Assembly: GCA_019973575.1 (NCBI GenBank) | Contig: BPUI01000002.1 | Location: 868,001 to 932,000, forward strand | DNA from: Gemmatimonadetes bacterium T265 | GTDB lineage: Bacteria; Gemmatimonadota; Gemmatimonadetes; Gemmatimonadales; Gemmatimonadaceae | Direction of reading: 5' to 3' | DNA: 64,000 nt | Part shown: positions 1-64,000 of the stretch, in pieces | Layout of the letters: each line of letters opens with the position of its first letter | Position numbering within the stretch: position 1 is the first letter of the stretch | Notes under the pieces: generated by a model | The model's input: the letters and a program-made list of their open reading frames with translations, nothing else | What the model was told of the DNA's origin: nothing | Database searches by the model: none | Program-made: the position numbers and the translations under genes

Positions 1-201
1 TTCCTGGGCTTCGCGCAGCTCTGGCGCACCAAGTTCCGCGACGACGCGCTGCGGCAGCAGCTGCTCACGGACCCGCACTCGCCGGGGCCGGTGCGGGCCC
101 TGGTGCCGCTCGTCAACAACGACGCGTTCGAGGCGGCGTGGGACGTGAAGCCGGGCGACAAGATGTACCGCGCGCCCGAGGAGCGGGTGCGGATCTGGTG
201 A
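1..201 (+). CDS. M13 family metallopeptidase, C-terminal fragment
   Basis: The left edge cuts this gene, and only the last 66 residues plus the TGA stop are present in frame 1. The visible tail begins FLGFAQLWRTKF and continues with LLTDPHSPGPVRA, VNNDAF and KPGDKMYRAPEERVRIW. These match the characteristic C-terminus of neprilysin/PepO-type M13 zinc endopeptidases (HSPGxxR, DAF, VKPGDxMY). The HExxH catalytic motif lies upstream, outside the window. M13 enzymes of such bacteria are usually secreted or periplasmic, but no signal peptide can be seen here. The gene converges on dnaE2, with only 48 bp between the two stops. Confidence 0.85.
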   Translation, partial: FLGFAQLWRTKFRDDALRQQLLTDPHSPGPVRALVPLVNNDAFEAAWDVKPGDKMYRAPEERVRIW

Positions 202-249
202 GGACGCGGGAGGACCGAGGGACGACGACCGCCCGGGCGAGCTCCCCCG

Positions 250-3200
250 TCAGTGGAAGTCGTGCGACCGGTACGCGAACCCCGCGTCCGGCGCGCCGTC
301 GTTAGGCGATCCGCCGTTCGCGGCCACCACCGCCTCCAGCGGCTCGACCGCGCGCGCGACGACGTTGACGAGCGCGCCCTCGCACTCCGCCCGGCCGTAG
401 ACCACGACGAACACGGCCCGGTGGACCGCCTCCCGGCACCGCTCCACGAGGCGCCGGTTGACGATCACGTTGAGCGTCCCGTGCTCGTCCTCGAGCAGCA
501 GGAACACCGTCCCCTTCGCGGTCGACGGCTTCTGGCGCACGATCACGAGCCCGGCGGTCACGACCTGCGTCCCGCCCCGGCAGCGCGCGACCCCGGCGCT
601 GTGGAGCGCGCCGACGCGGTCGCACCACGGGCGGTGGCGCGCCATGGGGTGGCCGGCCACCGACAGGCCTAACGCGTGGTAATCGGCCGAGACGCCGGCG
701 TGCGCGTCGGGCGCGGACGGCGCGTAGCCGCCCTCGCCCGCGTCGCGCGCGGGCGCGAGGGGGAGCGCGTCGCCCGCCGCGCGGAGCGCCTCCCACGCCG
801 CGCGTCGCCGGTCCGGCTCCCACGTCGCGAACGCGTGCGCCCGCGCCAGCGCCGTCGCCTCGGCCCGCGTGAGGCCCGCCCGCCGCACCACGTCCGCCAC
901 CGAGCCGAACGATCCCGCCGCGCGCGCCGCGGTCAGCCGCGCGAGCGCGCCGTCGCCGAGCCCGCGCACGAGCTTCCACCCGACCCGGAGCGCGGGCGCG
1001 TCGGGCGCGCCGTCGCGCTCCTCGATCGTGCACTCCGCCGCCCCGGCCACGAGGCACGGCAGCCGCACTTCCAGCCCGTGCCGCCGCGCGTCGTGCACGA
1101 GCGTCGACACCGAGTAGAAGCCCATCGGTTGCGCGTTCAGCAGCCCCGCGTAGAACGCCGCCGGCTCGTGCCGCTTGAGCCATGCCGTCGCATACGCGAT
1201 CAGCGCGAAGCTCCACGCGTGGCTCTCGGGGAAGCCGTAGTTTGCGAACGAACGTAGGTCCTCGGTCAGCTTCGCGGCGACTTCCTCGGGCACGTCACCC
1301 TCGACCATGCGGATGCGCAGCGTCTCGAGCGCGGCCATGAGGCGCGGGAGCTTGCGCTGGTTGCCCATCGTGCGCCGCAGCTCGTCGGCCTCCTCGGGTT
1401 TGTACTTGGCGAGTTCGACGGAGAGCGCCATCGCCTGTTCCTGAAAGATGGGCAGCCCCTGCGTGCGGCCGAGGATCGGCTTGAGCCGGGCTTCGAGTCC
1501 GGCGGGGTAGTCGACCGACGCTCGCCCACGCCGCCGCTCCACGTACGGGCGCACGAACTTGGCGACGATCGGCCCGGGGCGGATGAGCGCGACTTGGACG
1601 ACGAGGTCGTACATCTTCTCCGGCCGCGTGTGCACGAGCGACGAGATCTGCGCCCGGCTCTCGATCTGGAACGTGCCGAACGTGTCCCCCGCCGAGATCA
1701 TCGCGAAGGTCTCGGGGTCGTCCTGCGGCAGGCGGTACAGGTGCGGGCGCACGCCGCTCCGCCGCTCGACGACGTCGAACGCGCGGCGCACCATGCTGAG
1801 CGCGCCCAACCCCAGGAAGTCGAACTTCGGGATGCCTAACGCATCGAGGTCGTCCTTGTCGTACTGCAGGATCGTGCGCCCCATCGTCGTCGGCTCGACG
1901 GGGCACGTGTCGGCGAGCGGCTCGGCCGACAGCACGAAGCCCCCGGGGTGCGTCGAGCGCATGCGCGGCACGCCCTCGAACGCCGCAACGGCCCGGAGCA
2001 GCGCGTCGCCCCGCGGCGTCGCCGGGTCGAAGCCGGCCGCGCTCAGCCCGTACTCCGCGGCGAGCCCGTCGCGGAGCGCCGCCGCCCCCTCCTCGGGATC
2101 GACGTGGTGCAGCCGCTTGGAGAGCGCGAACGCGACCTCGACCGGCACGCCGTACGCGCGGCAGACGTCCTGCACGGCCGTGGGCGCGCTGTACGTCTGT
2201 ACGATGCACGCGATCGCGGCGTGCGCCCGGCCGTATTGCCTGTATACGTAGTCGAGCAGCTCCTCGCGCCGGTCGTGCTCGACGTCGACGTCGATGTCGG
2301 GCGCCTCCGTCAGTCCGTCGGCGCGCGCCGCGGAGAGGAAGCGTTCGAACAGGAGCCCGTGCTCCACCGGGTCGACCGCGGTGATGCCTAACACGTAAGC
2401 GACGGCGGAGTTCGCCGCGCTCCCGCGCCCCTGGCAGAGGATGTTGCGGCGCTCGGCCTCGCGGACCGCGTCCCACATGACGAGGAAGAAGCCGGCAAAG
2501 CCCAGTCGTCCGATCACACCCAACTCGTGCTCGATCTGCGCGCGCTGTCTCGCGGACAACGAATCACCCCAGCGTACGCGCGCCCCCGCCTCCACGCGCG
2601 CGCGCAGGAGCGCGTCGACGTCGGCGTAGCTGGTGTGCCCGTCGGACAGCGGGACATCGGGCAGCGCAGGCCGCGCCCACGACAGCTCAAATCCATCATT
2701 CCCGCCGCACGCCTCCGCGATTTCGGCGGTCGCCTCGACGCCCGCCTCGCGCCCGGTCCAGCGCCGGGCGACCGCCTCGGGGCTCGGCAGCCCCCACAGC
2801 TCGTTGGGCAGCAGGAGCCCGCGTGCGGCCGCGTCGTCGAGCGTCGTGCCGTGGCGGAGCGCGACGAGCACGTCGAACGCGCGCCGCCCCGCCTCGCCCA
2901 CGTACCGCGAATCGTTGGTCACGGCCCACCGCACCCCTGCCCGCTCGGCCAGCGCGGCGAGCGCGCCGGCGAGCGCCTCCTCGCGCCGCCCCGCGTGGTG
3001 CAGTTGCACCTCGACGGCGAGGTGCGTCTCCCCGCCCGCGCCGGCGAAGGCCTCACGCCACTCCGCAAGTAGCCGTTCGGCCTCGCCCCGCTGCCCGCGC
3101 CGGAGTAGGGCGCCCAGATGACCGCGGGTCGGCCCCGTGAGCAGCGTGAGCCCCGCCGCCCGCTCCGCCACATCCCGCCAGCGCACCTGGGGGTGCCCGC

Positions 3201-3549
3201 GGGGTGGTGCCTTCGCCGCCCGCCCCGCGTCGTCGCGCGACCACTCGGCCAGCCGCCCCGACCGCGCTCGCGTGACGAGCGCGGCGAGATGCCGGTACCC
3301 CTCGGCCGTGCGCGCGAGCAGCGCCATCGGCCGCCCGTCGACGAGCAACTCCACGCCGACCACCGGGCGTAGCTTGAGCCGCCGGCAGGCGAGCGTGAAG
3401 CGGACCACACCACCCAGGTCGCTCGCGTCGGTGAGGCCGATGCTCGTGTACCCCAGCTCGGCCGCGCGCGTGACGAGTTGCTCGGGCGCGGCCGAGCTCG
3501 TGCCGAAGGAGAAGGCGCTGTGCGCGCGCAACTCGACGAAGCGCTCCAC
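250..3549 (-). CDS. dnaE2: Error-prone DNA polymerase DnaE2 (ImuC)
   Basis: Alpha-subunit-type C-family polymerase used for translesion synthesis with ImuA and ImuB. The N-terminus has a PHP domain (VELRAHSAFSFGTSS, then LGYTSIGLTD). The polymerase core contains GRGSAANSAVAYVLG and the acidic PDIDVDVEHDRREE block. Helix-hairpin-helix-like sequence and a C-terminal OB fold (GLVIVRQKPSTAKGTVFLLLEDE) follow. The length of about 1100 residues is normal for DnaE2. An upstream TTG at 3555 is possible, but the GTG at 3549 places VELRAHS close to the start as in relatives, so it is preferred. It is the last gene of imuA-imuB-dnaE2 and lies 18 bp after imuB. Family knowledge: the cassette is damage-inducible and mutagenic. 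Confidence 0.95.
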   Translation of the reverse strand: MERFVELRAHSAFSFGTSSAAPEQLVTRAAELGYTSIGLTDASDLGGVVRFTLACRRLKLRPVVGVELLVDGRPMALLARTAEGYRHLAALVTRARSGRLAEWSRDDAGRAAKAPPRGHPQVRWRDVAERAAGLTLLTGPTRGHLGALLRRGQRGEAERLLAEWREAFAGAGGETHLAVEVQLHHAGRREEALAGALAALAERAGVRWAVTNDSRYVGEAGRRAFDVLVALRHGTTLDDAAARGLLLPNELWGLPSPEAVARRWTGREAGVEATAEIAEACGGNDGFELSWARPALPDVPLSDGHTSYADVDALLRARVEAGARVRWGDSLSARQRAQIEHELGVIGRLGFAGFFLVMWDAVREAERRNILCQGRGSAANSAVAYVLGITAVDPVEHGLLFERFLSAARADGLTEAPDIDVDVEHDRREELLDYVYRQYGRAHAAIACIVQTYSAPTAVQDVCRAYGVPVEVAFALSKRLHHVDPEEGAAALRDGLAAEYGLSAAGFDPATPRGDALLRAVAAFEGVPRMRSTHPGGFVLSAEPLADTCPVEPTTMGRTILQYDKDDLDALGIPKFDFLGLGALSMVRRAFDVVERRSGVRPHLYRLPQDDPETFAMISAGDTFGTFQIESRAQISSLVHTRPEKMYDLVVQVALIRPGPIVAKFVRPYVERRRGRASVDYPAGLEARLKPILGRTQGLPIFQEQAMALSVELAKYKPEEADELRRTMGNQRKLPRLMAALETLRIRMVEGDVPEEVAAKLTEDLRSFANYGFPESHAWSFALIAYATAWLKRHEPAAFYAGLLNAQPMGFYSVSTLVHDARRHGLEVRLPCLVAGAAECTIEERDGAPDAPALRVGWKLVRGLGDGALARLTAARAAGSFGSVADVVRRAGLTRAEATALARAHAFATWEPDRRRAAWEALRAAGDALPLAPARDAGEGGYAPSAPDAHAGVSADYHALGLSVAGHPMARHRPWCDRVGALHSAGVARCRGGTQVVTAGLVIVRQKPSTAKGTVFLLLEDEHGTLNVIVNRRLVERCREAVHRAVFVVVYGRAECEGALVNVVARAVEPLEAVVAANGGSPNDGAPDAGFAYRSHDFH

Positions 3550-3567
3550 GGGCAAGGTGTTAGGCGC

Positions 3568-5238
3568 TCAATCCCACCAGCCGTGCAGGAACCACGCGTC
3601 CGCCGCGCCGCCTTCCGCGGCGGAGAGGTCGCGGTAGAGCAGCACGAGGTCGCCGCGCCCGGTCAGGCATTGCCAGTACTCGCGCGACGCCGGCACGCCG
3701 TGTTCGGCCCCCGCCGTCACGCGGTCGGGCCCGGCCGCGGTGAGCACCTCGACGAGCGGGATCCCGTGCGGCGCCCGCGCCCCTTCGGCCAGCCGCTCGC
3801 GGTAGCGTACCGGGACCGGGTGCCCGCGCTCCGGGCGCGTGGTCACGGCGAGCGGGCGAGGGCGGGGGAGCACGCGCAGGTTCATCGACTCTTGCGCCGC
3901 CTCGGGCGCGTCCGGCCCGGGCGCGGGCGCGCGGACGATGCCTAACGTCGTGCGCTCCGCCGCCATGGCCCCGGTCGACGTCGCCCGCCCGCCGCCCGCG
4001 CCGCCCACGTGCAGCGTGAGACGGGGCGCCGCGGCCGGCGATCCATCGCCCGGTGGCCCCTCGCGCACGGCGAGCGCGGGGCGCCGTGCCTGCGCCTCCA
4101 TCGCCCGCGTCGCCGCTTCGACCGTCGTCGGCTCCCACGTCAGACGCCGTTCGGGGAGCGGGTGCGCGCCGGTCACGGGCCGCACGGGCCGCCCCGCGCC
4201 GTCCTCGATCAGCCGCGCCACCGCCGCCGCGGCCGCGGTCGCGGTCTGCCCGCCGCGGTCGAACAGGTCCGCCTGCGGCGCCGCCAGCGCGCGCGCCGTC
4301 TCGACCCGCAGCGCGAGCCCGCTCACCGCGTCCGATAGCTCCACGCGTTCCAGCTCGGCGCGCAGCAGCCGCCGCCACGTCGCGGGGTCGGCCGTGTCGC
4401 GCGCCGCCCGCACCCGCCGCTCGACCGCGCCCCCGCCGGCGAGCCGCAGGGCGAGCGTCATCGCGCCCGCCCCTTCGCCGCGCGCGCGCAACGCCCCGCA
4501 CACGCGCGCGACGAGCCGCCCCGCGACGAACAGCAGCCGCTCGGGTTCGCGCAGGTCGAACTCGTTCCACTCGAGCGACGCCGACGGCAGGGCGTGCCCG
4601 CCGTACCGGAAGACGCGCCGCGCGTCGTCGGCCCGCGCGAGCCGCCAGAGCGCGACGCCCGCGGCCCCGAGCCGCACCTCGACCGACTCGCGCGCGATGC
4701 GGGCGAGCGCGCCGCACGTGACCACGCCCACGTCCGCGAGCGTCGCCATCGCGCGCGCGACGGTCGTCGGAGACGCGCGGTCCGACTCCGTCCCTCCTGC
4801 GTCGTCCGCCGTGACCGACGGCAGCAGCACGGCGAGCGGGTGTGGGGCGAGGAACGCACGTTCGGCGTTCGGCGCCACGCCGGTGAGCGGCGCGGACGCG
4901 CCCGCGCCCGCGGGGCCCGCGCGGTGCGCGCCCCAGCGCGCCGCCACCGCCGCGACGACTGCGACGCGCGCGACCCCGACCCGCGGCCGCGCGACGCCCC
5001 GCTCGCGCGCGTGGCGGAGTACCTCGCGCGCCACCCGCCGCGCGGACAGCCCGCGCCCGTCGGCCCACACGTAGGTCCCGCCTTCCGGGTCCCCCTCGGC
5101 CGGCGCGAGCACCGCGTGCGGCGTCACCGCGAGCAGCCGCGCGAGCAGCGGGGCGAACGCGCCACCGTTAGGCACCCCCGTCCCGGGCGCACCCGCGGCG
5201 GTCGGCGGGTCGGGGGTCCAGAGCGTCACGAACGTCAT
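3568..5238 (-). CDS. imuB: ImuB-like Y-family polymerase homologue
   Basis: 556 residues. It starts MTFVTLWTPDPPTA, which resembles the ALWLPDWP opening of ImuB proteins. The middle follows a Y-family layout (YVWADGRGLSARR, then helix-rich ARELVRHAR-type sequence), and the C-terminal part has the little-finger-like LLFVAGRLVARVCGALRARG and the ImuB tail RPLAVTTRPERGHPVPVRY. ImuB proteins normally lack the catalytic acidic triad and act as the hub linking DnaE2, ImuA and the beta clamp. The start lies 71 bp inside imuA, an unusually long overlap that implies coupling. The call relies strongly on gene order, because the sequence is divergent and Ala/Arg-rich. Confidence 0.85.
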   Translation of the reverse strand: MTFVTLWTPDPPTAAGAPGTGVPNGGAFAPLLARLLAVTPHAVLAPAEGDPEGGTYVWADGRGLSARRVAREVLRHARERGVARPRVGVARVAVVAAVAARWGAHRAGPAGAGASAPLTGVAPNAERAFLAPHPLAVLLPSVTADDAGGTESDRASPTTVARAMATLADVGVVTCGALARIARESVEVRLGAAGVALWRLARADDARRVFRYGGHALPSASLEWNEFDLREPERLLFVAGRLVARVCGALRARGEGAGAMTLALRLAGGGAVERRVRAARDTADPATWRRLLRAELERVELSDAVSGLALRVETARALAAPQADLFDRGGQTATAAAAAVARLIEDGAGRPVRPVTGAHPLPERRLTWEPTTVEAATRAMEAQARRPALAVREGPPGDGSPAAAPRLTLHVGGAGGGRATSTGAMAAERTTLGIVRAPAPGPDAPEAAQESMNLRVLPRPRPLAVTTRPERGHPVPVRYRERLAEGARAPHGIPLVEVLTAAGPDRVTAGAEHGVPASREYWQCLTGRGDLVLLYRDLSAAEGGAADAWFLHGWWD

Positions 5239-6025
5239 ACGCGGCCACCGCGAGCGTGACCTCGGCCCGCTCGTTCCAGCCGAGCGCGCGCGCCCGCACC
5301 TCGGCGCGCACCTGCGTCGGGACGGCGGCGCCGAACGGCCCGCGCTGCCAGCGCACCCCGTGCAGGATGAGCCGCGACGTGACGCGGAGCGCCGCCATGC
5401 TCCCGCGCTCCGTCAGCACGACGAGCGCCGCGCCGCCGTCGCGCGTGGCGCGCGTGAGGCGCACCGTCTCGGTGCCCGCCGGCTCGCTCCCCGCCGCCAG
5501 CTCGAGCACGACGAGCGCGAAGGCCCCCGACCGCAGCACGAGCTCCGCGCAGCGCAGCGCGTTCATCCGGTCGCTCGGCTGCACGAGCAGTGGCAGCGCG
5601 TCGTCGCCCTCCGCCCGTCCGGTCGCCTCCGGCTCCGCGTCTGCGACCGGCCGTCCCCAGCCGTAGGTCAGCGTCTCGGTCCCGTCGATCCACGCGGCCC
5701 GCTCGCCGCCCGCGATCGCCGCCCGGCACGCGGAGCGCAGCACGGTCGCCGCGCCGGCCGCGGGCGCCCACGCCGTGAGCTTGCCGCGCGGCAGCCCGCC
5801 CCCCGGCAGCGCGCGGTCCAACCCCGGCACGTTGGTCGGCACCGGACGCGCCAGCCGCCCCGCGTCGCGCTCGACCAACGGGCGCGCGTCGGGAAACTGC
5901 TCGGCGAGCAGCCGGCGGACGTCCTCGATCGCGCGAAGCGGGGCGGCGGGCACGGTGGCGGCGGGCGGGCGCGGGTGACGGCATCCGGGGTCGAGCGTTC
6001 GGTTAGGCGTTGCCGCGGGCGGCAA
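5168..6025 (-). CDS. imuA: ImuA, RecA-like protein of the translesion cassette
   Basis: Up to 285 residues. The conserved part begins at LRAIEDVRRLLAEQFPDA and continues with VPGLDRALPGGGLPRGKLTAW, a RecA/SulA-like opening with a degenerate P-loop region (AAGAATVLRSACR). AFALVVLELAAG follows in the Walker B position. ImuA proteins bind RecA and ImuB. The open frame begins with TTG at 6025, but the first 24 residues look non-conserved, and a GTG at 5953 (MPAAPLRAIEDV) is an equally good or better start. The gene leads the imuA-imuB-dnaE2 operon and overlaps imuB by 71 bp. SOS control is expected from the family, but I found no convincing LexA box. Confidence 0.85.
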   Translation of the reverse strand: MPPAATPNRTLDPGCRHPRPPAATVPAAPLRAIEDVRRLLAEQFPDARPLVERDAGRLARPVPTNVPGLDRALPGGGLPRGKLTAWAPAAGAATVLRSACRAAIAGGERAAWIDGTETLTYGWGRPVADAEPEATGRAEGDDALPLLVQPSDRMNALRCAELVLRSGAFALVVLELAAGSEPAGTETVRLTRATRDGGAALVVLTERGSMAALRVTSRLILHGVRWQRGPFGAAVPTQVRAEVRARALGWNERAEVTLAVAAYDVRDALDPRPADRRGCARDGGA

Positions 6026-6026
6026 T

Positions 6027-6053
6027 GGTATACCGAACGGATCCCGAAAGCAA
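6027..6053 (-). promoter_or_regulatory. Possible imuA promoter
   Basis: On the minus strand TTGCTT (6053-6048) and TATACC (6032-6027) are separated by 15 bp, in one of the few AT-richer patches here. The spacing is shorter than the usual 16-18. If real, transcription starts near 6020, inside the TTG-initiated reading frame, which favours the GTG at 5953 as the imuA start. Confidence 0.3.
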
Positions 6054-6110
6054 GAAACGCGCGCGGCGCCCGAACGTCACCCGCCGAGCAATCCGGGGCG
6101 CCAGACACGC

Positions 6111-6177
6111 GTGGACCCCCGCTTTCGCGGGGGTTGACCGTACGAAGGCCGTCACCCCCGCGAAAGCGGGGGTCCAC
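6111..6177. repeat. REP-like intergenic inverted repeat
   Basis: Two perfect 24-bp arms (6111-6134 and 6154-6177) are inverted copies of each other around a 19-bp centre. Each arm also folds by itself, with core CCCCCGCTTTCGCGGGGG (7-bp stem, TTTC loop). It lies between the divergent-looking ends of imuA (start) and the SDR gene (stop). The core resembles the short GC-rich palindromes dispersed between genes in many bacterial genomes; it may also act as a bidirectional terminator or RNA stabiliser. Confidence 0.75.
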
Positions 6178-6210
6178 CCGCCCGCCGCGACTAACGCGCG
6201 CCCGCGCCGC

Positions 6211-7089
6211 CTACTCGCCCGGCGGGAAGTCCGCCCCCACCGTCGTTGCCTCCCACGCGTCGAAGTCGGTGCGCAGCTCGTCGAGCTTGCGCCGCGCGCC
6301 CTGGAGCGCGGCCTTGCCGAGCAGGAGGTGGAGCGGCGGGTTGGGCGACTCGACCGCGCGGATGATCGCGTCGGCGGCGCGCGCCGGGTCGCCCGGCTGC
6401 TTGCCGCTGTAGCCGCGGATGCTCTGCCGGTTCTTTCCCGCGGTCTCGTCGTAGTCGCGGATGTGGACCGTCGCCTCGTTCGCCGAGCGGCCCGCCCAGT
6501 CGGTGCGGAACCCGCTCGGCTCGACGACCGTCACCTTGATGCCGAGCGGCGCGACTTCCTGCGACAACGCGTCGGAGAAGCCGACGACGGCGAACTTGGT
6601 CGCGTTGTAGTAGCCGACCGCCGGGAACGCGCGGATCCCGCCGATCGACGAGATGTTGACGATGTGCCCGCGCCGGCGCCGGCGCATCCCGGGCAGCACG
6701 GCGCGCGTCATCGCCGCGAGGCCCCAGAAGTTGATCTCGAACATGCGCCGCACCTCGGCCTCGTCGCTTTCCTCGATCGCGCCGAAGTAGCCGATGCCGG
6801 CGTTGTTGACGAGCACGTCCACCCCGCCGAAGATCTCCTCGGCCGCCTGGACCACCGCGAGGACCTCGGACGCGTTGGTCACGTCGAGCTGCTGCACGTG
6901 CACCTGGTCGTCGCGGCGCCCCGCGGCCAGGTCGCGGACCGCCTCGGGGTCGCGCGCGGTGACCACGGTGCGGTGGCCGCGGTCGAGCACGGCCTTCGCC
7001 AGCTCGCGGCCGAAGCCGGTCGAGCAGCCGGTGATGATCCAGACGGGCGCGTTGGCGTCCGCCGCGTTCGCGTCGGGTTGGTCTGCCAT
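6211..7089 (-). CDS. Short-chain dehydrogenase/reductase (classical SDR)
   Basis: 292 residues, cytoplasmic. The Rossmann cofactor motif is TGCSTGFG near residue 20, followed by LDVTN, the NNAG motif in VDVLVNNAGIGYFG, the catalytic Ser in IVNISSIGG and the catalytic Tyr-Lys pair in YYNATK. The TARD segment after the second strand suggests NADP(H) preference. The substrate cannot be read from sequence. It sits 15 bp downstream of the nitroreductase gene and behind marR on the same strand, so it is probably co-transcribed and under MarR control. The ATG start is unambiguous (MADQPDANAAD). Confidence 0.93.
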   Translation of the reverse strand: MADQPDANAADANAPVWIITGCSTGFGRELAKAVLDRGHRTVVTARDPEAVRDLAAGRRDDQVHVQQLDVTNASEVLAVVQAAEEIFGGVDVLVNNAGIGYFGAIEESDEAEVRRMFEINFWGLAAMTRAVLPGMRRRRRGHIVNISSIGGIRAFPAVGYYNATKFAVVGFSDALSQEVAPLGIKVTVVEPSGFRTDWAGRSANEATVHIRDYDETAGKNRQSIRGYSGKQPGDPARAADAIIRAVESPNPPLHLLLGKAALQGARRKLDELRTDFDAWEATTVGADFPPGE

Positions 7090-7104
7090 GAGGGGCGGGA
7101 GTGG

Positions 7105-7731
7105 TTAGACGTAGCGCACCACGCGGTCGTGCGCGTGGCGGTGGTGCGAGAGCCTTTCTTCGGTACCCCGCCCGATCGCGACGAGCGCGGGCACCCGCAC
7201 GTGCGCCGGCAGCCCGAGCAACTGCTTGACCGCCTCCGGATCGAACCCCGCCATGGGCGACGTCTGGTAGCCGAGCGACTCGGCGGCGAGCACGAGGTAG
7301 CCGAGGGCGATGTGCCCCTGCGCGTACGCCCAGGCCTCGCGCTCGGCCTCCGACTGCGCGCCGAAGCTGCGGCGGATGCCCCCCGCCTGCCCGGCCCGCC
7401 GCTCGGGGTCCATCCCCGGGTGCTGGGTGCTCTCGAGCTCGGCGAGGGTGTCGGCCATGTCGGTGTAGAGCACGATCGTGGCCGGCGCGGAGCGCACCTG
7501 CCGCTGGTTGTTGGCCGCGGCCACGAGCCGGTCCTTCATCGCGGGCGACTCGACGACCACGAAGCGCCAGGGCTGGGCGTTGAACGCCGACGGCGCGCGG
7601 CGGACGACGTCGAAGATCGCCTCCAGGTCGTCGTGCGGGATCGGCTCGGGCGAGTAGGCGCGGATCGAGCGGCGACGCTCGGCGGCCGCGGCCACGCTGA
7701 GCGGTTCGGTCAGGACGGCGGTGTCGGCCAT
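7105..7731 (-). CDS. Nitroreductase family FMN oxidoreductase
   Basis: 208 residues from the ATG at 7731. A longer frame from TTG at 7773 would begin on top of the putative promoter/operator and is rejected. Family signatures are the FMN phosphate-binding RRRSIRAYSPEPIP near the N-terminus, VVRRAPSAFNAQPWRFVVV, and the C-terminal GYLVLAAESLGYQTSPMAGFD. Such enzymes reduce nitro groups, quinones or other electrophiles with NAD(P)H. The gene lies behind marR and ahead of an SDR gene, an arrangement typical of a redox- or electrophile-responsive detoxification operon. Confidence 0.92.
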   Translation of the reverse strand: MADTAVLTEPLSVAAAAERRRSIRAYSPEPIPHDDLEAIFDVVRRAPSAFNAQPWRFVVVESPAMKDRLVAAANNQRQVRSAPATIVLYTDMADTLAELESTQHPGMDPERRAGQAGGIRRSFGAQSEAEREAWAYAQGHIALGYLVLAAESLGYQTSPMAGFDPEAVKQLLGLPAHVRVPALVAIGRGTEERLSHHRHAHDRVVRYV

Positions 7732-7744
7732 GTCACGGAAGAAG

Positions 7745-7767
7745 GGTAATGTACCGCTAAGCGATAC
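7745..7767. promoter_or_regulatory. Palindromic operator/promoter region of the nitroreductase gene
   Basis: In the 80-bp gap between marR and the nitroreductase, bases 7751-7767 read GTACCGCTAAGCGATAC, a 17-bp palindrome with one mismatch per arm. Next to it GGTAATGTACC (7745-7755) is also near-palindromic and shares AATGTAC with the site before marR. On the minus strand TTGCAC (7773-7768) abuts the palindrome, so the palindrome fills the expected -35/-10 spacer. This is a good candidate MarR operator, but binding is inferred. Confidence 0.45.
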
Positions 7768-7811
7768 GTGCAAGAACAGTGCAGAAATGAATTACAAAGA
7801 CAAAAAGCCGA

Positions 7812-8231
7812 TCACCCGATCGAGTCGAGCACGCGCTCCAGCGCCGCGCGGTCCGCGACGGAGAGCGTGGCGTGGAAGCGCCGGGTGAACCGCGCGAGCT
7901 GCCGGCGCCCGAGGGCGTGGCGCTCCTCGCCGAGCGGGGTGAGGACCGCCCGCACGCTCCGGCGGTCCGCGGCGTCGTCGACGCGCCGGACGAGGCCGTC
8001 GGCCTCCATGCGGTCGGTGAGCTGCGTGATGTTGGAGCGGACGCACCCCTGGCCCGCGGCGAGCTCGCCGAGCGGCACCGGCGCGCCGGCGCGCGCGAGT
8101 TGCGCGAGCACGCCGAACTTGGCCCGCGACAGCCCGATCTCGGCCATTGCGGCCTCGAACTCTCCCTGCACCAGCTGCGCCGCGTCCAGGAACCGCAGCG
8201 CGAGCGGACGGTCGATGACGCTCTTGTTCAT
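7812..8231 (-). CDS. MarR family transcriptional regulator
   Basis: 139 residues, the usual MarR length. It has an N-terminal dimerisation helix (LALRFLDAAQLVQGEFEAAM), a winged-helix DNA-binding segment (PLGELAAGQGCVRSNITQLTDRMEADGLV) and the wing motif DAADRRSVRAVLTPLG (DxRxxxxxLT). It is the first gene of a three-gene set with a nitroreductase and an SDR. A perfect GTACAATGTAC palindrome lies directly upstream of its ATG, which suggests autorepression. A cysteine at the recognition helix (QGCVRSN) could be a redox sensor; that is speculative. Confidence 0.93.
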   Translation of the reverse strand: MNKSVIDRPLALRFLDAAQLVQGEFEAAMAEIGLSRAKFGVLAQLARAGAPVPLGELAAGQGCVRSNITQLTDRMEADGLVRRVDDAADRRSVRAVLTPLGEERHALGRRQLARFTRRFHATLSVADRAALERVLDSIG

Positions 8232-8232
8232 G

Positions 8233-8245
8233 GGTACAATGTACA
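8233..8245. promoter_or_regulatory. Candidate MarR autoregulatory operator
   Basis: GTACAATGTAC (8234-8244) is a perfect 11-bp palindrome ending three bases upstream of the marR ATG at 8231. The AATGTAC half recurs in the site before the nitroreductase gene (7748-7754), as expected for two operators of the same repressor. Its closeness to the start codon would let a bound repressor block transcription or translation start. Confidence 0.45.
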
Positions 8246-8270
8246 GCGGTGCGCGGTCGCGGTGTGCGCG

Positions 8271-11200
8271 TCACGCGGCGGCGCGGATCCGGCTCGCGAG
8301 CGGCGCGTAGTTCAGCGCGCGCGCGTGGACGAGCGAGCGGTGCAGCGTCGCCTCGGCCACGGGGCCCGAGGCGCGCAGCAGCGGCGCGCACTCGGCCGCG
8401 AGCCATAGCGCCGCGTACGGGTCGTGCCGCTCCGCCCGCTCGACGCGGTCGACGAGCAGGGCGGCCACCTCCGCACGCGGGCGCGGGCCCGCCGCCGCGA
8501 GGCGCACGTCCAGCGCGTCGCACAACTCGCGGTTCTGGAACCACCACGCCGCGCGCTCGGCAAGCAGCGCGCCCATCGCCGCCTGCCGCTCGCGCGCGCC
8601 CCGCACCGCGCCGAGGTCCAGCTCCGCGAGCCCGCCCCCGGCGAGTGCGCCGAGGTGGATGCCGGCCTGCCCGAGCGCCTCGGCGAGCGCGACGCACGCG
8701 GCGTAGAGCTCCAGGGCGCTCGCGGCGTCGCCCTGGGCGCGCGCGAGGTGCGCCAGGTTATACAGCGTGAACAGGCGCTGGGGTTCCATGCCGAGCGTCG
8801 TGAATAGCTGCCGCGCCTCCTGCAGCGACTCCTCGGCCTGCGCGAACCGGCCCGTCTTCAGCGACAACACGCCGAGGTTGATGAGCGCGGTCCCGATCGT
8901 GTTGCGGGTCCCGAGTTCGCGCCCGATCGACAGCGCCGTGTGGTAGGCGACCTCCGCGGCCGCGTGATTGCCCGAGCGGTCGCAGGCGATTCCGATGTGG
9001 CCGTGCGCGCGCTCCTGCCCGCGCCGGTCTCCGAGGCGCGTGTAGAGGTCGAGCGCTCGGCGGAAGTGCGGCACGGCGTCGGCCGGACTCGTCTCCTGCC
9101 GCCCCCCGGAGACGACTTCCAGCACGGTGAGGCCCATGCGCATCGCGGCCGCCGCGTGCAGCGCCAAGTCGGGCAGGCGGTCCGCTTCGGCGACCGCTTC
9201 GGCGGCGCGGCGTTCCGCGTCGGCCGCGTCTCCCAGGCGCGCGTGCGCGTCCGAGCACATGATCAGCAGCCAGACGGCCTCGTCGGCGTTGCGGGCCCGG
9301 CGCGCGTCGTCGAGCAGCGCGAGGCAGCTCGCGAGCACATCCTTCACGGGCTCGCCGCGGTGCAGCCGCAGCCGCTCGCGCATGCGGCGGACCGCGCCGA
9401 CGACCCCGAGTGCGACGGCGCCGTCGGCGAGGTCCGAGAGCAGCGCGTCGCATTCCGCCATCGCCTCCGCGTGGTGCCCCCGCACTTCGGCCACGGCGGC
9501 GGTCCGCCACGCGACGTCGGCCACCTCGGGGAGCGCGCGCGCGTGCCGCCGCGCGACCGCGAAGAGTTCGGCCGCGCTGTCGTACGCGTGTGCGGCCGCG
9601 GCGCGCGCGCCGGCTTCGATCGACGTGCGGAAGGCGTCGGCGCCGCAGCCCGCGCGGTCGAAGTGTCGCGCCACGGTCGCGGCCGACGCGTCGCCGCGCG
9701 ACTCGAGCGCGCGGCCGACGCGCTCGTGCACGCGCCGCAGGCGGAGCGGGTTCACACCCGCCTGCAGAACGCGCGGCAGCAGCGCGTGCGAGAAGGTGAG
9801 GGCCGTGGCCGAACGCGGCGACGGCATGAGCACGGCCGCTTCGATCCCGGCGTCGAGCGCGTCGATCACCTCGTCCTCGTCGCGGCCGCACGCGACGGCG
9901 AGCGTTTCGGCGTCGAAGTCGCGCCCGAGGACGGCCGCGACGGCGAGGACGTCGCGCCGCGCGCGGCTCAGCCGCGTGATGCGGCGGGCGAGCAGGTCGT
10001 GGACCGCGCGCGGCAGCGGCGCGTCGTGCGGCCCGCGCGCGGCCGCCGCGTCGAAGGTCCACCGCCCGTTGACGGCGCGGAGCTGGCCGCCGTCGGTGAT
10101 CGCCCGAAGCGTGTGGACGACGAACAGCGGGTTGCCCTCGCTCTGCGCGACGAGGTAGGCGACGAGCGCGGGGTCGGGCGTCTGACCGCCGAGTGCGGTG
10201 CGGAGCCACTGGCCGAGGTCGTCCGGCGCGAGGCGCGCGAGCGGAATCTCGGTGTAGCGGCCCGAGCGCGAGAGGCGCGCCCGCCGCACGTCGCCGGTTT
10301 CGTCGAGGTCCTCCGCGCCGATCGCGAGGCAGAGCAGCAGCCGTTGGTCGGTGAGGCGCGCCGCGAGGAATTCGACCGCCTCCCACGTCCCGGTGTCGGC
10401 CCACTGTGCGTCGTCGATGATGACGGCGAGCGGGCGCGCCGCCGTGATCAACGAGAGAAATTGCTGTAGTTCGTCGAGCAGCGCGTACGACGACCCGACG
10501 CTCGCGACGCCGCGCGTTGCGGTCGACGCGGGCGCGTCGGGCGCCTCGGCAAGCTCGGGGACGAGGCGCGTCAGCTCGCGCCAGGGACGGTGCGGTGCGA
10601 GTCCCGCGCGCCACGCCGCGAGGACGACGTCCGCCCACGGGCCGTACGGCGGGCGCACGTCGGCCTCGATGCAGCGCCCCACGAGCAGCGAGCCCGCGCG
10701 TACGCCGACGTCGGGCGCCAGCTGCTTGAGGAACGCCGACTTGCCCACCCCGGCCTCGCCAACGACCGCGACGACGTGCGGTTCGCCGCGGGCGGCCGCG
10801 TCGAAGACGCGGCGGAGGCGCTGCCGCTCCTCGGTACGTCCGACGAAGCACTCGAGCACGGCGTCGGCGTGTACGCCCGGTCCGGCAGTCCCGGCCCGGG
10901 TGACCGCGTCGCGCCCCGCGCGCTTCGCACCGTAGAGCGCGCCGTCCGCGGCCGCGAACAGCGCCTCGAGGGTCTCGCCGTGCTGCGGCGCGGTCGCGAC
11001 GCCGATCGAGAGCGTGACGCGCACACTCTCGCCGGTGCCGTCACGTCGCGGGCACGCCGCGCCGGACACGGTGGCGCGCAGGCGCTCCGCGACCGCCCAG
11101 GCCTCGTCGATCTGCGTCCCCGGGAGCAAGACGACGAACTCGTCGCCCGCGTAGCGCGCCGGAAGGTCGCTCGGGCGCGTGTTGGCGCGCACGTGGTCGG

Positions 11201-13298
11201 CCACGAGGCGCAGGACGCTGTCGCCCTGCAGGTGGCCGAACGTATCGTTGACGAGCTTGAAGTGGTCGACGTCGATGACGAGGAGCGACACCGGGCGCCC
11301 GGTCGTGCGTCGCGCGTCGAGGATGCGTTCGGCGGTGTCGCGGAACGCGCGGCGTAGCGGCAACTGCGTGAGATCGTCGGCCGCTTCGGCGGACGGGGCC
11401 GGCCGCTCGGCCGTGTCGGGCGCCGCGGTCGCCACTTCACCGGCCGTGTGGCTCGCGGGCGTCCCGGACGTCGTGATCTCGTTGTACCCGGCGTCGACCG
11501 GGTGCGTCGTCGTGTACGCGTCGGTCGGATCGGCGTCTGGGGCGCCGGCGCCGGCGCCGGTCGCGTCGATCGGCGCGGCGTGCTCGATCGCGTTGACGGC
11601 CGTCTCGAACCAGGCGAAGGACGTCGGGTCGAAGCGCGAGCCGACGTCCCGGCGCATGATCGCGACCGCGTCGTCGTGCGAGACCGCGCGCTTGTAGCTG
11701 CGCACGGTCGTGAGCGCGTCGTAGACGTCGGCGATGCCGAGGATGCGCGCGGTGAGCGGGATCGCGTCGCCGCGGAGTCCGCGCGGGTAGCCGCAGCCGT
11801 CCCAGCGCTCGTGGTGCGATTCAATCACCGCTCGCACGACCCACGGAAATTCGACCTCGGCCAGCATCTCCGCGCCGGCCGTCGCGTGCCCGCGCATGAG
11901 GGCCCATTCGGCGTCGCTCAGCGTGGCGGGCTTGTTCAGCACCTCGGCCGGTATCGAGAGCTTGCCGACGTCGTGCAGTAGCGCGCCGATGCGGAGCCAG
12001 TACAGGCCCTGCGCGTCGAAGCCGTGCGACGGCCCCGCACACGCGGCGATGGCGCAGGTGAGGTCGGCGACGCGCACGCAGTGTCCTTGCGTGTAGCGGT
12101 CCTTGGCTTCGGCCGACTCGCCCCAGCGCCGGGCGACGTGAAGGAGTTGCTCCTCGACGCCCGCGAGCTGCGGCGCGACGTCGCCCGTGTCGGGGCGCGC
12201 GCCGAGCTGTGTGAAGAGGCGGTGCGCGCGGTTGAGCTGCCGGAGCACCTCGCGCGTCTTCCCGCCGCGTTGGGCGAGTTCGGCCCGCTCGCGGGCGACC
12301 TCGGCCTGCACGAGCACGTCGCGGCACGCGGCGGCGACCTCGTCGGCGCGGAGCAGGTGGCGTTCGGCCTCCTCGGGATCACCCGTTTCGCGGGCGATGA
12401 TGCCGAGGAGCTTGGTCGCCGACCCGATGGCCGGGGCGTCGCTCGCGCGGGCGGCGACGTCGAGTGCGCGGCGCACCGCGGTTTGCGCCTGCGCGAACTC
12501 GCCCCGGCCGATCCAGACTTCGGCAAGGCGGACGTCGGCGCGGACGCGGCCGCGCAGGTCGCCGGCGACGTCGCTCATCCGGCCCGCCTCGAGCAACGCG
12601 CGTTCGGCGTCGGCCCACTCGTGAGCGGTCGCGTACAGCGCGCCGAGCCGCGCCAGCACGTCGGCCGACTCGCGGACGAGGCCGAGCGCGCGGTACTCCG
12701 TCAGCGCGACGTCGAAGTGCTGTTGCGCGGCGGCCCGGTCGCCGCGCGCACACGCGAGTGCTCCGATCTGCTCCGCCGCCTGCGCCGCGAGCTTGGGGGC
12801 TTCGGCGCGAAGGCCCGCGGCGCGCGCAGCGGCGTACACGCGCTCGGCGTCGTGCGGCGCGCCACCGCGCCACAGCGCTGCCGCCTGCAGCACGAGCGCT
12901 TCGGCGCGCGCGGCGCCGTCGTCGTGCAGTTCGGCGACGGCGAGTGCGGCGGTGAGGCAGTCGAGGGCGACGGCGTCGTCGGCGGGGCCCTGCGCGTTCG
13001 CGTCGTTCTGGTACGTGCGCGCGATCCAGCGGAGGATGCGCGGCGCCTCACGCGCGGCTTCGTCCGCGTCGCGCAATCGGTGCAGGGCGATCTCCAACGT
13101 CTCGCGCGCGGCCCGGGTTCGTCCCTGTTCTTCGTCCACCCGCGCCCGCTCGAGGAGCGCAGCGACCGACGGCTCGTCCTGCGGACCCGCCGAATCGCGC
13201 GGCTCTGGTGCGGACGTCGCGGTCCGCGGGGTGACGGCTGGTGACAAGGCGGGTATGCGGGCGGTCAGGACTTCGCCCCGAAACGGGGGCGGGAACAC
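8271..13298 (-). CDS. TPR / HD-GYP / GGDEF / AAA ATPase / TPR multidomain signalling protein
   Basis: 1675 residues with no membrane segment. Residues about 45-390 are TPR-like helical repeats. Residues about 400-560 form an HD-GYP domain with HDVGK (442-446), an HH pair (495-496) and GYP (503-505), as in c-di-GMP phosphodiesterases. Residues about 640-800 form a GGDEF domain with IDVDHFKLVNDTFGH, an AGDEF active site (717-721) and an RPSD inhibitory-site motif (708-711) five residues before it. Residues about 818-1150 are an AAA_16/STAND-type ATPase (Walker A GEAGVGKS 847-854, later VIIDDAQWAD). The rest is TPR-like. The key residues of both c-di-GMP domains look intact. The start is GTG at 13298; later starts are possible. 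It is monocistronic by layout, 39 bp upstream of marR. Confidence 0.9.
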   Translation of the reverse strand: MFPPPFRGEVLTARIPALSPAVTPRTATSAPEPRDSAGPQDEPSVAALLERARVDEEQGRTRAARETLEIALHRLRDADEAAREAPRILRWIARTYQNDANAQGPADDAVALDCLTAALAVAELHDDGAARAEALVLQAAALWRGGAPHDAERVYAAARAAGLRAEAPKLAAQAAEQIGALACARGDRAAAQQHFDVALTEYRALGLVRESADVLARLGALYATAHEWADAERALLEAGRMSDVAGDLRGRVRADVRLAEVWIGRGEFAQAQTAVRRALDVAARASDAPAIGSATKLLGIIARETGDPEEAERHLLRADEVAAACRDVLVQAEVARERAELAQRGGKTREVLRQLNRAHRLFTQLGARPDTGDVAPQLAGVEEQLLHVARRWGESAEAKDRYTQGHCVRVADLTCAIAACAGPSHGFDAQGLYWLRIGALLHDVGKLSIPAEVLNKPATLSDAEWALMRGHATAGAEMLAEVEFPWVVRAVIESHHERWDGCGYPRGLRGDAIPLTARILGIADVYDALTTVRSYKRAVSHDDAVAIMRRDVGSRFDPTSFAWFETAVNAIEHAAPIDATGAGAGAPDADPTDAYTTTHPVDAGYNEITTSGTPASHTAGEVATAAPDTAERPAPSAEAADDLTQLPLRRAFRDTAERILDARRTTGRPVSLLVIDVDHFKLVNDTFGHLQGDSVLRLVADHVRANTRPSDLPARYAGDEFVVLLPGTQIDEAWAVAERLRATVSGAACPRRDGTGESVRVTLSIGVATAPQHGETLEALFAAADGALYGAKRAGRDAVTRAGTAGPGVHADAVLECFVGRTEERQRLRRVFDAAARGEPHVVAVVGEAGVGKSAFLKQLAPDVGVRAGSLLVGRCIEADVRPPYGPWADVVLAAWRAGLAPHRPWRELTRLVPELAEAPDAPASTATRGVASVGSSYALLDELQQFLSLITAARPLAVIIDDAQWADTGTWEAVEFLAARLTDQRLLLCLAIGAEDLDETGDVRRARLSRSGRYTEIPLARLAPDDLGQWLRTALGGQTPDPALVAYLVAQSEGNPLFVVHTLRAITDGGQLRAVNGRWTFDAAAARGPHDAPLPRAVHDLLARRITRLSRARRDVLAVAAVLGRDFDAETLAVACGRDEDEVIDALDAGIEAAVLMPSPRSATALTFSHALLPRVLQAGVNPLRLRRVHERVGRALESRGDASAATVARHFDRAGCGADAFRTSIEAGARAAAAHAYDSAAELFAVARRHARALPEVADVAWRTAAVAEVRGHHAEAMAECDALLSDLADGAVALGVVGAVRRMRERLRLHRGEPVKDVLASCLALLDDARRARNADEAVWLLIMCSDAHARLGDAADAERRAAEAVAEADRLPDLALHAAAAMRMGLTVLEVVSGGRQETSPADAVPHFRRALDLYTRLGDRRGQERAHGHIGIACDRSGNHAAAEVAYHTALSIGRELGTRNTIGTALINLGVLSLKTGRFAQAEESLQEARQLFTTLGMEPQRLFTLYNLAHLARAQGDAASALELYAACVALAEALGQAGIHLGALAGGGLAELDLGAVRGARERQAAMGALLAERAAWWFQNRELCDALDVRLAAAGPRPRAEVAALLVDRVERAERHDPYAALWLAAECAPLLRASGPVAEATLHRSLVHARALNYAPLASRIRAAA

Positions 13299-13382
13299 GT
13301 AGGCGGGTGTGCCACTCGGACGGCGGCCCGGCCCGTGCTGCTTCCGCTCATCGTGAGCTGGACTGATCCCGGCGAGGTTGCG

Positions 13383-14120
13383 TCACACGCGCCCGTCGCA
13401 CGACCAGTCAAGGCCGGCGTCGGCCCTCGCCGATCGTCCCAGGGCGCGAAAAAGCGGTGCGGCGGCGCGACCCCAGCTCACGTTGTACCCGCTGAAGTGC
13501 TTGATGCGACGGTACGCGACGCCCTGTGCCTGCGCGTACTGCGTGGTGAGCGTCGCGTCGGTCGCGCCCTCGTCGACGCAGCCCGTGATGGCCGACGTGC
13601 ACCACTGGATGACGGGTTTGGCCGTGGGGGAGCTGCTCGGCGCGGCGATGAAGAGCGAGGCGACCTTGCCGGGGACGAAGCGCACGTCCGGGCTGACGAC
13701 GGCGGAGCTGTTCCCGCTGCTGTTGGTCCACGCACGCACGGTGAACGACATCGACGTGGTGAGCGGGGTACACTTCGCGTCCCAGGTGGTCTTCCCGTAG
13801 CCCGAGGTGCGCGGGTCGCACACGGCCGCCGCCGGGATGTTCACCTGTGCGCGGTTCGCGAAGTTGATCGACGTGCCGGTCGCCGGGTTGTACGTGAAGG
13901 TCTGGATCAGCGTGTCGCCGCTGTACGCGACGACGTCGGCGCGCGGCGCGGCCGTCGGGGCCACGCGTGCGGTACGCGCCGGCGCGGGTTCGGTGACGCC
14001 GCCCTGCGAACAGGCGATGAAGCCGAGGAGGCCCGAGCAAGCGAGCACGTTGCCGAGCGCGACGGCCGCGTGACCGTCGCGGACGCGTCGCACGGTCGCA
14101 GCAATGTTGCGCAGTGTCAT
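13383..14120 (-). CDS. Putative secreted lipoprotein, function unknown
   Basis: About 245 residues. The N-terminus has a basic segment, a hydrophobic stretch (ALGNVLACSGLLGFIACS) and a lipobox-like FIAC, which points to export and lipidation. The mature part contains INFANRAQVNIPAAAVCDP, SGYGKTTWDAKC and a later VIQWCTS with paired cysteines. This pattern resembles a beta-rich extracellular domain often seen in high-GC soil bacteria; I cannot assign a function. An ATG at 14120 is preferred to the GTG at 14123. The last 25 residues are Arg/Ala-rich and may be poorly conserved. It follows the heme operon but is separated from it by a strong hairpin. Confidence 0.65.
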   Translation of the reverse strand: MTLRNIAATVRRVRDGHAAVALGNVLACSGLLGFIACSQGGVTEPAPARTARVAPTAAPRADVVAYSGDTLIQTFTYNPATGTSINFANRAQVNIPAAAVCDPRTSGYGKTTWDAKCTPLTTSMSFTVRAWTNSSGNSSAVVSPDVRFVPGKVASLFIAAPSSSPTAKPVIQWCTSAITGCVDEGATDATLTTQYAQAQGVAYRRIKHFSGYNVSWGRAAAPLFRALGRSARADAGLDWSCDGRV

Positions 14121-14200
14121 CACGCGCGTCTCAGAGGTGCTGGAGGGGACCGATGTCGGGCGTCGCTTCTGCGCGGCGCCTCGGGCTCCAGCTTCGGCAG

Positions 14201-14233
14201 GGCGGCGGGCGGGCTTGAGCCCGCCGCGCCGCC
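14201..14233 (-). terminator. Terminator-like hairpin after the heme operon
   Basis: A 13-bp GC stem (GGCGGC 14201-14206 with 14228-14233, GGCGGGC 14208-14214 with GCCCGCC 14219-14225), a small internal loop and a four-base loop. It lies 24 bp after the hemL stop and has no T tract, so it is a candidate rather than a classical intrinsic terminator. Confidence 0.5.
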
Positions 14234-14256
14234 GTCGACGCGCGTCCCGCGCCGGG

Positions 14257-15591
14257 TCAGCCGCGCGCCGCCGCGACCTCCGCGAACGCGACGTCGAGCG
14301 CCGCGCGCGTCGCGCCGAACGTCGCCTCGTCGTGCGCGACGGAGAGGAAGTTGGCCTCGTACGCGGACGGGGCGAGGTAGACGCCCTGGCCTAACATCGC
14401 GTGGAACAGGCGAGCGAAGGCGGCCGCGTCGGAGGTGCGCGCCGCGGCGTAGTCGGCGACCGGGCGGTCGTTCAGGAACAAGCCCCACATGCCGCCGGCC
14501 GCGGCTGCCTGGACCGGGACGTCGTGGCGCGCGGCCGCGGCGCGGACGGCGTCGGCCAGCCGGACGCCGGCGGCGGCCATGGACTCGTACGCGCCCGGCC
14601 GCGCCATGACGCGGAGCGAGGCGAGGCCGGCCGCCATCCCTAACGGGTTGCCGGAGAGGGTGCCGGCCTGGTACACCGGGCCCGACGGCGCGACGGTGCG
14701 CATCACGTCGGCGCGGCCGCCGTAGGCCGCGACCGGGAGCCCGCCGCCGATCACCTTGCCGAGGCAGGTGAGGTCGGGCGTGACGTCGTAGGCGAGCTGC
14801 GCGCCGCCCCACGCGACGCGAAAGCCCGTCATCACCTCGTCGAAGATGAGCAGCGCGTCGTGCGCGGTCGCGAGGCGCCGCAGGCCGTCGAGGAAGCCAG
14901 GCGCGGGCGGGACGAGCCCCATGTTGCCCGCGACCGGCTCGACGATGATCGCGGCGACCTGGCCGCGGTTGGCCTCTAGCGCGGCCTCGGTCGCCGCGAG
15001 GTCGTTGAACGGGACGACGACCGTGTCGGCCGTCGCGCCCGGGGTGACGCCGGGGCTGTCGGGGAGGCCTAACGTGGCCACGCCGGACCCCGCCTTGACG
15101 AGCAGGGCGTCGGCGTGTCCGTGGTAGCAGCCGTCGTACTTGACGAACTTGGGGCGGCCGGTGAAGGCGCGCGCCACGCGGATCGCGCTCATCGTCGCCT
15201 CGGAGCCGCTCGACACGAAGCGGACCATCTCGACGCTCGGCAGCGCGTCGACGAGGACCGACGCCAGCTCGGCCTCCGCCTCGATCGGCGCGCCGAAGCT
15301 CGTCCCCGCCGCGACCTGCCGCTGGATGGCCTCGACGACCTCGGGGTGCGCGTGGCCCGCGGCGAGCGCGCCCCACGACATGACGTAGTCGACGTAGGTG
15401 GTGCCGTCGACGTCGGTGACGTACGGGCCGCGGCCGGCGCGCATCACGCGCGGCGTGCCGCCGACGGCGCGGAAGGCGCGCACGGGGCTGCTCACGCCGC
15501 CGGGGATGACCTCGCGCGCGCGGGCGAGGACCGCGGCGGAGTGCTCGACCGGGGTCGTATCGACGGGCGCGGGGGAGACGAGCGTGCTCAC
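14257..15591 (-). CDS. hemL: Glutamate-1-semialdehyde 2,1-aminomutase
   Basis: 444 residues, family-typical length. This PLP enzyme converts glutamate-1-semialdehyde to 5-aminolevulinate, the second dedicated step of the C5 heme pathway. Motifs: VIPGGVSSPVRAFRAVGG near the N-terminus, SSGSEATMSAIRVARAFTGR, YHGHAD, IIVEPVAGNMG, LLIFDEVMTGFRV, and the PLP lysine in CLGKVIGGGLP. GNPLGMAAGL and the C-terminal GVYLAPSAYEANFLS are also as in HemL. The GTG start overlaps the hemB stop by 4 bp (GTGA). It is the last gene of the heme operon and is distinct from the diverged paralogue at 54250. Confidence 0.97.
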   Translation of the reverse strand: MSTLVSPAPVDTTPVEHSAAVLARAREVIPGGVSSPVRAFRAVGGTPRVMRAGRGPYVTDVDGTTYVDYVMSWGALAAGHAHPEVVEAIQRQVAAGTSFGAPIEAEAELASVLVDALPSVEMVRFVSSGSEATMSAIRVARAFTGRPKFVKYDGCYHGHADALLVKAGSGVATLGLPDSPGVTPGATADTVVVPFNDLAATEAALEANRGQVAAIIVEPVAGNMGLVPPAPGFLDGLRRLATAHDALLIFDEVMTGFRVAWGGAQLAYDVTPDLTCLGKVIGGGLPVAAYGGRADVMRTVAPSGPVYQAGTLSGNPLGMAAGLASLRVMARPGAYESMAAAGVRLADAVRAAAARHDVPVQAAAAGGMWGLFLNDRPVADYAAARTSDAAAFARLFHAMLGQGVYLAPSAYEANFLSVAHDEATFGATRAALDVAFAEVAAARG

Positions 15592-16658
15592 GGCTGGCCC
15601 TCGCCCTCGCGGATCCAGCGGGCGGCGTCCCGCGCGTAGTACGTGATGACGAGGTCGGCGCCCGCGCGGCGGATCGCGACGAGCGACTCGAGCGCGGCCT
15701 TCCGCCGGTCGAGCCAGCCGCGCTCGGCGGCCGCTTCGAGCATCGCGTACTCCCCGCTTACCTGATACGCGGCGAGCGGGAGCGCGCTCTTCCGGCGGAT
15801 GCGGTAGATCACGTCGAGGTAGGCGCCGGCGGGCTTGACCATCAGCATGTCGGCGCCTTCGACGACGTCGCGCATCGACTCGCGCACGGCCTCGCGCGCG
15901 TTGCCGGCCGGAAGCTGGTGGCCCGCGCGGTCCCCGAACGACGGCGCCGACGCGACCGCCTCGCGGAACGGGCCGTAGAACGCCGAGGCGAACTTGGTCG
16001 AGTACGAGAGGATGGCGACGTCGTGATGGCCCTCGGCGTCGAGGGCCGCGCGGATCGCCGCGACCTGGCCGTCCATCATCGCGCTCGGCGCGACGACGTC
16101 GACGCCCGCGTCGGCGTAGGCCACGGCGGCCTGCCCGAGCAGCGGCAGGGTCGCGTGCAGGTCGACCGCGCCGGACCCGTCGAGGGCGCCGCAGTGGCCG
16201 TGTTCGGTGTATTCGCAGAGGCAGACGTCCGCGATGACGAGCAGCTGCGGACGCCTCGCCTTGATCGCGCGGATCGCGCGCGGGACCGGTCCGTTAGGCG
16301 CGAACGCGCCGGTGCCGCACGCGTCCTTCGCGTCGGGGATGCCGAAGAGGAGGACGGACTGCAGCCCGTCGGTGACGACCGCGTCGATCTCCTGCTCGAG
16401 CCGGTCGACGGTCCACTGCGCGTGGCCGGGCAGCGAGTTGATTGGCCGGACGATGTCGACGCCGTCGCGTACGAAGAGCGGGAGCACGAGGTGCTCGGGG
16501 CGGAGCGAAGTTTCGGCGAGCATGCGGCGCGCCGCCGGCAGCTGACGGAGACGGCCGACGCGGCTTGCGGCGGCAGCAGCCCGCGGTGCGACGGGCGAGG
16601 GCGCGGCGTCGCGGGGCGGCGCCGCGGGCGCAACGAAGCGGTCGATGATCGTAGACAT
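15588..16658 (-). CDS. hemB: Delta-aminolevulinic acid dehydratase (porphobilinogen synthase)
   Basis: 356 residues. Condenses two 5-aminolevulinate molecules to porphobilinogen in the cytoplasm. The zinc site is visible as DVCLCEYTEHGHCG (Cys 146, 148, 156), which indicates a Zn-dependent rather than Mg-only type. The Schiff-base lysines are in SYSTKFASAFYGPFRE and MVKPAG. A run of about 30 Ala/Pro-rich residues precedes the conserved LRQLPAARRML, so the first 30 residues are probably disordered. It starts 16 bp after the hemD stop and overlaps hemL by 4 bp. Confidence 0.97.
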   Translation of the reverse strand: MSTIIDRFVAPAAPPRDAAPSPVAPRAAAAASRVGRLRQLPAARRMLAETSLRPEHLVLPLFVRDGVDIVRPINSLPGHAQWTVDRLEQEIDAVVTDGLQSVLLFGIPDAKDACGTGAFAPNGPVPRAIRAIKARRPQLLVIADVCLCEYTEHGHCGALDGSGAVDLHATLPLLGQAAVAYADAGVDVVAPSAMMDGQVAAIRAALDAEGHHDVAILSYSTKFASAFYGPFREAVASAPSFGDRAGHQLPAGNAREAVRESMRDVVEGADMLMVKPAGAYLDVIYRIRRKSALPLAAYQVSGEYAMLEAAAERGWLDRRKAALESLVAIRRAGADLVITYYARDAARWIREGEGQP

Positions 16659-16674
16659 CGGACTCGGGCGGAAG

Positions 16675-17523
16675 TCAGCGGGCCGGCAGCGGGTGCCGCC
16701 CCGACGTCAGACAGGTCAGGGTGACGCGGACCAGCGCGTCGTCGGTTGGTTCGGGGGCGACGGCCGCGACCCGCAGGCCGTGCCCGCGGCACGCCTCGGC
16801 CGTGGTCGGACCGATACAGACCGCGTCGCACGCCGCCGGCGGCAGGCCGGCCGCCGCGAACGCACGAACGAGCGCCCCCGCCGCCGACGGACTCGCCACG
16901 ACGACGAGGTCGAGCGTCCCCGCCGCGGCACGACCGGCGACGTCCGAGAGGGCGTCGGGGGGGGCGTCGACGGTGCGATACGCGATCACACGGTGCACCT
17001 GCGCGCCGCGCGCCGCAAGCACGGTGGGGAGCGCGTCGCGCGCGCGGTCGGCGCAGGGGAAGAGCACGCGCGCTCCCCAAAGGCTCGGGAGCGCCGCGGC
17101 GAGCCCGTCGGCCGTGTGCAGCGACGGTATCACGTCTACCCGGCCGAGCCGCGCCTGTGCCGCCCCCGCGGTCGCGGCGCCGACGACGCCGACGCGCGTC
17201 GTGGTCTCGTCAGCCAGCGCGAGGCCGAGCGCGTCGAGGCGGGCCGCGACGACGTCGACCGCGGCCGCACTCGTCAGGAGCAGCCAGTGATACGCGTGCT
17301 CGGGCGCGGCCGGGGCCGCGAGGCGGTGTAGTGCGGCGTCGAGCGCGTCATAGGTGGCCGGCGGCGCGACGGCGATGGCCGGCGCGGAGAGGACGGTCGC
17401 GCCGAGCGCTTCGAGCGCAGCGATGAGGCCGTGGGCGCGCTCGCGCGGGCGGGTGATCGCGACGGTCCGCCCCGCGAGCGGCGCGTCGCCTGGCGACGCG
17501 CCGGCGGGCATTGGTGGCGTCAA
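16675..17523 (-). CDS. hemD: Uroporphyrinogen-III synthase
   Basis: About 280 residues. Cyclises hydroxymethylbilane to uroporphyrinogen III with inversion of ring D. HemD proteins are poorly conserved, but the two-lobed pattern is clear: LAGRTVAITRPRERAHGLIAALEALG, LLLTSAAAVDVV, VGVVGAATAGAA, VLFPCADRARDALPTVLAARG, VVVASPSAAGALV, and CIGPTTAEACRGHGL near the end. The frame can start with TTG at 17523, giving a 4-bp overlap with hemC (TTGA), or with ATG at 17511. It lies between hemC and hemB, which supports the call. Confidence 0.93.
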   Translation of the reverse strand: MTPPMPAGASPGDAPLAGRTVAITRPRERAHGLIAALEALGATVLSAPAIAVAPPATYDALDAALHRLAAPAAPEHAYHWLLLTSAAAVDVVAARLDALGLALADETTTRVGVVGAATAGAAQARLGRVDVIPSLHTADGLAAALPSLWGARVLFPCADRARDALPTVLAARGAQVHRVIAYRTVDAPPDALSDVAGRAAAGTLDLVVVASPSAAGALVRAFAAAGLPPAACDAVCIGPTTAEACRGHGLRVAAVAPEPTDDALVRVTLTCLTSGRHPLPAR

Positions 17524-18476
17524 ACAGCGGTGGTGCCCGCGCCGCGCACGCCCGCGACCCGGAGCAGGACGTCGCCACCGTCGGCGAGCAGTCGCTCGGC
17601 GAGCGTGCGGCCGAGGGCGACGGCGTCGGCGGCCGGCGCCTCGGCGCGGCCGCGGACGGGCGTGTGCCCGAGGGTCGGGTCGAGCGCGCCAATCATCGCG
17701 TCGAGGCGGAGCGTGCCGTCGGCGCGGAGGACGGCGTGCGCGCCGGTCGGCGCGGTGCAGCCCGCGCCGAGTCGGGCGAGGAAGGCGCGTTCGGCGGTGA
17801 CGGCCGTGCGCGTCGGGAGATGGTCGAGCGGCGCGACCGCGGCGAGCGCGTCCGCGTCGTCGGCGCGGACCTCGATCGCGATTGCGCCCTGGCTGACCAT
17901 CGGGAGCATCGTGTCGGTGCTCAGATACTCGGTGATCCGGTGGCGCAGGCCGAGGCGATGGAGGCCGGCGGCGGCGAGAAGGATCGCGTCGTACTGGCCC
18001 TCGTCGAGCTTGCGGAGGCGCGTGTCGACGTTGCCGCGCACGTCGCGCACGTCGAGGTCGGGGCGGAGGGCGCGGATTTCGGCGGCCCGGCGCGGGCTGC
18101 TGGTGCCGAGGACCGCGCCGGCGGGGAGGTCGGCGAGTCGCGGGCCTCGGGTGGCGACGACGTCGCGCGGGTCCTCGCGCTCGGGGAAGGCGCCTAACGC
18201 GAACTCCGGCGCGAGCGTCGACGGCAGGTCCTTGCCGCTGTGGACCGCGACGTCGATGTCGCCGCGGCGGAGCGCCTGCTCCAGCTCGGCCGCGAACACG
18301 CCGCGCCCGCCGATGGCCGAGAGCGGCACGTCGGTGCGGACGTCGCCCTGCGTGGTGATGATCTGCACGTCGAACGCGCGCGCGGGCCAGCGCGCCCGGA
18401 GCGCGCCGACGACCTGCGTCGCCTGCGCGAGCGCGAGCTTGCTGCCGCGCGTGCCGACGCGCAGCGCGCGCGTCAT
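17520..18476 (-). CDS. hemC: Hydroxymethylbilane synthase (porphobilinogen deaminase)
   Basis: 318 residues from the ATG at 18476. Polymerises four porphobilinogens into hydroxymethylbilane. Conserved features: VGTRGSKLALAQ at the N-terminus, TTQGDVRTDVPLS, AVHSGKDLPS, GTSSPRRAAEIRALRPDL, the active-site RGNVDTRLRKLDEGQYDAILLAAAG, and the cysteine that carries the dipyrromethane cofactor in LGAGCTAPTG. The frame is open further upstream, but that part overlaps hemH in another frame and is not conserved. The start overlaps hemH by 4 bp (ATGA). Confidence 0.97.
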   Translation of the reverse strand: MTRALRVGTRGSKLALAQATQVVGALRARWPARAFDVQIITTQGDVRTDVPLSAIGGRGVFAAELEQALRRGDIDVAVHSGKDLPSTLAPEFALGAFPEREDPRDVVATRGPRLADLPAGAVLGTSSPRRAAEIRALRPDLDVRDVRGNVDTRLRKLDEGQYDAILLAAAGLHRLGLRHRITEYLSTDTMLPMVSQGAIAIEVRADDADALAAVAPLDHLPTRTAVTAERAFLARLGAGCTAPTGAHAVLRADGTLRLDAMIGALDPTLGHTPVRGRAEAPAADAVALGRTLAERLLADGGDVLLRVAGVRGAGTTAV

Positions 18477-19555
18477 GCCGCCGCGCTCGCGGCCGGCTCG
18501 GCGCGCGGCGCTTCCGCGCGCGGCGGCTCGGCGTTCTGGCGTGTTGCCACGCCTTCGGCGTGGATCGGCGACGCGCCCGCGGCCAGTTCGGCGCGGCTGC
18601 GCGTGGTCGGGGGCGGGGCGTCGACGCGGACCGTGTTCTCCCCCGCGACCGCGCGCGCGGCGACGTCGACGAGCGCGGCGACGAAGTCGGGGCGCACGTT
18701 GGGCAGCTCGGTGCGGCGGTAGGTGATCCCGAGCGCCTCGGCCTTGTGCTTCGCCTCGATGTCGAGGTCGTAGAGGATTTCGAGGTGGTCGCAGACGAAG
18801 CCGATCGGGACCTGGAGGACGTCGCGGACGCCCTCGTCGCGCAGCTGCGGGAGGAAGTCGAGGATGTCGGGGCCGATCCACGGCTCGCCCGTGGCGCCGG
18901 CGCTTTGCCACGCCCGGCGGTAGCCCGCGAGGCCCGCGCGCGCGGCGACGAGGCGCGCGCTGCTCTCGAGCTGCGCCTCGTACGCGTCGCCCCAGGTGCG
19001 GATGCGTTCGGGGAGCGAGTGCGCGGAGAAGACGACGGTGACGTCGTCGCGCTCCGACGCCGGCCACCGCGCGAGCTGGTCGCGCACCACGGTGGCCATC
19101 GTCTCGACGAAGCCGGGGTGGTCGTACCACTGTTCGACGAAGTCGACCGCGAACTCGACGTCGTGCTTGCGCATGCCTTCGAACAGGTAGCGCTCGTAGC
19201 CGCCGACGGAGAAGCGCGAGTAGTGCGGTGCGAGCACGACGCAGACGACGCGCTCGACGCCGTCGGCGGCCATCTGGGCGACCGCGTCGGCGATCCACGG
19301 CGTCCAGTGCTTCATCCCGACGTGGACCGGCACGTCGAGCCCGCGCGCGGCGAGCCCGGCCGCGACCGCCTCGCGCACCGCGTTCGTGAGGCGCGTGAGC
19401 GGGGTGCGGCCGCCGACCGCCTCGTAGCGGCGGCGCAGGTCGTCGACCTTTTCCGGCGACGGGGGGCGCCCGCCGCGGATGTGCGTGTAGTACGGCACGA
19501 CGAACTCGGGCGTCTCGGGCGTACCGTAGGCGAGCAGGAGGAGCGCGGTCTTCAT
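18473..19555 (-). CDS. hemH: Ferrochelatase
   Basis: 360 residues. Inserts ferrous iron into the porphyrin: protoporphyrin IX, or coproporphyrin III if the pathway is the coproporphyrin-dependent type. Motifs: LLLAYGTPETPEFVVPYYTHIRGG, GMKHWTPWIADAV, LAPHYSRFSVGGYERYL, the catalytic His in VVFSAHSLPERI, and GFVCDHLEILYDLDIEAK with the conserved acidic residues. The last 45 or so residues (after AGENTVRVDAPPP) are an Ala/Pro/Arg-rich extension not expected in the family, and its DNA carries a perfect palindrome (18547-18563). It overlaps hemC and hemE by 4 bp each. Confidence 0.96.
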   Translation of the reverse strand: MKTALLLLAYGTPETPEFVVPYYTHIRGGRPPSPEKVDDLRRRYEAVGGRTPLTRLTNAVREAVAAGLAARGLDVPVHVGMKHWTPWIADAVAQMAADGVERVVCVVLAPHYSRFSVGGYERYLFEGMRKHDVEFAVDFVEQWYDHPGFVETMATVVRDQLARWPASERDDVTVVFSAHSLPERIRTWGDAYEAQLESSARLVAARAGLAGYRRAWQSAGATGEPWIGPDILDFLPQLRDEGVRDVLQVPIGFVCDHLEILYDLDIEAKHKAEALGITYRRTELPNVRPDFVAALVDVAARAVAGENTVRVDAPPPTTRSRAELAAGASPIHAEGVATRQNAEPPRAEAPRAEPAASAAA

Positions 19556-20673
19556 GAGGTAGGCGACCCGTGTGGCGCGGCGGCCGCGGGGCGGGCGGGT
19601 TGTGGCCGGTGCGCGTGGACGACCTCGACGACGCGCTCGATCGCGGCGAGCGGGGTGTTAGGCAGGAGGCCGTGGCCGAGGTTGAATACGTGCCCCGGGC
19701 GGCCGCCGGCGCGGTCGAGGATGTCGCGCGTCTCCGCCTCGACGACGTCGAGCGGCGCGGAGAGCGTGGCCGGGTCGAGGTTACCCTGCACGCCCAGGTG
19801 GTGGCCGACGCGCGCCCACGCCTCGTCGAGCGGGACGCGCCAGTCGAGGCCGATCACCGTGCCGCCGTCGTCCTTCATCATCTCGAGCAGGTGCGCCGTG
19901 CCCGTACCAAAATGCACGAGCGGCACGCCGAGTTCCCGCAGCTCGGCGAAGATGCGCTGCGTGTAGGGCCGGACGTGGCGTGCGTAGTCGACCGCCGAGA
20001 GCGCGCCGACCCAGCTATCGAAGAGCTGCAACGCGTCGGCGCCGGCGGCCCGGTTCGCCTTGAGGAACGCGACGACGACGTCGACCAGCCGGTTCATGAG
20101 CGCGTCCCACACGTCGGGGGCGCCTAACATCAACGCCTTGGTGTGGACGAAGTCGCGCGTCGGCCTTCCCTCGATGAGGTACGAGGCGAGGGTGAAGGGC
20201 GCGCCGGCGAAGCCCAGGACGGCGCGGTGCGGCTCCAGCTCGCGGCGCACGAGGCGCACCGCCTCGATCACCGCCGGGACGTCGGCCTCGGCGTCGAGCG
20301 GGCGGATGCGCGCGACGTCGGCCATCGTGCGCACCGGGCGCGCGATCACGGGGCCGACCTTCTCGACGATGTCGAGGTCGACGCCGACCCCGACGAGCGG
20401 GAGCATGATGTCGCCGAACATCACCGCCGCGTCGAGGGGGAGGCGGCGCATCGGCTGGAGCGTGACGTCCGCGCAGACGTCGGGGATGCCGCAGATCTCG
20501 AGCAGCGTGTAGCGCTCGCGCACCTTGCGGTACTCCGGCAGGGTGCGCCCCGCCTGGCGCATGAACCAGACGGGCGTACGGTCGACCGGGAACCCGTGCG
20601 CGGCGCGCAGGAAGGGACCCGGGAGGGCGCCGGCCCGCGGGGCGGCGAGCGTGGCAGGGGTCGTGGTCGTCAC
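19552..20673 (-). CDS. hemE: Uroporphyrinogen decarboxylase
   Basis: 373 residues. Decarboxylates the four acetate side chains of uroporphyrinogen III to coproporphyrinogen III. The N-terminal signature TPVWFMRQAGRTLPEYR is exact. Others are VMFGDIMLPLVGVGVDLDIVE with the catalytic Asp, GFAGAPFTLASYLIEG, LFDSWVGALS, VIGLDWRVPLDEA, VQGNLDPATLSAP, and the C-terminal NLGHGLLPNTPL with the conserved His. The GTG start at 20673 overlaps the hemA stop by 4 bp. The C-terminal 20 residues are low complexity. Confidence 0.97.
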   Translation of the reverse strand: MTTTTPATLAAPRAGALPGPFLRAAHGFPVDRTPVWFMRQAGRTLPEYRKVRERYTLLEICGIPDVCADVTLQPMRRLPLDAAVMFGDIMLPLVGVGVDLDIVEKVGPVIARPVRTMADVARIRPLDAEADVPAVIEAVRLVRRELEPHRAVLGFAGAPFTLASYLIEGRPTRDFVHTKALMLGAPDVWDALMNRLVDVVVAFLKANRAAGADALQLFDSWVGALSAVDYARHVRPYTQRIFAELRELGVPLVHFGTGTAHLLEMMKDDGGTVIGLDWRVPLDEAWARVGHHLGVQGNLDPATLSAPLDVVEAETRDILDRAGGRPGHVFNLGHGLLPNTPLAAIERVVEVVHAHRPQPARPAAAAPHGSPTS

Positions 20674-22166
20674 AGGCCGTCAGGGGCGGCGGCGCGACGC
20701 ACGATGCGCGGACGCGGCGGGGTGCAGGCGGCGAGCGCGTCGGCCTCGGTCGCGTTCGCGGGATCGAGCAGCGCTACCGGCGCCTCGCGGTCCATGCCGA
20801 CGTCCCGGTCGAGGCCGAAGAGGCGACGCGCCGCGGCCTCGTGCGCGCGCGGCTCGGCGGCGAGGGCCGCGACGGGTGCATGGAGCAACTTGTTGACGAG
20901 CCGGCTCGCGAGGGCGCGCACCACATCCCGCTCGCGCGCGTCGAGTCCGTCGAGGCGCGCGAGCGCGCGGGCGAGCTCCTGCTCGCGCACGGCGTCGGCC
21001 GACGCGCGGAGCTGGGCGATCGTGGGCACAACGTCGCGCGCGCGGAGCCACCGTGTGAAGCGGCGCGCCCACCGGTCCACTTCGGCGTCGGCGGCGCTCG
21101 TGTCGCCGGCCGCGGTGGCGTAGCTCGGCGCGAGCGTTTCCACGTTCCAGACGGTCACGTGCGGCAGCGCCGCGACGTCGGCGTGCACGTTGCGCGGGAC
21201 GCCGAGGTCGACGACTGCGACGGGCCGGGGTCCGTCGCCCGTGCGGCGGCCGTGCGCGGCGCGGGCGAGTTGCGCGCGAACGACGATCGGCGCGTCGGCT
21301 GCCGTACACGCAAAGACGACATCGGCGGCGGCGACCGCCCCGTCGAGCGCGTCCCAGGGTGCGACGTCGGCGCCGTGGCGGGCGGCGAGCGCGGCGGCGC
21401 GCTCGGGCGAGCGGTTGACGACCGTTACGCGGCGGGCGCCCGCGCGCGCGACGAGGGCGAGGACGTCGCGCGCGGTGTCGCCGGCTCCGAGGACGAGGAC
21501 GTCTCGGCCGCGGAGCCCGTCCGCGCCGCCGACGGCGCGCACGGCCACCTCGACCATCGAGAGCGGGGGCGGGGCGCCCGAGTCACCCGCGCTGACTAAC
21601 GGGCGGACGCGCCGGCCGGCCGCGAGCGCGGTACTGCCGAGTCGGTGGAGCACCGGGCCGAGCACGCCGTCGGCGCGCGCGTCGGCGAGGGCCCGGCGCA
21701 GCTGGCCGGTGATCTGCGTCTCGCCGAAGATCACCGAATCGAGGCCGGCCGCGATGCGGCAGAGGTGGCGCGCGGCCTCGGTCCCGACGCGCACCTCGGC
21801 CATCGGGCGCAGGCACTCGACCGGGAGCCCGCTCCGTTCGGCAAGCAGCGCGAGCAGGGCGGCCACCGTCGCGCTGCGGCCGCCGCGTGGCGCGACCGCG
21901 TAGAGCTCGATGCGGTTGCAGGTCGAGAGGACGAACGCGTCGGTGACGCCTGCGCGCGCGGCGAGGTGGGCGGCCGCCCCGCGACCCGGCGCGAAGGCGG
22001 CGCGCTCGCGGACGGCGAGCGGCGTGGTCCGGGCGTGCAGCGCGACGGCGACGACGGGTACGAAGCGGTCGCGCGCCGGGCGGTCGTCCCCGGTCGCGGC
22101 GCGTGTGCGACGGTCCCGGCTCGACGTGGATGTCGTTGCCACGGGCGCGAGCGCGGTGGCGGCCAT
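20670..22166 (-). CDS. hemA: Glutamyl-tRNA reductase
   Basis: 498 residues. Reduces glutamyl-tRNA(Glu) to glutamate-1-semialdehyde with NADPH, the entry step of the C5 pathway. The catalytic cysteine is in LSTCNRIELYAV. GLDSVIFGETQITGQLRRAL and the NADPH Rossmann motif VLVLGAGDTARDVLALVARAG are present, as is the C-terminal dimerisation helix region (PTIAQLRASADAVREQEL, VVRALASRLVNKLLHAP). An N-terminal segment of about 35 residues precedes the conserved VVAVALHARTTPLAVRER. The ATG overlaps the hemY stop by one base (TGATG). In-family regulation by heme-dependent proteolysis cannot be judged. Confidence 0.97.
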   Translation of the reverse strand: MAATALAPVATTSTSSRDRRTRAATGDDRPARDRFVPVVAVALHARTTPLAVRERAAFAPGRGAAAHLAARAGVTDAFVLSTCNRIELYAVAPRGGRSATVAALLALLAERSGLPVECLRPMAEVRVGTEAARHLCRIAAGLDSVIFGETQITGQLRRALADARADGVLGPVLHRLGSTALAAGRRVRPLVSAGDSGAPPPLSMVEVAVRAVGGADGLRGRDVLVLGAGDTARDVLALVARAGARRVTVVNRSPERAAALAARHGADVAPWDALDGAVAAADVVFACTAADAPIVVRAQLARAAHGRRTGDGPRPVAVVDLGVPRNVHADVAALPHVTVWNVETLAPSYATAAGDTSAADAEVDRWARRFTRWLRARDVVPTIAQLRASADAVREQELARALARLDGLDARERDVVRALASRLVNKLLHAPVAALAAEPRAHEAAARRLFGLDRDVGMDREAPVALLDPANATEADALAACTPPRPRIVRRAAAPDGL

Positions 22167-23671
22167 CACGCGGCCGCTGCGACCGGCGCCGGGCGTCGCG
22201 CCGCGAGGACGCGGTCGGCCGCGGCCTGGCCCGAGCGGATGCAGTCGGGGATGCCGACGCCCTGGTAGGTGTTCCCGGCGAGGGCGAGCCACGGGTGCGC
22301 CGCGACGCGGGCGGCGGCGCGCGCCACGCGGCCGGCGTGGCCTAACGTGTACTGTGGCATCGCGTCGATCCAGCGCGCCACGCGCGTGAAGCGCGGGCGC
22401 GCCGCGACGCCGAGCACCTCGCGCAGCTCGGTCCGGGCGAGCGCGACGAGCCGCGTCTGGTCGAGGTGGGCGAGTTCGGGGCGGGGCGCGCCGCCGAGGA
22501 AGAGGCGGAAGAGGGCGACGTCGGCCGGGACGCGGCCGGCCCACTTGCTCGATAGCCACGTGCACGCCATGACCACGCGTCCCTCGGCCCGGGGGACCAC
22601 GTAGCCCGTGCCGTCGAGTGGTCGCGGGACGTCCGCGAGGGCGTAGGCGAGCGTGACCGTCGCCGTCGACCCGTGCGTAACCCCGGCGAGCTCCCCCGCG
22701 AGTGCCGGATCGATGGGGCGGAGGAGCGAGGCGGCGACCGAGGCCGGCGTCGCCACGATCACCGCGTCGGCGTCGATGGGAAAGGCGTCGAGGACGACCC
22801 GCACACCGGATCCGGTCCAGCGCCCGTCGGGCGCCGGGTCGAGCGCGCGCACCGGCGTGCCGCGCAGGATGCGGACGCGTCCGGTCGCGAGCAGGGCGCG
22901 TTCGAGCGCGTCGATCAGCTCGGCGAGGCCGGTCGGGAGCGAGAGGAACGGCGATGGGGACGCGGCGCCCGGCGCGGGCGCGGCCGCCGCTGCGCGTGCG
23001 CGAAGGCCGCGGAGCAGACTGCCGTGGCTCCGCTCGATCGCGCGGAGCTGCGGGAAGGTCGACTCGATACTGAGCTGGGCACCGTCGCCGGCGTAGATGC
23101 CCGTGAGCAGGGGTTCGACGAGCCGGTCGTACGCCTCACGCCCCATGCGGCGGACGACGAACGCACGGATCGACTCGTCCGCGGTCGGTTCCGGGGTGGA
23201 GCGCCACGGCTCGAGCGCGACGCGGGCGAGCCCACGCGGCGAGAGAATGCCGGACGTGGCGAGCGGGCGGAGCTGCGTTGGCATCAGCCCCGAGAGCCCG
23301 GCGGGAAGGCGTCGGAGCCGCCCCGCCCGGTAGACGTACGCGCCGCGCGCGCTCGCGCCGTACAGCCGGTCGGCGATGCCGAGCCGCGCGCAGAGGTCGC
23401 GCGTCGCCGGCTTGGCCGCGAGCACCGAGTCGGCGCCCACTTCGTAGGTGTAGTCGCCCGAGTGCTCGGTGTGGATCATGCCGCCGAGCCGTGCGGTCGC
23501 CTCGACGACGGTGACGGTGGCGGTCGCATCACTCTGTGTGATCCGCTCGGCTGCCGCGAGCCCGCTCACGCCCCCGCCGACGACCACGACGTGTGGACCG
23601 GGGGTGGAGAACAGAGCGTCCGAGTGCGCGAGCATCGCAGGCAACTTACGAGCGGATCCGGTCGGGGCCAT
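22166..23671 (-). CDS. hemY: Protoporphyrinogen/coproporphyrinogen oxidase, HemY/CgoX type
   Basis: About 501 residues from the ATG at 23671; the open frame extends to 23809 but that part is Arg/Ser-rich and unlike the family. The FAD-binding motif VVVVGGGVSGLAAAERI is near residue 30, followed by LGGMIHTEHSGDYTYEVGADSVLAAKP. The C-terminal FAD motif WLALAGNTYQGVGIPDCIRSG is typical of oxygen-dependent HemY. It oxidises protoporphyrinogen IX or, in coproporphyrin-dependent organisms, coproporphyrinogen III. First gene of the heme operon. On the minus strand TATGCT near 23700 is a weak possible -10. It diverges from an M3 peptidase gene. Confidence 0.93.
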   Translation of the reverse strand: MAPTGSARKLPAMLAHSDALFSTPGPHVVVVGGGVSGLAAAERITQSDATATVTVVEATARLGGMIHTEHSGDYTYEVGADSVLAAKPATRDLCARLGIADRLYGASARGAYVYRAGRLRRLPAGLSGLMPTQLRPLATSGILSPRGLARVALEPWRSTPEPTADESIRAFVVRRMGREAYDRLVEPLLTGIYAGDGAQLSIESTFPQLRAIERSHGSLLRGLRARAAAAAPAPGAASPSPFLSLPTGLAELIDALERALLATGRVRILRGTPVRALDPAPDGRWTGSGVRVVLDAFPIDADAVIVATPASVAASLLRPIDPALAGELAGVTHGSTATVTLAYALADVPRPLDGTGYVVPRAEGRVVMACTWLSSKWAGRVPADVALFRLFLGGAPRPELAHLDQTRLVALARTELREVLGVAARPRFTRVARWIDAMPQYTLGHAGRVARAAARVAAHPWLALAGNTYQGVGIPDCIRSGQAAADRVLAARRPAPVAAAA

Positions 23672-23845
23672 GCGGAGTGGTGCGGAGTCGTCCGGAGCAT
23701 ATGACGCGAGGAACTCCGAACGACTACGTAGACGGTGCGAGACGGCCCGCGCGTGACGGGCGCGCGACCGTCGTGCGGACGACGGGCGCCGTTCCGGCGC
23801 GGTAGCCACGCACCGGCGCTCGTACTACGGTTATACCCATTCACG

Positions 23846-25597
23846 ATGCAGTCCGAGTGCTCGCCCCGCAGCCGTTTCGCCGTGTCCGCTGTTACCCTGC
23901 CCGAATCGCCGGCCGCGCTCGCCGACGCGACCTGGGACGACGTCGCCCCGCTCTACGGGGCGCTCGCCGACGCGCCGCTGACGGCCGACACCGTCGAGGC
24001 GTGGCTCGCGGAGTGGTCCGCGGTCGAGTCGCTCGTCGGCGAGGCGGGGACCCTCGCGATGATCGCGTACACGGGCGACACGGCCGACGCGGCGAAGGAA
24101 GCGGCGTACCTGCGGTTCTCGACCGAGATCTTCCCCAAGGTGGACGAGGCGGGCGTCGGGCTGGCGCGGCGGCTCCTCGCACTCGGCTGGTCGCGCCCCG
24201 ACCTCGAGACGACGCTGCGGCGCTTCCGGACCGACGCGGAGATCTTCCGCGAGGAGAACGTGCCGCTGTTCGCCGAGCTCGAGGAGCTGTCGGCGCAGTA
24301 CCAGAAGCTGACCGGGAACCTCGCCGCGGACTGGGACGGCGAGCGGAAGACGATCCCGCAGCTGCAGCCGTACCTGCGCGCCCCGGACCGCGCGGTGCGG
24401 GAGCGCGCGTTCCGGCTCGGGGCGGACGCGTACCTCGCCGAGCGGGACGCGATGGCGCGGCTGTTCGACGCGATGTACGAGAAGCGCGTGCGCGTCGCGC
24501 GGAACGCCGGGTTCGCCGACTACCAGCAGTACGCGTTCGCGGCCAAGCACCGGTTCGACTACACGCCGGACGACGTCGCGCGCTTCCACGACGCGGTCGA
24601 GGAGAGCGTCGTGCCGGCGGTCGAGCGGCTGATGGCGATGCGGCGCGAGGTGCTCGGCGTCGACACGCTCCGGCCGTGGGACCTCGCCGTCGACCTGTAC
24701 CGCGAGCGGCCGCTCGTGCCGTTTTCCGACGTCGACGAGTTCGTGGCGGGCGCGCGCCGCGTGTTCTCGAGCGTCGACGCGACGCTCGGCGCGGAGTTCG
24801 ACGTGATGGCGGGCGAGGGGCTGCTCGACCTCGAGAGCCGCGCCGGCAAGGCGCCGGGCGGCTACTGCACGAAGCTGCCCTGGCGCGGGCGGCCGTTCAT
24901 CTTCATGAACGCGGTCGGCGTGCCCGACGACGTGAACACGCTCGTGCACGAGGCCGGACACTGCTTCCATGACTTCGCGGCGCACGCGCTGCCGCTCGTC
25001 TGGCAGCGATCGACCGGGCACGAGGCGGCCGAGTTGGCGTCGATGAGCATGGAGCTGCTCGCCGCGCCGTACCTGGCGAAGCCGAGCGGGTACTACGAGC
25101 CGGCGGACGCCGACGCGGCGATGCTCGAGCACCTCGTCGACGTGCTCACGACGCTGCCGCACGTGGCGAGCGTGGACGCGTTCCAGCGCTGGATCTACAC
25201 GGACCCGCGCGGGGCGGACGCGGCGGCGCGCGACGCGGAGTGGCTGCGGCTCCGGGCGCGGTTCGAGCGCGGCGTCGACTGGTCGGGGCTGGGGCGCGAG
25301 CGCGTGGCGCGGTGGTACCGGCAGCTGCACATCTTCGAGCTGCCGTTCTACTACATCGAGTACGGGATCGCGCAGCTCGGCGCGCTGCAGGTGTGGCGCC
25401 GCGCGCTCGGCGACCAGGCCGACGCGGTGGCGCGCTACCGCGCCGCGCTCGCGTTAGGCGGGACGCGGCCGCTGCCCGAGATCTACGCCGCCGCGGGCGC
25501 GAAGCTCGTCTTCGACGCGGCGACGATGCGCGAGCTCGTCGCGCTCGTCGAGGCGCACGTGGACCGGCTGCAGGGCCGGCTCGCGGCCGCGCGCTGA
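23846..25597 (+). CDS. M3 family oligoendopeptidase (PepF-like)
   Basis: 583 residues from the ATG at 23846. Zinc metallopeptidase that cleaves short peptides, probably cytoplasmic as no signal peptide is seen. The zinc motif is HEAGH in VNTLVHEAGHCFHDFAAH, followed by the third ligand region ELASMSMELLAAPYL. GGYCTKLPWRGRPFIFMNAVG and the C-terminal FYYIEYGIAQLGALQVW are also characteristic. TATACC at 23832-23837 lies only 8 bases before the ATG, so the transcript could be leaderless; no good -35 is seen. The gene diverges from the heme operon across about 174 bp. Confidence 0.94.
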   Translation: MQSECSPRSRFAVSAVTLPESPAALADATWDDVAPLYGALADAPLTADTVEAWLAEWSAVESLVGEAGTLAMIAYTGDTADAAKEAAYLRFSTEIFPKVDEAGVGLARRLLALGWSRPDLETTLRRFRTDAEIFREENVPLFAELEELSAQYQKLTGNLAADWDGERKTIPQLQPYLRAPDRAVRERAFRLGADAYLAERDAMARLFDAMYEKRVRVARNAGFADYQQYAFAAKHRFDYTPDDVARFHDAVEESVVPAVERLMAMRREVLGVDTLRPWDLAVDLYRERPLVPFSDVDEFVAGARRVFSSVDATLGAEFDVMAGEGLLDLESRAGKAPGGYCTKLPWRGRPFIFMNAVGVPDDVNTLVHEAGHCFHDFAAHALPLVWQRSTGHEAAELASMSMELLAAPYLAKPSGYYEPADADAAMLEHLVDVLTTLPHVASVDAFQRWIYTDPRGADAAARDAEWLRLRARFERGVDWSGLGRERVARWYRQLHIFELPFYYIEYGIAQLGALQVWRRALGDQADAVARYRAALALGGTRPLPEIYAAAGAKLVFDAATMRELVALVEAHVDRLQGRLAAAR

Positions 25598-25621
25598 CGC
25601 GGCGACACGACGCGGGGAGAA

Positions 25622-25822
25622 ATGGCGGAGATCCAGTTCGAGCGGCGCGGGCGGCCGCTGTGGGTGGTGGTGCTGATCGCGCTCGTGCTCGGGGGCGGCG
25701 GGTACTACGAGTGGACGTCGTGCCACGCGCTGCAGAACAACCGCGCGCTCGCGCCGTCGAACACGCCCGCGACGGCGCCGGCGGCCGCGCCCGGCGCCGC
25801 GCCCGCGGCGCCGCGGCCGTAA
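25622..25822 (+). CDS. Small single-pass membrane protein, unknown function
   Basis: 66 residues. A short polar N-terminus (MAEIQFERRGRPL) is followed by one hydrophobic segment, WVVVLIALVLGGGGYY, and then an Ala/Pro-rich tail (PATAPAAAPGAAPAAP) probably on the outer side. A purine-rich GGGGAG lies five bases before the ATG and is a plausible ribosome binding site. It fits between the M3 peptidase and the hydrolase with gaps of 24 and 4 bp, so it is probably co-transcribed. No known family is recognised. Confidence 0.6.
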   Translation: MAEIQFERRGRPLWVVVLIALVLGGGGYYEWTSCHALQNNRALAPSNTPATAPAAAPGAAPAAPRP

Positions 25823-25826
25823 CGCG

Positions 25827-26729
25827 GTGTCGGCGGCCCCGCCGAGCGGCGCGTCGACCGGGCTCGGCGCGGACGGCTGGGCCGCGGGCGACGGGGTGCG
25901 CCTGCACTACATCTCGCGCGGCGATGGCCCCGTCGTGCTCCTGCTGCACGGCTTCCCGGACTTCTGGTACGGGTGGCGGCACCAGCTCGCCCCGCTCGCG
26001 GACGCGGGGTTCCGGGCCGTCGCCGTCGACCTGCGCGGCTACAACCTGAGCCAGCGCCCGGCGCGCGTGGCCGACTACGCGCTCGACCGGCTCGCGGGCG
26101 ACGTGGCGGCGCTGGCCCGGTCGTTAGGCGGCGGGCGCGTGCACGTCGTGGGGCACGACTGGGGCGGCGCCGTGGCGTGGCGCGTCGCGGCACGCCGCCC
26201 CGAGGCGGTCGACCGGCTCGTCGTGCTCAACGCGCCGCACCCGCGCCGGTTCTGGGAGTTGCTCGGCACGCCCGCGCAGGCGTTGCGCTCGTGGTACATC
26301 GGCGCGGTGCAGGTGCCGCTCGTGCCGGAGGCGCTGCTCGCGGCGCGCGGGCGGTCACTGCTGCACGCGACGTGGACCGCGATGCACCGCCGACCGGGGG
26401 CGTTCACCGACGAGGACCATGCGCGCTACGACGCGGCGTTCCCGACGGCGAGCGCGCTGCGGGCGGCGCTCGCGTACTACCGCGCGGCCGCGCGGGGGCC
26501 GCGGGCGACGCTCGACGCGGACGGCCCGCCGGACGGTGACGTGGTGCGGGCGCCGACGCTCGTGCTGTGGGGGGAGGACGACCCGGCGTTGGTCCGGGCC
26601 AACGCCGAGGGACTCGAGCGCTGGGTGCCGGACGTCCGGGTGCAACGCGTGCCCGGCGCCGGACATTTCGTGCAGGCCGACGCGCCGGCGGTCGTCAACG
26701 AGGCGTTGGTCGGCTTCCTACGCGGGTGA
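25827..26729 (+). CDS. Alpha/beta hydrolase, epoxide hydrolase type
   Basis: 300 residues, GTG start. The oxyanion-hole motif is HGFPDFWYGW (41-50). The nucleophile elbow is VVGHDWGGAVAWR with Asp111 as nucleophile, diagnostic for epoxide hydrolases/haloalkane dehalogenases rather than Ser esterases. The acid lies in LVLWGEDDPAL and the general-base His in GAGHFVQADAP. The HGxP plus GxDWGG combination favours epoxide hydrolase. The natural substrate is unknown. Its stop overlaps the end of the convergent DUF502 gene by 12 bp. Confidence 0.92.
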   Translation: MSAAPPSGASTGLGADGWAAGDGVRLHYISRGDGPVVLLLHGFPDFWYGWRHQLAPLADAGFRAVAVDLRGYNLSQRPARVADYALDRLAGDVAALARSLGGGRVHVVGHDWGGAVAWRVAARRPEAVDRLVVLNAPHPRRFWELLGTPAQALRSWYIGAVQVPLVPEALLAARGRSLLHATWTAMHRRPGAFTDEDHARYDAAFPTASALRAALAYYRAAARGPRATLDADGPPDGDVVRAPTLVLWGEDDPALVRANAEGLERWVPDVRVQRVPGAGHFVQADAPAVVNEALVGFLRG

Positions 26730-27320
26730 CCCCGCGTCGCCGACCGGCGCTGCGACGCGGACCGCGGCGCGCGGCGGTCCGATGCGCGTCACGCCTCCCG
26801 AAACGAGGAAGGCCATCACGTCGGCGCTGTCGGCCGCCACGGGCCGCACGCGCTCGGCGGGGAAGAGCACGACGTGCCCGGCCACGCTGTACGACATCGG
26901 CAGGTAGACCGCGACGCGGCCGGGGAGGCCGAGGTGGTCGAGCGCGGTCTGGGTCACGAAGCCGAGCACCTCGCCGCCGGCCTCGGGGTAGAGCGCGACG
27001 AGCACGGGCCGGTCGAAGCGGCGCTGCTCGCCGACGAAGGCGTTGAGCAGGTCCTTGGTCGAGCCGTAGAGCAGCCGGACGAGCGGGAGGCGCGTGAGCA
27101 CGCGCTCGATCGGGCCCAGCACCGCGCGCGCGAAGAACGTCGAGGCGAGGAACCCGACGACCGTTAGAAACCCAATCGTCAGGACGAAGCCCACGCCGGG
27201 GACGCTCAGCCCGAGCCACGAGTCCACGGCCGCGAAGAGGCGCCAGCAGACGTAGGCCGTGACCGCGAGGGGCGCGATCACGGCCACGCCGCGGAGGAAG
27301 TAGTTGAGCAGCGCGCGCAT
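26718..27320 (-). CDS. DUF502 family membrane protein
   Basis: 200 residues from the ATG at 27320 (MRALLNYFLRGVAVIAPLAVTAYV). A longer frame to 27347 adds nine residues without family support. Two hydrophobic segments (about 8-28 and 44-68) are followed by a soluble domain with PLVRLLYGSTKDLLNAFVG and GRVAVYLPMSYSVAGHVVLFPAERV, the recognisable DUF502 core. Bacterial and plant relatives (COV-like) are membrane proteins of unclear function. It overlaps the 3' end of the convergent epoxide hydrolase gene by 12 bp. Confidence 0.88.
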   Translation of the reverse strand: MRALLNYFLRGVAVIAPLAVTAYVCWRLFAAVDSWLGLSVPGVGFVLTIGFLTVVGFLASTFFARAVLGPIERVLTRLPLVRLLYGSTKDLLNAFVGEQRRFDRPVLVALYPEAGGEVLGFVTQTALDHLGLPGRVAVYLPMSYSVAGHVVLFPAERVRPVAADSADVMAFLVSGGVTRIGPPRAAVRVAAPVGDAGSPA

Positions 27321-27356
27321 GCCGGAACATACGCGCGCGGTTCCCAACCGCTCAGG

Positions 27357-28445
27357 TCACGCGGCGGCGGTCACGGGCTCCGCGTGCGCCATCTGCGCGA
27401 CGAGCGGCATCACCTGCTCGGAGAAGCGCTCCATCTCTTCGAGCTGCGGGCTGCATTGGAGGAGCAGCAGGTCGACGCCGACGTCCGAGAGCGCGTGCAC
27501 GCGCTCGGCGACCTGCTCCGGTGTGCCGACGAGGCCTGTGCGGAGCCCGCGGTTCGAGACCGAGTAGTCCTGCAGCGAGAGCGCGCTCTCCAGCTTCGTG
27601 TTCGCGACCCAGTCCTGGTAGTTGCGGTAGCCGGGCGACCCGGGCGCCACGTCGGTGATGCGGGCGAGCTCGCCCTCGACCTCGGCGTCGCTGTCGCGGA
27701 CGATCGTGTACGCGGCGACCCCGAACTGCATCGGCGCGAGGCCGTCGGCGCGTCCGGTGCGGTCGACGGCCGCCCGTTCACGGCGGCGGCGCATGTCGTC
27801 GACCTTGGGGCCGATCTGCGCGGGGCCGTCGCCGTGCATGACGAACGCGTCGCAGTCGCGGCTGATGAGCGTCTTGGCCGCCTCGCTCTCGCCGCCGGCG
27901 TAGATCGTCGGACGCGGCCGCCGGACGGGCTTCGGCTCGAGCACCGTCTCGTCGACCTCGTAGTAATGCCCTTTGAAGCTGACCGAGGCGTCGCGCCACG
28001 CCGCGTCGACGACGTGCAGCCACTCGGCCGTGCGCGCGTAGCGGTCGTCGTGCGCGTCGAAGCGCACGCCGTAGCGCCGCGCCTCGTCGGCCCACCACGA
28101 CGAGACGACGTTGAGCGAGAGGCGCCCGTTGCTGATGCGGTCGATGTTGGCCGCCTGCTTGGCGAGGATCGCCGGGTTGTGGAAGGTCGGCCGCACGGCG
28201 ACCATCAACTCGAGCCGCTCGGTGACGGCGGCGAGCGCGGCGGCGGTGGACCACGCGTCGAGCGCCGGCGCGTCGATCCCCTTGATGTCGTTCAGGAACA
28301 ATTCGGCGACGAGGGTGAGGTCGTAGCCGAGCTGTTCGCTGCGTTGGGCGAGGCGCTTCGCGTACGGCCACGAGGTCTCCATCGCCTCGTCGGGCACGTT
28401 GCGCAGCCAGCCCCCGAAGACGGGGAGCCAGTAGCCGTAGCGCAT
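27357..28445 (-). CDS. LLM-class FMNH2-dependent monooxygenase (SsuD/SfnG-like)
   Basis: 362 residues. Luciferase-like TIM-barrel enzyme. It opens MRYGYWLPVFGGWLRN and contains FHNPAILAKQAANIDRISNGRLSLNVVSSWW, then GHYYEVDETVLEPKPVRRPRPTIYAGGESEAA, all typical of alkanesulfonate or dimethylsulfone monooxygenases that use FMNH2 from a separate reductase. No FMN reductase or sulfonate transporter lies nearby. Instead its start is coupled by a one-base overlap (TGATG) to an ATP-grasp ligase gene, so its substrate may be the product of that ligase rather than a sulfonate. Confidence 0.9.
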   Translation of the reverse strand: MRYGYWLPVFGGWLRNVPDEAMETSWPYAKRLAQRSEQLGYDLTLVAELFLNDIKGIDAPALDAWSTAAALAAVTERLELMVAVRPTFHNPAILAKQAANIDRISNGRLSLNVVSSWWADEARRYGVRFDAHDDRYARTAEWLHVVDAAWRDASVSFKGHYYEVDETVLEPKPVRRPRPTIYAGGESEAAKTLISRDCDAFVMHGDGPAQIGPKVDDMRRRRERAAVDRTGRADGLAPMQFGVAAYTIVRDSDAEVEGELARITDVAPGSPGYRNYQDWVANTKLESALSLQDYSVSNRGLRTGLVGTPEQVAERVHALSDVGVDLLLLQCSPQLEEMERFSEQVMPLVAQMAHAEPVTAAA

Positions 28446-29428
28446 CAGCCGACCTCGGCGGCGACGAGTCCGGCGCGCGCCTCGAGGTAGTCGGCGAGGC
28501 GGGCGAACGGGTCGAAGCCGACGACGCGCGGGGCGTCGGCGACGAAGTTCGACAGGGCGTTGACGTCGTAGTAGTAGACCTCGCCGTCGCGGTCGTCGAC
28601 GAGGTACTCGACGCCACCGACGTCGATCCCGGCGCCCTGCACGATCGCCTCGACCGCGGCGATCACCTCCGCCGCCGGCGTGTAGCCCTCAACGCGCATG
28701 CCGTTCTTGGGGGCGTCGAGGGTGCAGGCCGCGCGCGAGAGCTCGGCGCCGCCGGTCGTCTGGCAGGCGTCGGCGGGGCAGAGGTTGAAGTCGCCCGCGG
28801 GGTAGACGTTGATCGCGTAGAGGAACTTGCCTCCCAACGTCTCGACGCGCGTGATGCGGCCGTCGCGGAGCGGCGCGCGCTCCTGGACGAGCGCGGTCCC
28901 GTCGACGCCGAAGTCGAGCGCGTCGGCCGCGACCGCGGCGGCGAGCTCGTCGCGCGACGCGTACTCGACGATGCCGGCGCCGCTGCCGCCGACGTTCGCC
29001 TTCACGAGCACGGGGTAGCGGAGCGCGTCGGCGGCGGCGAGCGCGGCGGCGCCGCTGTTCACGACGCGCGCGCGGGGGTAGCCCAGGCCTAACGACGCGA
29101 GGAGGTCGAGCTGGCCGGCCTTGGTCAGCTCCATCGCGTAGGCGCGCGGGCCGTTGACGACCGGCACGCCGATGCGCTCGAGGTGGCGCACCCAGTCGAG
29201 GGTGTAGAACGTCGTGTTCGCGCGCCCGCGGAGGTAGGCCGAGGGCGACGCGCGGTTGAAGACGACGGAGTACGGCGCCTCGGCCTCGCCCGGGTCGTAC
29301 GCGTGGGAGGCGGCGTCGAGCCGCACGTAGGGCGTGCCACGCCGGTCGAGCTCCGCGAAGAGCGGGCGGAACCAGTCGGGGTGCTCGTGGAAGATCGCGA
29401 TCGGCTTGGGCGAATCGGAGAGCGGCAT
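28445..29428 (-). CDS. ATP-grasp family ligase (RimK-like)
   Basis: 327 residues. Family members join a carboxylate to an amine or thiol with ATP. Seen: an N-terminal preATP-grasp part (PIAIFHEHPDWFRPLFAELDRRG), the nucleotide-binding strand YPVLVKANVGGSGAGIVEY, LVQERAPLRDGRITRVETLGGKFLYAINVYP, and the metal-binding end GVEYLVDDRDGEVYYYDVNALSNF with the Asp-x-Asn pattern. The exact substrate is unknown; RimK-like enzymes add amino acids to proteins or small molecules. It is the upstream partner of the coupled monooxygenase gene, and an ATG start is clear. Confidence 0.87.
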   Translation of the reverse strand: MPLSDSPKPIAIFHEHPDWFRPLFAELDRRGTPYVRLDAASHAYDPGEAEAPYSVVFNRASPSAYLRGRANTTFYTLDWVRHLERIGVPVVNGPRAYAMELTKAGQLDLLASLGLGYPRARVVNSGAAALAAADALRYPVLVKANVGGSGAGIVEYASRDELAAAVAADALDFGVDGTALVQERAPLRDGRITRVETLGGKFLYAINVYPAGDFNLCPADACQTTGGAELSRAACTLDAPKNGMRVEGYTPAAEVIAAVEAIVQGAGIDVGGVEYLVDDRDGEVYYYDVNALSNFVADAPRVVGFDPFARLADYLEARAGLVAAEVG

Positions 29429-29620
29429 CGGTCGGAGAGCGCCGGGGGAGGGCAGCCTCGTCCGACGCGGGGCGGACGGACTGGTCGCAATACGAAATGC
29501 CCGGGCGGGTGCTGGCGCCGGGCGACGCCGGATATCTTAGCGATGAGACTTAACGAGAGTCAACCGCCGCGACACGGTGCGTGAGGCGTGCCAGCGTCGC
29601 GACGGTCGCTCGCGTAAGCA

Positions 29621-29640
29621 GGAAGCATTAGGAAGCATTA
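29621..29640 (+). repeat. Perfect 10-bp tandem duplication
   Basis: GGAAGCATTA occurs twice in direct succession (29621-29630, 29631-29640), 36 bp before the S9 peptidase start codon. It is a conspicuous AT-richer patch in the leader and may be a slippage product or a two-site operator. Confidence 0.7.
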
Positions 29641-29675
29641 CCCGTCGCGCGCGTTGTCGCTCAGCCCCCGTCGTC

Positions 29676-32600
29676 ATGCCCGTTCTCGCCCGGCGCCGCG
29701 GCGCCGTTCGCCCGCTCCTCGCCGCACTCGCCTGCGGCCCCGCCCTCGCCAGCGCGCAGAACGGCGGCCAGAGCAGCGGGCCGCCCGCCCGCGCCGGCGC
29801 GCTGCGGCCGATCACCCAGGCGGACTACGACCGGTGGGCGGCGGTGCAGGGGATCACCCTCGCGCGCGACGGACGGTGGGTCGCGTACACGCTCGCGCCG
29901 CAGGTGGGGGACGGTCCGCTCGTCGTCCGCGCCGTCCGCGGGTCGACGGAGTACCGCGTGCCGCGCGGGTTCGTCGGCCGGCCGCAGCTCGCGGTGAACG
30001 TCGACTCGGGCTTCACCGCGCCACCCCCGGTGTTCTCGGCGGACGGGCGCGTGCTCGCGGCGCTGACCTACGCGCCGCGGGCGGAGTTCGACCGCGCGCG
30101 GCGCGAGAAGCGAAAGACGCCGCCGGCGCCGTCGCTCGCGGTCGTCTCGCTCGCGGACGGGCGCGTCGAGACCGTGGCGCGCGTGCGGAGCTTTGTGATG
30201 CCGCGTGACGCGGGCGGCTGGCTCGCGTACCTGCTCGAATCCGACGACAGCGCGGGGCAGCGCGCGGCGGCCGGGCGCGACAGCGGCGCGCGGCCGACTG
30301 GCGCGCCGCCCGGCGGTGGTGCGCCGGCCGGGAGCGCGGCCGCGACGCCGGGCGGCACACCGCGGCCGGTGAGCGACAGCAGCGGGACGTCGAAGCGCGA
30401 GTACGGCTCGACGCTCGTCGTGCGCGACCTCGCGACGGGCGCGGAGACGCGCGTCGCGGACGTCGCGTCGTACGTGGTCGGCGACAGCGCGCGCTGGCTC
30501 GCGTACGCCGTCTCGTCGCGCACGCCGGGGCGCGACGGCGTGTATGCGCGCGCGCTCGGGTCGACCGGCGGCCCGGGCGGCGAAGTCGCGCTCGCGACCG
30601 GTCGCGGCGAGTACAAGGCGCTCTCGCTCGACCGCGCGGCGCGCCAGCTCGCGTTCGTCTCGAATCGCGACGATTCGCTCCGGGCGAAGCCGCGCTGGAG
30701 CCTGTTCCGCACGCGGCTCGACGCGCGCGCGCCCGAGACGCACGCCGTCGTCCCGGCCGCCGCCGTCGAACGCGGCCTCTCGGTGAGCGACCGCGGCGTC
30801 AGCTTCGTGCGCGACGGGTCGGCGCTCGTGTTCGGCCTGTCGCCCGCGCCGGTCGATTCGGTGCCGGCCGACTCGCTCGCGGACAAGGCGGTGCTCGACC
30901 TGTGGCACTGGCAGGACCCGCGGCTGCAGCCGCAGCAGCGCCTCGAGGCGGGGCGGGACCGCGGGCGGGCGTACACGGCGGTCTACACGCCGGCGACGGG
31001 GCGCTCCGTGCGGCTCGGCTCCGATACGCTGCCGCAGGTGACCGTGAGCGACGACGGGCGCGTGGCGCTCGCGGTAACGAACGTCCCGTACGCGGTCGCG
31101 CAGACATGGGGCGAGGGGGGGAGCGACGTGTACGTGCTCGACGCGCGGACGGGCGCGCGCACGGCGGTCGCGCGCCGGGTGCAGTTCGGCGCGCAGCTCT
31201 CGCCCGGGGCGCGCTACGTGACGTGGTACGCGGGCGCGGCGAACGGCGGCTGGCAGGCGTACGACGTCGCCGAGCGGCGGACGGTGTCGCTCACCGGGGG
31301 CGCGCGAAACCTGCGCTTCGACGAGGAGACGTGGGACACGCCGAGCGAGGCCGCGCCGTGGGGCGAGGCGGGGTGGACGGCGGGCGAGCGCGAACTGCTC
31401 GTCTACTCGCGCTACGACGTGTGGGCGTTAGACCCGAGCGGCCGGCGCGCGCCGCGCGCGGTGACCGACTCGCTCGGCGCGCGCGGGCACGTCGTCCTGC
31501 GCGTGCTGCGGCCGGACCGCGAGGCGCGGTACGTCGACCCGCGTGTGCCGCTGCTGCTGAGCGCGTTCGACGACGAGACGAAGGCGAGCGGCTTCTACCG
31601 CGGGCGCGTCGACGGCGGCGCGCCGGAACGAATCGTCATAGCGGACGCGCGGTTCGGGCCGCTAATCAAGTCGCAGGGAGCGGAGGTGTACGCCGTCACG
31701 CGGCAGACGTTCGCCGCGTCGCCGGACGTCTACGTCGGCGACCGGCTGGACGCGCTGACCCGGGCGAGCGACGCGAACCCGCAGCAGGCGCAGTACGCGT
31801 GGGGCACCGCGGAGCTCGTGCGCTGGCGCAACACGGACGGCGTCCCGCTCAAGGGCATCCTCTACAAGCCCGCGGGGTTCGACGCGTCGCGCAAGTATCC
31901 CATGCTCGTCTACTTCTACGAGCAGCTGTCGGACAACCTGTACCAGTACGTCGCGCCCGCGGGGCGCAACGTCATCAACCCGACCGTCTACGCGTCGAAC
32001 GGCTACCTCGTCTTCTTCCCCGACATCGCGTACACGACGGGGTACCCCGGGCAGAGCGCGCTCAAGGCGATCCTTCCGGGCGTGCAGGCGATCGCGGCGC
32101 GCGGCTTCGTCGACGAGCAGCACGTCGGCATCGCGGGGCAGAGCTGGGGCGGGTACCAGAGCGCGTACATCATCACGCAGACGCCGTACTTCCGCGCCGC
32201 GTTCCTCGGCGCGCCGGTGGCGAACATGACGAGCGCCTACGGCGGCATCCGGTGGGAGAGCGGCGTCGCGCGCGCGTTCCAGTACGAGAAGGGGCAGAGC
32301 CGGATCGGGAAGTCGCTCTGGGACGCGCTGCCGCGCTACGTCGAGAACTCGCCGCTCTTCTACGTCGACCGCGTCACGACGCCGGCGCTGATCATGAGCA
32401 ACGACGGGGACGGGGCGGTGCCGTGGTACCAGGGGATCGAGTTGTTCGTCGGGCTCCGGCGCTTCGGCAAGGAGGCGTACCTGCTGGATTACAACGGAGA
32501 CGGACACAACCCGCGCAAGCGGGCGAACCAGCTCGACGTGGACCGCCGGATGCAGCAGTTCTTCGCGTATCATCTCAAAGGCGAGCCCGCGCCGGAGTGG

Positions 32601-32777
32601 ATGACGACCGGCGTGCCGTACCTGCGGAAGGGGCGCGAGCAGCCCGGCACGCCCGTCGTCGCCGCGGAGCCGGGCGCGGGGGGGCGAACGATCGGAGCGC
32701 CGGGCGCGGCGGGGTCCGGGACGACGCCCACCGTCCCGACGCAGCCGGCCCCGGGCGCGGTGGCGCCGGCGCCGTAG
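29676..32777 (+). CDS. Secreted S9 family peptidase (prolyl oligopeptidase / DPP IV-like)
   Basis: 1033 residues from the ATG at 29676. The start was chosen because it gives a clean signal peptide (MPVLARRRGAVRPLLAALA, likely cleavage after ASA); the frame is open upstream. A long beta-propeller-like N-terminal region follows. The C-terminal alpha/beta hydrolase domain has the nucleophile Ser823 in GIAGQSWGGYQSAY, the acid Asp in NDGDGAVPWYQG and His in YNGDGHNPRKRAN. A Gly/Pro/Thr-rich tail of about 45 residues closes the protein. It probably degrades proline-containing peptides outside the cytoplasm. It is monocistronic, divergent from the ATP-grasp gene. Confidence 0.93.
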   Translation: MPVLARRRGAVRPLLAALACGPALASAQNGGQSSGPPARAGALRPITQADYDRWAAVQGITLARDGRWVAYTLAPQVGDGPLVVRAVRGSTEYRVPRGFVGRPQLAVNVDSGFTAPPPVFSADGRVLAALTYAPRAEFDRARREKRKTPPAPSLAVVSLADGRVETVARVRSFVMPRDAGGWLAYLLESDDSAGQRAAAGRDSGARPTGAPPGGGAPAGSAAATPGGTPRPVSDSSGTSKREYGSTLVVRDLATGAETRVADVASYVVGDSARWLAYAVSSRTPGRDGVYARALGSTGGPGGEVALATGRGEYKALSLDRAARQLAFVSNRDDSLRAKPRWSLFRTRLDARAPETHAVVPAAAVERGLSVSDRGVSFVRDGSALVFGLSPAPVDSVPADSLADKAVLDLWHWQDPRLQPQQRLEAGRDRGRAYTAVYTPATGRSVRLGSDTLPQVTVSDDGRVALAVTNVPYAVAQTWGEGGSDVYVLDARTGARTAVARRVQFGAQLSPGARYVTWYAGAANGGWQAYDVAERRTVSLTGGARNLRFDEETWDTPSEAAPWGEAGWTAGERELLVYSRYDVWALDPSGRRAPRAVTDSLGARGHVVLRVLRPDREARYVDPRVPLLLSAFDDETKASGFYRGRVDGGAPERIVIADARFGPLIKSQGAEVYAVTRQTFAASPDVYVGDRLDALTRASDANPQQAQYAWGTAELVRWRNTDGVPLKGILYKPAGFDASRKYPMLVYFYEQLSDNLYQYVAPAGRNVINPTVYASNGYLVFFPDIAYTTGYPGQSALKAILPGVQAIAARGFVDEQHVGIAGQSWGGYQSAYIITQTPYFRAAFLGAPVANMTSAYGGIRWESGVARAFQYEKGQSRIGKSLWDALPRYVENSPLFYVDRVTTPALIMSNDGDGAVPWYQGIELFVGLRRFGKEAYLLDYNGDGHNPRKRANQLDVDRRMQQFFAYHLKGEPAPEWMTTGVPYLRKGREQPGTPVVAAEPGAGGRTIGAPGAAGSGTTPTVPTQPAPGAVAPAP

Positions 32778-32841
32778 CGCGCCACGGCCGTTCGTCGGCG
32801 CGCGCGTCCGCCGGCACGCGGCTCGCACCGCCCCGGCGTTC

Positions 32842-33789
32842 ATGGACACACGTCGCATCGGATCCCTCACCGTCTCCGCCGTCGGGCTCGGCTGTAACAA
32901 CTTCGGCGCACGACTCGACGCGGCCGGAACGGCCGCGGTCGTCGACGCCGCGCTCGAGGCCGGCGTCACCCTCTTCGACACCGCGGACGTCTACGGCGGC
33001 ACGCGCAGCGAGGAGTTCCTCGGCCGTGCGTTAGGCACACGCCGCCGCGACGTCGTGGTCGCGACGAAGTTCGGCGCGCGGATCGATGACGCGCGGCCGG
33101 GCGGCGGCGCGCCCGCGTACGTGCGGCGCGCGGCGGAGGACAGCCTGCGCCGGCTCGGGACCGACGTGATCGACCTGTACCAGCTGCACCGGCCGGACGC
33201 GTCGGTGCCGGTCGCCGACACGATGGGCGCGCTCGACGACCTCGTGCGCGAGGGGAAGGTGCGCGAGATCGGCTGCTCGAACTTCTCGGTCGCGCAGATC
33301 CGCGCGTCACGCACGGTGCAGACCGGGGCGCAGTTCGCGAGCGTGCAGAACGAGTACAGCCTGTTCCACCGCGAGCCGGAACACGACGGCGTGCTCGCCG
33401 AGTGCGAGCGCGAGGGGCTCGGCTTCGTCCCGTACTTCCCGCTCGCCAGCGGGCTGCTGAGCGGGAAGTACCGCCGCGGCGCGCCGCCGCCGCCGGACTC
33501 GCGCCTCGGGTCGGGTGGCTGGGGGAGCGACCGGCTGAGCGACGAGAACCTCGCGCACGTCGAGCGCCTCACCGCGGTCGCCGAGGCGCGCGGGCACACG
33601 GTGCTCGAGCTCGCGGTCGCCTGGCTGCTCGCGCGCCCCGCCGTGGCCTCGGTGATCGCCGGCGCGACGCGCGCGGAGCAGGTGCGGGCGAACGCGGCCG
33701 CGGCGAGTTGGACGCTCTCCGCCGACGACCTCGCCGCGGTCGAGCAGGCGTTTACGGAGCCGGCGGTCGGCGCGACGGCGCACGGCTGA
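32842..33789 (+). CDS. Aldo/keto reductase
   Basis: 315 residues. NADPH-dependent TIM-barrel oxidoreductase. The catalytic tetrad is visible: Asp and Tyr in LFDTADVYGG, Lys in VVVATKFG and His in LYQLHRPD. GLGCNNFG at the N-terminus, REIGCSNFS and FVPYFPLASGLLSGKYR are also family signatures, and the cofactor-binding end AVASVIAGATRAEQVRANA is present. The ATG follows the S9 peptidase by 64 bp. The stop overlaps the start of the next SDR gene by one base (TGATG), so the two reductases are translationally coupled. Confidence 0.95.
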   Translation: MDTRRIGSLTVSAVGLGCNNFGARLDAAGTAAVVDAALEAGVTLFDTADVYGGTRSEEFLGRALGTRRRDVVVATKFGARIDDARPGGGAPAYVRRAAEDSLRRLGTDVIDLYQLHRPDASVPVADTMGALDDLVREGKVREIGCSNFSVAQIRASRTVQTGAQFASVQNEYSLFHREPEHDGVLAECEREGLGFVPYFPLASGLLSGKYRRGAPPPPDSRLGSGGWGSDRLSDENLAHVERLTAVAEARGHTVLELAVAWLLARPAVASVIAGATRAEQVRANAAAASWTLSADDLAAVEQAFTEPAVGATAHG

Positions 33790-34658
33790 TGGCTGATCCG
33801 ACGAAGGCCGGCGCGCAGCCGCCGCAGCCGGACCAGCAGCAAGCGCCGCCCGGGACGGAGCAGGAGCTGACGCCACGCGCGGACCACGGCGAGACGTCCT
33901 ACCGCGGGAGCGGGAAGCTGGCCGGCAAGGTCGCGCTGATCACCGGCGCGGACTCGGGGATCGGCCGCGCCGTCGCGCTCGCGTTCGCCCGCGAGGGCGC
34001 CGACGTGCTGATCTCCTACCTCAACGAAGCGGACGACGCGACGGAGACGCGGCGGCTCGTCGAGGCCGAGGGGCGGCGCGCGCTCACCGTGGCGGGCGAC
34101 ATCGCGGACGAGGCGCACTGCCGGACGCTGGTCCGCCGCTGCGTGGAAGAACTCGGGCGCGTCGACGTGCTCGTCAACAACGCCGCGTTCCAGCGGACGC
34201 ACGAGGACATTGGCGAGTTCTCGACGAAGGAGTGGGACCGGACGTACCGCACGAACGTTTACGCGATGTTCTGGCTGTGCCGCGAGGCCGCGCCGCACAT
34301 GCGGCCGGGGAGCGCGATCATCAACACGACGTCGGTGCAGGCCTACACGCCCGAGCCGATGCTGCTCGCCTACGCGTCGACCAAGGCCGCGATCAAGAAC
34401 TTCACGCAGGGGCTCGCGCAGGGCGTGGCCGACAAGGGGATCCGCGTCAACGCGGTCGCGCCGGGTCCGGTGTGGACGCCGCTGATCCCCGCGACGCTGC
34501 CGGCCGACAAGGTGAAGACCTTCGGGCAGGACACGCCGCTCAAGCGTGCGGCGCAGCCGCGCGAGTTGGCGCCGATCTACGTGCTGCTCGCCTCGGACGA
34601 GGGGAGCTATCTGACCGGGATGATCTACGGGGCTACCGGCGGCGACCCGATCGGGTGA
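33789..34658 (+). CDS. SDR family oxidoreductase (YghA/general-stress type)
   Basis: 289 residues. A Gln/Pro-rich N-terminus of about 45 residues precedes the Rossmann motif ALITGADSGIGRAVALAF. Then come AGDIADEAHC, VLVNNAAFQ (NNA), the catalytic Ser region INTTSVQAYTP, YASTKAAIKNFT with Tyr and Lys, and the C-terminal ASDEGSYLTGMIYGATGGDPIG. The long N-terminal extension and SYLTGxxxxxxGG ending fit the YghA/GSP39 subgroup of stress-induced dehydrogenases. It is coupled to the preceding aldo/keto reductase gene by a one-base overlap. Confidence 0.94.
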   Translation: MADPTKAGAQPPQPDQQQAPPGTEQELTPRADHGETSYRGSGKLAGKVALITGADSGIGRAVALAFAREGADVLISYLNEADDATETRRLVEAEGRRALTVAGDIADEAHCRTLVRRCVEELGRVDVLVNNAAFQRTHEDIGEFSTKEWDRTYRTNVYAMFWLCREAAPHMRPGSAIINTTSVQAYTPEPMLLAYASTKAAIKNFTQGLAQGVADKGIRVNAVAPGPVWTPLIPATLPADKVKTFGQDTPLKRAAQPRELAPIYVLLASDEGSYLTGMIYGATGGDPIG

Positions 34659-34685
34659 CCGCACGCGCTCCACGACGACCACACG

Positions 34686-34877
34686 ATGCCGCCCTGCCGC
34701 ACGCTCGCCGAGTTGCCGGCCGCGCAGGTCGCGCGCTACGACCACCACGAGAAGCGCGCGTTCCTCGAGGCGTTCAACCACGCATACGAGGAGTACGGAT
34801 ACGACGAGCACCGCGCGTTTGCGGTGGCGCACGCGGCGGCGCAGCGGGCTGGGGACAAGGAGCGGGGCGGGTCGTAA
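34686..34877 (+). CDS. ChaB-like small protein
   Basis: 63 residues. The layout LAELPAAQVARYDHHEKRAF followed by LEAFNHAYEEYGYDEHRAFA and VAHAAAQRA matches the small ChaB fold (LPxxxxxxxPxHAxxIYxxAFNxAWxxY). ChaB was named for a link with cation transport, but its biochemical role is not settled. The gene begins 27 bp after the SDR stop and is probably in the same transcript, fitting a stress-response group. A GC hairpin follows its stop. Confidence 0.7.
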   Translation: MPPCRTLAELPAAQVARYDHHEKRAFLEAFNHAYEEYGYDEHRAFAVAHAAAQRAGDKERGGS

Positions 34878-34889
34878 GGCGAGTGGCTC

Positions 34890-34909
34890 GCGCCGCGCGG
34901 AGGCGGCGC
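34890..34909 (+). terminator. Terminator-like hairpin after the ChaB-like gene
   Basis: GCGCCGC (34890-34896) and GCGGCGC (34903-34909) form a perfect 7-bp stem with a six-base loop, 12 bp after the TAA stop. No T tract follows. The rest of the 170-bp gap up to 35047 shows no gene, only one GTTAGGC motif at 35031. Confidence 0.45.
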
Positions 34910-35047
34910 GGGGCGCTCCGCGCGCTCAACGACGCACGGCCCGTGGGGTGTCGCGAGGGTGGGTGACGCGTGGGCCGCGACGTCGACGCGCGCTCTGGCC
35001 CCGCGCCGCCCCCGCGCCCGGGGTGGCGGCGTTAGGCTGCCGGTGAG

Positions 35048-35731
35048 TTACGCGCGCGCGGGGGAATGCGTGACGGTACGGAGCCACGCGAGGAGGTCGG
35101 CGTCGAGCGCGTCGCGGCAGGCGTCGAGGCCGTGGCGACAGCCGGGGTAGAGGATCAGGCGCTTCGGCTCGGCGGCGCGGGCGTGGATGTCGCGCGAGCA
35201 CCGGTCGGGGAGGACCTCGTCGGCCGTGCCGTGGGCGAGGAAGAGCGGGCGCGGCGCGATTTGGTCGACGGCGGCGGTGCCGGCCGTCTGGCTGCTGAGG
35301 GCGGCGACCGCGATCACGGCCGCGCTCACGGCGCCGGTCGTGATGACCACCGCACCGCCGAACGAATGGCCGACGAGCACGACCCGCGTGCGGCCGCGTC
35401 GGGCGACGTAGTCGATCGCGACGAGGACGTCGAGCACGCAGGGGACGAGCTCGGCGGGGCGGCGATATGCGACCTGCAGCGAGGCGACGCCGTCGGGTGC
35501 GATCTGGTCGGCGAGCCGATCGTAGAGGCCGCCCGCCGGTCCGTGGAATCCACCGCCCGCCCCAAATGCCCAGAGCACGGCGGCGTCGCCGCCGGTCGGC
35601 GCGTCGTGCAAGCGGCAGGCGATCGCGCCGCCATCGGTCATCAGTTCGACGGACTCGACGTCACCGTCGCCCGCGGGCGCGTGCCGGGCGTCGAGGAGCG
35701 AGAGCTGGACGGGCGATTCGGACGAACGCAT
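35048..35731 (-). CDS. Alpha/beta hydrolase (dienelactone hydrolase-like)
   Basis: 227 residues from the ATG at 35731; the frame stays open upstream but overlaps the divergent gene and its leader, so that part is rejected. The nucleophile motif is VVLVGHSFGGAVVI. PRPLFLAHGTADEVLP supplies the acid, and YPGCRHGLDAC the catalytic His, the order and spacing of Ser-Asp-His hydrolases. No signal peptide. The protein resembles small dienelactone-hydrolase or acyl-peptidase-type cytosolic enzymes, and the substrate is not evident. It diverges from the unknown gene at 35858 across 126 bp. Confidence 0.82.
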   Translation of the reverse strand: MRSSESPVQLSLLDARHAPAGDGDVESVELMTDGGAIACRLHDAPTGGDAAVLWAFGAGGGFHGPAGGLYDRLADQIAPDGVASLQVAYRRPAELVPCVLDVLVAIDYVARRGRTRVVLVGHSFGGAVVITTGAVSAAVIAVAALSSQTAGTAAVDQIAPRPLFLAHGTADEVLPDRCSRDIHARAAEPKRLILYPGCRHGLDACRDALDADLLAWLRTVTHSPARA

Positions 35732-35769
35732 GCGACGGGACACGGCAATCACCACACCGCCGCGGGCGC

Positions 35770-35849
35770 GGGTCCCGGGCTTGCGGGGACCGCCCGGGAC
35801 CCTGGTACGCCCAACTGCGGGCGTGCCGACCTCGATCTTCCGCGAGGAG
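35770..35849 (+). promoter_or_regulatory. Three-hairpin structured leader with the last hairpin on the Shine-Dalgarno
   Basis: Hairpin 1: GGGTCCCGGGC (35770-35780) pairs perfectly with GCCCGGGACCC (35792-35802). Hairpin 2: nine pairs between 35804-35812 and 35819-35827, including one G-U. Hairpin 3: CCTCG (35830-35834) pairs with CGAGG (35843-35847), covering most of the GAGGAG ribosome binding site (35844-35849) that lies 8 bases before the ATG at 35858. The order suggests translational control of the unknown gene. Confidence 0.5.
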
Positions 35850-35857
35850 CCTCTGTG

Positions 35858-36286
35858 ATGAACAACCACAATCTGGATTTCGAGATTCCCCTCACTCGCG
35901 AGCAGTGGCAGCAACTCGGCGAAGCGGCGAACCTGCGGGAAGACTTCGGCGTGCTGCGGTGGGCGACGTCGGACTTCGACGTGATCCGGGTGTCGGTGCA
36001 CGCCGACGACGCGCCCGCGGGTTGGGACGGGATTGCGACGCGGACCGAGTTCGCGGCCGACGATCGCGAGGTCGCGCGGTTCGTCTACAACGACGGCCGC
36101 CCGTACGCGCGCGTCGAGCCGCCCGCCGAGCCGGCGCCGCCCGCGATCACGGCCGCGGAGGACCGCGCGCTCGACGTCGCGCTCGATCGGTGGGTCCGCG
36201 ACAAGTGGCACGGACTGCTGCGCGAGTCCGGGCTCCACTACGAGAGCGGCGCGTTGCCCACCGAGGAACCGAACCCGCCGCTCTGA
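35858..36286 (+). CDS. Hypothetical protein, acidic, cytoplasmic
   Basis: 142 residues. Begins MNNHNLDFEIPLTREQWQQL and contains AADDREVARFVYNDGRPYARVEPP, a Pro-rich hinge and a helical C-terminus (AAEDRALDVALDRWVRDKWHGLLRESG). No signal peptide, membrane segment or known motif is recognised. The start is secure because of the clear GAGGAG ribosome binding site 8 bases upstream, one of the strongest in the window. That site is partly paired in a predicted hairpin. It ends 19 bp before the ABC transporter ATPase gene and could be co-transcribed with it. Confidence 0.7.
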   Translation: MNNHNLDFEIPLTREQWQQLGEAANLREDFGVLRWATSDFDVIRVSVHADDAPAGWDGIATRTEFAADDREVARFVYNDGRPYARVEPPAEPAPPAITAAEDRALDVALDRWVRDKWHGLLRESGLHYESGALPTEEPNPPL

Positions 36287-36305
36287 TGTCGCTACCTTGG
36301 CACCC

Positions 36306-37337
36306 ATGAGCTCGGCCATCCAGACTCGTGGGTTGCGCAAGGTCTACCCGGCGGTCGGCCCGAGCCGGCGCGGCGGGGGCGGGCCGGGCGGACCGCGGCC
36401 GTTCGGGCCGCCGCCGGTCGGGGGCGGCCCACCGCGACCGCCCGGGGACCTCGTCGCGCTCGCCGGCCTCGACCTCGACGTGGCGGCGGGCGAGTGCTTC
36501 GGGCTCCTCGGGCCTAACGGGGCGGGGAAGACGACGACGATCGGCATCCTCACCACGCGCGTGCTGCCCACGGCGGGCGAGGCGCACGTCGCCGGGGCCG
36601 ACGTCGTGCGCGACGCCGTGCGCGCGCGGCTCCGGATCGGCGTCGTGCCGCAGCGGCCGAACCCCGACCGCAGCCTCACCGTCGAGGAGAACCTGCTCTT
36701 CCACGCGGCGTACTACGGGCTCGACGCCGGCACGGCGCGCCGACGCGCCGCGGCGTTGCTGGAGCAGTTCGGCGTCGCCGAGAAGCGCGCGGCGAAGGTC
36801 GACGCCCTTTCGGGCGGACAGCAGCAACGGCTGATGATCGCTCGCGCGCTGATCCACGAGCCCGACGTGCTCTTTCTCGACGAGCCGACCGTCGGCCTCG
36901 ACCCGCAGGCGCGGATCGCGCTGTGGGACGTGTTGCGCGACCTGCGGCGCGACGGCCGGACGGTGGTGCTGACGACGCACTACATGGAGGAGGCCGACCA
37001 GCTCTGCGACCGGCTCGCGATCGTCGATCGCGGGGAACTGCTCGCGCTCGACACGCCGGACGCGCTCAAGGCACGCGCACCCGGCGGCACGCTGCTCGAA
37101 CTCACGCTGGACGGCGACGCGAGCGCCGCGGCCGATCGCGCGCGCGGCGCACCCGGGGTGCTCCGGAGCGAGGCGGCGGGAGCGTTGCTGCGCGTTTACG
37201 CCGAGCACGGGGGCTCGGCGCTCCCGCCGCTGCTCGACGCGGCGGAGGCGAGCGGGCGCGCGGTGCGCGACATCCGGCTCGTACCGCCGAGCCTCGAGTC
37301 GCTCTTCGTGTCGCTCACCGGGCGCGCCCTCACCTGA
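36306..37337 (+). CDS. ABC-2 type exporter ATP-binding protein
   Basis: 343 residues. Walker A is GLLGPNGAGKTTT (from residue 66). The signature motif is ALSGGQQQRLMIARAL and Walker B VLFLDEPTVGLDP; the switch His is in LTTHYMEEADQLCD. A C-terminal regulatory tail ends LESLFVSLTGR, as in DrrA/NatA-type exporters. Between the first strand (IQTRGLRKVYPAV) and Walker A there is an unusual Gly/Pro/Arg-rich insertion of about 30 residues (roughly 19-47, with GGGGPGGPRPFGPPP). The motif GPNGAGK is encoded with GCCTAAC, a copy of the dispersed heptamer. Its partner permease begins 17 bp downstream. Confidence 0.95.
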   Translation: MSSAIQTRGLRKVYPAVGPSRRGGGGPGGPRPFGPPPVGGGPPRPPGDLVALAGLDLDVAAGECFGLLGPNGAGKTTTIGILTTRVLPTAGEAHVAGADVVRDAVRARLRIGVVPQRPNPDRSLTVEENLLFHAAYYGLDAGTARRRAAALLEQFGVAEKRAAKVDALSGGQQQRLMIARALIHEPDVLFLDEPTVGLDPQARIALWDVLRDLRRDGRTVVLTTHYMEEADQLCDRLAIVDRGELLALDTPDALKARAPGGTLLELTLDGDASAAADRARGAPGVLRSEAAGALLRVYAEHGGSALPPLLDAAEASGRAVRDIRLVPPSLESLFVSLTGRALT

Positions 37338-37353
37338 GCCGGACCGGATCCGG

Positions 37354-38178
37354 ATGACTGCTGTCACGTTCCCCACGCCGGCCACCACCGACGCGGTCCG
37401 CGCGCCCTCGTCCGCGGCGGCGTTCGCGGCCCTGACGCGTCGCGACCTCCGCGCGCTGCGGCGCGAGCTGCCGTTCTTCCTCCTCCGCACGATCCTGCAG
37501 CCGCTGCTCTTTGTGATCGTGTTCGGGGCCGTCATGCCGCGCATGGGGCTCGTGAGCACGCGCTACGGCGCCGCGCTGCTTCCCGGGGTTCTCGCGCTCA
37601 CGCTCGCCCTCTCCGCGGTGCAGAGCGTCGCGCTCCCGCTCGTGCAGGACTTCGGGTGGACGCGCGAGATCGAGGACCGGCTGCTCGCGCCGATCCCGAC
37701 CGGGCTGCTCGTCGCGCAAAAGGTGGCGAGTGGCGCGCTGCAGGCGCTCGTCGCCGCGGCGGTCGTGCTGCCGATCGCGCGGCTCGTCATGGGCCCGATC
37801 GCCGGGCTGTCGCCGACGAACCTCGGCCTGGTGGCCGTCGTCGCGGCGCTCGGCGCGCTCACCTTCTCGGCGGCCGGTCTGGTGTTAGGCACGGCGATCA
37901 GCCCGCAGCAGATCGGGCTCCTGTTCAGCGCCGTGATCACGCCGATGGTGTTCTTCGGGTGCGCGTACTACCCGTGGCGGGGGCTCGACGCGGTGCCGGT
38001 GCTCAAGTACCTCGTGCTCGTGAACCCGCTCACCTACGTCAGCGAGGGGATGCGCGCCGTGCTCACGCCGGGGATGCCACACATGCCGCTGCCGGTGGTG
38101 GTCGGGGCGCTCGTGGTGCTCTGCGCCGCCTTCTGCGTGCTCGGGGCGCGGGGGTTCCGGAAGCGGGCGTTCGGGTAA
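37354..38178 (+). CDS. ABC-2 type transporter permease
   Basis: 274 residues with about six hydrophobic segments. ALTRRDLRALRRELPFFLLRTILQPLLFVIVFG near the N-terminus and the later MVFFGCAYYPWRGLDAVPVLKYLVLVNPLTYVSEGMRAVL are hallmarks of the ABC-2 membrane domain (NodJ/DrrB-like). It forms an exporter with the ATPase encoded 17 bp upstream; the cargo (drug, lipid or polysaccharide) cannot be deduced. There is no signal peptide. Confidence 0.93.
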   Translation: MTAVTFPTPATTDAVRAPSSAAAFAALTRRDLRALRRELPFFLLRTILQPLLFVIVFGAVMPRMGLVSTRYGAALLPGVLALTLALSAVQSVALPLVQDFGWTREIEDRLLAPIPTGLLVAQKVASGALQALVAAAVVLPIARLVMGPIAGLSPTNLGLVAVVAALGALTFSAAGLVLGTAISPQQIGLLFSAVITPMVFFGCAYYPWRGLDAVPVLKYLVLVNPLTYVSEGMRAVLTPGMPHMPLPVVVGALVVLCAAFCVLGARGFRKRAFG

Positions 38179-38239
38179 CGGCGGCGTCACGGCGTCCCGG
38201 GCTCAGGCCGAAGTCCCGCACCGCTTAACTTTGCCGCCC

Positions 38240-40249
38240 ATGGCGACCCAACTCGATCCCGCGCCGGCCACGGACGCCGGCCCCCTCCCGACGCCGTCGT
38301 CGGACGCCGCGTCCGGCCCTCCCGCGTGGACGATCGAAGACGCGCGGGCGACGTACAACATCGAGGGGTGGGGCGCCGGCTACTTCGACATCAGCGAGCG
38401 CGGCCGCGTCGTCGTCCGCCCCGACCGCGACCGGCCGGAGCTGGAGCTCGACCTGCTCGACTTCGCGCGCGACCTCGAGGAGCAGGGCGTCGCGCTTCCC
38501 GTGCTGCTGCGCTTCAGCGACATCCTGCGGTCGCGCATCTCGCAGCTCAGCGAGCGGTTCCACGCCGCGATGCGCGAGTACGAGTACGACGGGGGCTACA
38601 CGACCGTCTACCCGATCAAGGTCAACCAGCAGCGCCACGTGGTCGAGGAGATCCTCGAATACGGGCGCGCGTACGGCGTCGGGCTCGAGTGCGGCTCGAA
38701 GCCGGAGTTGCAGGCCGTGCTCGCCGTGTCGGAAAACGCGGACCACCTGATCGTCTGCAACGGCTACAAGGACCACGAGTTCATGCGCCTCGCCCTCATG
38801 GGGCAGAAGGTCGGGCACGAGGTCTTCATCGTGCTCGAACAGCTCTCGGAGCTCGACGTGCTGCTCGAGGTCGCGGACGAGCTGAACGTGCGCCCGACGG
38901 TCGGGGTGCGCGTGAAGCTCGCGACCGAGAGCGCGGGCCGCTGGGCGCAGAGCGCCGGCGAAAAGAGCAAGTTCGGCCTGAACCCGTCGCAGCTCGTGAA
39001 GCTCATCGACCGGCTGCGCGACGCGGGGCGGCTCGACATCCTCAAGCTCGTCCACTTCCACCTCGGCTCGCAGATCCCGGACATCCGGTTTATCAAGAGC
39101 GGGCTGCAGGAGGTCGCGCGCTTCTACGTCGAGCTGCGCAAGATGGGCGTCGAGCTCTCGCACGTGGACGTCGGCGGCGGCCTAGGCGTCGACTACGACG
39201 GGACCGGGTCGTCGCAGAGCAACGCGAGCGTCAACTACTCGCTGCAGGAGTACGCGAACGACGTCGTGTACACGATGGCCGAGGCGTGCCGCGAGGCCGA
39301 GGTGCCGATGCCGCACCTCATCTCGGAGAGCGGGCGCGCGCTGACCGCGCACCACGCGCTGCTGCTGCTCAAGGTGATCGACGTCGAGAGCCAGGCCGAG
39401 CCGCCACTCCCGGTGCTGACCGACGACGACCACGCGATCCTGCACGAGATGGTCGAGGACTACGCGCTGCTGCGCGGCGACGGGGGCGGGCGTCCGCTCA
39501 CGCCGCACAAGGTGATGGCGATCTACCACGACGCGAGCTTCGCGAAGGACCGCGCGCGCCAGCTGTTCAACAGCGGCGTGCTCGACCTGCGCGGGCTCGC
39601 GCTCGCCGAGCAGGTGTACTTCGCGACGATCAACCGGATTGCCGCGCTCGTCAACGCGGACCGCGACGAGTACGAGGAGATCCACAAGGAGCTCGACGCG
39701 ACGCTCGTCGACCGGTACTTCTGCAACTTCTCGCTCTTCCAGTCGCTTCCCGACAACTGGGCGATCGACCAGCTCTTCCCGATCATGCCCGTCCACCGGC
39801 TCGACGAGCGCCCGACGCGGCTCGGGACGCTGCAGGACGTCACCTGCGACTCGGACGGCAAGATCGACCGCTTCGTGGGCGGGCGGAACGGCCAGCCGTC
39901 GCTCGAGCTGCACGAGTTCCGCGACGACGAGGAGTACGTGTTAGGCATCTTCCTCACCGGCGCGTACCAGGAGATCCTCGGCGACCTCCACAACCTGTTC
40001 GGGGACACGAACGCGGTGCACGTGAAGCTGTCGGACCGCGGGCCGGAGGTGACGGACCTCGTGCACGGCGACACGGTCACCGAGGTGCTCAACTACGTGC
40101 AGTTCCACGCGCCGGCGCTGCTCACCACGTGGCGGCGCAAGGTGACCGGGGCGAAGGGGCTCTCGCGCAGCGAGGCGAACCAGTTCGTCGCCGACTACGT
40201 GGCCGGCCTCGACGGCTACACGTACCTCGAAGGCGAGGCGGCGCGGTGA
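38240..40249 (+). CDS. speA: Biosynthetic arginine decarboxylase
   Basis: 669 residues from the ATG at 38240. PLP enzyme converting arginine to agmatine, the first step of an agmatine route to putrescine and spermidine. After a low-complexity N-terminus come WTIEDARATYNIEGWGAGYFDIS, YTTVYPIKVNQQRHVVEEIL with the PLP lysine (Lys127), GLECGSKPELQAVL and KFGLNPSQLV. LVHFHLGSQIPDI, HVDVGGGLGVDYDG and HLISESGRALTAHHALL follow. Length and motif order are as in SpeA. The stop overlaps the GTG start of the following YIP1 gene by 4 bp. No speB is seen next to it. Confidence 0.97.
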   Translation: MATQLDPAPATDAGPLPTPSSDAASGPPAWTIEDARATYNIEGWGAGYFDISERGRVVVRPDRDRPELELDLLDFARDLEEQGVALPVLLRFSDILRSRISQLSERFHAAMREYEYDGGYTTVYPIKVNQQRHVVEEILEYGRAYGVGLECGSKPELQAVLAVSENADHLIVCNGYKDHEFMRLALMGQKVGHEVFIVLEQLSELDVLLEVADELNVRPTVGVRVKLATESAGRWAQSAGEKSKFGLNPSQLVKLIDRLRDAGRLDILKLVHFHLGSQIPDIRFIKSGLQEVARFYVELRKMGVELSHVDVGGGLGVDYDGTGSSQSNASVNYSLQEYANDVVYTMAEACREAEVPMPHLISESGRALTAHHALLLLKVIDVESQAEPPLPVLTDDDHAILHEMVEDYALLRGDGGGRPLTPHKVMAIYHDASFAKDRARQLFNSGVLDLRGLALAEQVYFATINRIAALVNADRDEYEEIHKELDATLVDRYFCNFSLFQSLPDNWAIDQLFPIMPVHRLDERPTRLGTLQDVTCDSDGKIDRFVGGRNGQPSLELHEFRDDEEYVLGIFLTGAYQEILGDLHNLFGDTNAVHVKLSDRGPEVTDLVHGDTVTEVLNYVQFHAPALLTTWRRKVTGAKGLSRSEANQFVADYVAGLDGYTYLEGEAAR

Positions 40250-40992
40250 GCGAGGCGGTCGCGGAGCCGAGCGCGGCCAGGCCCGCCGCGCTCTGGGAAG
40301 ACTTCGTCGACATCTTCTTCGCGCCGGCGGCGGTCTTCGCGCGGCGGGAGCGTTCGGGCGCGCTCTGGGCCCTCATCGTCTACGTCGTGCTCACGGTGGG
40401 CGGGTTCCTCGTCGCGCGCCCGCTCATGCAGCCCGTCTTCGACCACGCGGCGGCCGAGGCGGCGGCCAAGCTCCGGCGCGACCAGCCGCAGATCACCAAC
40501 GAGCAGATCGCGGCCTCGATCGCGCTGCAGGAGAAGTTCACGACCGGCGCGTTGGGCGGCGCGCTCGGCGCGATCGGGCAGCTCGTCTGGATCACCGCGG
40601 TCGCGGTCGCGATCTGGCTCGCGGCGAAGCCATTCGGCAGCCGCGCCGCGTTCGGGCCGGCGTTCATGGTCGCGACCTACAGCTTCATCCCGCGCATCGT
40701 CGGTGCGTTCGCGGGGATCGCACTGTTGTTCGTCACGCCGCCCGAGCGCCTGACGACGATGGAAAGCGTCGGCTTCAGTCCGGCGCGCTTCGTCGGCTCC
40801 GACGTGTCACCCGTTCTGCGCGCGCTACTCGGCCGCTTCGATCTCTTCACGCTCTGGACGACGGTCCTGCTCGGCGTCGGCATCGCCGTCGTCGGACGCA
40901 TCCCGCGCGGCCGCGGGTTGCAGGCGGCCGCGCTCGTCTGGGCGCTGGCGACGGCCGGCGCGGTGCTCAACGCGTATCGCGCGACGCTTTGA
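40246..40992 (+). CDS. YIP1-family integral membrane protein
   Basis: 248 residues, GTG start overlapping the speA stop (GTGA). It opens with the soluble WEDFVDIFFAPAAVFARRERSG, a signature of bacterial YIP1 domain proteins. About five hydrophobic segments follow (ALIVYVVLTVGGFLV, LGAIGQLVWITAVAVAIWLA, IVGAFAGIALLFV, TVLLGVGIAVV and AALVWALATAGAVL). Function in bacteria is unknown. The 4-bp coupling to arginine decarboxylase is noteworthy, though it may simply reflect compact gene packing. Confidence 0.85.
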   Translation: MSEAVAEPSAARPAALWEDFVDIFFAPAAVFARRERSGALWALIVYVVLTVGGFLVARPLMQPVFDHAAAEAAAKLRRDQPQITNEQIAASIALQEKFTTGALGGALGAIGQLVWITAVAVAIWLAAKPFGSRAAFGPAFMVATYSFIPRIVGAFAGIALLFVTPPERLTTMESVGFSPARFVGSDVSPVLRALLGRFDLFTLWTTVLLGVGIAVVGRIPRGRGLQAAALVWALATAGAVLNAYRATL

Positions 40993-41016
40993 GCCCCGTG
41001 CCGGCGCGGGCGGCCG

Positions 41017-41631
41017 TCAGCCCTGCCCGTACCGCTTCGCCACCTCGCCCCAGTTGACCGTGTTCCACCACGCGTCGATGTAGTCCGGGCGGCGGTTCTG
41101 GTATTTCAGGTAATAGCTGTGCTCCCAGACGTCGAGGCCGAGTAGGACGTCGTTCGGACGCGCGCCGTCCATGAGCGGGTTGTCCTGGTTGGGCGTGCTC
41201 GTGATCGCGAGCTTGTCGCCCTGGCGGACGAGCCAGGCCCACCCCGACCCGAAGCGGCCGACCGCGGCGGCCTTGAACTGGTCGCGGAACGTGCCGAAGT
41301 CGCCGAAGCTCGCGCGGATCGCGTCGCCGACGTCGCCGGACGGCTCGCCGCCCGCGTTCGGGCCCATGAGCACCCAGAACAGCGAGTGGTTCCAGTGGCC
41401 GCCGCCGTTGTTGCGGATCGGTCCGCGGACGGCCTCGGGCGCGGCGTTCAGGTTGGCGAGCAGCTGTTCGATCGGCTGGTTCGCCAGCTCCGGCGCCTTC
41501 TCGATCGCGGCGTTCAGGTTGGTGACGTACGCCTGGTGGTGCTTGTCGTGGTGGATCGACATCGTCGCCGCGTCGATGTGCGGTTCGAGCGCGTCGGGCG
41601 AGTAGGGGAGCGGCGGCAGCGTGAAGGCCAT
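41017..41631 (-). CDS. sodA: Fe/Mn superoxide dismutase
   Basis: 204 residues, cytoplasmic. Opens with the family N-terminus [18 protein letters not shown]. Metal ligands are His27 ([13 protein letters not shown]), His82 ([11 protein letters not shown]), Asp167 and His171 ([16 protein letters not shown]). The GPNAGG segment and Gly77 region lean towards the Mn-type, but metal choice cannot be fixed from sequence alone. An AGGAGA ribosome binding site lies eight bases before the ATG. It begins 30 bp after the DedA gene on the same strand and may be co-transcribed with it; it converges on the YIP1 gene. Confidence 0.97.
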
Positions 41632-41661
41632 CGGAAGTCTCCTGGTCGAGGGTGGTGCCGA

Positions 41662-42312
41662 TCAACTCGCGGCGGTCACGCGAGTTGCGCGCCGCGCGCG
41701 CCACCAGCTCACGATCGCCGGGCTGACCGAGAGCAGGACGATGCCGATGATGAGCAGCTCCAGATGCTGCGTCAGCCCCGGGAAGCGGGAGCCGAGCAGG
41801 TAGCCGGCGAGGAGCATGCTCCAGATCCAGGCGAGGCCGCCGACGACGCTGAACGTAAGGAACGTCAGGTACGCCATCCCGGCGGCGCCGGCCACGAGCG
41901 GGGCGAAGGTCCGGATGATGGGCATGAAACGCGCAAGGACGACCGTCTTCGGACCGTGCGTGGTGTAGAAGTCGGCCGCGCGCTGCAGGTGCTTCTTCTT
42001 GAACAGGAGCGAGTCGTCGCGGGCGAAGATGCGTGGACCCGACAGGCGTCCGACCCAGTAGTTGGTGTTGTCGCCGAGGATCGCGGCCGCGCTGAGGGCG
42101 AGGCCCATCGTCTTCAGGTCGAGCGGGAGGTGCTGCGGGCCGGGCGCGGCGAGCAACCCGGCGGTAACGAGGAGCGAGTCGCCGGGTAGGAAAAAGCCGA
42201 AGAACAGGCCGGTTTCGGTGAAAATGATCGCGAACATCCCCACGTAGCCCGCCCATTGCACGAGGGCGGGGAGGTCGCGGAGCCGGCCGAAGAATTCGCC
42301 GAGGGAGGGCAT
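41662..42312 (-). CDS. DedA family membrane protein
   Basis: 216 residues from the ATG at 42312; the frame is open far upstream but that part is a shadow of the M15 peptidase gene. Features: [22 protein letters not shown] (the DedA E..PGD motif), [17 protein letters not shown], the conserved [32 protein letters not shown]-like segment (F-x-R-x-x-P-x-x-R) and several membrane spans. DedA proteins are proposed lipid scramblases/transporters for undecaprenyl phosphate or phospholipids and affect envelope homeostasis. It lies directly upstream of sodA on the same strand. Confidence 0.94.
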   Translation of the reverse strand: [216 protein letters not shown]

Positions 42313-42426
42313 GCGAGAGGATAGAGTCCGACGGAAGAGAGGAGGCGGGGTGCAACCTGACCCGCACCGGGAGGCGGCGCAATCGGCGCCGGCCGACGCG
42401 GCGCCGGTCGACCCGGAGCGGGCCGC

Positions 42427-43611
42427 GTGAGCGCGTCGGCCGCGGCGGCGCAGGGGCGCGCGGCACACGGGTCGCACGCGGGCGAGGTGGTGCACGACGC
42501 CGTCGTCGCGCTCGAAGAGCTCTTCCGCCCGCCGCCGCCGCTGCGGGGGGGGCTGTTCGGGGCGGGGCTGAGCGCGCGCGGCGAGCGGTGGTTCGAGCGG
42601 ATCTCCTGGGCCGTGGTCGTCCTGTTCGCGGTCGCGTGGGCGCTGGCGATCGTGATGACGCCGCGACGGCAGACCGGCGCGGGAGAGGCACCGCGCTTCG
42701 CGCTCACCCCGGCCACGGCGAGCGTGACCGCGGCGCTGACCAACGCCGACCGGCCGTCGACCGCCTACCTGACCGACGCGTTCATGACGCGCCTGGCGGG
42801 GCTGCGCGGGGCGAGCGGCAAGGTGCGCATCGTCGTCCACGCGCCCGGCGAGCCGGTCGCGCCCCAGGTCCCGGGCGTCACGACCGCCGACGGCAACCCG
42901 TCGTCCCCGATCGAGCGGCTCGCCCTCCGCATCGGCGACGCGATTCGCCCCGTTGCCGACCTCAACGTCCTGACGCTCACGCCGCTGTCGGCGCGTCGAC
43001 GGGGGCGGATCGGTCTCTACTACGTCGGCGCGTGGCCGACGGAGAAAGGCGCGGTCGCGGCACGCGGGAACTACGCGCCGCCCCGCGGGCTGATTCAGGT
43101 CACGCCGGCCACGGAGGACACGCCCCTCTCCGAGCACCTCCGGCTCCGCGACTTCCTCACGCACGACCAGGTGAACGTCTGGCCCAAGTACGTCGTCGTC
43201 GACCCGCGGATCGTCGACAAGGACGAGCTCGTGCTCGCCGAGTTGGCGAAGCAGGGGATCCCGGCCGGCGGTCTGCACGTGATGAGTGGCTTCCGGACGC
43301 CGCAGTACAACGCCGGCGGCGGCGACCCGACGGGGCGCGCGGGGCTCAGCCGGCACATGTACGGCGACGCCAACGACGTCTGGATCGACAACACCGGGGG
43401 CGGGCAGATGGACGACCTGAACCACGACGGGCGGCGCGACATTCGCGATGCGCGGGTGATCTGCGACGCGGTCGAGCGGGTCGAGCAGGCGCACCCTGAG
43501 CTCGTCGGCGGCTGCGGCGTCTACCCCGGCAACGGCGCGCACGGCCCCTTCACTCACATCGACGCCCGCGGGTACCGCGCCCGCTGGACGGGCTCAGGAG
43601 ACGGCGGATGA
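42427..43611 (+). CDS. Membrane-anchored M15-type D-Ala-D-Ala carboxypeptidase-like protein
   Basis: 394 residues, GTG start. A cytoplasmic N-terminus is followed by one membrane segment (about 59-77, ISWAVVVLFAVAWALAIVM) and a periplasmic region. The C-terminal domain has VMSGFRTPQYN, then SRHMYGDAND (SxHxxGxAxD zinc motif, His310 and Asp317) and GPFTHIDARGYRARW with the last ligand. This is the layout of the YcbK/DUF882-like branch of M15 peptidases that cut or process peptidoglycan peptides. The part between residues 90 and 230 has no recognised motif. The stop overlaps the next gene by 4 bp (ATGA). Confidence 0.82.
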   Translation: MSASAAAAQGRAAHGSHAGEVVHDAVVALEELFRPPPPLRGGLFGAGLSARGERWFERISWAVVVLFAVAWALAIVMTPRRQTGAGEAPRFALTPATASVTAALTNADRPSTAYLTDAFMTRLAGLRGASGKVRIVVHAPGEPVAPQVPGVTTADGNPSSPIERLALRIGDAIRPVADLNVLTLTPLSARRRGRIGLYYVGAWPTEKGAVAARGNYAPPRGLIQVTPATEDTPLSEHLRLRDFLTHDQVNVWPKYVVVDPRIVDKDELVLAELAKQGIPAGGLHVMSGFRTPQYNAGGGDPTGRAGLSRHMYGDANDVWIDNTGGGQMDDLNHDGRRDIRDARVICDAVERVEQAHPELVGGCGVYPGNGAHGPFTHIDARGYRARWTGSGDGG

Positions 43612-44132
43612 CCGAGATCACCATCGCACCGACGGCCGAACGCGCCGACGCGGACGCGTCGGCGGCCGTGCCCCCGCACGCACCGGGCGCAGCGTTAGGC
43701 GAGGCGCGCCCCCCGGGGCGCGACGTGCAGCGCCGCGGGATGGACCCGCTGTTCGGCGTGCGGACGGCGGACATCGAGCCGTATACGGGGCTCCGCTACC
43801 TGTCGAAGCTGTTCCGGATGATCGCGGTCGTGCTCGTCATCCTCTTGATTGCGGAGGTGACGACCGGGCTGTACCACGACGGGGTCGCGGCGCTCTCGAC
43901 GCTGCTCGGCGAGGTGAGCCGGCTGATCGTGCTCGCGGGGCTGCTGTGGGGCGTGGGCGACCTGGCGATCCTGCTGATCGACGTCGGGCACGACGTGCGG
44001 GCGGCGCGGATCCTGATCGGCCGGCAGACGGCGCACCTGACGCACCACCCGCACGAGGCGCACGTGGCCGGGCCCTCGACCGCCGGCGCGCCCGCGGCGC
44101 CGCGCGACCACGACGTGTCGTCGGCGGTCTGA
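43608..44132 (+). CDS. Two-pass membrane protein, unknown function
   Basis: 174 residues. After a 55-residue Ala/Asp/Pro-rich N-terminus come two predicted membrane helices (FRMIAVVLVILLIAEVTTGLYH and VSRLIVLAGLLWGVGDLAILLIDVGHD). A His-rich tail (TAHLTHHPHEAHVAG) could bind metal, which is speculative. No known family. It overlaps the M15 peptidase gene by 4 bp (ATGA), so the two proteins may act together at the envelope. Confidence 0.7.
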   Translation: MTEITIAPTAERADADASAAVPPHAPGAALGEARPPGRDVQRRGMDPLFGVRTADIEPYTGLRYLSKLFRMIAVVLVILLIAEVTTGLYHDGVAALSTLLGEVSRLIVLAGLLWGVGDLAILLIDVGHDVRAARILIGRQTAHLTHHPHEAHVAGPSTAGAPAAPRDHDVSSAV

Positions 44133-44201
44133 CGCCGCGTCGGAGACGCGGCACGACGCGCCGCGTGGTCCCACATACCGCCCGTCGTTAGGCGCCGCGG
44201 C

Positions 44202-46979
44202 GTGCCGGCCGCACCCGACGTCCTCCTCGTCCCGCACACGCACTGGGACCGGGAGTGGTACCACCTCGCGGGGCGGTTCCGGCAGCGGCTCGTCGCGCTC
44301 GTCGACGAGCGACTGGACGACGCGTCCGGGACGCCGTTCCTGCTCGACGGGCAGGCCGTCGTCCTCGACGATTACCTCGCGGTGCGCCCCGAGCGGCGCG
44401 GTGCGCTCGCGGCCGCGTTGCACGCGGGGTGGCTCGAAGCGGGGCCGTGGTACGTGCTCGCGGACGGGCTCATCCCCGGTGGCGAGTCGCTCGTCCGAAA
44501 CCTGCTCGCGGGGGGGCGGACGCTCGCGCGGCTCGGCGCGTCGGCGCCGCCGGTGCTGTACTCGCCCGACGCGTTCGGACACCCCGCGGCACACCCCACG
44601 CTCGCGTGCGGCTTCGGGTTCGAGGTCGCGGTCGTCTGGCGCGGTTACGGCGGCCCGCGCTGGCCGGCGGGCGACGCAGCGTGGTGGCGCGCGGCGGACG
44701 GCGCGCGCGTCCTCCTCTACCACTTGCCGCCGGACGGTTATGAGTTCGCCTCGCGCCTCCCCCCCGCGCTCCCCCCGGCCCGCGAGCGCTGGGCCGCACT
44801 CGGGGCGACGCTCGGGCCGCGCGCGCGGCTCGGGTTCGTCCTCCTGCTAAACGGGGCCGACCACCACGCGCGGCAGGAGCGGTGGGACGACGCGGTCGAC
44901 GCCCTGCGTCGCGTCGCGGCCCCGGCGCGGGTCGAAGTCGTGAGCGCGACCACGTTCGCCGCGCGGGCGCGGCACGCCGCCGCCGCCGCCGAGCTCCCGA
45001 CCATCGAGGGGGAACTGCGCGACTCGTACGGGTACGCGTGGGCACTGCAGGGCACCTTCGGCACGCGCGCGGCGCAGAAGCGCCGCGCCGCGCACGCCGA
45101 ACGCGCCCTCGTCCGCGACGTCGAGCCGTGGGCGGCGCTCGCCGCGTTAGGCATGGGCGATCCCGCCGCGGCGCCGGCCGCTGGCACGCGGCGCGCGCTG
45201 CTCGAGGCGGCGTGGCGCGAGCTCCTCCTCTGCCACCCGCACGACACGCTCTGCGGCTGCTCGCTCGACGCGGTCGCGCGCGCGATGGACGCGCGGCTCG
45301 ACGAGGTCCACGCCCAGGCCGACGGGTTGCGCGGCGACGCGCTCGACGTGCTCGTCGGCCACGACGCCGTGCGCGCGCGCGGGCTGCGGACACTGTGGCG
45401 ACCGCAGGTGCTCGTCCGGAACCGCGCGGCGCGCCCGCGCAGCGGCGTCGCGGAGCTCGCGGTCGCGTCGTTCGTCCGCGATGTGGCCGTGGGGCCGGGC
45501 TCGGCCGGTCATTGGCGCGCCCTCCGCGCGCCCGGAATGCCGGTGCGCCTTACGTTCGGTGATCGCGGCGCGCCCGCCCTGCTCCAGGTGCTCGGCCGCG
45601 CGCTCGCGCACGACCGCGTGGAGTCGCCGCGGCACTACCCGGACGACGACCTTGTCGAGCTCGCGCGCACGCTCGCGTGGGTGCCACCGGTCCGCGGACA
45701 CGGCGTGTTGTCGCTCGCGCTCGATGCCTCGACTCGGGGCGAGTCCGCGGAGGCCAGCGACGGCGCGCAGTGGACGGCGTTCCCGAATCCGGTCCGCGCG
45801 ACGGACGGACGGTTGGACAACGGCCTGCTCCAGGCCGACCTCGACGCACGCGGCCGTGTCACGCTTCGCACCGCGGACGGCGCGCGCTCGCTCGACGACC
45901 TGCTCGGCTTCGAGGACCTCGGCGACGCGGGCGACCTCTACACGCACTCGCCCGTCGGCCACCGCATCACGACCGCCCGCTGCGTCGGCGTGCGCACCGT
46001 CGACCGCGGGCCGCTGCGCGCGACGCTCGAAGCGCGCTACGAACTGCGCGTCCCGGAGTCGCTCGCCGCGGATCCCGACGATCCGCTCTCGCGACGCACG
46101 CGGCGCGCGAGTCGCGCAGTCGAACTGCCACTCACCATTCGGTTGAGCCTCGACGCCGGCGCGGCGTTCGTCCGCGTCCGCGTCACCGGCAACAACCGGG
46201 CGCGTGACCACCGGCTACGGATCGGCTTCCGGACCGGCCTTGCAAGCGCGCAGGTCATCGCCGACGCCGCGTTCGGTCCGTTGGCGCGGCGCCCGATCGA
46301 GGTCTCGGCCGCCGAAGCGGCCGTCGAGCGCCCGCCGGCGACGGCACCGTTGCACCGGTACGTCTCGCTCTCGACCGACGCCGCGGGTGCGACGGTGATC
46401 TCAGACGGGCTGGCCGAGTACGAGGCAGATGCCGACGGGACCGTCTTCGTGACGCTCGTCCGCGCGGTCGGCGAGCTCTCGCGCCCGGACCTGCCGGAAC
46501 GTCCGGGACATGCGGGGTGGCCGGCTGCGACGCCCGAAGCACAGGCGGCGGGCCCGTTCGCGGCGGAGCTCGCGGTCGCGCTGCACGGACCCGATAGCGA
46601 CGAGACTCGGGCGTTGGTGGAGCACATTGTCGAGGACGTGCTCCTGCCGCTCACCGGCGAGACGCTCCGCTCGGCGCTGCATCCGATCGACGACACCGCC
46701 GTTTTGGAACTGACGGGAGACGGGCTGGCCTTCTCGGCCGCCAAACCGGCGGAAGTCGGCGAGGGCTGGATCGCGCTCCGGTGCGTGAACGTTACGGCCG
46801 AGGCGCGCCCCGGCACGTGGCGTATCGCGCGCCCGGACCGCGCGCCGCTACGCGACGCCGTACGCGCGCGCTTGGACGAGACGGCCGGCGAGCGACTGCC
46901 GATCGATGCAGACGGCGACGACGCCGTCGTGCGCTTCGAGGCCGGTCCGCGAGAAGTCGTCACGATCCTCGTCCGCTGA
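44202..46979 (+). CDS. Glycoside hydrolase family 38 (alpha-mannosidase-like)
   Basis: 925 residues, GTG start, no signal peptide so probably cytoplasmic. The zinc-binding N-terminal motif is VPHTHWDREWY (His12, His14, Asp16 region). The nucleophile Asp123 lies in LYSPDAFGHPAAHPTLA. LLFLNGADHHARQ-type sequence (LLLNGADHHARQ) and the mid-domain CHPHDTLCGCSLDAVARAMD are also GH38 features. The C-terminal two-thirds are beta-rich with low conservation. GH38 enzymes remove alpha-linked mannose. The neighbouring transporter and lyase genes suggest uptake and breakdown of a glycan or glycopeptide. Confidence 0.9.
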   Translation: MPAAPDVLLVPHTHWDREWYHLAGRFRQRLVALVDERLDDASGTPFLLDGQAVVLDDYLAVRPERRGALAAALHAGWLEAGPWYVLADGLIPGGESLVRNLLAGGRTLARLGASAPPVLYSPDAFGHPAAHPTLACGFGFEVAVVWRGYGGPRWPAGDAAWWRAADGARVLLYHLPPDGYEFASRLPPALPPARERWAALGATLGPRARLGFVLLLNGADHHARQERWDDAVDALRRVAAPARVEVVSATTFAARARHAAAAAELPTIEGELRDSYGYAWALQGTFGTRAAQKRRAAHAERALVRDVEPWAALAALGMGDPAAAPAAGTRRALLEAAWRELLLCHPHDTLCGCSLDAVARAMDARLDEVHAQADGLRGDALDVLVGHDAVRARGLRTLWRPQVLVRNRAARPRSGVAELAVASFVRDVAVGPGSAGHWRALRAPGMPVRLTFGDRGAPALLQVLGRALAHDRVESPRHYPDDDLVELARTLAWVPPVRGHGVLSLALDASTRGESAEASDGAQWTAFPNPVRATDGRLDNGLLQADLDARGRVTLRTADGARSLDDLLGFEDLGDAGDLYTHSPVGHRITTARCVGVRTVDRGPLRATLEARYELRVPESLAADPDDPLSRRTRRASRAVELPLTIRLSLDAGAAFVRVRVTGNNRARDHRLRIGFRTGLASAQVIADAAFGPLARRPIEVSAAEAAVERPPATAPLHRYVSLSTDAAGATVISDGLAEYEADADGTVFVTLVRAVGELSRPDLPERPGHAGWPAATPEAQAAGPFAAELAVALHGPDSDETRALVEHIVEDVLLPLTGETLRSALHPIDDTAVLELTGDGLAFSAAKPAEVGEGWIALRCVNVTAEARPGTWRIARPDRAPLRDAVRARLDETAGERLPIDADGDDAVVRFEAGPREVVTILVR

Positions 46980-47832
46980 CTCGGACGTCACCGCGGGCGA
47001 CGCGGTCCTGCAGCGCGTCGCCGATCAATGTGCACGCGAGCACCGTCCCGATCAACAACGCACCGGGGACGAGTGACACCCACGGCGCGACGATGAGCAG
47101 GTCGCGTCCGCCGGCGATCAGATTCCCCCAACTCGGCGCCGGCGGCTGGACGCCGAGTCCGAGGAAGGAAAGGCCACTTTCGAGCAGGACCGCGTTGCCC
47201 ACGCCGAGTGCGGTGGCGACGGTGGCCGCGCCGAGCGCGTTCGGGACGACGTGACGCCAGAGCACGCGCGAGGGACGCGCGCCCAGCGTCGCGGCGGCGG
47301 TCACGTACTCCGTGCGGACGACGCCGAGCGCTTCCGCGCGCACGAGTCGCGCGACGCCCATCCAGCCGGTGAGGGCGAGCACGGCGACCGTGGTCCCCAC
47401 GCCCGGGCCCCACAGCGCGGCGACGACGAGGAGAAGAACGATCCGCGGCACCGCGAGCAGCACGTCGGCGAGCGCCGTGATCGCGCGGTCGGCGATCCCC
47501 CCGCGCCACGCCGCGACGGCGCCTAACGCGGTGCCGAGTGCGCCCGAGAGGACGGAGCCGCCGACGCCGACGGCGAGCGACAGGCGGGCGGCCGCGAGCG
47601 CGCGGACGAGCAAGTCGCGCCCGAACGCGTCGGTGCCGAGCGGGTGCCACGTGCCGTGTGCGTCGCGCGCGCCGGGCGCGACGAGGCGCCGCGCGAGCAC
47701 GTCGCCGATGGCCTGCGCGTCCGGCGGTGCGAGGGCCGGGACGACGGCCGCGGCGAGCGCGAGCAGGCTGAGGCCGAGCGCCGGCCAGAAGAGCGCGCCC
47801 CGCGCCCGGCGCGCACCGCCGTCGTTAGGCAT
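46960..47832 (-). CDS. Oligopeptide/dipeptide-type ABC permease, DppC/OppC-like
   Basis: 290 residues from the ATG at 47832. One N-terminal membrane span (FWPALGLSLLALAAAVVPALA), a periplasmic loop with HPLGTDAFGRDLLVRAL (the GTDxxGRD signature of DppC), then the binding-protein-dependent permease core. ALGVVRTEYVTAAATLGARPSRVLWRHVVPN is the EAA-type loop that contacts the ATPase, and SGLSFLGLGVQPPAPSWGNLI follows. It pairs with the DppB-like gene upstream (8-bp overlap). No DppD/DppF ATPase gene is found in the window. It converges on the GH38 gene with a 20-bp overlap. Confidence 0.94.
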   Translation of the reverse strand: MPNDGGARRARGALFWPALGLSLLALAAAVVPALAPPDAQAIGDVLARRLVAPGARDAHGTWHPLGTDAFGRDLLVRALAAARLSLAVGVGGSVLSGALGTALGAVAAWRGGIADRAITALADVLLAVPRIVLLLVVAALWGPGVGTTVAVLALTGWMGVARLVRAEALGVVRTEYVTAAATLGARPSRVLWRHVVPNALGAATVATALGVGNAVLLESGLSFLGLGVQPPAPSWGNLIAGGRDLLIVAPWVSLVPGALLIGTVLACTLIGDALQDRVARGDVRVSGRGS

Positions 47833-48877
47833 CGCCCGACGTGCGCCGGCGCGGGTCGACCCACGGCAGCACGAGGTCCGCGGCCAGGTTCGCGCCGATC
47901 GTCGCGACCGCGTACAAGAGCGCCGCGCCGAGGACCACGGGGTAGTCGCGCGCGGCGATCGCCTGCACGACGGCGCGGCCCACGCCCGGCCACGCGAACA
48001 CCGTCTCGACGAAGACGGAACCGGCAACGACTCCCGGCAGCGCGAGTGCGAACAGGACGACGAGCGGCGGGAGCGCGGCGCGGAGCGCGTGTCGGCCGTA
48101 GACGCCGCCCCGCCCGAGCCCTTTCGCGCGCGCGGTGCGCACGAAGTCGCCCTCGAGCGCCTCGCCGACGGCGGCGCGCGCGTACCGCGCCACGCCGGCC
48201 GCGCCGACGGCCGTGAGCACGAACAGCGGCAGCACCGCGTGTCGAAACCGGTCGGCGACCGCCGCGGCTCCGTGCGCGAGCCCAGCTGGATCCGACGCGC
48301 CGAAGCTCGGCAGCCGCCACGCGGCCGGCACGCCCCACCGCGCCGCGCCCGCCGTGGCGACCGCAACGAGTCCGAGGCCGAGCCAGTAGCTCGGCGCCGC
48401 GTACGCGACGGTCGTCAGCGCGGTGATCGCGGCGTCGGTACGGCGGCTCCGGCGGTCGCCCGTCGCGCGGAGCGCCGCCTGCCACGTGCCGAGCGTCACG
48501 CCGATGAGGTAGCTCAGCGCGAGCGAGCCGAGTCCGAGTGCGACCGAGGCGGGGAGCGCGTCGCCGAGGACGCGCGTCACCGGGACACGGTGGGCGAAGC
48601 TCTCCCCCAAGTCGCCGCGCAGCAGGCGCGTCGTCCAGCGGCCATATTGCTCGACGATGGGACGGTCGATGCCGAGTTCCGAGCGGACGCGCGCGACGTC
48701 GGCCGCACTCGCGCCGGGGGCGACGAGGAACGTGGCCGGGTCGCCCGGTGCGGCGTGGACGAGCACGAAGAGCAGCGTCGCGACCGCCCAGACGAGCACC
48801 ACCGCCTCGCCCAGCCGGCGCGCGAGCGCCCGCAATCGCGCGAGGGCGGGCGAGGGCGGGCGCGCGGCGGCAGGCAC
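47825..48877 (-). CDS. Oligopeptide/dipeptide-type ABC permease, DppB/OppB-like
   Basis: About 350 residues from the GTG at 48877; the frame is open upstream but runs into the divergent binding-protein gene. The N-terminal span GEAVVLVWAVATLLFVLVHAAPGDPATFL is the DppB signature, followed by LGIDRPIVEQYGRWTTRLLRGDLGES. The cytoplasmic coupling loop is LEGDFVRTARAKGLGRGGVYGRHALRAALPP, with VETVFAWPGVGRAVVQAI near the end. The TAA stop is part of a GTTAGGC/GCCTAAC copy. It forms the membrane pore with the DppC-like protein. Only 6 bp separate its start from that of the divergent binding protein. Confidence 0.93.
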   Translation of the reverse strand: MPAAARPPSPALARLRALARRLGEAVVLVWAVATLLFVLVHAAPGDPATFLVAPGASAADVARVRSELGIDRPIVEQYGRWTTRLLRGDLGESFAHRVPVTRVLGDALPASVALGLGSLALSYLIGVTLGTWQAALRATGDRRSRRTDAAITALTTVAYAAPSYWLGLGLVAVATAGAARWGVPAAWRLPSFGASDPAGLAHGAAAVADRFRHAVLPLFVLTAVGAAGVARYARAAVGEALEGDFVRTARAKGLGRGGVYGRHALRAALPPLVVLFALALPGVVAGSVFVETVFAWPGVGRAVVQAIAARDYPVVLGAALLYAVATIGANLAADLVLPWVDPRRRTSGDA

Positions 48878-48883
48878 GGCCGC

Positions 48884-50509
48884 ATGATGCGTGGACGCGC
48901 GGAGAAGGGAAGGGCGGCCGCGCTCGTCCGCGACCTGCCCCGACGCAGCGCGGCCCTCGCCGCTGCGTGCATCGGCGCCTGTGCCCAACCCGCGCGGCCG
49001 GCCGACGTCGCCGTCGTCGCGTCGGGCGCGGACCTCGAATCGCCCGACCCGATCGTGACCGTGCACCCGCTCTCGCGGCAGGTACAGCGTCACGTCCTCC
49101 TCGTCACCCTCGCGCGCTACGACGCGGCGTTCCGGCCCACGCCGTACTACGCGCGCCGCTGGCGTTGGGCGCCCGACCGGCGCGCGGTCACGCTGTCGCT
49201 CGAGCCGACGCTCCGCTGGCACGACGGCGTCCTGACGACGGCCGCGGACGCGGTCTTTACGTTCGACCTCGCCCGCGACTCCGCCGTCGGATCGCCGCGC
49301 CGCGCCGAGTTGGGCGCGCTCGCCGACGCGCGCGCGGTCGACGATACGACGCTCGTGCTGCGCTTCACCGCGCCGCAGCCCGATTTCCCGCGATTCGTTT
49401 GCGAGCTGCCGCTCGTTCCGCGCCACCTGTTAGGCATCGAGTCGCGGCGCGCGTTGCGGCGGGCGGGGTTCGAGACGGCCCCGGTCGGCAACGGCCCGTT
49501 CCGCTTCGTCGAGCGCCGGGCGGGCGCACGCTGGACCTTCGCGCGCAACGACGCGTTCCCGGCCGCGATGGGCGGCGCGCCGCACCTCGCACGGCTCGTC
49601 GTCGCGGTCGTCGACGAGCCGACGACGAAGTTCGCGGGGCTGATCACCGGCGAACTCGACGTCGCGGGCATCGCGCCGACGAGCGCCGCGCTGCTCGCGC
49701 GCGACCCGGTCGCGCGCGTCGTCTCGTACCCCGTCGCGTTCTCGACCGGCCTCGTGTTCAACACCGGGCGGCTGCCGTTCGACGACGCGCGCGTCCGGCA
49801 GGCCGTGAGTGCCGCGATCGACCGGCGGCGCATCGTCGACGTCGCGCTCGCCGGGTACGGCACACCGTCCGCGAGCGCGGTCCCGCCGGACGTTCCGTAC
49901 GCATTGCCGGTGCCCGACCCGCGCGACCCGCGTCGCGCCGACTCGCTCCTCGACGCGGCGGGCTGGACGCGCGGACCCGACGGCGTGCGCCGCCGCGCGG
50001 GGCACCCGCTTGCGGTCGAACTGCTCACGGTCGGGTCGGGCGACAACGCCGCCGAGCAACTCGTGCAGGCGGACCTCGCCGCCCGCGGCGTCGCCGTCGC
50101 GATCCGCCCGCGCGAACTCGGCGCGTTTCTCACCGCGGCCCGCGCCCGGCGCAAGACGTTCGACCTGCTCCTCGCGGGCGTGCCCGGCGACGTCGGCCTA
50201 ACGTATCTCGCGGCGATGTTCGCGTCGGCCGCGGCGGGCGGCACGCTCGACTACTCGGGGTACCACCGTCCGACGCTCGACGCGGCGTTCGCCCGCGCGT
50301 CGGCGGCGCCCGATTCGGCAGAGCGTGCCGCGGCGTGGACGGCCGTGCAGCGGATGCTCGCCGATTCGGTACCGGTCGCCTGGTTGTACCACTCGCGCGG
50401 CGTGCAGGGCGTCGCGCGGCGCCTCCGTGGGGTGACGATGGACCTCCGCGGCGAGCTCGCGACCGTGCACGACTGGACCGGCGACCCGACGCCACCCGCG
50501 TCCCGGTGA
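48884..50509 (+). CDS. ABC transporter substrate-binding protein, family 5
   Basis: 541 residues. An Arg-rich N-terminus and short hydrophobic stretch (SAALAAACIGACAQ) with a possible lipobox cysteine suggest an anchored periplasmic protein. LESPDPIVTVHPLSRQVQRHVLLVTLARYD, LEPTLRWHDGVLTTAADAVFTFDLARD, VGNGPFRFV, and FDDARVRQAVSAAIDRRRIVDVALAGYG are all DppA/OppA-type motifs, and the C-terminal VPVAWLYHSRGVQGVARR fits. Despite the family name, relatives also bind sugars or glycopeptides. The tandem ATGs at 48884 and 48887 are both in frame. The stop overlaps the next gene by 4 bp. Confidence 0.9.
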   Translation: MMRGRAEKGRAAALVRDLPRRSAALAAACIGACAQPARPADVAVVASGADLESPDPIVTVHPLSRQVQRHVLLVTLARYDAAFRPTPYYARRWRWAPDRRAVTLSLEPTLRWHDGVLTTAADAVFTFDLARDSAVGSPRRAELGALADARAVDDTTLVLRFTAPQPDFPRFVCELPLVPRHLLGIESRRALRRAGFETAPVGNGPFRFVERRAGARWTFARNDAFPAAMGGAPHLARLVVAVVDEPTTKFAGLITGELDVAGIAPTSAALLARDPVARVVSYPVAFSTGLVFNTGRLPFDDARVRQAVSAAIDRRRIVDVALAGYGTPSASAVPPDVPYALPVPDPRDPRRADSLLDAAGWTRGPDGVRRRAGHPLAVELLTVGSGDNAAEQLVQADLAARGVAVAIRPRELGAFLTAARARRKTFDLLLAGVPGDVGLTYLAAMFASAAAGGTLDYSGYHRPTLDAAFARASAAPDSAERAAAWTAVQRMLADSVPVAWLYHSRGVQGVARRLRGVTMDLRGELATVHDWTGDPTPPASR

Positions 50510-53400
50510 GCGTGCTCTACTTGGACGCGCACGGCGTCGCCGAACGTCGCCGCGCCGTGGCCGGCCCGGGCGCGCCGCTCGGCGCGCTCGTCGCGTCGCT
50601 CGCCGCCGACCTCGCGCCCGTCCTCGCGCGCCCGGTCTGGACGCCGCTCGAGAAGGCGTGTCTAACGCGCGTGGGTGGAACCTGCCCGCGCGACGGCGCG
50701 CGCTTGGAGTTCGACCCGTTCGCGCCGCGCGCGCACCGCTGTCCGTCGTGCGCGGCGGTGTACGACCGCGACGAGGACTACCGCTGGTGGATCATGGGCT
50801 ACCAGCTCTGGCTCGCGGAGCGCGCGGTGCACGCGGCCGCGCTCGCGCTGACCGCCGCGGCCGACGCGCGTGCGGTGGACGCCTGGCAAGCGTACGCGGC
50901 GCGCGTCCTCGACGCGCAGGCGGACGCGTACCTCGCCTACCCGAACGTCGACAACGTCCTCGGCCCGACGCGCCCCTTCTTCAGCACGTACCTCGAGTCG
51001 CTCTGGCTCGTGCACGTGTGTACCGCGTTGGACTTCCTCTGCGCGTCTGCGCCGGGACGGTACGACGCGCTCGCCGACCGCGTCCGCGCGCGCGTCGTCG
51101 AACCGAGTCGCGCCTTGATCGCCAGCTTTCCCGAGGGCACGTCGAACCGGCAGGTGTGGCACGCGGTCGCGCGGCTCGCCGCGTCTCGCGTGCTCGGCGA
51201 CGCGCGCGCCGCGGAAGCGGCCGTGCACGGACCGTTCGGCATCGCCGAGTTGCTCGACCGGGCGCTACTTGCCGACGGAAGTTGGTACGAGGGTGAGAAC
51301 TATCACCAGTTCGCGCACCGTGGCTTCTGGTACGCCCTGCGGTTCGCCGAGCGTACCGGGATCGGAGTCGCGCGCGCGCTCGTCGCGCGCTTCCGCGCCG
51401 GGTACGCGGTCCCGTTCCGCGTCGCGCTCCCCGACGACACGCTCCCCACGCGCCGCGACGCGCAGTACGCCGTCTCGCTCCGGCAGTGGCGGTGGGCGGA
51501 GTGGTGCGAGCTGGGCCTAACGGACGGCGGCCTCGCGCGCCTCGGCCCCGCGCTCGCCCGGCTTTACGCCCCGAGCGATCCGCGACTGCCCCACCGGACG
51601 GGCCGCTGGCGCGCGACGGGCGAGAGCGAACGCAACGAGCCCGCGAGCGCGCTCTCGCGCGCGGACCTCGGCTGGAAGTCGCTGCTCTTCGCGCGGCCCG
51701 AGTTACCGCCCGTCGCGCCGGAGCGCGCGCGTCGATGCGAACTGCTCCCCGAGCAGGGGTACGCCGTCTTGCGCCGCGGCAACGGCCGCGTGTACGCCGG
51801 GCTCGACTACGGCGCCAGGGGCGGCGGGCACGGGCACCCGGACCGCCTGAACCTGATCCTGCAGGACGGGCCCGTGCGCTGGCTCGACGACCCCGGTACG
51901 GGCACGTACGTCGAGCGCGCGTTGCACTGGTACCGCAGCACCCTCGCGCACGCGGCGCCGCTCGTCGACGGGCGATCGCAGCCGCCGGACGCTCTCGGAT
52001 CGCTGGTTGGCTTCGACCCCGGGCCCGATCCGACGCCCGCGCGCGCGACCGACGAGCCGGCGTTCGCGGGCGTCGCGGCGCGGGCGGAGATCGCGCCGGC
52101 GACGGCGGCACGCGCGGTCGTCGTGAGCGACGCGTACGTCGTCGACCTGCTCACCTGGCGCGCGTTCCGGCCGTGCGTCGTCGACCTGCCGTTGCACGTC
52201 GACGCCCCGCGCGGAGCGCCACCGGCGGCGTGGGCCCGGTTCGACCCGTTAGGCGCCGGCGGACTCGAAGACGGGTTCGACTTCGTGCGCGGCGCCGAGT
52301 CGACGCCGGCGGGAGAGGAGCCGCTGCGCCTCACGGTCACGCTCCCCGGCGCCGCGCGCGACGCCAACGCCGCGCTCTGGCTCAGCGCGCCCGGCGCGAG
52401 CCTCTGGCGCGCCGTCGCTCCCGGGCCGCCCGGAACCGGCGAACGCCGCTTCCACGCGGTTCGCATGGAGGGCACGTCCGGCGCGGTCGTGTCGGTGTGG
52501 GACCTGCGCGGCGCGGTGACGTCGGTGCACTCGGCGGCCGACGGCGCGATCACCGTCGAACTCTCGGGCGGCGTCGTAGACCAGCACGTCGTCCCCGCGG
52601 CGTTGCGCCTCGACCGCGCCCGCGCGCACGACACGACCAGCGCCGGCGTCGCCGATTGGCGCGTCGAGCGACGAGACGCGGCAGGTCGGACCGTTGGGCA
52701 GCGCCTCGCGCTCGTAGCGCCGCCGGCCGCGGCGATAGCTCGACCGCCGGAGGCGCCACACGAGCCCGCGCCGGCGACGCCGTACGTCCTCCCGGCGGAC
52801 GGGCGCCCCCTGACGTTCGCGTTAGGCGCCTCGCACTACGTCCGCTCCGAAGCGACGTGGGACGACGCGGGCGCGCCCACGGCGGTCGTCCGCATCTCGG
52901 CTTCGGGCAACGGGGCGCTGGTCGTCGACGTTGACGTGCGGCTCGGTCGCCCCCCGGCCTTTGCGCCGCCGGGCGCGGTCAACCCGCTCGACAACGAGCG
53001 CGCGGACGTGAACAGCGACGGCCTGCAGCTCCTCCTCGCGTGCGGCGCGGATGCGTCGTCGCCCGCCACGTGGCTGCTCGTCCCCGAACGCGACGCTCCG
53101 GTAGTCCGGACGACGCGCACGACCGCCGGCGTCGCGGCCGCGACGATCGATGCGGCCTGGCGCGAACGCGCGGACGGCTGGGCCGTCACGTGCCACATCC
53201 GATTCGCCCCCGACGTGCGCCCCGGCGACGTCGTCGCGCTCGACCTCGCCGTAAACGAGCGGCCGCCGGGGCGCGAGCGCCGCCGTGGCCAGCTGCAGCT
53301 GAGCGAGCCGGCCTCGCCGTTCGTGTATCTTCGGGGCGACCGGATGGACGCGACGCGCGCCCCCCGGTTCCTGCTCCCGCCGGCCGCGCCGGCCCCCTGA
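50506..53400 (+). CDS. Heparinase II/III-type polysaccharide lyase-like protein
   Basis: 964 residues, GTG start overlapping the binding-protein stop (GTGA). A Cys-rich N-terminal patch (GGTCPRDG, then HRCPSCAAVYDRDEDYRWW) resembles the zinc-ribbon-like start of these proteins. An alpha-toroid follows (residues about 90-350, with GSWYEGENYHQFAHRGFWY). The beta-sandwich core has GARGGGHGHPDRLNLIL (catalytic His region) and ALHWYRSTLAHAAPLVDGRSQ. The C-terminal 200 residues (YVRSEATWDDAG, DNERADVNSDGLQLLLACG) look like a CBM9/DOMON-type carbohydrate-binding fold. No signal peptide is evident. It probably cleaves uronic-acid-containing polymers by elimination. Confidence 0.82.
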   Translation: MSVLYLDAHGVAERRRAVAGPGAPLGALVASLAADLAPVLARPVWTPLEKACLTRVGGTCPRDGARLEFDPFAPRAHRCPSCAAVYDRDEDYRWWIMGYQLWLAERAVHAAALALTAAADARAVDAWQAYAARVLDAQADAYLAYPNVDNVLGPTRPFFSTYLESLWLVHVCTALDFLCASAPGRYDALADRVRARVVEPSRALIASFPEGTSNRQVWHAVARLAASRVLGDARAAEAAVHGPFGIAELLDRALLADGSWYEGENYHQFAHRGFWYALRFAERTGIGVARALVARFRAGYAVPFRVALPDDTLPTRRDAQYAVSLRQWRWAEWCELGLTDGGLARLGPALARLYAPSDPRLPHRTGRWRATGESERNEPASALSRADLGWKSLLFARPELPPVAPERARRCELLPEQGYAVLRRGNGRVYAGLDYGARGGGHGHPDRLNLILQDGPVRWLDDPGTGTYVERALHWYRSTLAHAAPLVDGRSQPPDALGSLVGFDPGPDPTPARATDEPAFAGVAARAEIAPATAARAVVVSDAYVVDLLTWRAFRPCVVDLPLHVDAPRGAPPAAWARFDPLGAGGLEDGFDFVRGAESTPAGEEPLRLTVTLPGAARDANAALWLSAPGASLWRAVAPGPPGTGERRFHAVRMEGTSGAVVSVWDLRGAVTSVHSAADGAITVELSGGVVDQHVVPAALRLDRARAHDTTSAGVADWRVERRDAAGRTVGQRLALVAPPAAAIARPPEAPHEPAPATPYVLPADGRPLTFALGASHYVRSEATWDDAGAPTAVVRISASGNGALVVDVDVRLGRPPAFAPPGAVNPLDNERADVNSDGLQLLLACGADASSPATWLLVPERDAPVVRTTRTTAGVAAATIDAAWRERADGWAVTCHIRFAPDVRPGDVVALDLAVNERPPGRERRRGQLQLSEPASPFVYLRGDRMDATRAPRFLLPPAAPAP

Positions 53401-53408
53401 CCGCCCGC

Positions 53409-54242
53409 ATGCCGTCGCCGCTCGACCACGTCCGCGTCGTCCTCTACGAACCGCAGAAGCCGATCAACATCGCCGGCACCGTCCGGGCGATGAAGAACAT
53501 GGGCGTCGGCGAGCTCCGGCTCGTCCGTCCCTGCGCGTACGACGCGAACTACATCGAGGTCATCGCGCACCACACGCGCGACATCGCCGACCGCATCCGC
53601 CACTTCGACACCCTCGACGCCGCGCTCGCCGACTGCGTGCGCGTCGCCGCGTTCACCGGCCGGCGCCGGGCGGCGAAGTGGCCGATCACCACCCCCCGCG
53701 CGGCCGCCGCCGACCTCGCCGCGCACGCGGAGCACGGCCCGGTCGCGGTCCTCTTCGGCCGCGAGGACGACGGGCTCCCCGCCGACGCGATCGACCGCGC
53801 CGGGCTCGCGGTCACGATCCCGACCACCGCGCACGCCTCGCTCAACGTCGCGCAGGCCGTCCTCGTCGCGCTCTACGAGCTGCACCTCGCGGCCGAGGAC
53901 GCGACCGTGCCGTTAGGCCGCTCGCGCAAGCACGCGCCGCCGCCGACCGCCGCGGAGTTCGAGGAGTTCTTCGCCGACACGGAGCGCGCGCTCTCCGCGC
54001 TCGACTTCTTCCGCACGCGCAACCCGGAGCACGTCATGCGCGGGATCCGCTCGCTCGTCTTCCGCGCCGAGCCGGACGCGCGCGAACTCGGGTTGAACCG
54101 CGCGGTCGCGTTCGAGATCCTGCGCACGATCGAGCGCGAGCGCGCCCGCGCGTTCGCGGCCGGGCTCGCGGCCGGCCGCGGCGAGTCCGCCGCCGAGCAC
54201 GCCGCCGCGCGCCTCGACCCGTCCGAAGCCGCGCCCCGCTGA
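53409..54242 (+). CDS. trmJ: TrmJ-like SPOUT RNA 2'-O-methyltransferase
   Basis: 277 residues. Methylates tRNA position 32 in characterised relatives. Opens [25 protein letters not shown], the TrmJ/LasT signature. The knot region contains [20 protein letters not shown] and [24 protein letters not shown] (S-adenosylmethionine-binding trefoil knot, NxxQAV). A C-terminal domain of about 110 residues, longer than the minimal SPOUT fold, contains [26 protein letters not shown] as in TrmJ. It lies 8 bp after the heparinase gene and 7 bp before an aminotransferase gene, a setting without obvious functional link. Confidence 0.9.
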
Positions 54243-54249
54243 TCCCCGC

Positions 54250-55497
54250 GTGACCGCGACCGACTCGGCACCGAGCTGGCGTGCGCGCGCCGCGGCGGCG
54301 GTCGCGGCCGACGCGAGCACGGGAAGCAAGCGGCCCGGCGCGCTCTACGGGGCGTCGGACGCGCCCGACGCGCCGCTCCACTACACGCGCGCCGTTGGGT
54401 GCCGCGTCGACACGCCGGACGGTCGCACACTCGTCGACTGCACGAGCGCGCTCGGCGCTGTCGCGCTCGGCTACGCCGACCCGGAGGTGACGACGGCCGT
54501 GTGCGCGGCCGCGCGCGCGGGGCCGGCGAGCGGCCTCACCTCGACGCTCGAACCCGCGCTCGCCGAACGCCTCGCGGCGACCGTCCCGTGCGCCGAGCGC
54601 GCGCTGTTCCTGAAGAGCGGCGCGGAGGCGACGAGCGCGGCCGTCCGGCTCGCGCGGACCGCCACGGGTCGCGACGTCGTGCTCGCGAGCGGTTACTTCG
54701 GCTGGCACGACTGGGCGAGCGACGCCGGCACGCGCGGCGTGCCCGCGGGCGCGCGGGAGAGCGTCGTCGCTTTCGCGCGCGACGACGTCGCGGACCTCGC
54801 GCGCGCGGTCGACGCGGTCGGCCCCGACCGCGTCGCGGCAATCTTCGTCGAGCCCGTCGTCGAGCGCCTGCCCGACCCGGCGTGGATCGCCGCGCTCCGC
54901 GCGACCGCGACCCGCATCGGTGCGGTGCTCGCGTTCGACGAGATCAAGACCGCGTTCCGCCTCGCGCCGGGCGGCTATCAGACGCTCGCGGGCGTCGTCC
55001 CGGACCTCGCCGTGGTGGGGAAGGCCCTCGCGAACGGGTACCCGCTCGCGGCCGTCGTCGGTCGCCGCGACGTCCTCGACGCCGCGCGGCAGACGTGGAT
55101 CTCCTCGACGCTCGCGAGCGAGGCGACGGCGCTTGCGGCCGCGCACGCCGTCCTCGACCGGCACGCCGCGGCGGACGTCTGCGGCGCGCTCGCCAGTCGC
55201 GGGCGCCGGCTGCGTGACGCGGTCGAGGCCGCGCGCGCCGATGCGGACGTCGCCGCGTGCGACATCGCCGGCCTCGACGCGATGTGGTTCGTTCGCTTCG
55301 GGGACGGACCGCACGCCCGCGCGGCCGCGCGCGAGGGTGCGTTCCTGCGAGCCGCGCGCGATTGCGGCGTGCTCTTCAAGCGCGGCGCCTACCAGTACGC
55401 GATGCTCGCCCACGACGACGCGGCGGTTCGGCTCGTGGGTGAGGCCGCAGCCGCGGGCTTCGTCGCCCTACGCGCGCTCGACGCTTCGGACGCGTGA
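54250..55497 (+). CDS. Class-III PLP aminotransferase, glutamate-1-semialdehyde aminomutase paralogue
   Basis: 415 residues, GTG start. Fold-type I features: GALYGASDAPDAPLHYTRAVGCRVDTPDGRTLVD at the N-terminus, LKSGAEATSAAVRLARTATGR, YFGWHDW, IFVEPVVERLPD, VLAFDEIKTAFRLAPGG, and the PLP lysine in AVVGKALANGYPLAAVVG. It is closest to HemL by pattern but differs from the true hemL in this window (14257). It has YFGWHDW instead of YHGHAD and lacks the HemL C-terminal FLS motif. A role in amino-sugar or small-molecule metabolism is more likely than in heme synthesis. The stop overlaps the next gene by 4 bp. Confidence 0.88.
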   Translation: MTATDSAPSWRARAAAAVAADASTGSKRPGALYGASDAPDAPLHYTRAVGCRVDTPDGRTLVDCTSALGAVALGYADPEVTTAVCAAARAGPASGLTSTLEPALAERLAATVPCAERALFLKSGAEATSAAVRLARTATGRDVVLASGYFGWHDWASDAGTRGVPAGARESVVAFARDDVADLARAVDAVGPDRVAAIFVEPVVERLPDPAWIAALRATATRIGAVLAFDEIKTAFRLAPGGYQTLAGVVPDLAVVGKALANGYPLAAVVGRRDVLDAARQTWISSTLASEATALAAAHAVLDRHAAADVCGALASRGRRLRDAVEAARADADVAACDIAGLDAMWFVRFGDGPHARAAAREGAFLRAARDCGVLFKRGAYQYAMLAHDDAAVRLVGEAAAAGFVALRALDASDA

Positions 55498-56417
55498 CGA
55501 TTCCGCTCGACGTCGCGGCCGCCGCGGCCGACGCCGCCCGGATCGCGCTCGACGCCGCCCGGGCCGACGCCGGCCCCGACACGCTCGCCGGCCCCGAGCC
55601 GCTCGTCGACGTGCACGCGCACTGGTACCACGCCGCGACGCCGCGCGCCGATTGGGACGCGGTCAACGCCGCCCGCCTGCGCGCCGGCGAACGCATCGGC
55701 GTCTCGTGGCACGTCGCGTCCGTCCTCGGCAGCTGGGGGCGGAACTCCCCGACCTATTTCGCCTCGCCGGCCGATGTGATGCTCGGCAACGACGTCGCGT
55801 ACGCGATCGCCCGCGCCTGCCCCGACCGCGTCCGCGCGTACGTGCACGTCTCGCCAAACGCGCCGGCGCACGCGCTCGACGAGATCGCGCGCGGCGTCGA
55901 ACTCGGCGCCGTCGGCGTCAAACTCGCGGCCGCGCGCCGGGCGGATGACGCGCTCCTCGACCCCACCGCGGCCCGCGCGGGTGAACTCGGACTGCCCATC
56001 CTGCACCATGTCTGGCAATGGCGCCGGCGCGACTGGCCCGCGCAGGAGGCGAGCGACGGCGTCGAACTCGGCCGCCTCGCGGCCCGCCACCCCCGGACGC
56101 AGTTCATCCTCGCGCACATCGGCGGTGGCGGCGAGTACCGACACACGTTCCACGCGGTGGCCGACCTGCCCAACGTGCACCTCGACCTCTCGGGCAGCGG
56201 CGTCGACCGTGGCATGCTCGACGACGCGCTCGCCGCGGTTGGCGCGCGGCGCCTCCTCTGGGCGTGCGACGTGACGATGTGCACGGGGCTCGCCAAGCTT
56301 CGCGCGCTCGACCACGTCGGCCTCTCGCCCGACGGCCTCGCCGACGTCCGCTGGCGAAACGCGGCGCGTCTGTTCCCGCCCGGGAGCTTCCCCGGTCTGC
56401 CCTCGGTCGCCGCATGA
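55494..56417 (+). CDS. Amidohydrolase family protein (Amidohydrolase_2 type)
   Basis: 307 residues, GTG start coupled to the aminotransferase gene (GTGA). TIM-barrel hydrolase or decarboxylase with a visible N-terminal HxH motif in VDVHAHWYH and further ligand candidates in PILHHVWQW, QFILAHIGGGGEYRHTF and RLLWACDVT (last Asp). VRAYVHVSPNAPAHALDEI and the GAVGVKLAAARR strand fit the family. The substrate is unknown. Position between an aminotransferase and a second amidohydrolase suggests consecutive steps on one compound. Confidence 0.85.
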   Translation: MTIPLDVAAAAADAARIALDAARADAGPDTLAGPEPLVDVHAHWYHAATPRADWDAVNAARLRAGERIGVSWHVASVLGSWGRNSPTYFASPADVMLGNDVAYAIARACPDRVRAYVHVSPNAPAHALDEIARGVELGAVGVKLAAARRADDALLDPTAARAGELGLPILHHVWQWRRRDWPAQEASDGVELGRLAARHPRTQFILAHIGGGGEYRHTFHAVADLPNVHLDLSGSGVDRGMLDDALAAVGARRLLWACDVTMCTGLAKLRALDHVGLSPDGLADVRWRNAARLFPPGSFPGLPSVAA

Positions 56418-57277
56418 CGCCGTCTCCGATGATCGCGGTCGACGTCAACACGCACATCGGCGCGTACCCGTGGCGACCCGTCCCGCATCCGGAACCCGCC
56501 GTCCTCGCACGCGTCCTGGAGCGCGAGCGCATCGCGAGCGCGTGGGTCGGCCATCTGCCGTCGGCGTTCTGGCGCGACCCGACGCCGGGCAACGCCGAGC
56601 TCTACGCGGCCCTCGCGCCCTTCCCCCAACTGCGTCCGGCGCCGTGCGTCCGCCCCGACTGGCCGGGCTGGGAGCGCGCGTTCCGCGACGCGCTCGACCA
56701 CGGCGCGCCGGCGCTCCGCGTCTATCCCACGCTGTGGGGCATGGCCCCGGGCGACGCGGCGCTGCGTGCGCTCGGTGACGCCTGCGGCGAAGCCCAACGC
56801 GCGCTCGTCGTGAGCGTGCGTTTCGAGGACACGCGCCAACGTCACCCGCTCGATGCGGCGCCCGACCTCTCGCCCGCGCACGTACGCGCGCTCGCCCGCG
56901 CGACGCGCGCCCAACTCGTCGTCGTCAATGCGGGCCGCGAGTTTATCGAAGAGGTCGCCTGGGCGCTGACGCCGGAGGAGCGCGCGCGCGTCTGGTTCGA
57001 CTTCTCGTGGGTGTGGGGGCCGCCCGAAGATCACTTCGCAACGCTGCTCCGAACCCTCGGCCCCGAACGCTTCGTCTACGGGACGGGGTGGCCGCTGCGC
57101 CTCACGCAGAACGCGCGCGCTAACGTCGAGCTCTTGCCGGCCGACCTGCGCGTGTCCCCGATAACGGAACGGCTCGCCACGGCCTTACGCGTGCCGCGCC
57201 CGGGCGATCCGACGGGCGCGGAACTACCCGCGAACGCGACGGCGTTCGACACGAAGGAACATTTTCGCACTCCGTAG
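56414..57277 (+). CDS. Amidohydrolase-fold protein with degenerate metal site
   Basis: 287 residues, ATG overlapping the previous stop by 4 bp (ATGA). The fold is that of its neighbour (AVDVNTHIGAYPWRP, ALRVYPTLWGMAPGD, RVWFDFSWVWGPPEDH, FVYGTGWPLRLTQNA). However, the first metal motif reads NTH instead of HxH, and the central His position reads VVNAGREF instead of an LAH-like motif. It may be inactive, act without metal, or form a heteromer with the upstream protein. The gene ends the glycan-type cluster; 197 bp follow before actA. Confidence 0.75.
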   Translation: MTPSPMIAVDVNTHIGAYPWRPVPHPEPAVLARVLERERIASAWVGHLPSAFWRDPTPGNAELYAALAPFPQLRPAPCVRPDWPGWERAFRDALDHGAPALRVYPTLWGMAPGDAALRALGDACGEAQRALVVSVRFEDTRQRHPLDAAPDLSPAHVRALARATRAQLVVVNAGREFIEEVAWALTPEERARVWFDFSWVWGPPEDHFATLLRTLGPERFVYGTGWPLRLTQNARANVELLPADLRVSPITERLATALRVPRPGDPTGAELPANATAFDTKEHFRTP

Positions 57278-57413
57278 TCGTGCGTCCGGAACCTCCCTTG
57301 CCACGCCTCTAGTCGGGGATCATCTTACGCCCGCCTTGCGGCCAGGCACGCACGCGCGTGGTTCCTTGCTCGTCACGGGCGTTTCGTGCACCACGCGCGC
57401 ACGCTCGCTTCGT

Positions 57414-57447
57414 GTCCTCACCGGACACCTGTCCTCACCGGACACCT
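57414..57447 (+). repeat. Two tandem 17-bp units forming repeated hairpins upstream of actA
   Basis: GTCCTCACCGGACACCT occurs twice without a gap (57414-57430 and 57431-57447), ending 27 bp before the actA ATG. Each unit, with its preceding T or GT, has arms (GTGTCC and GGACAC, or TGTCC and GGACA) flanking a TCACC centre, so the leader RNA could form two successive small hairpins. This lies in the expected leader of the alternative complex III operon. Confidence 0.7.
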
Positions 57448-57474
57448 CTACATCTCACGCCCCAGGTCGCAGCG

Positions 57475-58113
57475 ATGACGATGAGACGGAAGTGGCAGGC
57501 CATCCCGGGCTTCCTCGCCCTGGCGGCGGCCGCCACCGTGGTCTCGGCGTACAGCGGCGCATCGTCGTCGCAGTACCGCTCCCCCGAACAGCCCGTCCAC
57601 TTCCCGCACCCGCGCCACGCGGGCGCGGTGAACCTGAAAGACCCCTCGCACAGCGGGCTGGGGATGAACTGCCTGTATTGCCATTACGCGTCCAACAAGT
57701 CGCCGGACGCGGGCATGCCGGCGGTCGGGACGTGCATGGGCTGTCACACCGTTGTCCTCGGCAAGGCGGACAGCTCCAAGAAGCAGATCGCGAAACTCAC
57801 GTCGTACTGGAACAAGCGGCTGCCCGTGCCGTGGGTCCGCATCCACAAGGTGCCGGACTACGTGAACTTCCCGCACATGCGCCACGTCAACGCGGGAGTG
57901 ACGTGCCAGACGTGCCACGGCAAGATCCAGGGCCAGTGGCAGGTACAGCAGGCCGCCTCGCTCAACATGGGGTGGTGCATCAACTGCCACGTGAACGGCT
58001 ACCGGCCGGGCGAGGGCGCGCGACTCGCGGGCGCGCCCGACTCCGTGATCCAGGCCGCCGATAAGCTGCCGGTCCACAAGGCCCGCTACGACTGCTCGTC
58101 GTGTCACTACTGA
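57475..58113 (+). CDS. actA: Alternative complex III pentaheme cytochrome c, ActA
   Basis: 212 residues. An N-terminal anchor/signal (WQAIPGFLALAAAATVVSAYSG) leads to a periplasmic domain with five CxxCH heme sites: CLYCH, CMGCH, CQTCH, CINCH and CSSCH, the last at the C-terminus. Extra His ligands appear in HFPHPRHAG and NFPHMRHVN. Five hemes and about 200 residues are as in ActA of alternative complex III, which takes electrons from quinol-linked subunits. First gene of actABCDE. An ATG at 57475 is used. Its stop lies inside the frame of actB. Confidence 0.94.
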   Translation: MTMRRKWQAIPGFLALAAAATVVSAYSGASSSQYRSPEQPVHFPHPRHAGAVNLKDPSHSGLGMNCLYCHYASNKSPDAGMPAVGTCMGCHTVVLGKADSSKKQIAKLTSYWNKRLPVPWVRIHKVPDYVNFPHMRHVNAGVTCQTCHGKIQGQWQVQQAASLNMGWCINCHVNGYRPGEGARLAGAPDSVIQAADKLPVHKARYDCSSCHY

Positions 58114-58124
58114 ACCGGCCCAGC

Positions 58125-61406
<3,282 letters not shown>

Positions 61407-61424
61407 CGAGGAGGCAGAGCGCAC

Positions 61425-62912
61425 ATGGCGACGATCGCCCGCCCGGTCCCGGGCGGCTTCCCCGGGGACGTGCCCCGACGGCCGAACATCGCGAGCGCCG
61501 ACGTCCAGCTCCCGGGCGTCCGCGACTACGAGCAGGTCGACAACGAGATCATCGGGACGATGACGCCGACGGCGGGCTGGTTCGCCGCCCTCGGCACCGC
61601 CGTCGTCTGCATGCTCATCGGCGCGTCGGCCTGGGTCTACCAGATCTTCTGGGGACTCGGCCAGGCCGGCTACGCCCCGCCCCTCATGTGGGGCGTCTAC
61701 ATCATCACGTTCGTCTTCTGGGTCGGCATCGGCCACGCGGGGACGCTGATCTCCGCCATCCTCTACCTCTTCCGCGCCGGCTTCCGCACGACGATTTACC
61801 GCGTTTCGGAAGCGATGACGGTGTTCGCCGTCATGACCGCGGGGCTCTTCCCGATCATCCACATCGGGCGGCCGTGGAAGTTCTACTGGCTGCTGCCGTA
61901 CCCGAACTGGCGGCTGATCTGGCCCAACTTCAAGTCGCCGCTCGTCTGGGACGTCTTCGCGATCTCGACCTACCTGACGATCTCGACCACGTTCCTCTAC
62001 GTCGGGCTCATCCCCGACATCGCGGTGCTGCGCGACCGGGAGACCAACCCGGTGCGCAAGCGGATCTTCTCCGTCCTCTCGTTAGGCTGGCGCAACTCCG
62101 ACCGCGAGTGGCGCCACTTCGCCCGCGCCTACCTGTTCCTCGCGGCGTTCTCGACCCCGCTCGTGCTCTCGGTGCACTCGGTGGTGTCGTTCGACTTCGC
62201 GATGGCGCTCACGCCCGGCTGGCACGCGACCATCTTCCCGCCCTACTTCGTCGCCGGCGCCATCTTCTCGGGCTTCGCGATGGTCTGGACGATCGTCATC
62301 CCGATCCGCCGCTGGTTCGGGCTCAAGCACTACGTGACCCTGAACCAGCTCGACGCGACGGCCAAGGTCGTCCTCTTTACCTCGCTCGTCGTCGGCTCGG
62401 CGTACCTCATCGAGTTCTTCATCGCGTGGTACTCGGGCAACCCGGCCGAGATGGAGTACTTCTACAACCGCGTCTTCGGGCAGTGGTGGTGGAGCGCGTG
62501 GATCCTACTGATCTGCAACATGGTGCTCCCCATGTCGCTCTTCTCGCAGAAGCTCCGCCGCAACACGACGTGGCTCTTCATCCTGAGCCTGTTCATCAAC
62601 CTCGGGATGTGGTACGAGCGGTTCGTCATCGTCGTGCCGTCGCTCACGCACGAGTTCGAGCCGTGGCAGTGGACGCACTACATGCCGAGCTGGGTCGACA
62701 TGAGCTTCCTCATCGGCTCGTTCGGGTGGTTCTTCATGTGGTTCCTGCTCTTCACCAAGCAGCTCCCGGTGTTCGCGCTGGCCGAAATCAAGGAGATCGT
62801 GCCGCCGCGCATGGCGAGCGGGCACGTCGCGCCCGACCAGGCGATCGAGCACGGCGGAATGGCGAACCCGCTCACCGCGGGCGGCCCGCACACCGCCGGG
62901 GGGACCGCCTGA
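61425..62912 (+). CDS. actC: Alternative complex III quinone-interacting membrane subunit, ActC (NrfD-like)
   Basis: 495 residues with about ten membrane helices. Features of the NrfD/PsrC fold are WGVYIITFVFWVGIGHAGTLISAILYLFR, FPIIHIGRPWKFYWLLPYPNWRLIWPNF, SVVSFDFAMALTPGWHATIFPPYFVAGAIFSG and AWYSGNPAEMEYFYNRVFGQWWW. This subunit contains the quinol site of the complex. A clear GAGGAGG ribosome binding site lies 11 bases before the ATG. It begins 18 bp after actB and overlaps actD by one base. Confidence 0.96.
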   Translation: MATIARPVPGGFPGDVPRRPNIASADVQLPGVRDYEQVDNEIIGTMTPTAGWFAALGTAVVCMLIGASAWVYQIFWGLGQAGYAPPLMWGVYIITFVFWVGIGHAGTLISAILYLFRAGFRTTIYRVSEAMTVFAVMTAGLFPIIHIGRPWKFYWLLPYPNWRLIWPNFKSPLVWDVFAISTYLTISTTFLYVGLIPDIAVLRDRETNPVRKRIFSVLSLGWRNSDREWRHFARAYLFLAAFSTPLVLSVHSVVSFDFAMALTPGWHATIFPPYFVAGAIFSGFAMVWTIVIPIRRWFGLKHYVTLNQLDATAKVVLFTSLVVGSAYLIEFFIAWYSGNPAEMEYFYNRVFGQWWWSAWILLICNMVLPMSLFSQKLRRNTTWLFILSLFINLGMWYERFVIVVPSLTHEFEPWQWTHYMPSWVDMSFLIGSFGWFFMWFLLFTKQLPVFALAEIKEIVPPRMASGHVAPDQAIEHGGMANPLTAGGPHTAGGTA

Positions 62913-63406
62913 TGCAGGGCGTCGTCGCATCGTTCAAGGAGCTCGACTCCGCCGTGCACGCGATCGAGGAGCTCCGCAAGGCGCGCCTCGGCGACGTCAC
63001 GGTCTACACGCCCGCGCCGCGCCACGAGCTCGAAGAGGCGCTCGGCGCGCCCAACTCGCCCGTCCGCCGCTTCACCCTCGTCGGCGGGCTGCTGGGCGTG
63101 ACCTTCGGCTACTGGATCGCTATCTGGACGTCCGAGTACTGGCCGCTGGTGACGGGCGGGAAGGCGATCGCGAGCTGGATCCCCTACACGATCATCGGCT
63201 TCGAGATGATGGTCATGGTCGGGGCGCTCTCGACCGTGTTCGGCATGTTCTACATCAACCGGATTCCCCGCCTCACGATGACCGTGGGCTACGACCCGCG
63301 CTTCAGCCACGGCGACTACGGCGTGTTCGTCGCGACCGACCAGACCGGGCGCGCCGAGCAGCTGCTGCGTCAGTACGGCGCGGCCGACGTGCGCGGGGAC
63401 CGCTGA
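62912..63406 (+). CDS. actD: Alternative complex III subunit ActD (DUF3341)
   Basis: 164 residues. A soluble N-terminal part (VVASFKELDSAVHAIEELRKARLGDVTVYTPAPRHEL) precedes two membrane helices (RRFTLVGGLLGVTFGYWIAIW and PYTIIGFEMMVMVGALSTVFGMFYIN). It ends with the conserved FSHGDYGVFVATDQ. This is the typical DUF3341 layout. It anchors and positions neighbouring cytochrome subunits. The ATG overlaps the actC stop by one base (TGATG), and actE follows after 3 bp. Confidence 0.94.
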   Translation: MQGVVASFKELDSAVHAIEELRKARLGDVTVYTPAPRHELEEALGAPNSPVRRFTLVGGLLGVTFGYWIAIWTSEYWPLVTGGKAIASWIPYTIIGFEMMVMVGALSTVFGMFYINRIPRLTMTVGYDPRFSHGDYGVFVATDQTGRAEQLLRQYGAADVRGDR

Positions 63407-63409
63407 CCC

Positions 63410-64000
63410 ATGGCATCCGCAACCCGCACCCGACTCGTCCGCGCCACGGCCGGCGCGGCACTCCTGCCCGCGTTAGGCGCCTGCGACTGGTTCACCGACT
63501 TCAAGAACCAGCCGAAGATCGAGCCGTGGGAGCCCGTGTCGCAGCTCGACAGCGACACGACCCACCCGCCGCGCCCCAACCCGCAGAACTCCGTCCCGGT
63601 CTCCGGGACCTTCGTCGCCGCGTACCAGATCTCGTACAACCCGATCCCGAACGTGATCGATTCGATCGCGAACGCGACGACGAACCCCACGCCGGTGAGC
63701 CCCGCGTCGCTGCTCAACGGGCGCAAGTACTACCAGGTCAACTGCGTCGTCTGCCACGGCGATCAGGGGAAGGGGAACGGCCCGGCGACGCTCTACGGCG
63801 TGCCCGGGATCAACATCACGGCCGACCTGACGCGCGGCCGCAAGGACGGCTACATCTACGGAATGATGCGGAACGGCCGCGGCGCGATGCCGACGTACGA
63901 CCGCATCGAGGACATGGACCGCTGGGACGTCGTGAACTACGTCCGCGCGCTGCAGGGCGTCGTGCCTAACACCGCGGGCGTGGGCCCGGTCGGCTACCCG
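63410..64000 (+). CDS. actE: Alternative complex III monoheme cytochrome c lipoprotein, ActE (cut by window end)
   Basis: 197 residues are visible. A lipoprotein signal ends in the lipobox LGAC (Cys25), followed by DWFTDFKNQPKIEPWEP and the conserved SVPVSGTF region. The single heme site is CVVCH (112-116) in KYYQVNCVVCHGDQGKGNGPA, and GAMPTYDRI offers the axial Met. WDVVNYVRALQG is the usual class I cytochrome c C-terminal helix. The gene continues beyond base 64000, where actF and possibly oxidase genes are expected from family organisation. Confidence 0.94.
   Translation, partial: MASATRTRLVRATAGAALLPALGACDWFTDFKNQPKIEPWEPVSQLDSDTTHPPRPNPQNSVPVSGTFVAAYQISYNPIPNVIDSIANATTNPTPVSPASLLNGRKYYQVNCVVCHGDQGKGNGPATLYGVPGINITADLTRGRKDGYIYGMMRNGRGAMPTYDRIEDMDRWDVVNYVRALQGVVPNTAGVGPVGYP

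What the first reader, a model, noticed from the sequence alone, without database searches (positions are those of the whole stretch)
301..63970. Strongly over-represented heptamer GTTAGGC that dictates rare codon use
About 41 copies are spread over both strands. In sense orientation most encode Leu-Gly with a TTA codon (for example ALG, VLG, TLG), others encode Pro-Asn (cct aac) or Gly-Leu-Thr with CTA. TTA is almost absent elsewhere in these GC-rich genes. Copies also lie in gaps (3559, 35031, 44187) and supply the TAA stops of actB (61401) and the dppB-like gene (47825). Use of different reading frames and non-coding sites argues for selection on the DNA itself. Known parallels are DNA-uptake sequences, HIP1 of cyanobacteria, Chi/KOPS-type motifs or a methyltransferase target.
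Basis: partly seen in the sequence, partly recalled or inferred. Interest (0 to 1): 0.78.

Follow-up and report, generated by a model that had tools for sequence, protein, structure and literature searches.

The report
Genome-wide DNA word, uptake-sequence-like
A bacterium of the phylum Gemmatimonadota carries one seven-letter DNA word thousands of times, spread evenly over its genome even where it forces rare codons and stop codons; it looks like a "password" for taking up DNA of its own kind, a signal known mainly from two other bacterial families.

Summary
GTTAGGC occurs 41 times in the window (shuffles: mean 2.28, largest 6) and 3,304 times in the 5.63-Mb genome, 1,612 and 1,692 per strand (reversed control 253). 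The genome groups with the Gemmatimonadaceae. Sampled stretches of this genome and of Gemmatirosa kalamazoonensis hold about 0.66 copies per kb; those of G015, a near relative of equal GC, hold 0 in 380 kb. The extended form is (C/T)GTTAGGC(G/A). Copies arise by base substitution in place, use all four open coding frames, supply most TTA codons and 7-10% of stop codons in called genes, are denser between genes, are more evenly spaced than comparable 7-mers, thin out in low-GC DNA, show no strand polarity in Gemmatirosa, and within the phylum occur in scattered lineages of one order. This is the profile of a DNA uptake sequence. Uptake is untested, no receptor was found, and competence genes occur in most poor genomes too. 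Unexplained: the word is also a leading attC box (GTTRRRY) of the order's integrons, though some rich genomes lack integron integrase. KOPS-type polarity and dispersed attC are rejected; HIP1-like repair is unlikely.

The parts
301..307 (+). GTTAGGC copy; Pro-Asn in gene 250-3555 (-)
667..673 (-). GTTAGGC copy; Leu-Gly (TTA)
1834..1840 (-). GTTAGGC copy; Leu-Gly (TTA)
2386..2392 (-). GTTAGGC copy; Leu-Gly (TTA)
3559..3565 (+). GTTAGGC copy between called genes 250-3555 and 3568-5238
3940..3946 (-). GTTAGGC copy; Leu-Gly (TTA)
5167..5173 (+). GTTAGGC copy; Pro-Asn
6002..6008 (+). GTTAGGC copy; outside called genes
14389..14395 (-). GTTAGGC copy; Leu-Gly (TTA)
15067..15073 (-). GTTAGGC copy; Leu-Gly (TTA)
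16293..16299 (+). GTTAGGC copy; Pro-Asn
18192..18198 (-). GTTAGGC copy; outside called genes
19657..19663 (+). GTTAGGC copy; Pro-Asn in URO-D family gene 19552-20673 (-)
20122..20128 (-). GTTAGGC copy; Leu-Gly (TTA) in the same gene
22340..22346 (-). GTTAGGC copy; outside called genes
25453..25459 (+). GTTAGGC copy; Leu-Gly (TTA)
26123..26129 (+). GTTAGGC copy; Leu-Gly (TTA)
29087..29093 (-). GTTAGGC copy; Leu-Gly (TTA)
33030..33036 (+). GTTAGGC copy; Leu-Gly (TTA)
35031..35037 (+). GTTAGGC copy; outside called genes; right end of an attC-like hairpin candidate starting at 34924
36512..36518 (-). GTTAGGC copy; Pro-Asn
37884..37890 (+). GTTAGGC copy; Leu-Gly (TTA)
39940..39946 (+). GTTAGGC copy; Leu-Gly (TTA)
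43694..43700 (+). GTTAGGC copy; Leu-Gly (TTA)
44187..44193 (+). GTTAGGC copy; just upstream of gene 44202-46979 (glycosyl hydrolase family 38)
45146..45152 (+). GTTAGGC copy; Leu-Gly (TTA)
47521..47527 (-). GTTAGGC copy; gene assignment here unreliable
47824..47830 (+). GTTAGGC copy; supplies the TAA stop of permease gene 47825-49426 (-)
49429..49435 (+). GTTAGGC copy; just outside the 5' end of ORF 47825-49426 (-)
50196..50202 (-). GTTAGGC copy; Leu-Thr (CTA) if the called + strand frame is right (unreliable)
51515..51521 (-). GTTAGGC copy; outside called genes
52248..52254 (+). GTTAGGC copy; outside called genes
52821..52827 (+). GTTAGGC copy; outside called genes
53912..53918 (+). GTTAGGC copy; Leu-Gly (TTA); right end of an attC-like hairpin candidate starting at 53840
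58550..58556 (+). GTTAGGC copy; Leu-Gly in actB; GCTCGGC in G015
59771..59777 (+). GTTAGGC copy; Leu-Gly in actB; GCTCGGC in G015
59990..59996 (+). GTTAGGC copy; Leu-Gly in actB; shared with Gemmatirosa, GACCGGC in G015
61401..61407 (-). GTTAGGC copy; supplies the TAA stop of actB
62081..62087 (+). GTTAGGC copy; Leu-Gly in NrfD-family gene 61425-62912
63472..63478 (+). GTTAGGC copy; Leu-Gly (TTA)
63964..63970 (-). GTTAGGC copy; Pro-Asn; shared with Gemmatirosa, one base different in G015

Best explanation
The word (C/T)GTTAGGC(G/A) works like a DNA uptake sequence. A surface DNA receptor of the competence machinery (probably a minor type IV pilin; not identified) would bind double-stranded DNA best when it carries the word, so that DNA of the bacterium's own kind is preferentially taken up, recombined into the chromosome and kept. 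Uptake bias plus recombination then fills the genome with copies (molecular drive and/or selection) until there is about one per conversion-tract-sized fragment, at whatever codons or gaps tolerate it. Lineages that lose competence or the receptor lose the copies. Shown: excess, extended form, placement, spacing, turnover by substitution in place, clade pattern, and competence genes in the host. Inferred: receptor, uptake bias, drive, loss.
For: Density 0.59 per kb genome-wide on both strands. 360 copies in 544 kb here, 410 in 620 kb of Gemmatirosa (391 in 600 kb without a duplicated contig), 0 in 380 kb of the equal-GC relative G015. No polarity: 168 vs 158 over 25 stretches of the Gemmatirosa chromosome; three stretches of its two plasmid-collection replicons hold 13, 16 and 15 copies. 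Mean spacing 1,398 and 1,393 bp; neighbours closer than 300 bp 27 vs 64.7 and 29 vs 69.9 expected; lowest of 265 7-mers for close neighbours and variance here, second of 335 in Gemmatirosa after its own overlapping word (duplicate contig included). Published mean distance between composite DUS in meningococci: about 1,500 bp (PMC2397512, passages). Denser outside called genes (0.96 vs 0.55 per kb; 1.03 vs 0.56). In ActB of 10 rich lineages, motif-bearing Leu-Gly/Pro-Asn pairs lie at less conserved columns (25 pairs, 0.536, vs 77 pairs, 0.656; one-sided p 0.023). Low-GC bins carry fewer copies (lowest 5%: 0.80 and 0.33 per 2.5 kb; quintile means 1.05-2.47 and 0.94-1.88). Of 16 aligned sites 12 align to G015 without gaps, so copies were mostly not inserted. 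The genome has ComEC, PilT and DprA.
Against: No uptake data and no receptor. PilT is in 45 of 45 genomes; ComEC is over cut-off in 18 of 20 rich and 19 of 25 poor; the GspH pilin family is in 13 of 17 rich and 17 of 25 poor, so none tracks the word. ComEC plus DprA gives 17 of 17 rich vs 18 of 25 poor (one-sided p 0.018), but that set omits two fragmentary rich drafts without ComEC (G267, G184), counts the doubtful G143 as rich, and ignores phylogeny; with the two drafts counted as lacking it is 17 of 19 vs 18 of 25, p 0.15. One-mismatch words are at 0.94 of expectation (0.69 in G015), not above it as reported for H. influenzae and N. gonorrhoeae (PMC1939737, passages). The same word is an integron attC box, which a pure uptake model does not predict. 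My searches of the paper library found no account of competence in Gemmatimonas.
Confidence: 0.55

Rival explanations
1. Nucleoid or chromosome-organising sites: a sequence-specific chromosomal protein binds about one site per 1.4 kb, and selection keeps sites evenly spread.
For: Even spacing, both strands, chromosome and plasmid replicons of Gemmatirosa alike, low-GC DNA depleted.
Against: Near-complete absence in related genera and within one labelled genus (G021 5,785 vs G241 9; G241 is an 88% complete draft) is odd for an architectural protein. I recall no such protein with thousands of strict 8-bp sites.
Confidence: 0.14
2. HIP1-like word maintained through a DNA methyltransferase and a biased mismatch-repair system.
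For: HIP1 is likewise iterated, patchy and lost in some lineages, with methyltransferases generally present where it is frequent (PMC4390886, abstract and passages).
Against: The word is not a palindrome; 14 of 16 aligned sites differ from G015 at two or more positions, gaps included, so one repair step cannot make them; near-miss words are not more depleted than in G015 (0.94 vs 0.69 of expectation); local repair does not predict even spacing. Methyltransferases were not surveyed.
Confidence: 0.1
3. Integron-linked: copies are binding sites (simple GTTRRRY sites) of the integron integrase, maintained because the integrase acts on or is titrated by them.
For: The word is the commonest attC box of the order's integrons overall (22 of 56 boxes from 28 attC-like hairpins at loci chosen by integrase; 89 of 98 boxes at loci chosen by the word itself, which is circular). 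Raised near-miss words GTTGGGC, GTTAGAC and GTTAAGC also fit GTTRRRY, though GTTAGTC does not. 9 of 10 rich family members have IntI over cut-off.
Against: 17 of 25 poor family members have IntI over cut-off too (p 0.18). Rich or moderately rich genomes G154, G184 and G053 have no IntI over cut-off, and G131 and G054 only partial matches, yet G154, G184, G053 and G131 keep the extended word (65-71% YGTTAGGCR), with listed copies dispersed in G154. Only 2 pairs among 360 copies stand in attC-like order. At integrase loci of rich hosts GTTAGAC (10) is as common a box as GTTAGGC (9 of 30). I know of no way by which integrase would spread a heptamer by base substitution.
Confidence: 0.08
4. Chi/KOPS-type oriented recombination or segregation motif.
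For: Short non-palindromic over-represented word.
Against: No strand polarity along the Gemmatirosa chromosome and near-equal strand totals in G000.
Confidence: 0.02

Closest known systems
DNA uptake sequence (DUS) of Neisseriaceae
   Same: Non-palindromic word, mean distance about 1.5 kb in meningococci against 1.4 kb here, permissive sites, few in acquired DNA, a stop codon in one frame limits placement (PMC2397512, PMC3630211, passages)
   Different: Shorter core (7-9 vs 10-12 bases); unrelated sequence; close inverted pairs are rare (within 60 bp 2 pairs among 360 copies here and 3 among 391 in Gemmatirosa), whereas DUS often form such pairs as terminators; other phylum; no dialects seen; receptor unknown; equals an attC box
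Uptake signal sequence (USS) of Pasteurellaceae
   Same: Strict word of 9-base core, about 0.8 copies per kb (length and density recalled)
   Different: Different word; mismatched forms over-represented there (PMC1939737) but not here; uptake untested here
HIP1 of cyanobacteria
   Same: Iterated word, patchy across relatives (PMC4390886)
   Different: HIP1 is a palindrome containing methyltransferase targets; this word is not a palindrome
attC core site of integrons (GTTRRRY)
   Same: Same heptamer, and a pyrimidine before it in most boxes
   Different: With few exceptions the dispersed copies lack the paired second box, hairpin and cassette

Membership tests
DNA uptake sequence (DUS/USS) | Strongly over-represented short word, both strands, about 1 per kb | tested here: met
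   0.59 per kb in G000; 360 in 544 kb vs 0 in 380 kb of G015
DNA uptake sequence (DUS/USS) | Preferential uptake or transformation of DNA carrying the word | not testable with these tools
   needs a transformation assay
DNA uptake sequence (DUS/USS) | Competence machinery in the host | tested here: met
   ComEC, PilT and DprA in G000; but most poor genomes have them too
DNA uptake sequence (DUS/USS) | Specific receptor whose presence tracks the word | tested here: inconclusive
   GspH family does not track (13 of 17 rich, 17 of 25 poor); other pilins not tested
DNA uptake sequence (DUS/USS) | Copies in permissive sites of the resident genome | tested here: met
   (ActB only for protein sites)
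DNA uptake sequence (DUS/USS) | Few copies in acquired DNA | tested here: inconclusive
   fewer in low-GC bins; acquired DNA was judged only by GC
DNA uptake sequence (DUS/USS) | Mismatched forms over-represented in proportion to similarity | tested here: not met
   one-mismatch total 0.94 of expectation, though above G015's 0.69; only some transitions raised. Reported for the two known cases (PMC1939737), hence not filed as a member
HIP1 | Palindrome | tested here: not met
   GTTAGGC vs GCCTAAC
HIP1 | Cognate methyltransferase present when word frequent | not tested
   methyltransferases not surveyed
Chi/KOPS | Strand polarity from origin to terminus | tested here: not met
   168 vs 158, no switch, 25 stretches of the Gemmatirosa chromosome
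attC / integron cassette site | Paired R'' and R' boxes bounding a hairpin of 57-141 bp | tested here: not met
   2 attC-like pairs among 360 copies; attC-like hairpins: 5 in 464 kb of G000, 6 in 600 kb of G016 (3 of these in the duplicated contig), 1 in 380 kb of G015
attC / integron cassette site | Integron integrase in every rich genome | tested here: not met
   G154, G184, G053 without IntI over cut-off

The most novel reading that the evidence does not exclude
The uptake word is the integron recombination box on purpose: the receptor prefers DNA carrying (C/T)GTTAGGC, so that free gene cassettes, whose attC ends carry such boxes, are taken up preferentially and fed to the integron. The thousands of chromosomal copies are the by-product of that bias, and some lineages keep the uptake system after losing the integrase.
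Probability: 0.12. Interest if true: 0.88.

Novelty: new variant of a known kind. Interest (0 to 1): 0.72.

Why it matters
Uptake sequences are known from Pasteurellaceae and Neisseriaceae (PMC1939737 abstract; that they are known from few others is recalled); searches showed no report for this phylum in the library searched. A same-type word in Gemmatimonadota would make the evolution of uptake specificity testable in an independent case, with natural controls: related genera with and without the word. It is also a clean case where one DNA word dictates codon choice: 161 of 211 TTA codons in called genes here and 150 of 160 in Gemmatirosa lie in it, against 4 TTA in 99,066 codons of G015 (the Gemmatirosa count includes about 19.5 kb twice). 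The identity with an attC box raises a new question about how cassettes reach integrons.

Tried and rejected
KOPS-type polarity: rejected for Gemmatirosa. Dispersed attC sites or cassette debris: rejected as the general explanation. IntI presence as the cause: not supported. Another dialect in poor relatives: none seen in G015 or in the samples of at most 23 kb, which have limited power. Insertion of the word as a block: not supported; 12 of 16 aligned sites have no gap, 4 have gaps. Whether a copy came by point mutation or by recombination with diverged DNA cannot be told; for Neisseria recombination has been argued (PMC2397512 abstract). Conservation of position between distant rich lineages in ActB: 7 shared pairs against 7.1 by chance (10 lineages), so no evidence for old conserved sites. 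Competence genes, pilin family and retraction ATPase as correlates: weak or none. attC boxes of rich hosts are not richer in GTTAGGC than those of poor hosts (9 of 30 vs 13 of 26 boxes), which speaks against the novel case. Their +7 base is a purine in 25 of 30 vs 10 of 26, but many come from one array and are not independent.

Weaknesses: gene calls come from a GC-frame script that covers 73-79% of bases and was wrong at 47312-50509, so frame and density figures are approximate. Contig C1 of Gemmatirosa (L205) repeats the chromosome start (L148), so the G016 figures count about 19.5 kb twice; copies and spacing were repeated without it, the ranks were not. G143 was first taken as rich, but only 125 of its 436 copies carry the extended form, about chance; G172 and G040 were not checked that way. 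G057 and G126 (277 and 203 copies) were set aside as intermediate. The ActB tree has 73 sequences, midpoint root, and I did not look at support values.

Full report
What was checked. The heptamer GTTAGGC occurs exactly 41 times in the window, 25 on the + and 16 on the - strand, against 2.28 in shuffles and 1.81 by an order-2 Markov model. In the whole genome (5,629,403 bases, 6 contigs) it occurs 1,612 + 1,692 times, while the reversed word occurs 253 times.

Where the genome belongs. Among the 79 loci returned, the ActB protein of the window is closest to Roseisolibacter sp. H3M3-2 (71% in the best segment), followed by records titled Gemmatimonadaceae or Gemmatimonadetes. G016, a rich relative, is Gemmatirosa kalamazoonensis (its contig C3 matches NZ_CP007129.1 at 99.9%).

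Who has it. One search examined the window's genome and 297 others of the phylum. 700 or more copies occur in 11 of 102 same-family genomes and 4 of 69 same-order genomes (all four in genus g47), and in 0 of the 126 others, where the highest count is 153 (rows counted). The other 91 family members have 3 to 169 copies. G028 (only) is a further rich one with 4,273. Other phyla were not examined. In an ActB tree the rich lineages are scattered among poor ones: the window groups with Gemmatirosa, next to poor G015 and H3M3-2 (0 copies in 13 kb for the latter). Two genomes labelled as one genus, G021 and G241, have 5,785 and 9 copies (G241 is an 88% complete draft). The same word throughout suggests an old trait lost many times, or repeated gain; position sharing in ActB does not tell which.

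What the word is. Against G015, of nearly the same GC (0.742 and 0.741), the heptamer gives 360 in 544 kb vs 0 in 380 kb, and the strongest differing words overlap it; C runs and some weaker words differ as well. The base before it is C or T in 335 of 360 copies here and 398 of 410 in Gemmatirosa; the base after is G or A in 299 of 360 and 330 of 410. One-mismatch words are slightly below expectation in total (0.935 and 0.942; G015 0.688), with GTTGGGC, GTTAAGC, GTTAGAC and GTTAGTC raised.

Where copies sit. By the crude gene caller, 161 copies read Leu-Gly, 43 Pro-Asn, 11 Leu-Thr and 5 Val-Arg in G000, and 150, 95, 17 and 12 in Gemmatirosa; density outside called genes is almost twice that inside. 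Of TTA codons, 161 of 211 here and 150 of 160 in Gemmatirosa are in the word; G015 has 4 TTA in 99,066 codons. The word supplies 36 of 355 stops here (25 TAA, 11 TAG) and 32 of 435 in Gemmatirosa (17 TAA, 15 TAG).

How copies arise. In the syntenic region of G015, 16 of 18 window sites could be aligned; they differ at 1 (2 sites), 2 (4), 3 (4), 4 (4) and 5 (2) positions, gaps included. Of 14 aligned with Gemmatirosa, 2 are shared. This is turnover by substitution in place, not spread of an inserted element; point mutation and recombination with diverged DNA cannot be told apart at this distance.

Spacing. Mean distance is about 1.4 kb. Close neighbours are missing: fewer than half the expected pairs lie within 300 bp, in both rich genomes. 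Among 265 and 335 7-mers of similar abundance none is lower, except the word's own one-base-shifted overlap in Gemmatirosa. Inverted pairs within 60 bp are rare: 2 here, 3 in Gemmatirosa. A need for one copy per fragment would explain the spacing; mutation or local repair would not. Composite DUS of meningococci lie about 1,500 bp apart on average (PMC2397512, passages).

Polarity. In 25 stretches over the Gemmatirosa chromosome, 168 copies are on one strand and 158 on the other, with no change of sign along it; three stretches of its two plasmid-collection replicons have similar densities. This rules out KOPS-type use there.

Competence genes. The window genome has ComEC, PilT and DprA. Over the genomes tested, ComEC is lacking or below cut-off in 6 of 25 poor genomes and in 2 of 20 rich ones, both of them drafts of 900 or more contigs; DprA is absent or below cut-off in 4 of 25 poor and 0 of 17 rich. 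The direction fits, but the association is weak (p 0.018 without and 0.15 with the two drafts) and not corrected for phylogeny.

The integron puzzle. GTTAGGC belongs to GTTRRRY, the integron core site (PMC10127599 and PMC3053210, passages). Integrons are frequent in this order: IntI is over cut-off in 28 of 42 and 7 of 21 (overlapping sets). Many attC ends here read GCCTAACG...(C/T)GTTAGGC. At loci chosen by integrase, 22 of 56 boxes are exactly GTTAGGC, 11 GTTAGGT and 11 GTTAGAC; in rich hosts GTTAGAC (10) and GTTAGGC (9) are about equal. By my own reckoning about 1 in 500 heptamers fits GTTRRRY, so the match is unlikely but not impossible as coincidence. Genomes G154, G184 and G053, without IntI over cut-off, keep the extended word, and in G154 the listed copies are dispersed on both strands, so the integrase is not what maintains it there now. 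[quoted passage not shown]

Judgement. The anatomy matches uptake sequences in excess, placement, spacing and symmetry; it does not match in the frequency of mismatched forms, and the competence genes tested do not separate rich from poor. The defining property, preferential uptake, is untested, so it is described as working like an uptake sequence, not filed as one. No paper naming this word as a genomic signal was found (one unrelated hit; none; none of the ten listed names Gemmatirosa).

Noticed in passing
G000:C3:115000-115947, C1:366680-367612, C3:192486-193382: The window's genome carries three integron integrase genes over cut-off, one with an internal TGA; attC-like hairpins lie within the 20-kb stretches of two of them.
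   Followed up: partly
L145, L234, L235, L237 (same-order genomes): Integron cassette arrays with attC sites of about 90-140 bp bounded by GCCTAAC...GTTAGGC contribute copies in motif-poor relatives.
   Followed up: yes
L205 (G016:C1): A 21-kb contig of the Gemmatirosa assembly is 100% identical to the start of its chromosome (L148) in two pieces (5,956 and 13,560 bp): assembly redundancy or a repeat.
   Followed up: partly
L040: A contig titled Candidatus Kuenenia stuttgartiensis encodes a Gemmatimonadota-type ActB (58% identical to the window's), probably a mislabelled or mis-binned record.
   Followed up: no
window 6009-14388: Longest stretch without the word, around a 1,675-aa GGDEF/HD/AAA/TPR protein gene (8271-13298); not clearly beyond chance for this density.
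   Followed up: no
G000 stretches L088-L107 plus window: Other repeated words: CTCAGGATGACA (8 copies; related words also in G009, L118), CCCCGGGGTGAC (17 copies) and TAGTAGA (26 copies, 18.9-fold), perhaps dispersed repeats or codon-pair preference.
   Followed up: no
L086, L054: CTACAAC is 33-fold and 14-fold over an order-2 model in two poor relatives; may be codon preference or another word.
   Followed up: no
window 34924-35037 and 53840-53918: Two attC-like hairpin candidates ending in a copy of the word; likely chance pairs given the word's abundance.
   Followed up: no

Follow-up and report, generated by a model that had tools for sequence, protein, structure and literature searches.

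STAND NTPases with a TPR sensor are ADP-bound monomers at rest and become ATP-bound multimers on induction (PMC6468293). For GGDEF domains, one account states that dimerisation is required for catalysis (PMC7825114), and the HD-GYP domain of RpfG is cited as forming complexes with GGDEF proteins through the GYP motif (work cited in PMC4159591). How bifunctional c-di-GMP proteins choose between their opposed activities is a general open question. The protein described here joins both enzymes to an NTP switch; its two halves occur separately in relatives, so that each half offers its own test of gating. A literature search found no paper combining Gemmatimonadetes, c-di-GMP and HD-GYP.

The window, a stretch of 64,000 nucleotides of Gemmatimonadetes bacterium T265, contains the following gene, which was recognised from its open reading frame, Pfam matches and codon-position GC:

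8271..13298, minus strand: whole gene, TPR / HD-GYP / GGDEF / AAA_16-STAND / TPR

The reading frame runs unbroken from a GTG start at 13298 to 8271 and encodes 1675 amino acids. Codon-position GC is 0.80/0.54/0.92 and every tenth of the gene is coding-like. No obvious ribosome-binding site precedes the GTG. Because residues 1-39 are unconserved and disordered (AlphaFold2, homologue comparison), the start codon is uncertain, and translation may begin as much as ~45 residues downstream. The sequence-only reading had placed five domains on one 1675-residue chain, without naming its strand, and the uninterrupted frame together with the Pfam matches bears this out. A frameshift or an assembly fusion of two genes is ruled out by 33 other fused homologues, all from Gemmatimonadaceae genomes, which span the same domains (2 of the 33 are shortened); the homologue from genome G015 is 56% identical across residues 15-1673 in a single open frame.

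An Rfam search of the window matched neither a riboswitch nor any other known RNA. Elsewhere in the window a haem biosynthesis cluster occupies 14257-20673 on the minus strand (hemL, porphobilinogen synthase, hemC, hemH and hemE by NCBIfam; 16675-17523 is likely hemD, judged from its position only). The segment 250-6025, also on the minus strand, carries an error-prone DNA polymerase gene (NF004225) preceded by two open reading frames placed like imuB and imuA, neither of which has a Pfam match.

The N-terminal half consists of these parts:

12204..13166, minus strand: N-terminal TPR superhelix, residues 45-365 (AlphaFold2, Foldseek, Pfam TPR_MalT)
12102..12197, minus strand: long helix, residues 368-399, linking the TPRs straight to HD-GYP (AlphaFold2)
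11580..12101, minus strand: HD-GYP domain, residues 400-573 (Pfam, alignment to PmGH)
11391..11576, minus strand: disordered linker, residues 575-636, joint of the phosphodiesterase-cyclase fusion (AlphaFold2, unfused relatives)

The AlphaFold2 model of residues 1-812 has a mean pLDDT of 84.7, with most of the superhelix above 90; Pfam recognises a MalT-like TPR stretch at residues 213-365, and the Foldseek matches of these TPRs are those of LGN/Pins. Pfam HD_5 matches residues 406-559 (7e-34). The site residues are D400, H406, H442, D443, K446, H471, H495, H496, GYP503-505, D524 and D527. With metal-ligand roles taken from PMC4159591, seven of the eight PmGH ligands are kept (H406, H442, D443, H471, H495, H496 and D524), and the alignment to PmGH also places the catalytic Asp-Lys pair, D400 and K446. 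The position of PmGH Glu185 is taken by Y402, so that the carboxylate of the trinuclear E/D-T-G subfamily is absent there; we therefore assign the domain to the Y/F subfamily, which is predicted to be binuclear (PMC4159591). The linker of 62 residues has a pLDDT below 50, and unfused relatives stop or start at about this point.

The C-terminal half is divided as follows:

10908..11381, minus strand: GGDEF diguanylate cyclase domain, residues 640-797 (Pfam, motifs, structural match)
11136-11150, minus strand: AGDEF717-721 (motif)
11166-11177, minus strand: I-site RPSD708-711 (motif)
10332..10847, minus strand: AAA_16/STAND nucleotide-binding domain, residues 818-989 (Pfam, motifs, Foldseek match 6mfv)
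10728-10763, minus strand: Walker A, VGEAGVGKSAFL (motif)
9774..10331, minus strand: remainder of the STAND core with the arm-like region, residues 990-1175 (invariant alignment columns)
8274..9761, minus strand: C-terminal TPR superhelix, residues 1180-1675 (Pfam, AlphaFold2, structure comparison)

Pfam GGDEF matches residues 640-797 (6e-41). The metal-binding D676 is present along with N684 and D693, and RPSD stands five residues ahead of AGDEF, which is the spacing of an I-site. The predicted fold superposes on 3ign over 165 residues (VIA Z 26.8, rmsd 1.4, 36% identity). AAA_16 (residues 818-989, 8e-26) contains a conserved Walker A GEAGVGKS and Walker B LAVIIDD. In residues 990-1175 the motifs EGNP, which we take to be a STAND GxP-type motif, and FSH fall into invariant columns; model confidence is partly low here, namely at residues ~1090-1175, where the winged helix or arm would be expected. 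TPR_12 is found in the C-terminal region (3e-22). The model of residues 625-1675 (mean 81.7) shows the GGDEF domain and the NTPase, then the stretch of poor prediction, and last the long superhelix of TPRs. The top PDB match of this half is 6mfv (PH0952, a STAND protein with a TPR sensor; Foldseek 4.6e-11), of which only parts superpose (TM 0.34 by target length, rmsd 23.7). The C-terminal TPRs align with Rap 8rte (Z 26.1, rmsd 4.6), and the TPRs of LGN score higher.

The motifs HDVGK, HH, GYP, AGDEF and RxxD named from the letters alone thus recur as HD442-443, K446, HH495-496, GYP503-505, AGDEF717-721 and RPSD708-711. Profile HMMs recover both HD_5 and GGDEF, and structure prediction confidently folds the N-terminal superhelix, HD-GYP and GGDEF, followed by the NTPase and the C-terminal TPRs. 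The further claim that both catalytic domains look competent agrees with the alignment of all 34 fused proteins, since HD, HH and GY of the HD-GYP domain (the GYP proline is missing in 2), a GGDEF-type signature with the metal Asp (GSDEF in 3) and the Walker A Lys are kept in every one; Walker B is conserved in all of them as well, and RxxD in 24. From this conservation there is good reason to expect that both enzymes would be active in some state.

The two halves are also found as separate genes, TPR-HD-GYP of ~540-640 aa and GGDEF-AAA-TPR of ~1030-1150 aa. TPR-HD-GYP alone extends to other families of the same order and class; fused forms are confined to Gemmatimonadaceae in the samples searched, among them a phylum-level homologue sample (n=60). 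In the named-genome scan all named full-length matches are from Gemmatimonadota, and no full-length homologue from outside this phylum is among the matches listed. In a tree of the C-terminal half the fused proteins lie on one side of a single branch (support 99), so that one fusion or one fission is enough to explain them. The window genome has two paralogues, TPR-HD-GYP proteins with a decayed GGDEF domain that retains RxxD, and these form a clade with two other proteins beside the group of the window protein.

Across 16 genomes from other lineages, GGDEF and AAA parts mostly lie on separate proteins. The Anaerolineales protein L165 has GGDEF-AAA_16-(NB-ARC/AAA_22)-TPR on one chain, and in L161, L053 and L169 the AAA_16-TPR module is joined to a Ser/Thr kinase or BTAD domain. 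From these domain assignments the layout of output, STAND and TPR is general, and the addition of TPR-HD-GYP is lineage-specific as far as searched. The architecture survey therefore bears out only part of the singularity attributed to this protein: in the samples searched the fused form occurs only in Gemmatimonadaceae, but GGDEF-AAA_16-TPR exists in Anaerolineales, and a survey of 2013 already has HD-GYP with TPR and with GGDEF in its domain key (PMC4159591). A soluble-adenylyl-cyclase-like origin was also considered and dropped, the resemblance being one of layout only and the literature search unhelpful.

Decay of the sites was followed across the family. All four TPR-HD-GYP-GGDEF proteins without AAA have a degenerate GGDEF domain, and the Walker A Lys is lost in 6/7 unfused proteins with a degenerate GGDEF domain but in none of the 38 proteins whose GGDEF domain is intact; each of these two groups is a single clade. 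Both patterns fit a coupling of cyclase and NTPase, with about two events behind them. As proof of coupling the co-loss had to be downgraded: the tree reduces it to one event plus one independent pair, and a single event gives no statistical proof. The unfused GGDEF-STAND-TPR proteins in which GGDEF site and Walker A Lys are both gone are L121, L122, L124, L125, L126 and L140; several of them still adjoin a type A lipoprotein gene (see below), which suggests a non-enzymatic role.

The neighbourhood, made up of lipoproteins and parts of a peptide importer, is the strongest functional clue. The features concerned, in the window and at other loci, are:

13383..14123, minus strand: gene of a type A HFSGY lipoprotein, 246 aa, upstream of the switch gene on the same strand
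13485-13499, minus strand: HFSGY motif of this type A lipoprotein
L108:3532-4587 and L110:2695-3858: examples of type B lipoproteins, with ZU5 and HFS motif
L172:2-4575 (genome G022) and L176:1-4914 (genome G105): SBP_bac_5, two permeases and the fused gene, stop and start codons overlapping

When the flanks of 30 fused loci were compared, one dominant common neighbour emerged, predicted exported lipoproteins with a lipobox Cys. They are of two types, both with an invariant HFSGY near the end. In type A the Ala-Cys of the lipobox is invariant (C38 in the window copy), and there is no Pfam match; the window's copy is of this type and gives no match to ZU5. Type B has ZU5, above the Pfam cut-off in L108 and L113 and weak in L029 and L037. 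The type A gene of the window ends 84 nt upstream of the switch gene, and no terminator-like site was found between the two. Genome searches gave 25 matches for type A, spread over 18 genomes, and 40 for type B, spread over 23; a family gene is no more than 2.5 kb away from 17/25 (0.12 expected) and 23/40 (0.16 expected) of them. The P-values calculated for this linkage take no account of relatedness. An HFSGY lipoprotein adjoins 30 of the 45 family genes, including all three members in the window genome; for the fused genes it is type A, B or both in 21/34.

Since the lipoprotein profiles derive from genes flanking fused loci, a fair test of linkage is given by the unfused loci, which did not enter them. 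A lipoprotein is present at 18/23 of these: type B lies upstream of 11/13 TPR-HD-GYP genes, and type A downstream of 6/10 GGDEF-STAND genes, with one further weak match. Chance neighbourhood can be rejected, as 8/16 type A and 16/32 type B matches not used for the profiles are linked as well. Six type A lipoproteins have no adjoining family gene, and their scanned neighbours are unrelated (histidine kinase, GidA, beta-propeller and others). At L041:6929-7960 and L174:3456-4502 a lone TPR protein of ~345 aa, which looks as if it were a split-off TPR sensor, lies between the type B lipoprotein and the TPR-HD-GYP gene. Since PIDD cleaves itself at HF/S after its ZU5 domain (PMC3210808), we make the testable guess that type B lipoproteins, which share ZU5 and the HFS motif with PIDD but are exported bacterial lipoproteins, might be cleaved at HFSGY.

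The second common neighbour is SBP_bac_5, a binding protein of the oligopeptide/nickel type. The Pfam model detects 93 such genes in 23 genomes; for 15 of them a family gene is at most 2.5 kb away, where 0.34 would be expected. SBP_bac_5 stands beside 15/45 family genes, and the other 30, the window gene included, have none within this distance; one paralogue in the window genome has such a neighbour with a lipoprotein gene in between. In G022 and G105 the order on one strand is binding protein, permease, permease and fused gene, the last permease overlapping the start of the fused gene. On casual inspection no ABC ATPase gene was noticed next to these arrays. Peptide and nickel transporter profiles both match the binding protein and the permease, in each case below the curated cut-offs. 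Neither partner is obligatory next door, because 13/34 fused loci are without a lipoprotein and two thirds of the family genes (30/45) without SBP_bac_5.

We propose, at a probability of roughly 0.5 and judging from sequence and gene order, that the protein is a cytoplasmic STAND-gated switch that would both make and degrade c-di-GMP in the service of an envelope or import system. The C-terminal half is like the TPR-sensor STAND ATPases (6mfv), which makes NTP-dependent oligomerisation the natural gating model; here the suggestion of ligand- or protein-gated oligomerisation is plausible, and the singularity claimed along with it was overstated. The sequence-only reading had not noticed the separate existence of the halves, the missing eighth metal ligand or the neighbourhood. 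By this analogy to STAND ATPases, the balance leans towards a cyclase gated by the STAND module. In the resting state the core would be closed and monomeric, with the GGDEF domains apart and HD-GYP holding c-di-GMP low. Binding of a ligand or partner to the TPRs would let the core take ATP and multimerise, whereupon the GGDEF domains could form the dimers they need and synthesis would win, until c-di-GMP brakes the cyclase via the RPSD site. The signal or the output would be located in the cell envelope, as the envelope neighbours suggest. The TPRs would most likely read an imported peptide-like ligand or the state of the importer, and the lipoprotein would be a co-regulated surface partner. 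Such a peptide or importer signal, deduced from gene neighbourhood, is a tentative proposal with the odds somewhat against it. Once exported, the predicted lipoproteins are out of reach of cytoplasmic TPRs, which counts against direct contact. A rather improbable extension would be peptide signalling in a Gram-negative with c-di-GMP as output: HFSGY lipoproteins would be cut, perhaps autocatalytically at HF/S, and release short peptides, these would enter by Opp/Dpp-type import, and the TPRs would read them and flip the protein between destroying and making c-di-GMP. This extension rests on genetic linkages, each biochemical step being inferred.

Other explanations have to be set against this switch. 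The protein could be mainly an HD-GYP phosphodiesterase whose GGDEF domain senses GTP or c-di-GMP and has little synthetic output, a situation known from several GGDEF-EAL hybrids. The wide spread of the TPR-HD-GYP module speaks for this, as do the two paralogues of the window genome, whose GGDEF domains are degenerate yet keep RxxD; we consider it unlikely, as unfused GGDEF domains often decay, whereas metal Asp and signature persist in all 34 fused proteins. The retention of Walker A and B in all fused homologues likewise exceeds what would be needed if NTPase and TPRs served as a scaffold, holding the two enzymes at an envelope complex and creating a local c-di-GMP pool, with no NTP gating of the cyclase. 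This scaffold would agree with the linkage to envelope genes, with the disordered linker between the halves and with TPR folds like those of the protein-binding LGN/Pins, and we hold it to be improbable to the same degree as a mere phosphodiesterase.

Another cyclic dinucleotide such as 3'3'-cGAMP might be the substrate or product, given that, by sequence, the PDB entry closest to the HD-GYP domain is the 3'3'-cGAMP-specific phosphodiesterase 3 (5z7c). Enzymes of the Hypr type, which make cGAMP, have Ser at the position of PleD Asp344. In the alignment to PleD the window protein has Asp693 there, and the match to 5z7c may reflect mere general HD-GYP similarity, which makes this quite improbable. 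Even less probable is an anti-phage or conflict system with a STAND sensor and cyclic-nucleotide output, an idea that arises since a role in immunity has been proposed for many of the repeat-sensor STAND NTPases of bacteria (PMC8195603). A known defence system was not recognised, as PADLOC matched no specific model and gave only a generic TPR and a weak Cas3 match; moreover, the family has several dispersed paralogues per genome, is conserved across the Gemmatimonadaceae and has envelope and importer genes rather than effectors as neighbours.

As to the proposed STAND-gated switch, each half goes with an exported lipoprotein of its own type, and often a peptide-type importer is nearby as well; this points to a so far unstudied pathway from the envelope to c-di-GMP in Gemmatimonadaceae. 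With MalT and PH0952 (6mfv; PMC6468293) the protein shares Walker A/B, a GxP-type motif, an output ahead of the core and a TPR sensor behind it, but instead of a DNA-binding domain it carries a diguanylate cyclase as output, with HD-GYP and another TPR array ahead of it. The Anaerolineales protein L165 follows the same output-STAND-TPR plan with GGDEF directly ahead of AAA_16; it has a second NTPase (NB-ARC/AAA_22), and like L161, L053 and L169 it is without the HD-GYP half and the N-terminal TPR. The HD-GYP catalytic core is common to PmGH (4mcw), 5z7c and RpfG; the window protein differs in having Y402 in place of PmGH Glu185 and a TPR input rather than a receiver or GAF domain, and, unlike RpfG and its GGDEF partners, it has HD-GYP and GGDEF on one chain. 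It resembles the bifunctional GGDEF-EAL hybrids in its predicted opposed c-di-GMP activities on a single chain, but with HD-GYP instead of EAL and with an NTPase switch added. The RRNPP peptide sensors (Rap, PlcR, PrgX) work with Opp import. They, too, are cytoplasmic TPR proteins genetically tied to an oligopeptide-type importer; the likeness consists of this linkage and a generic match of the TPR fold, whereas the output here would be c-di-GMP, in a Gram-negative phylum.
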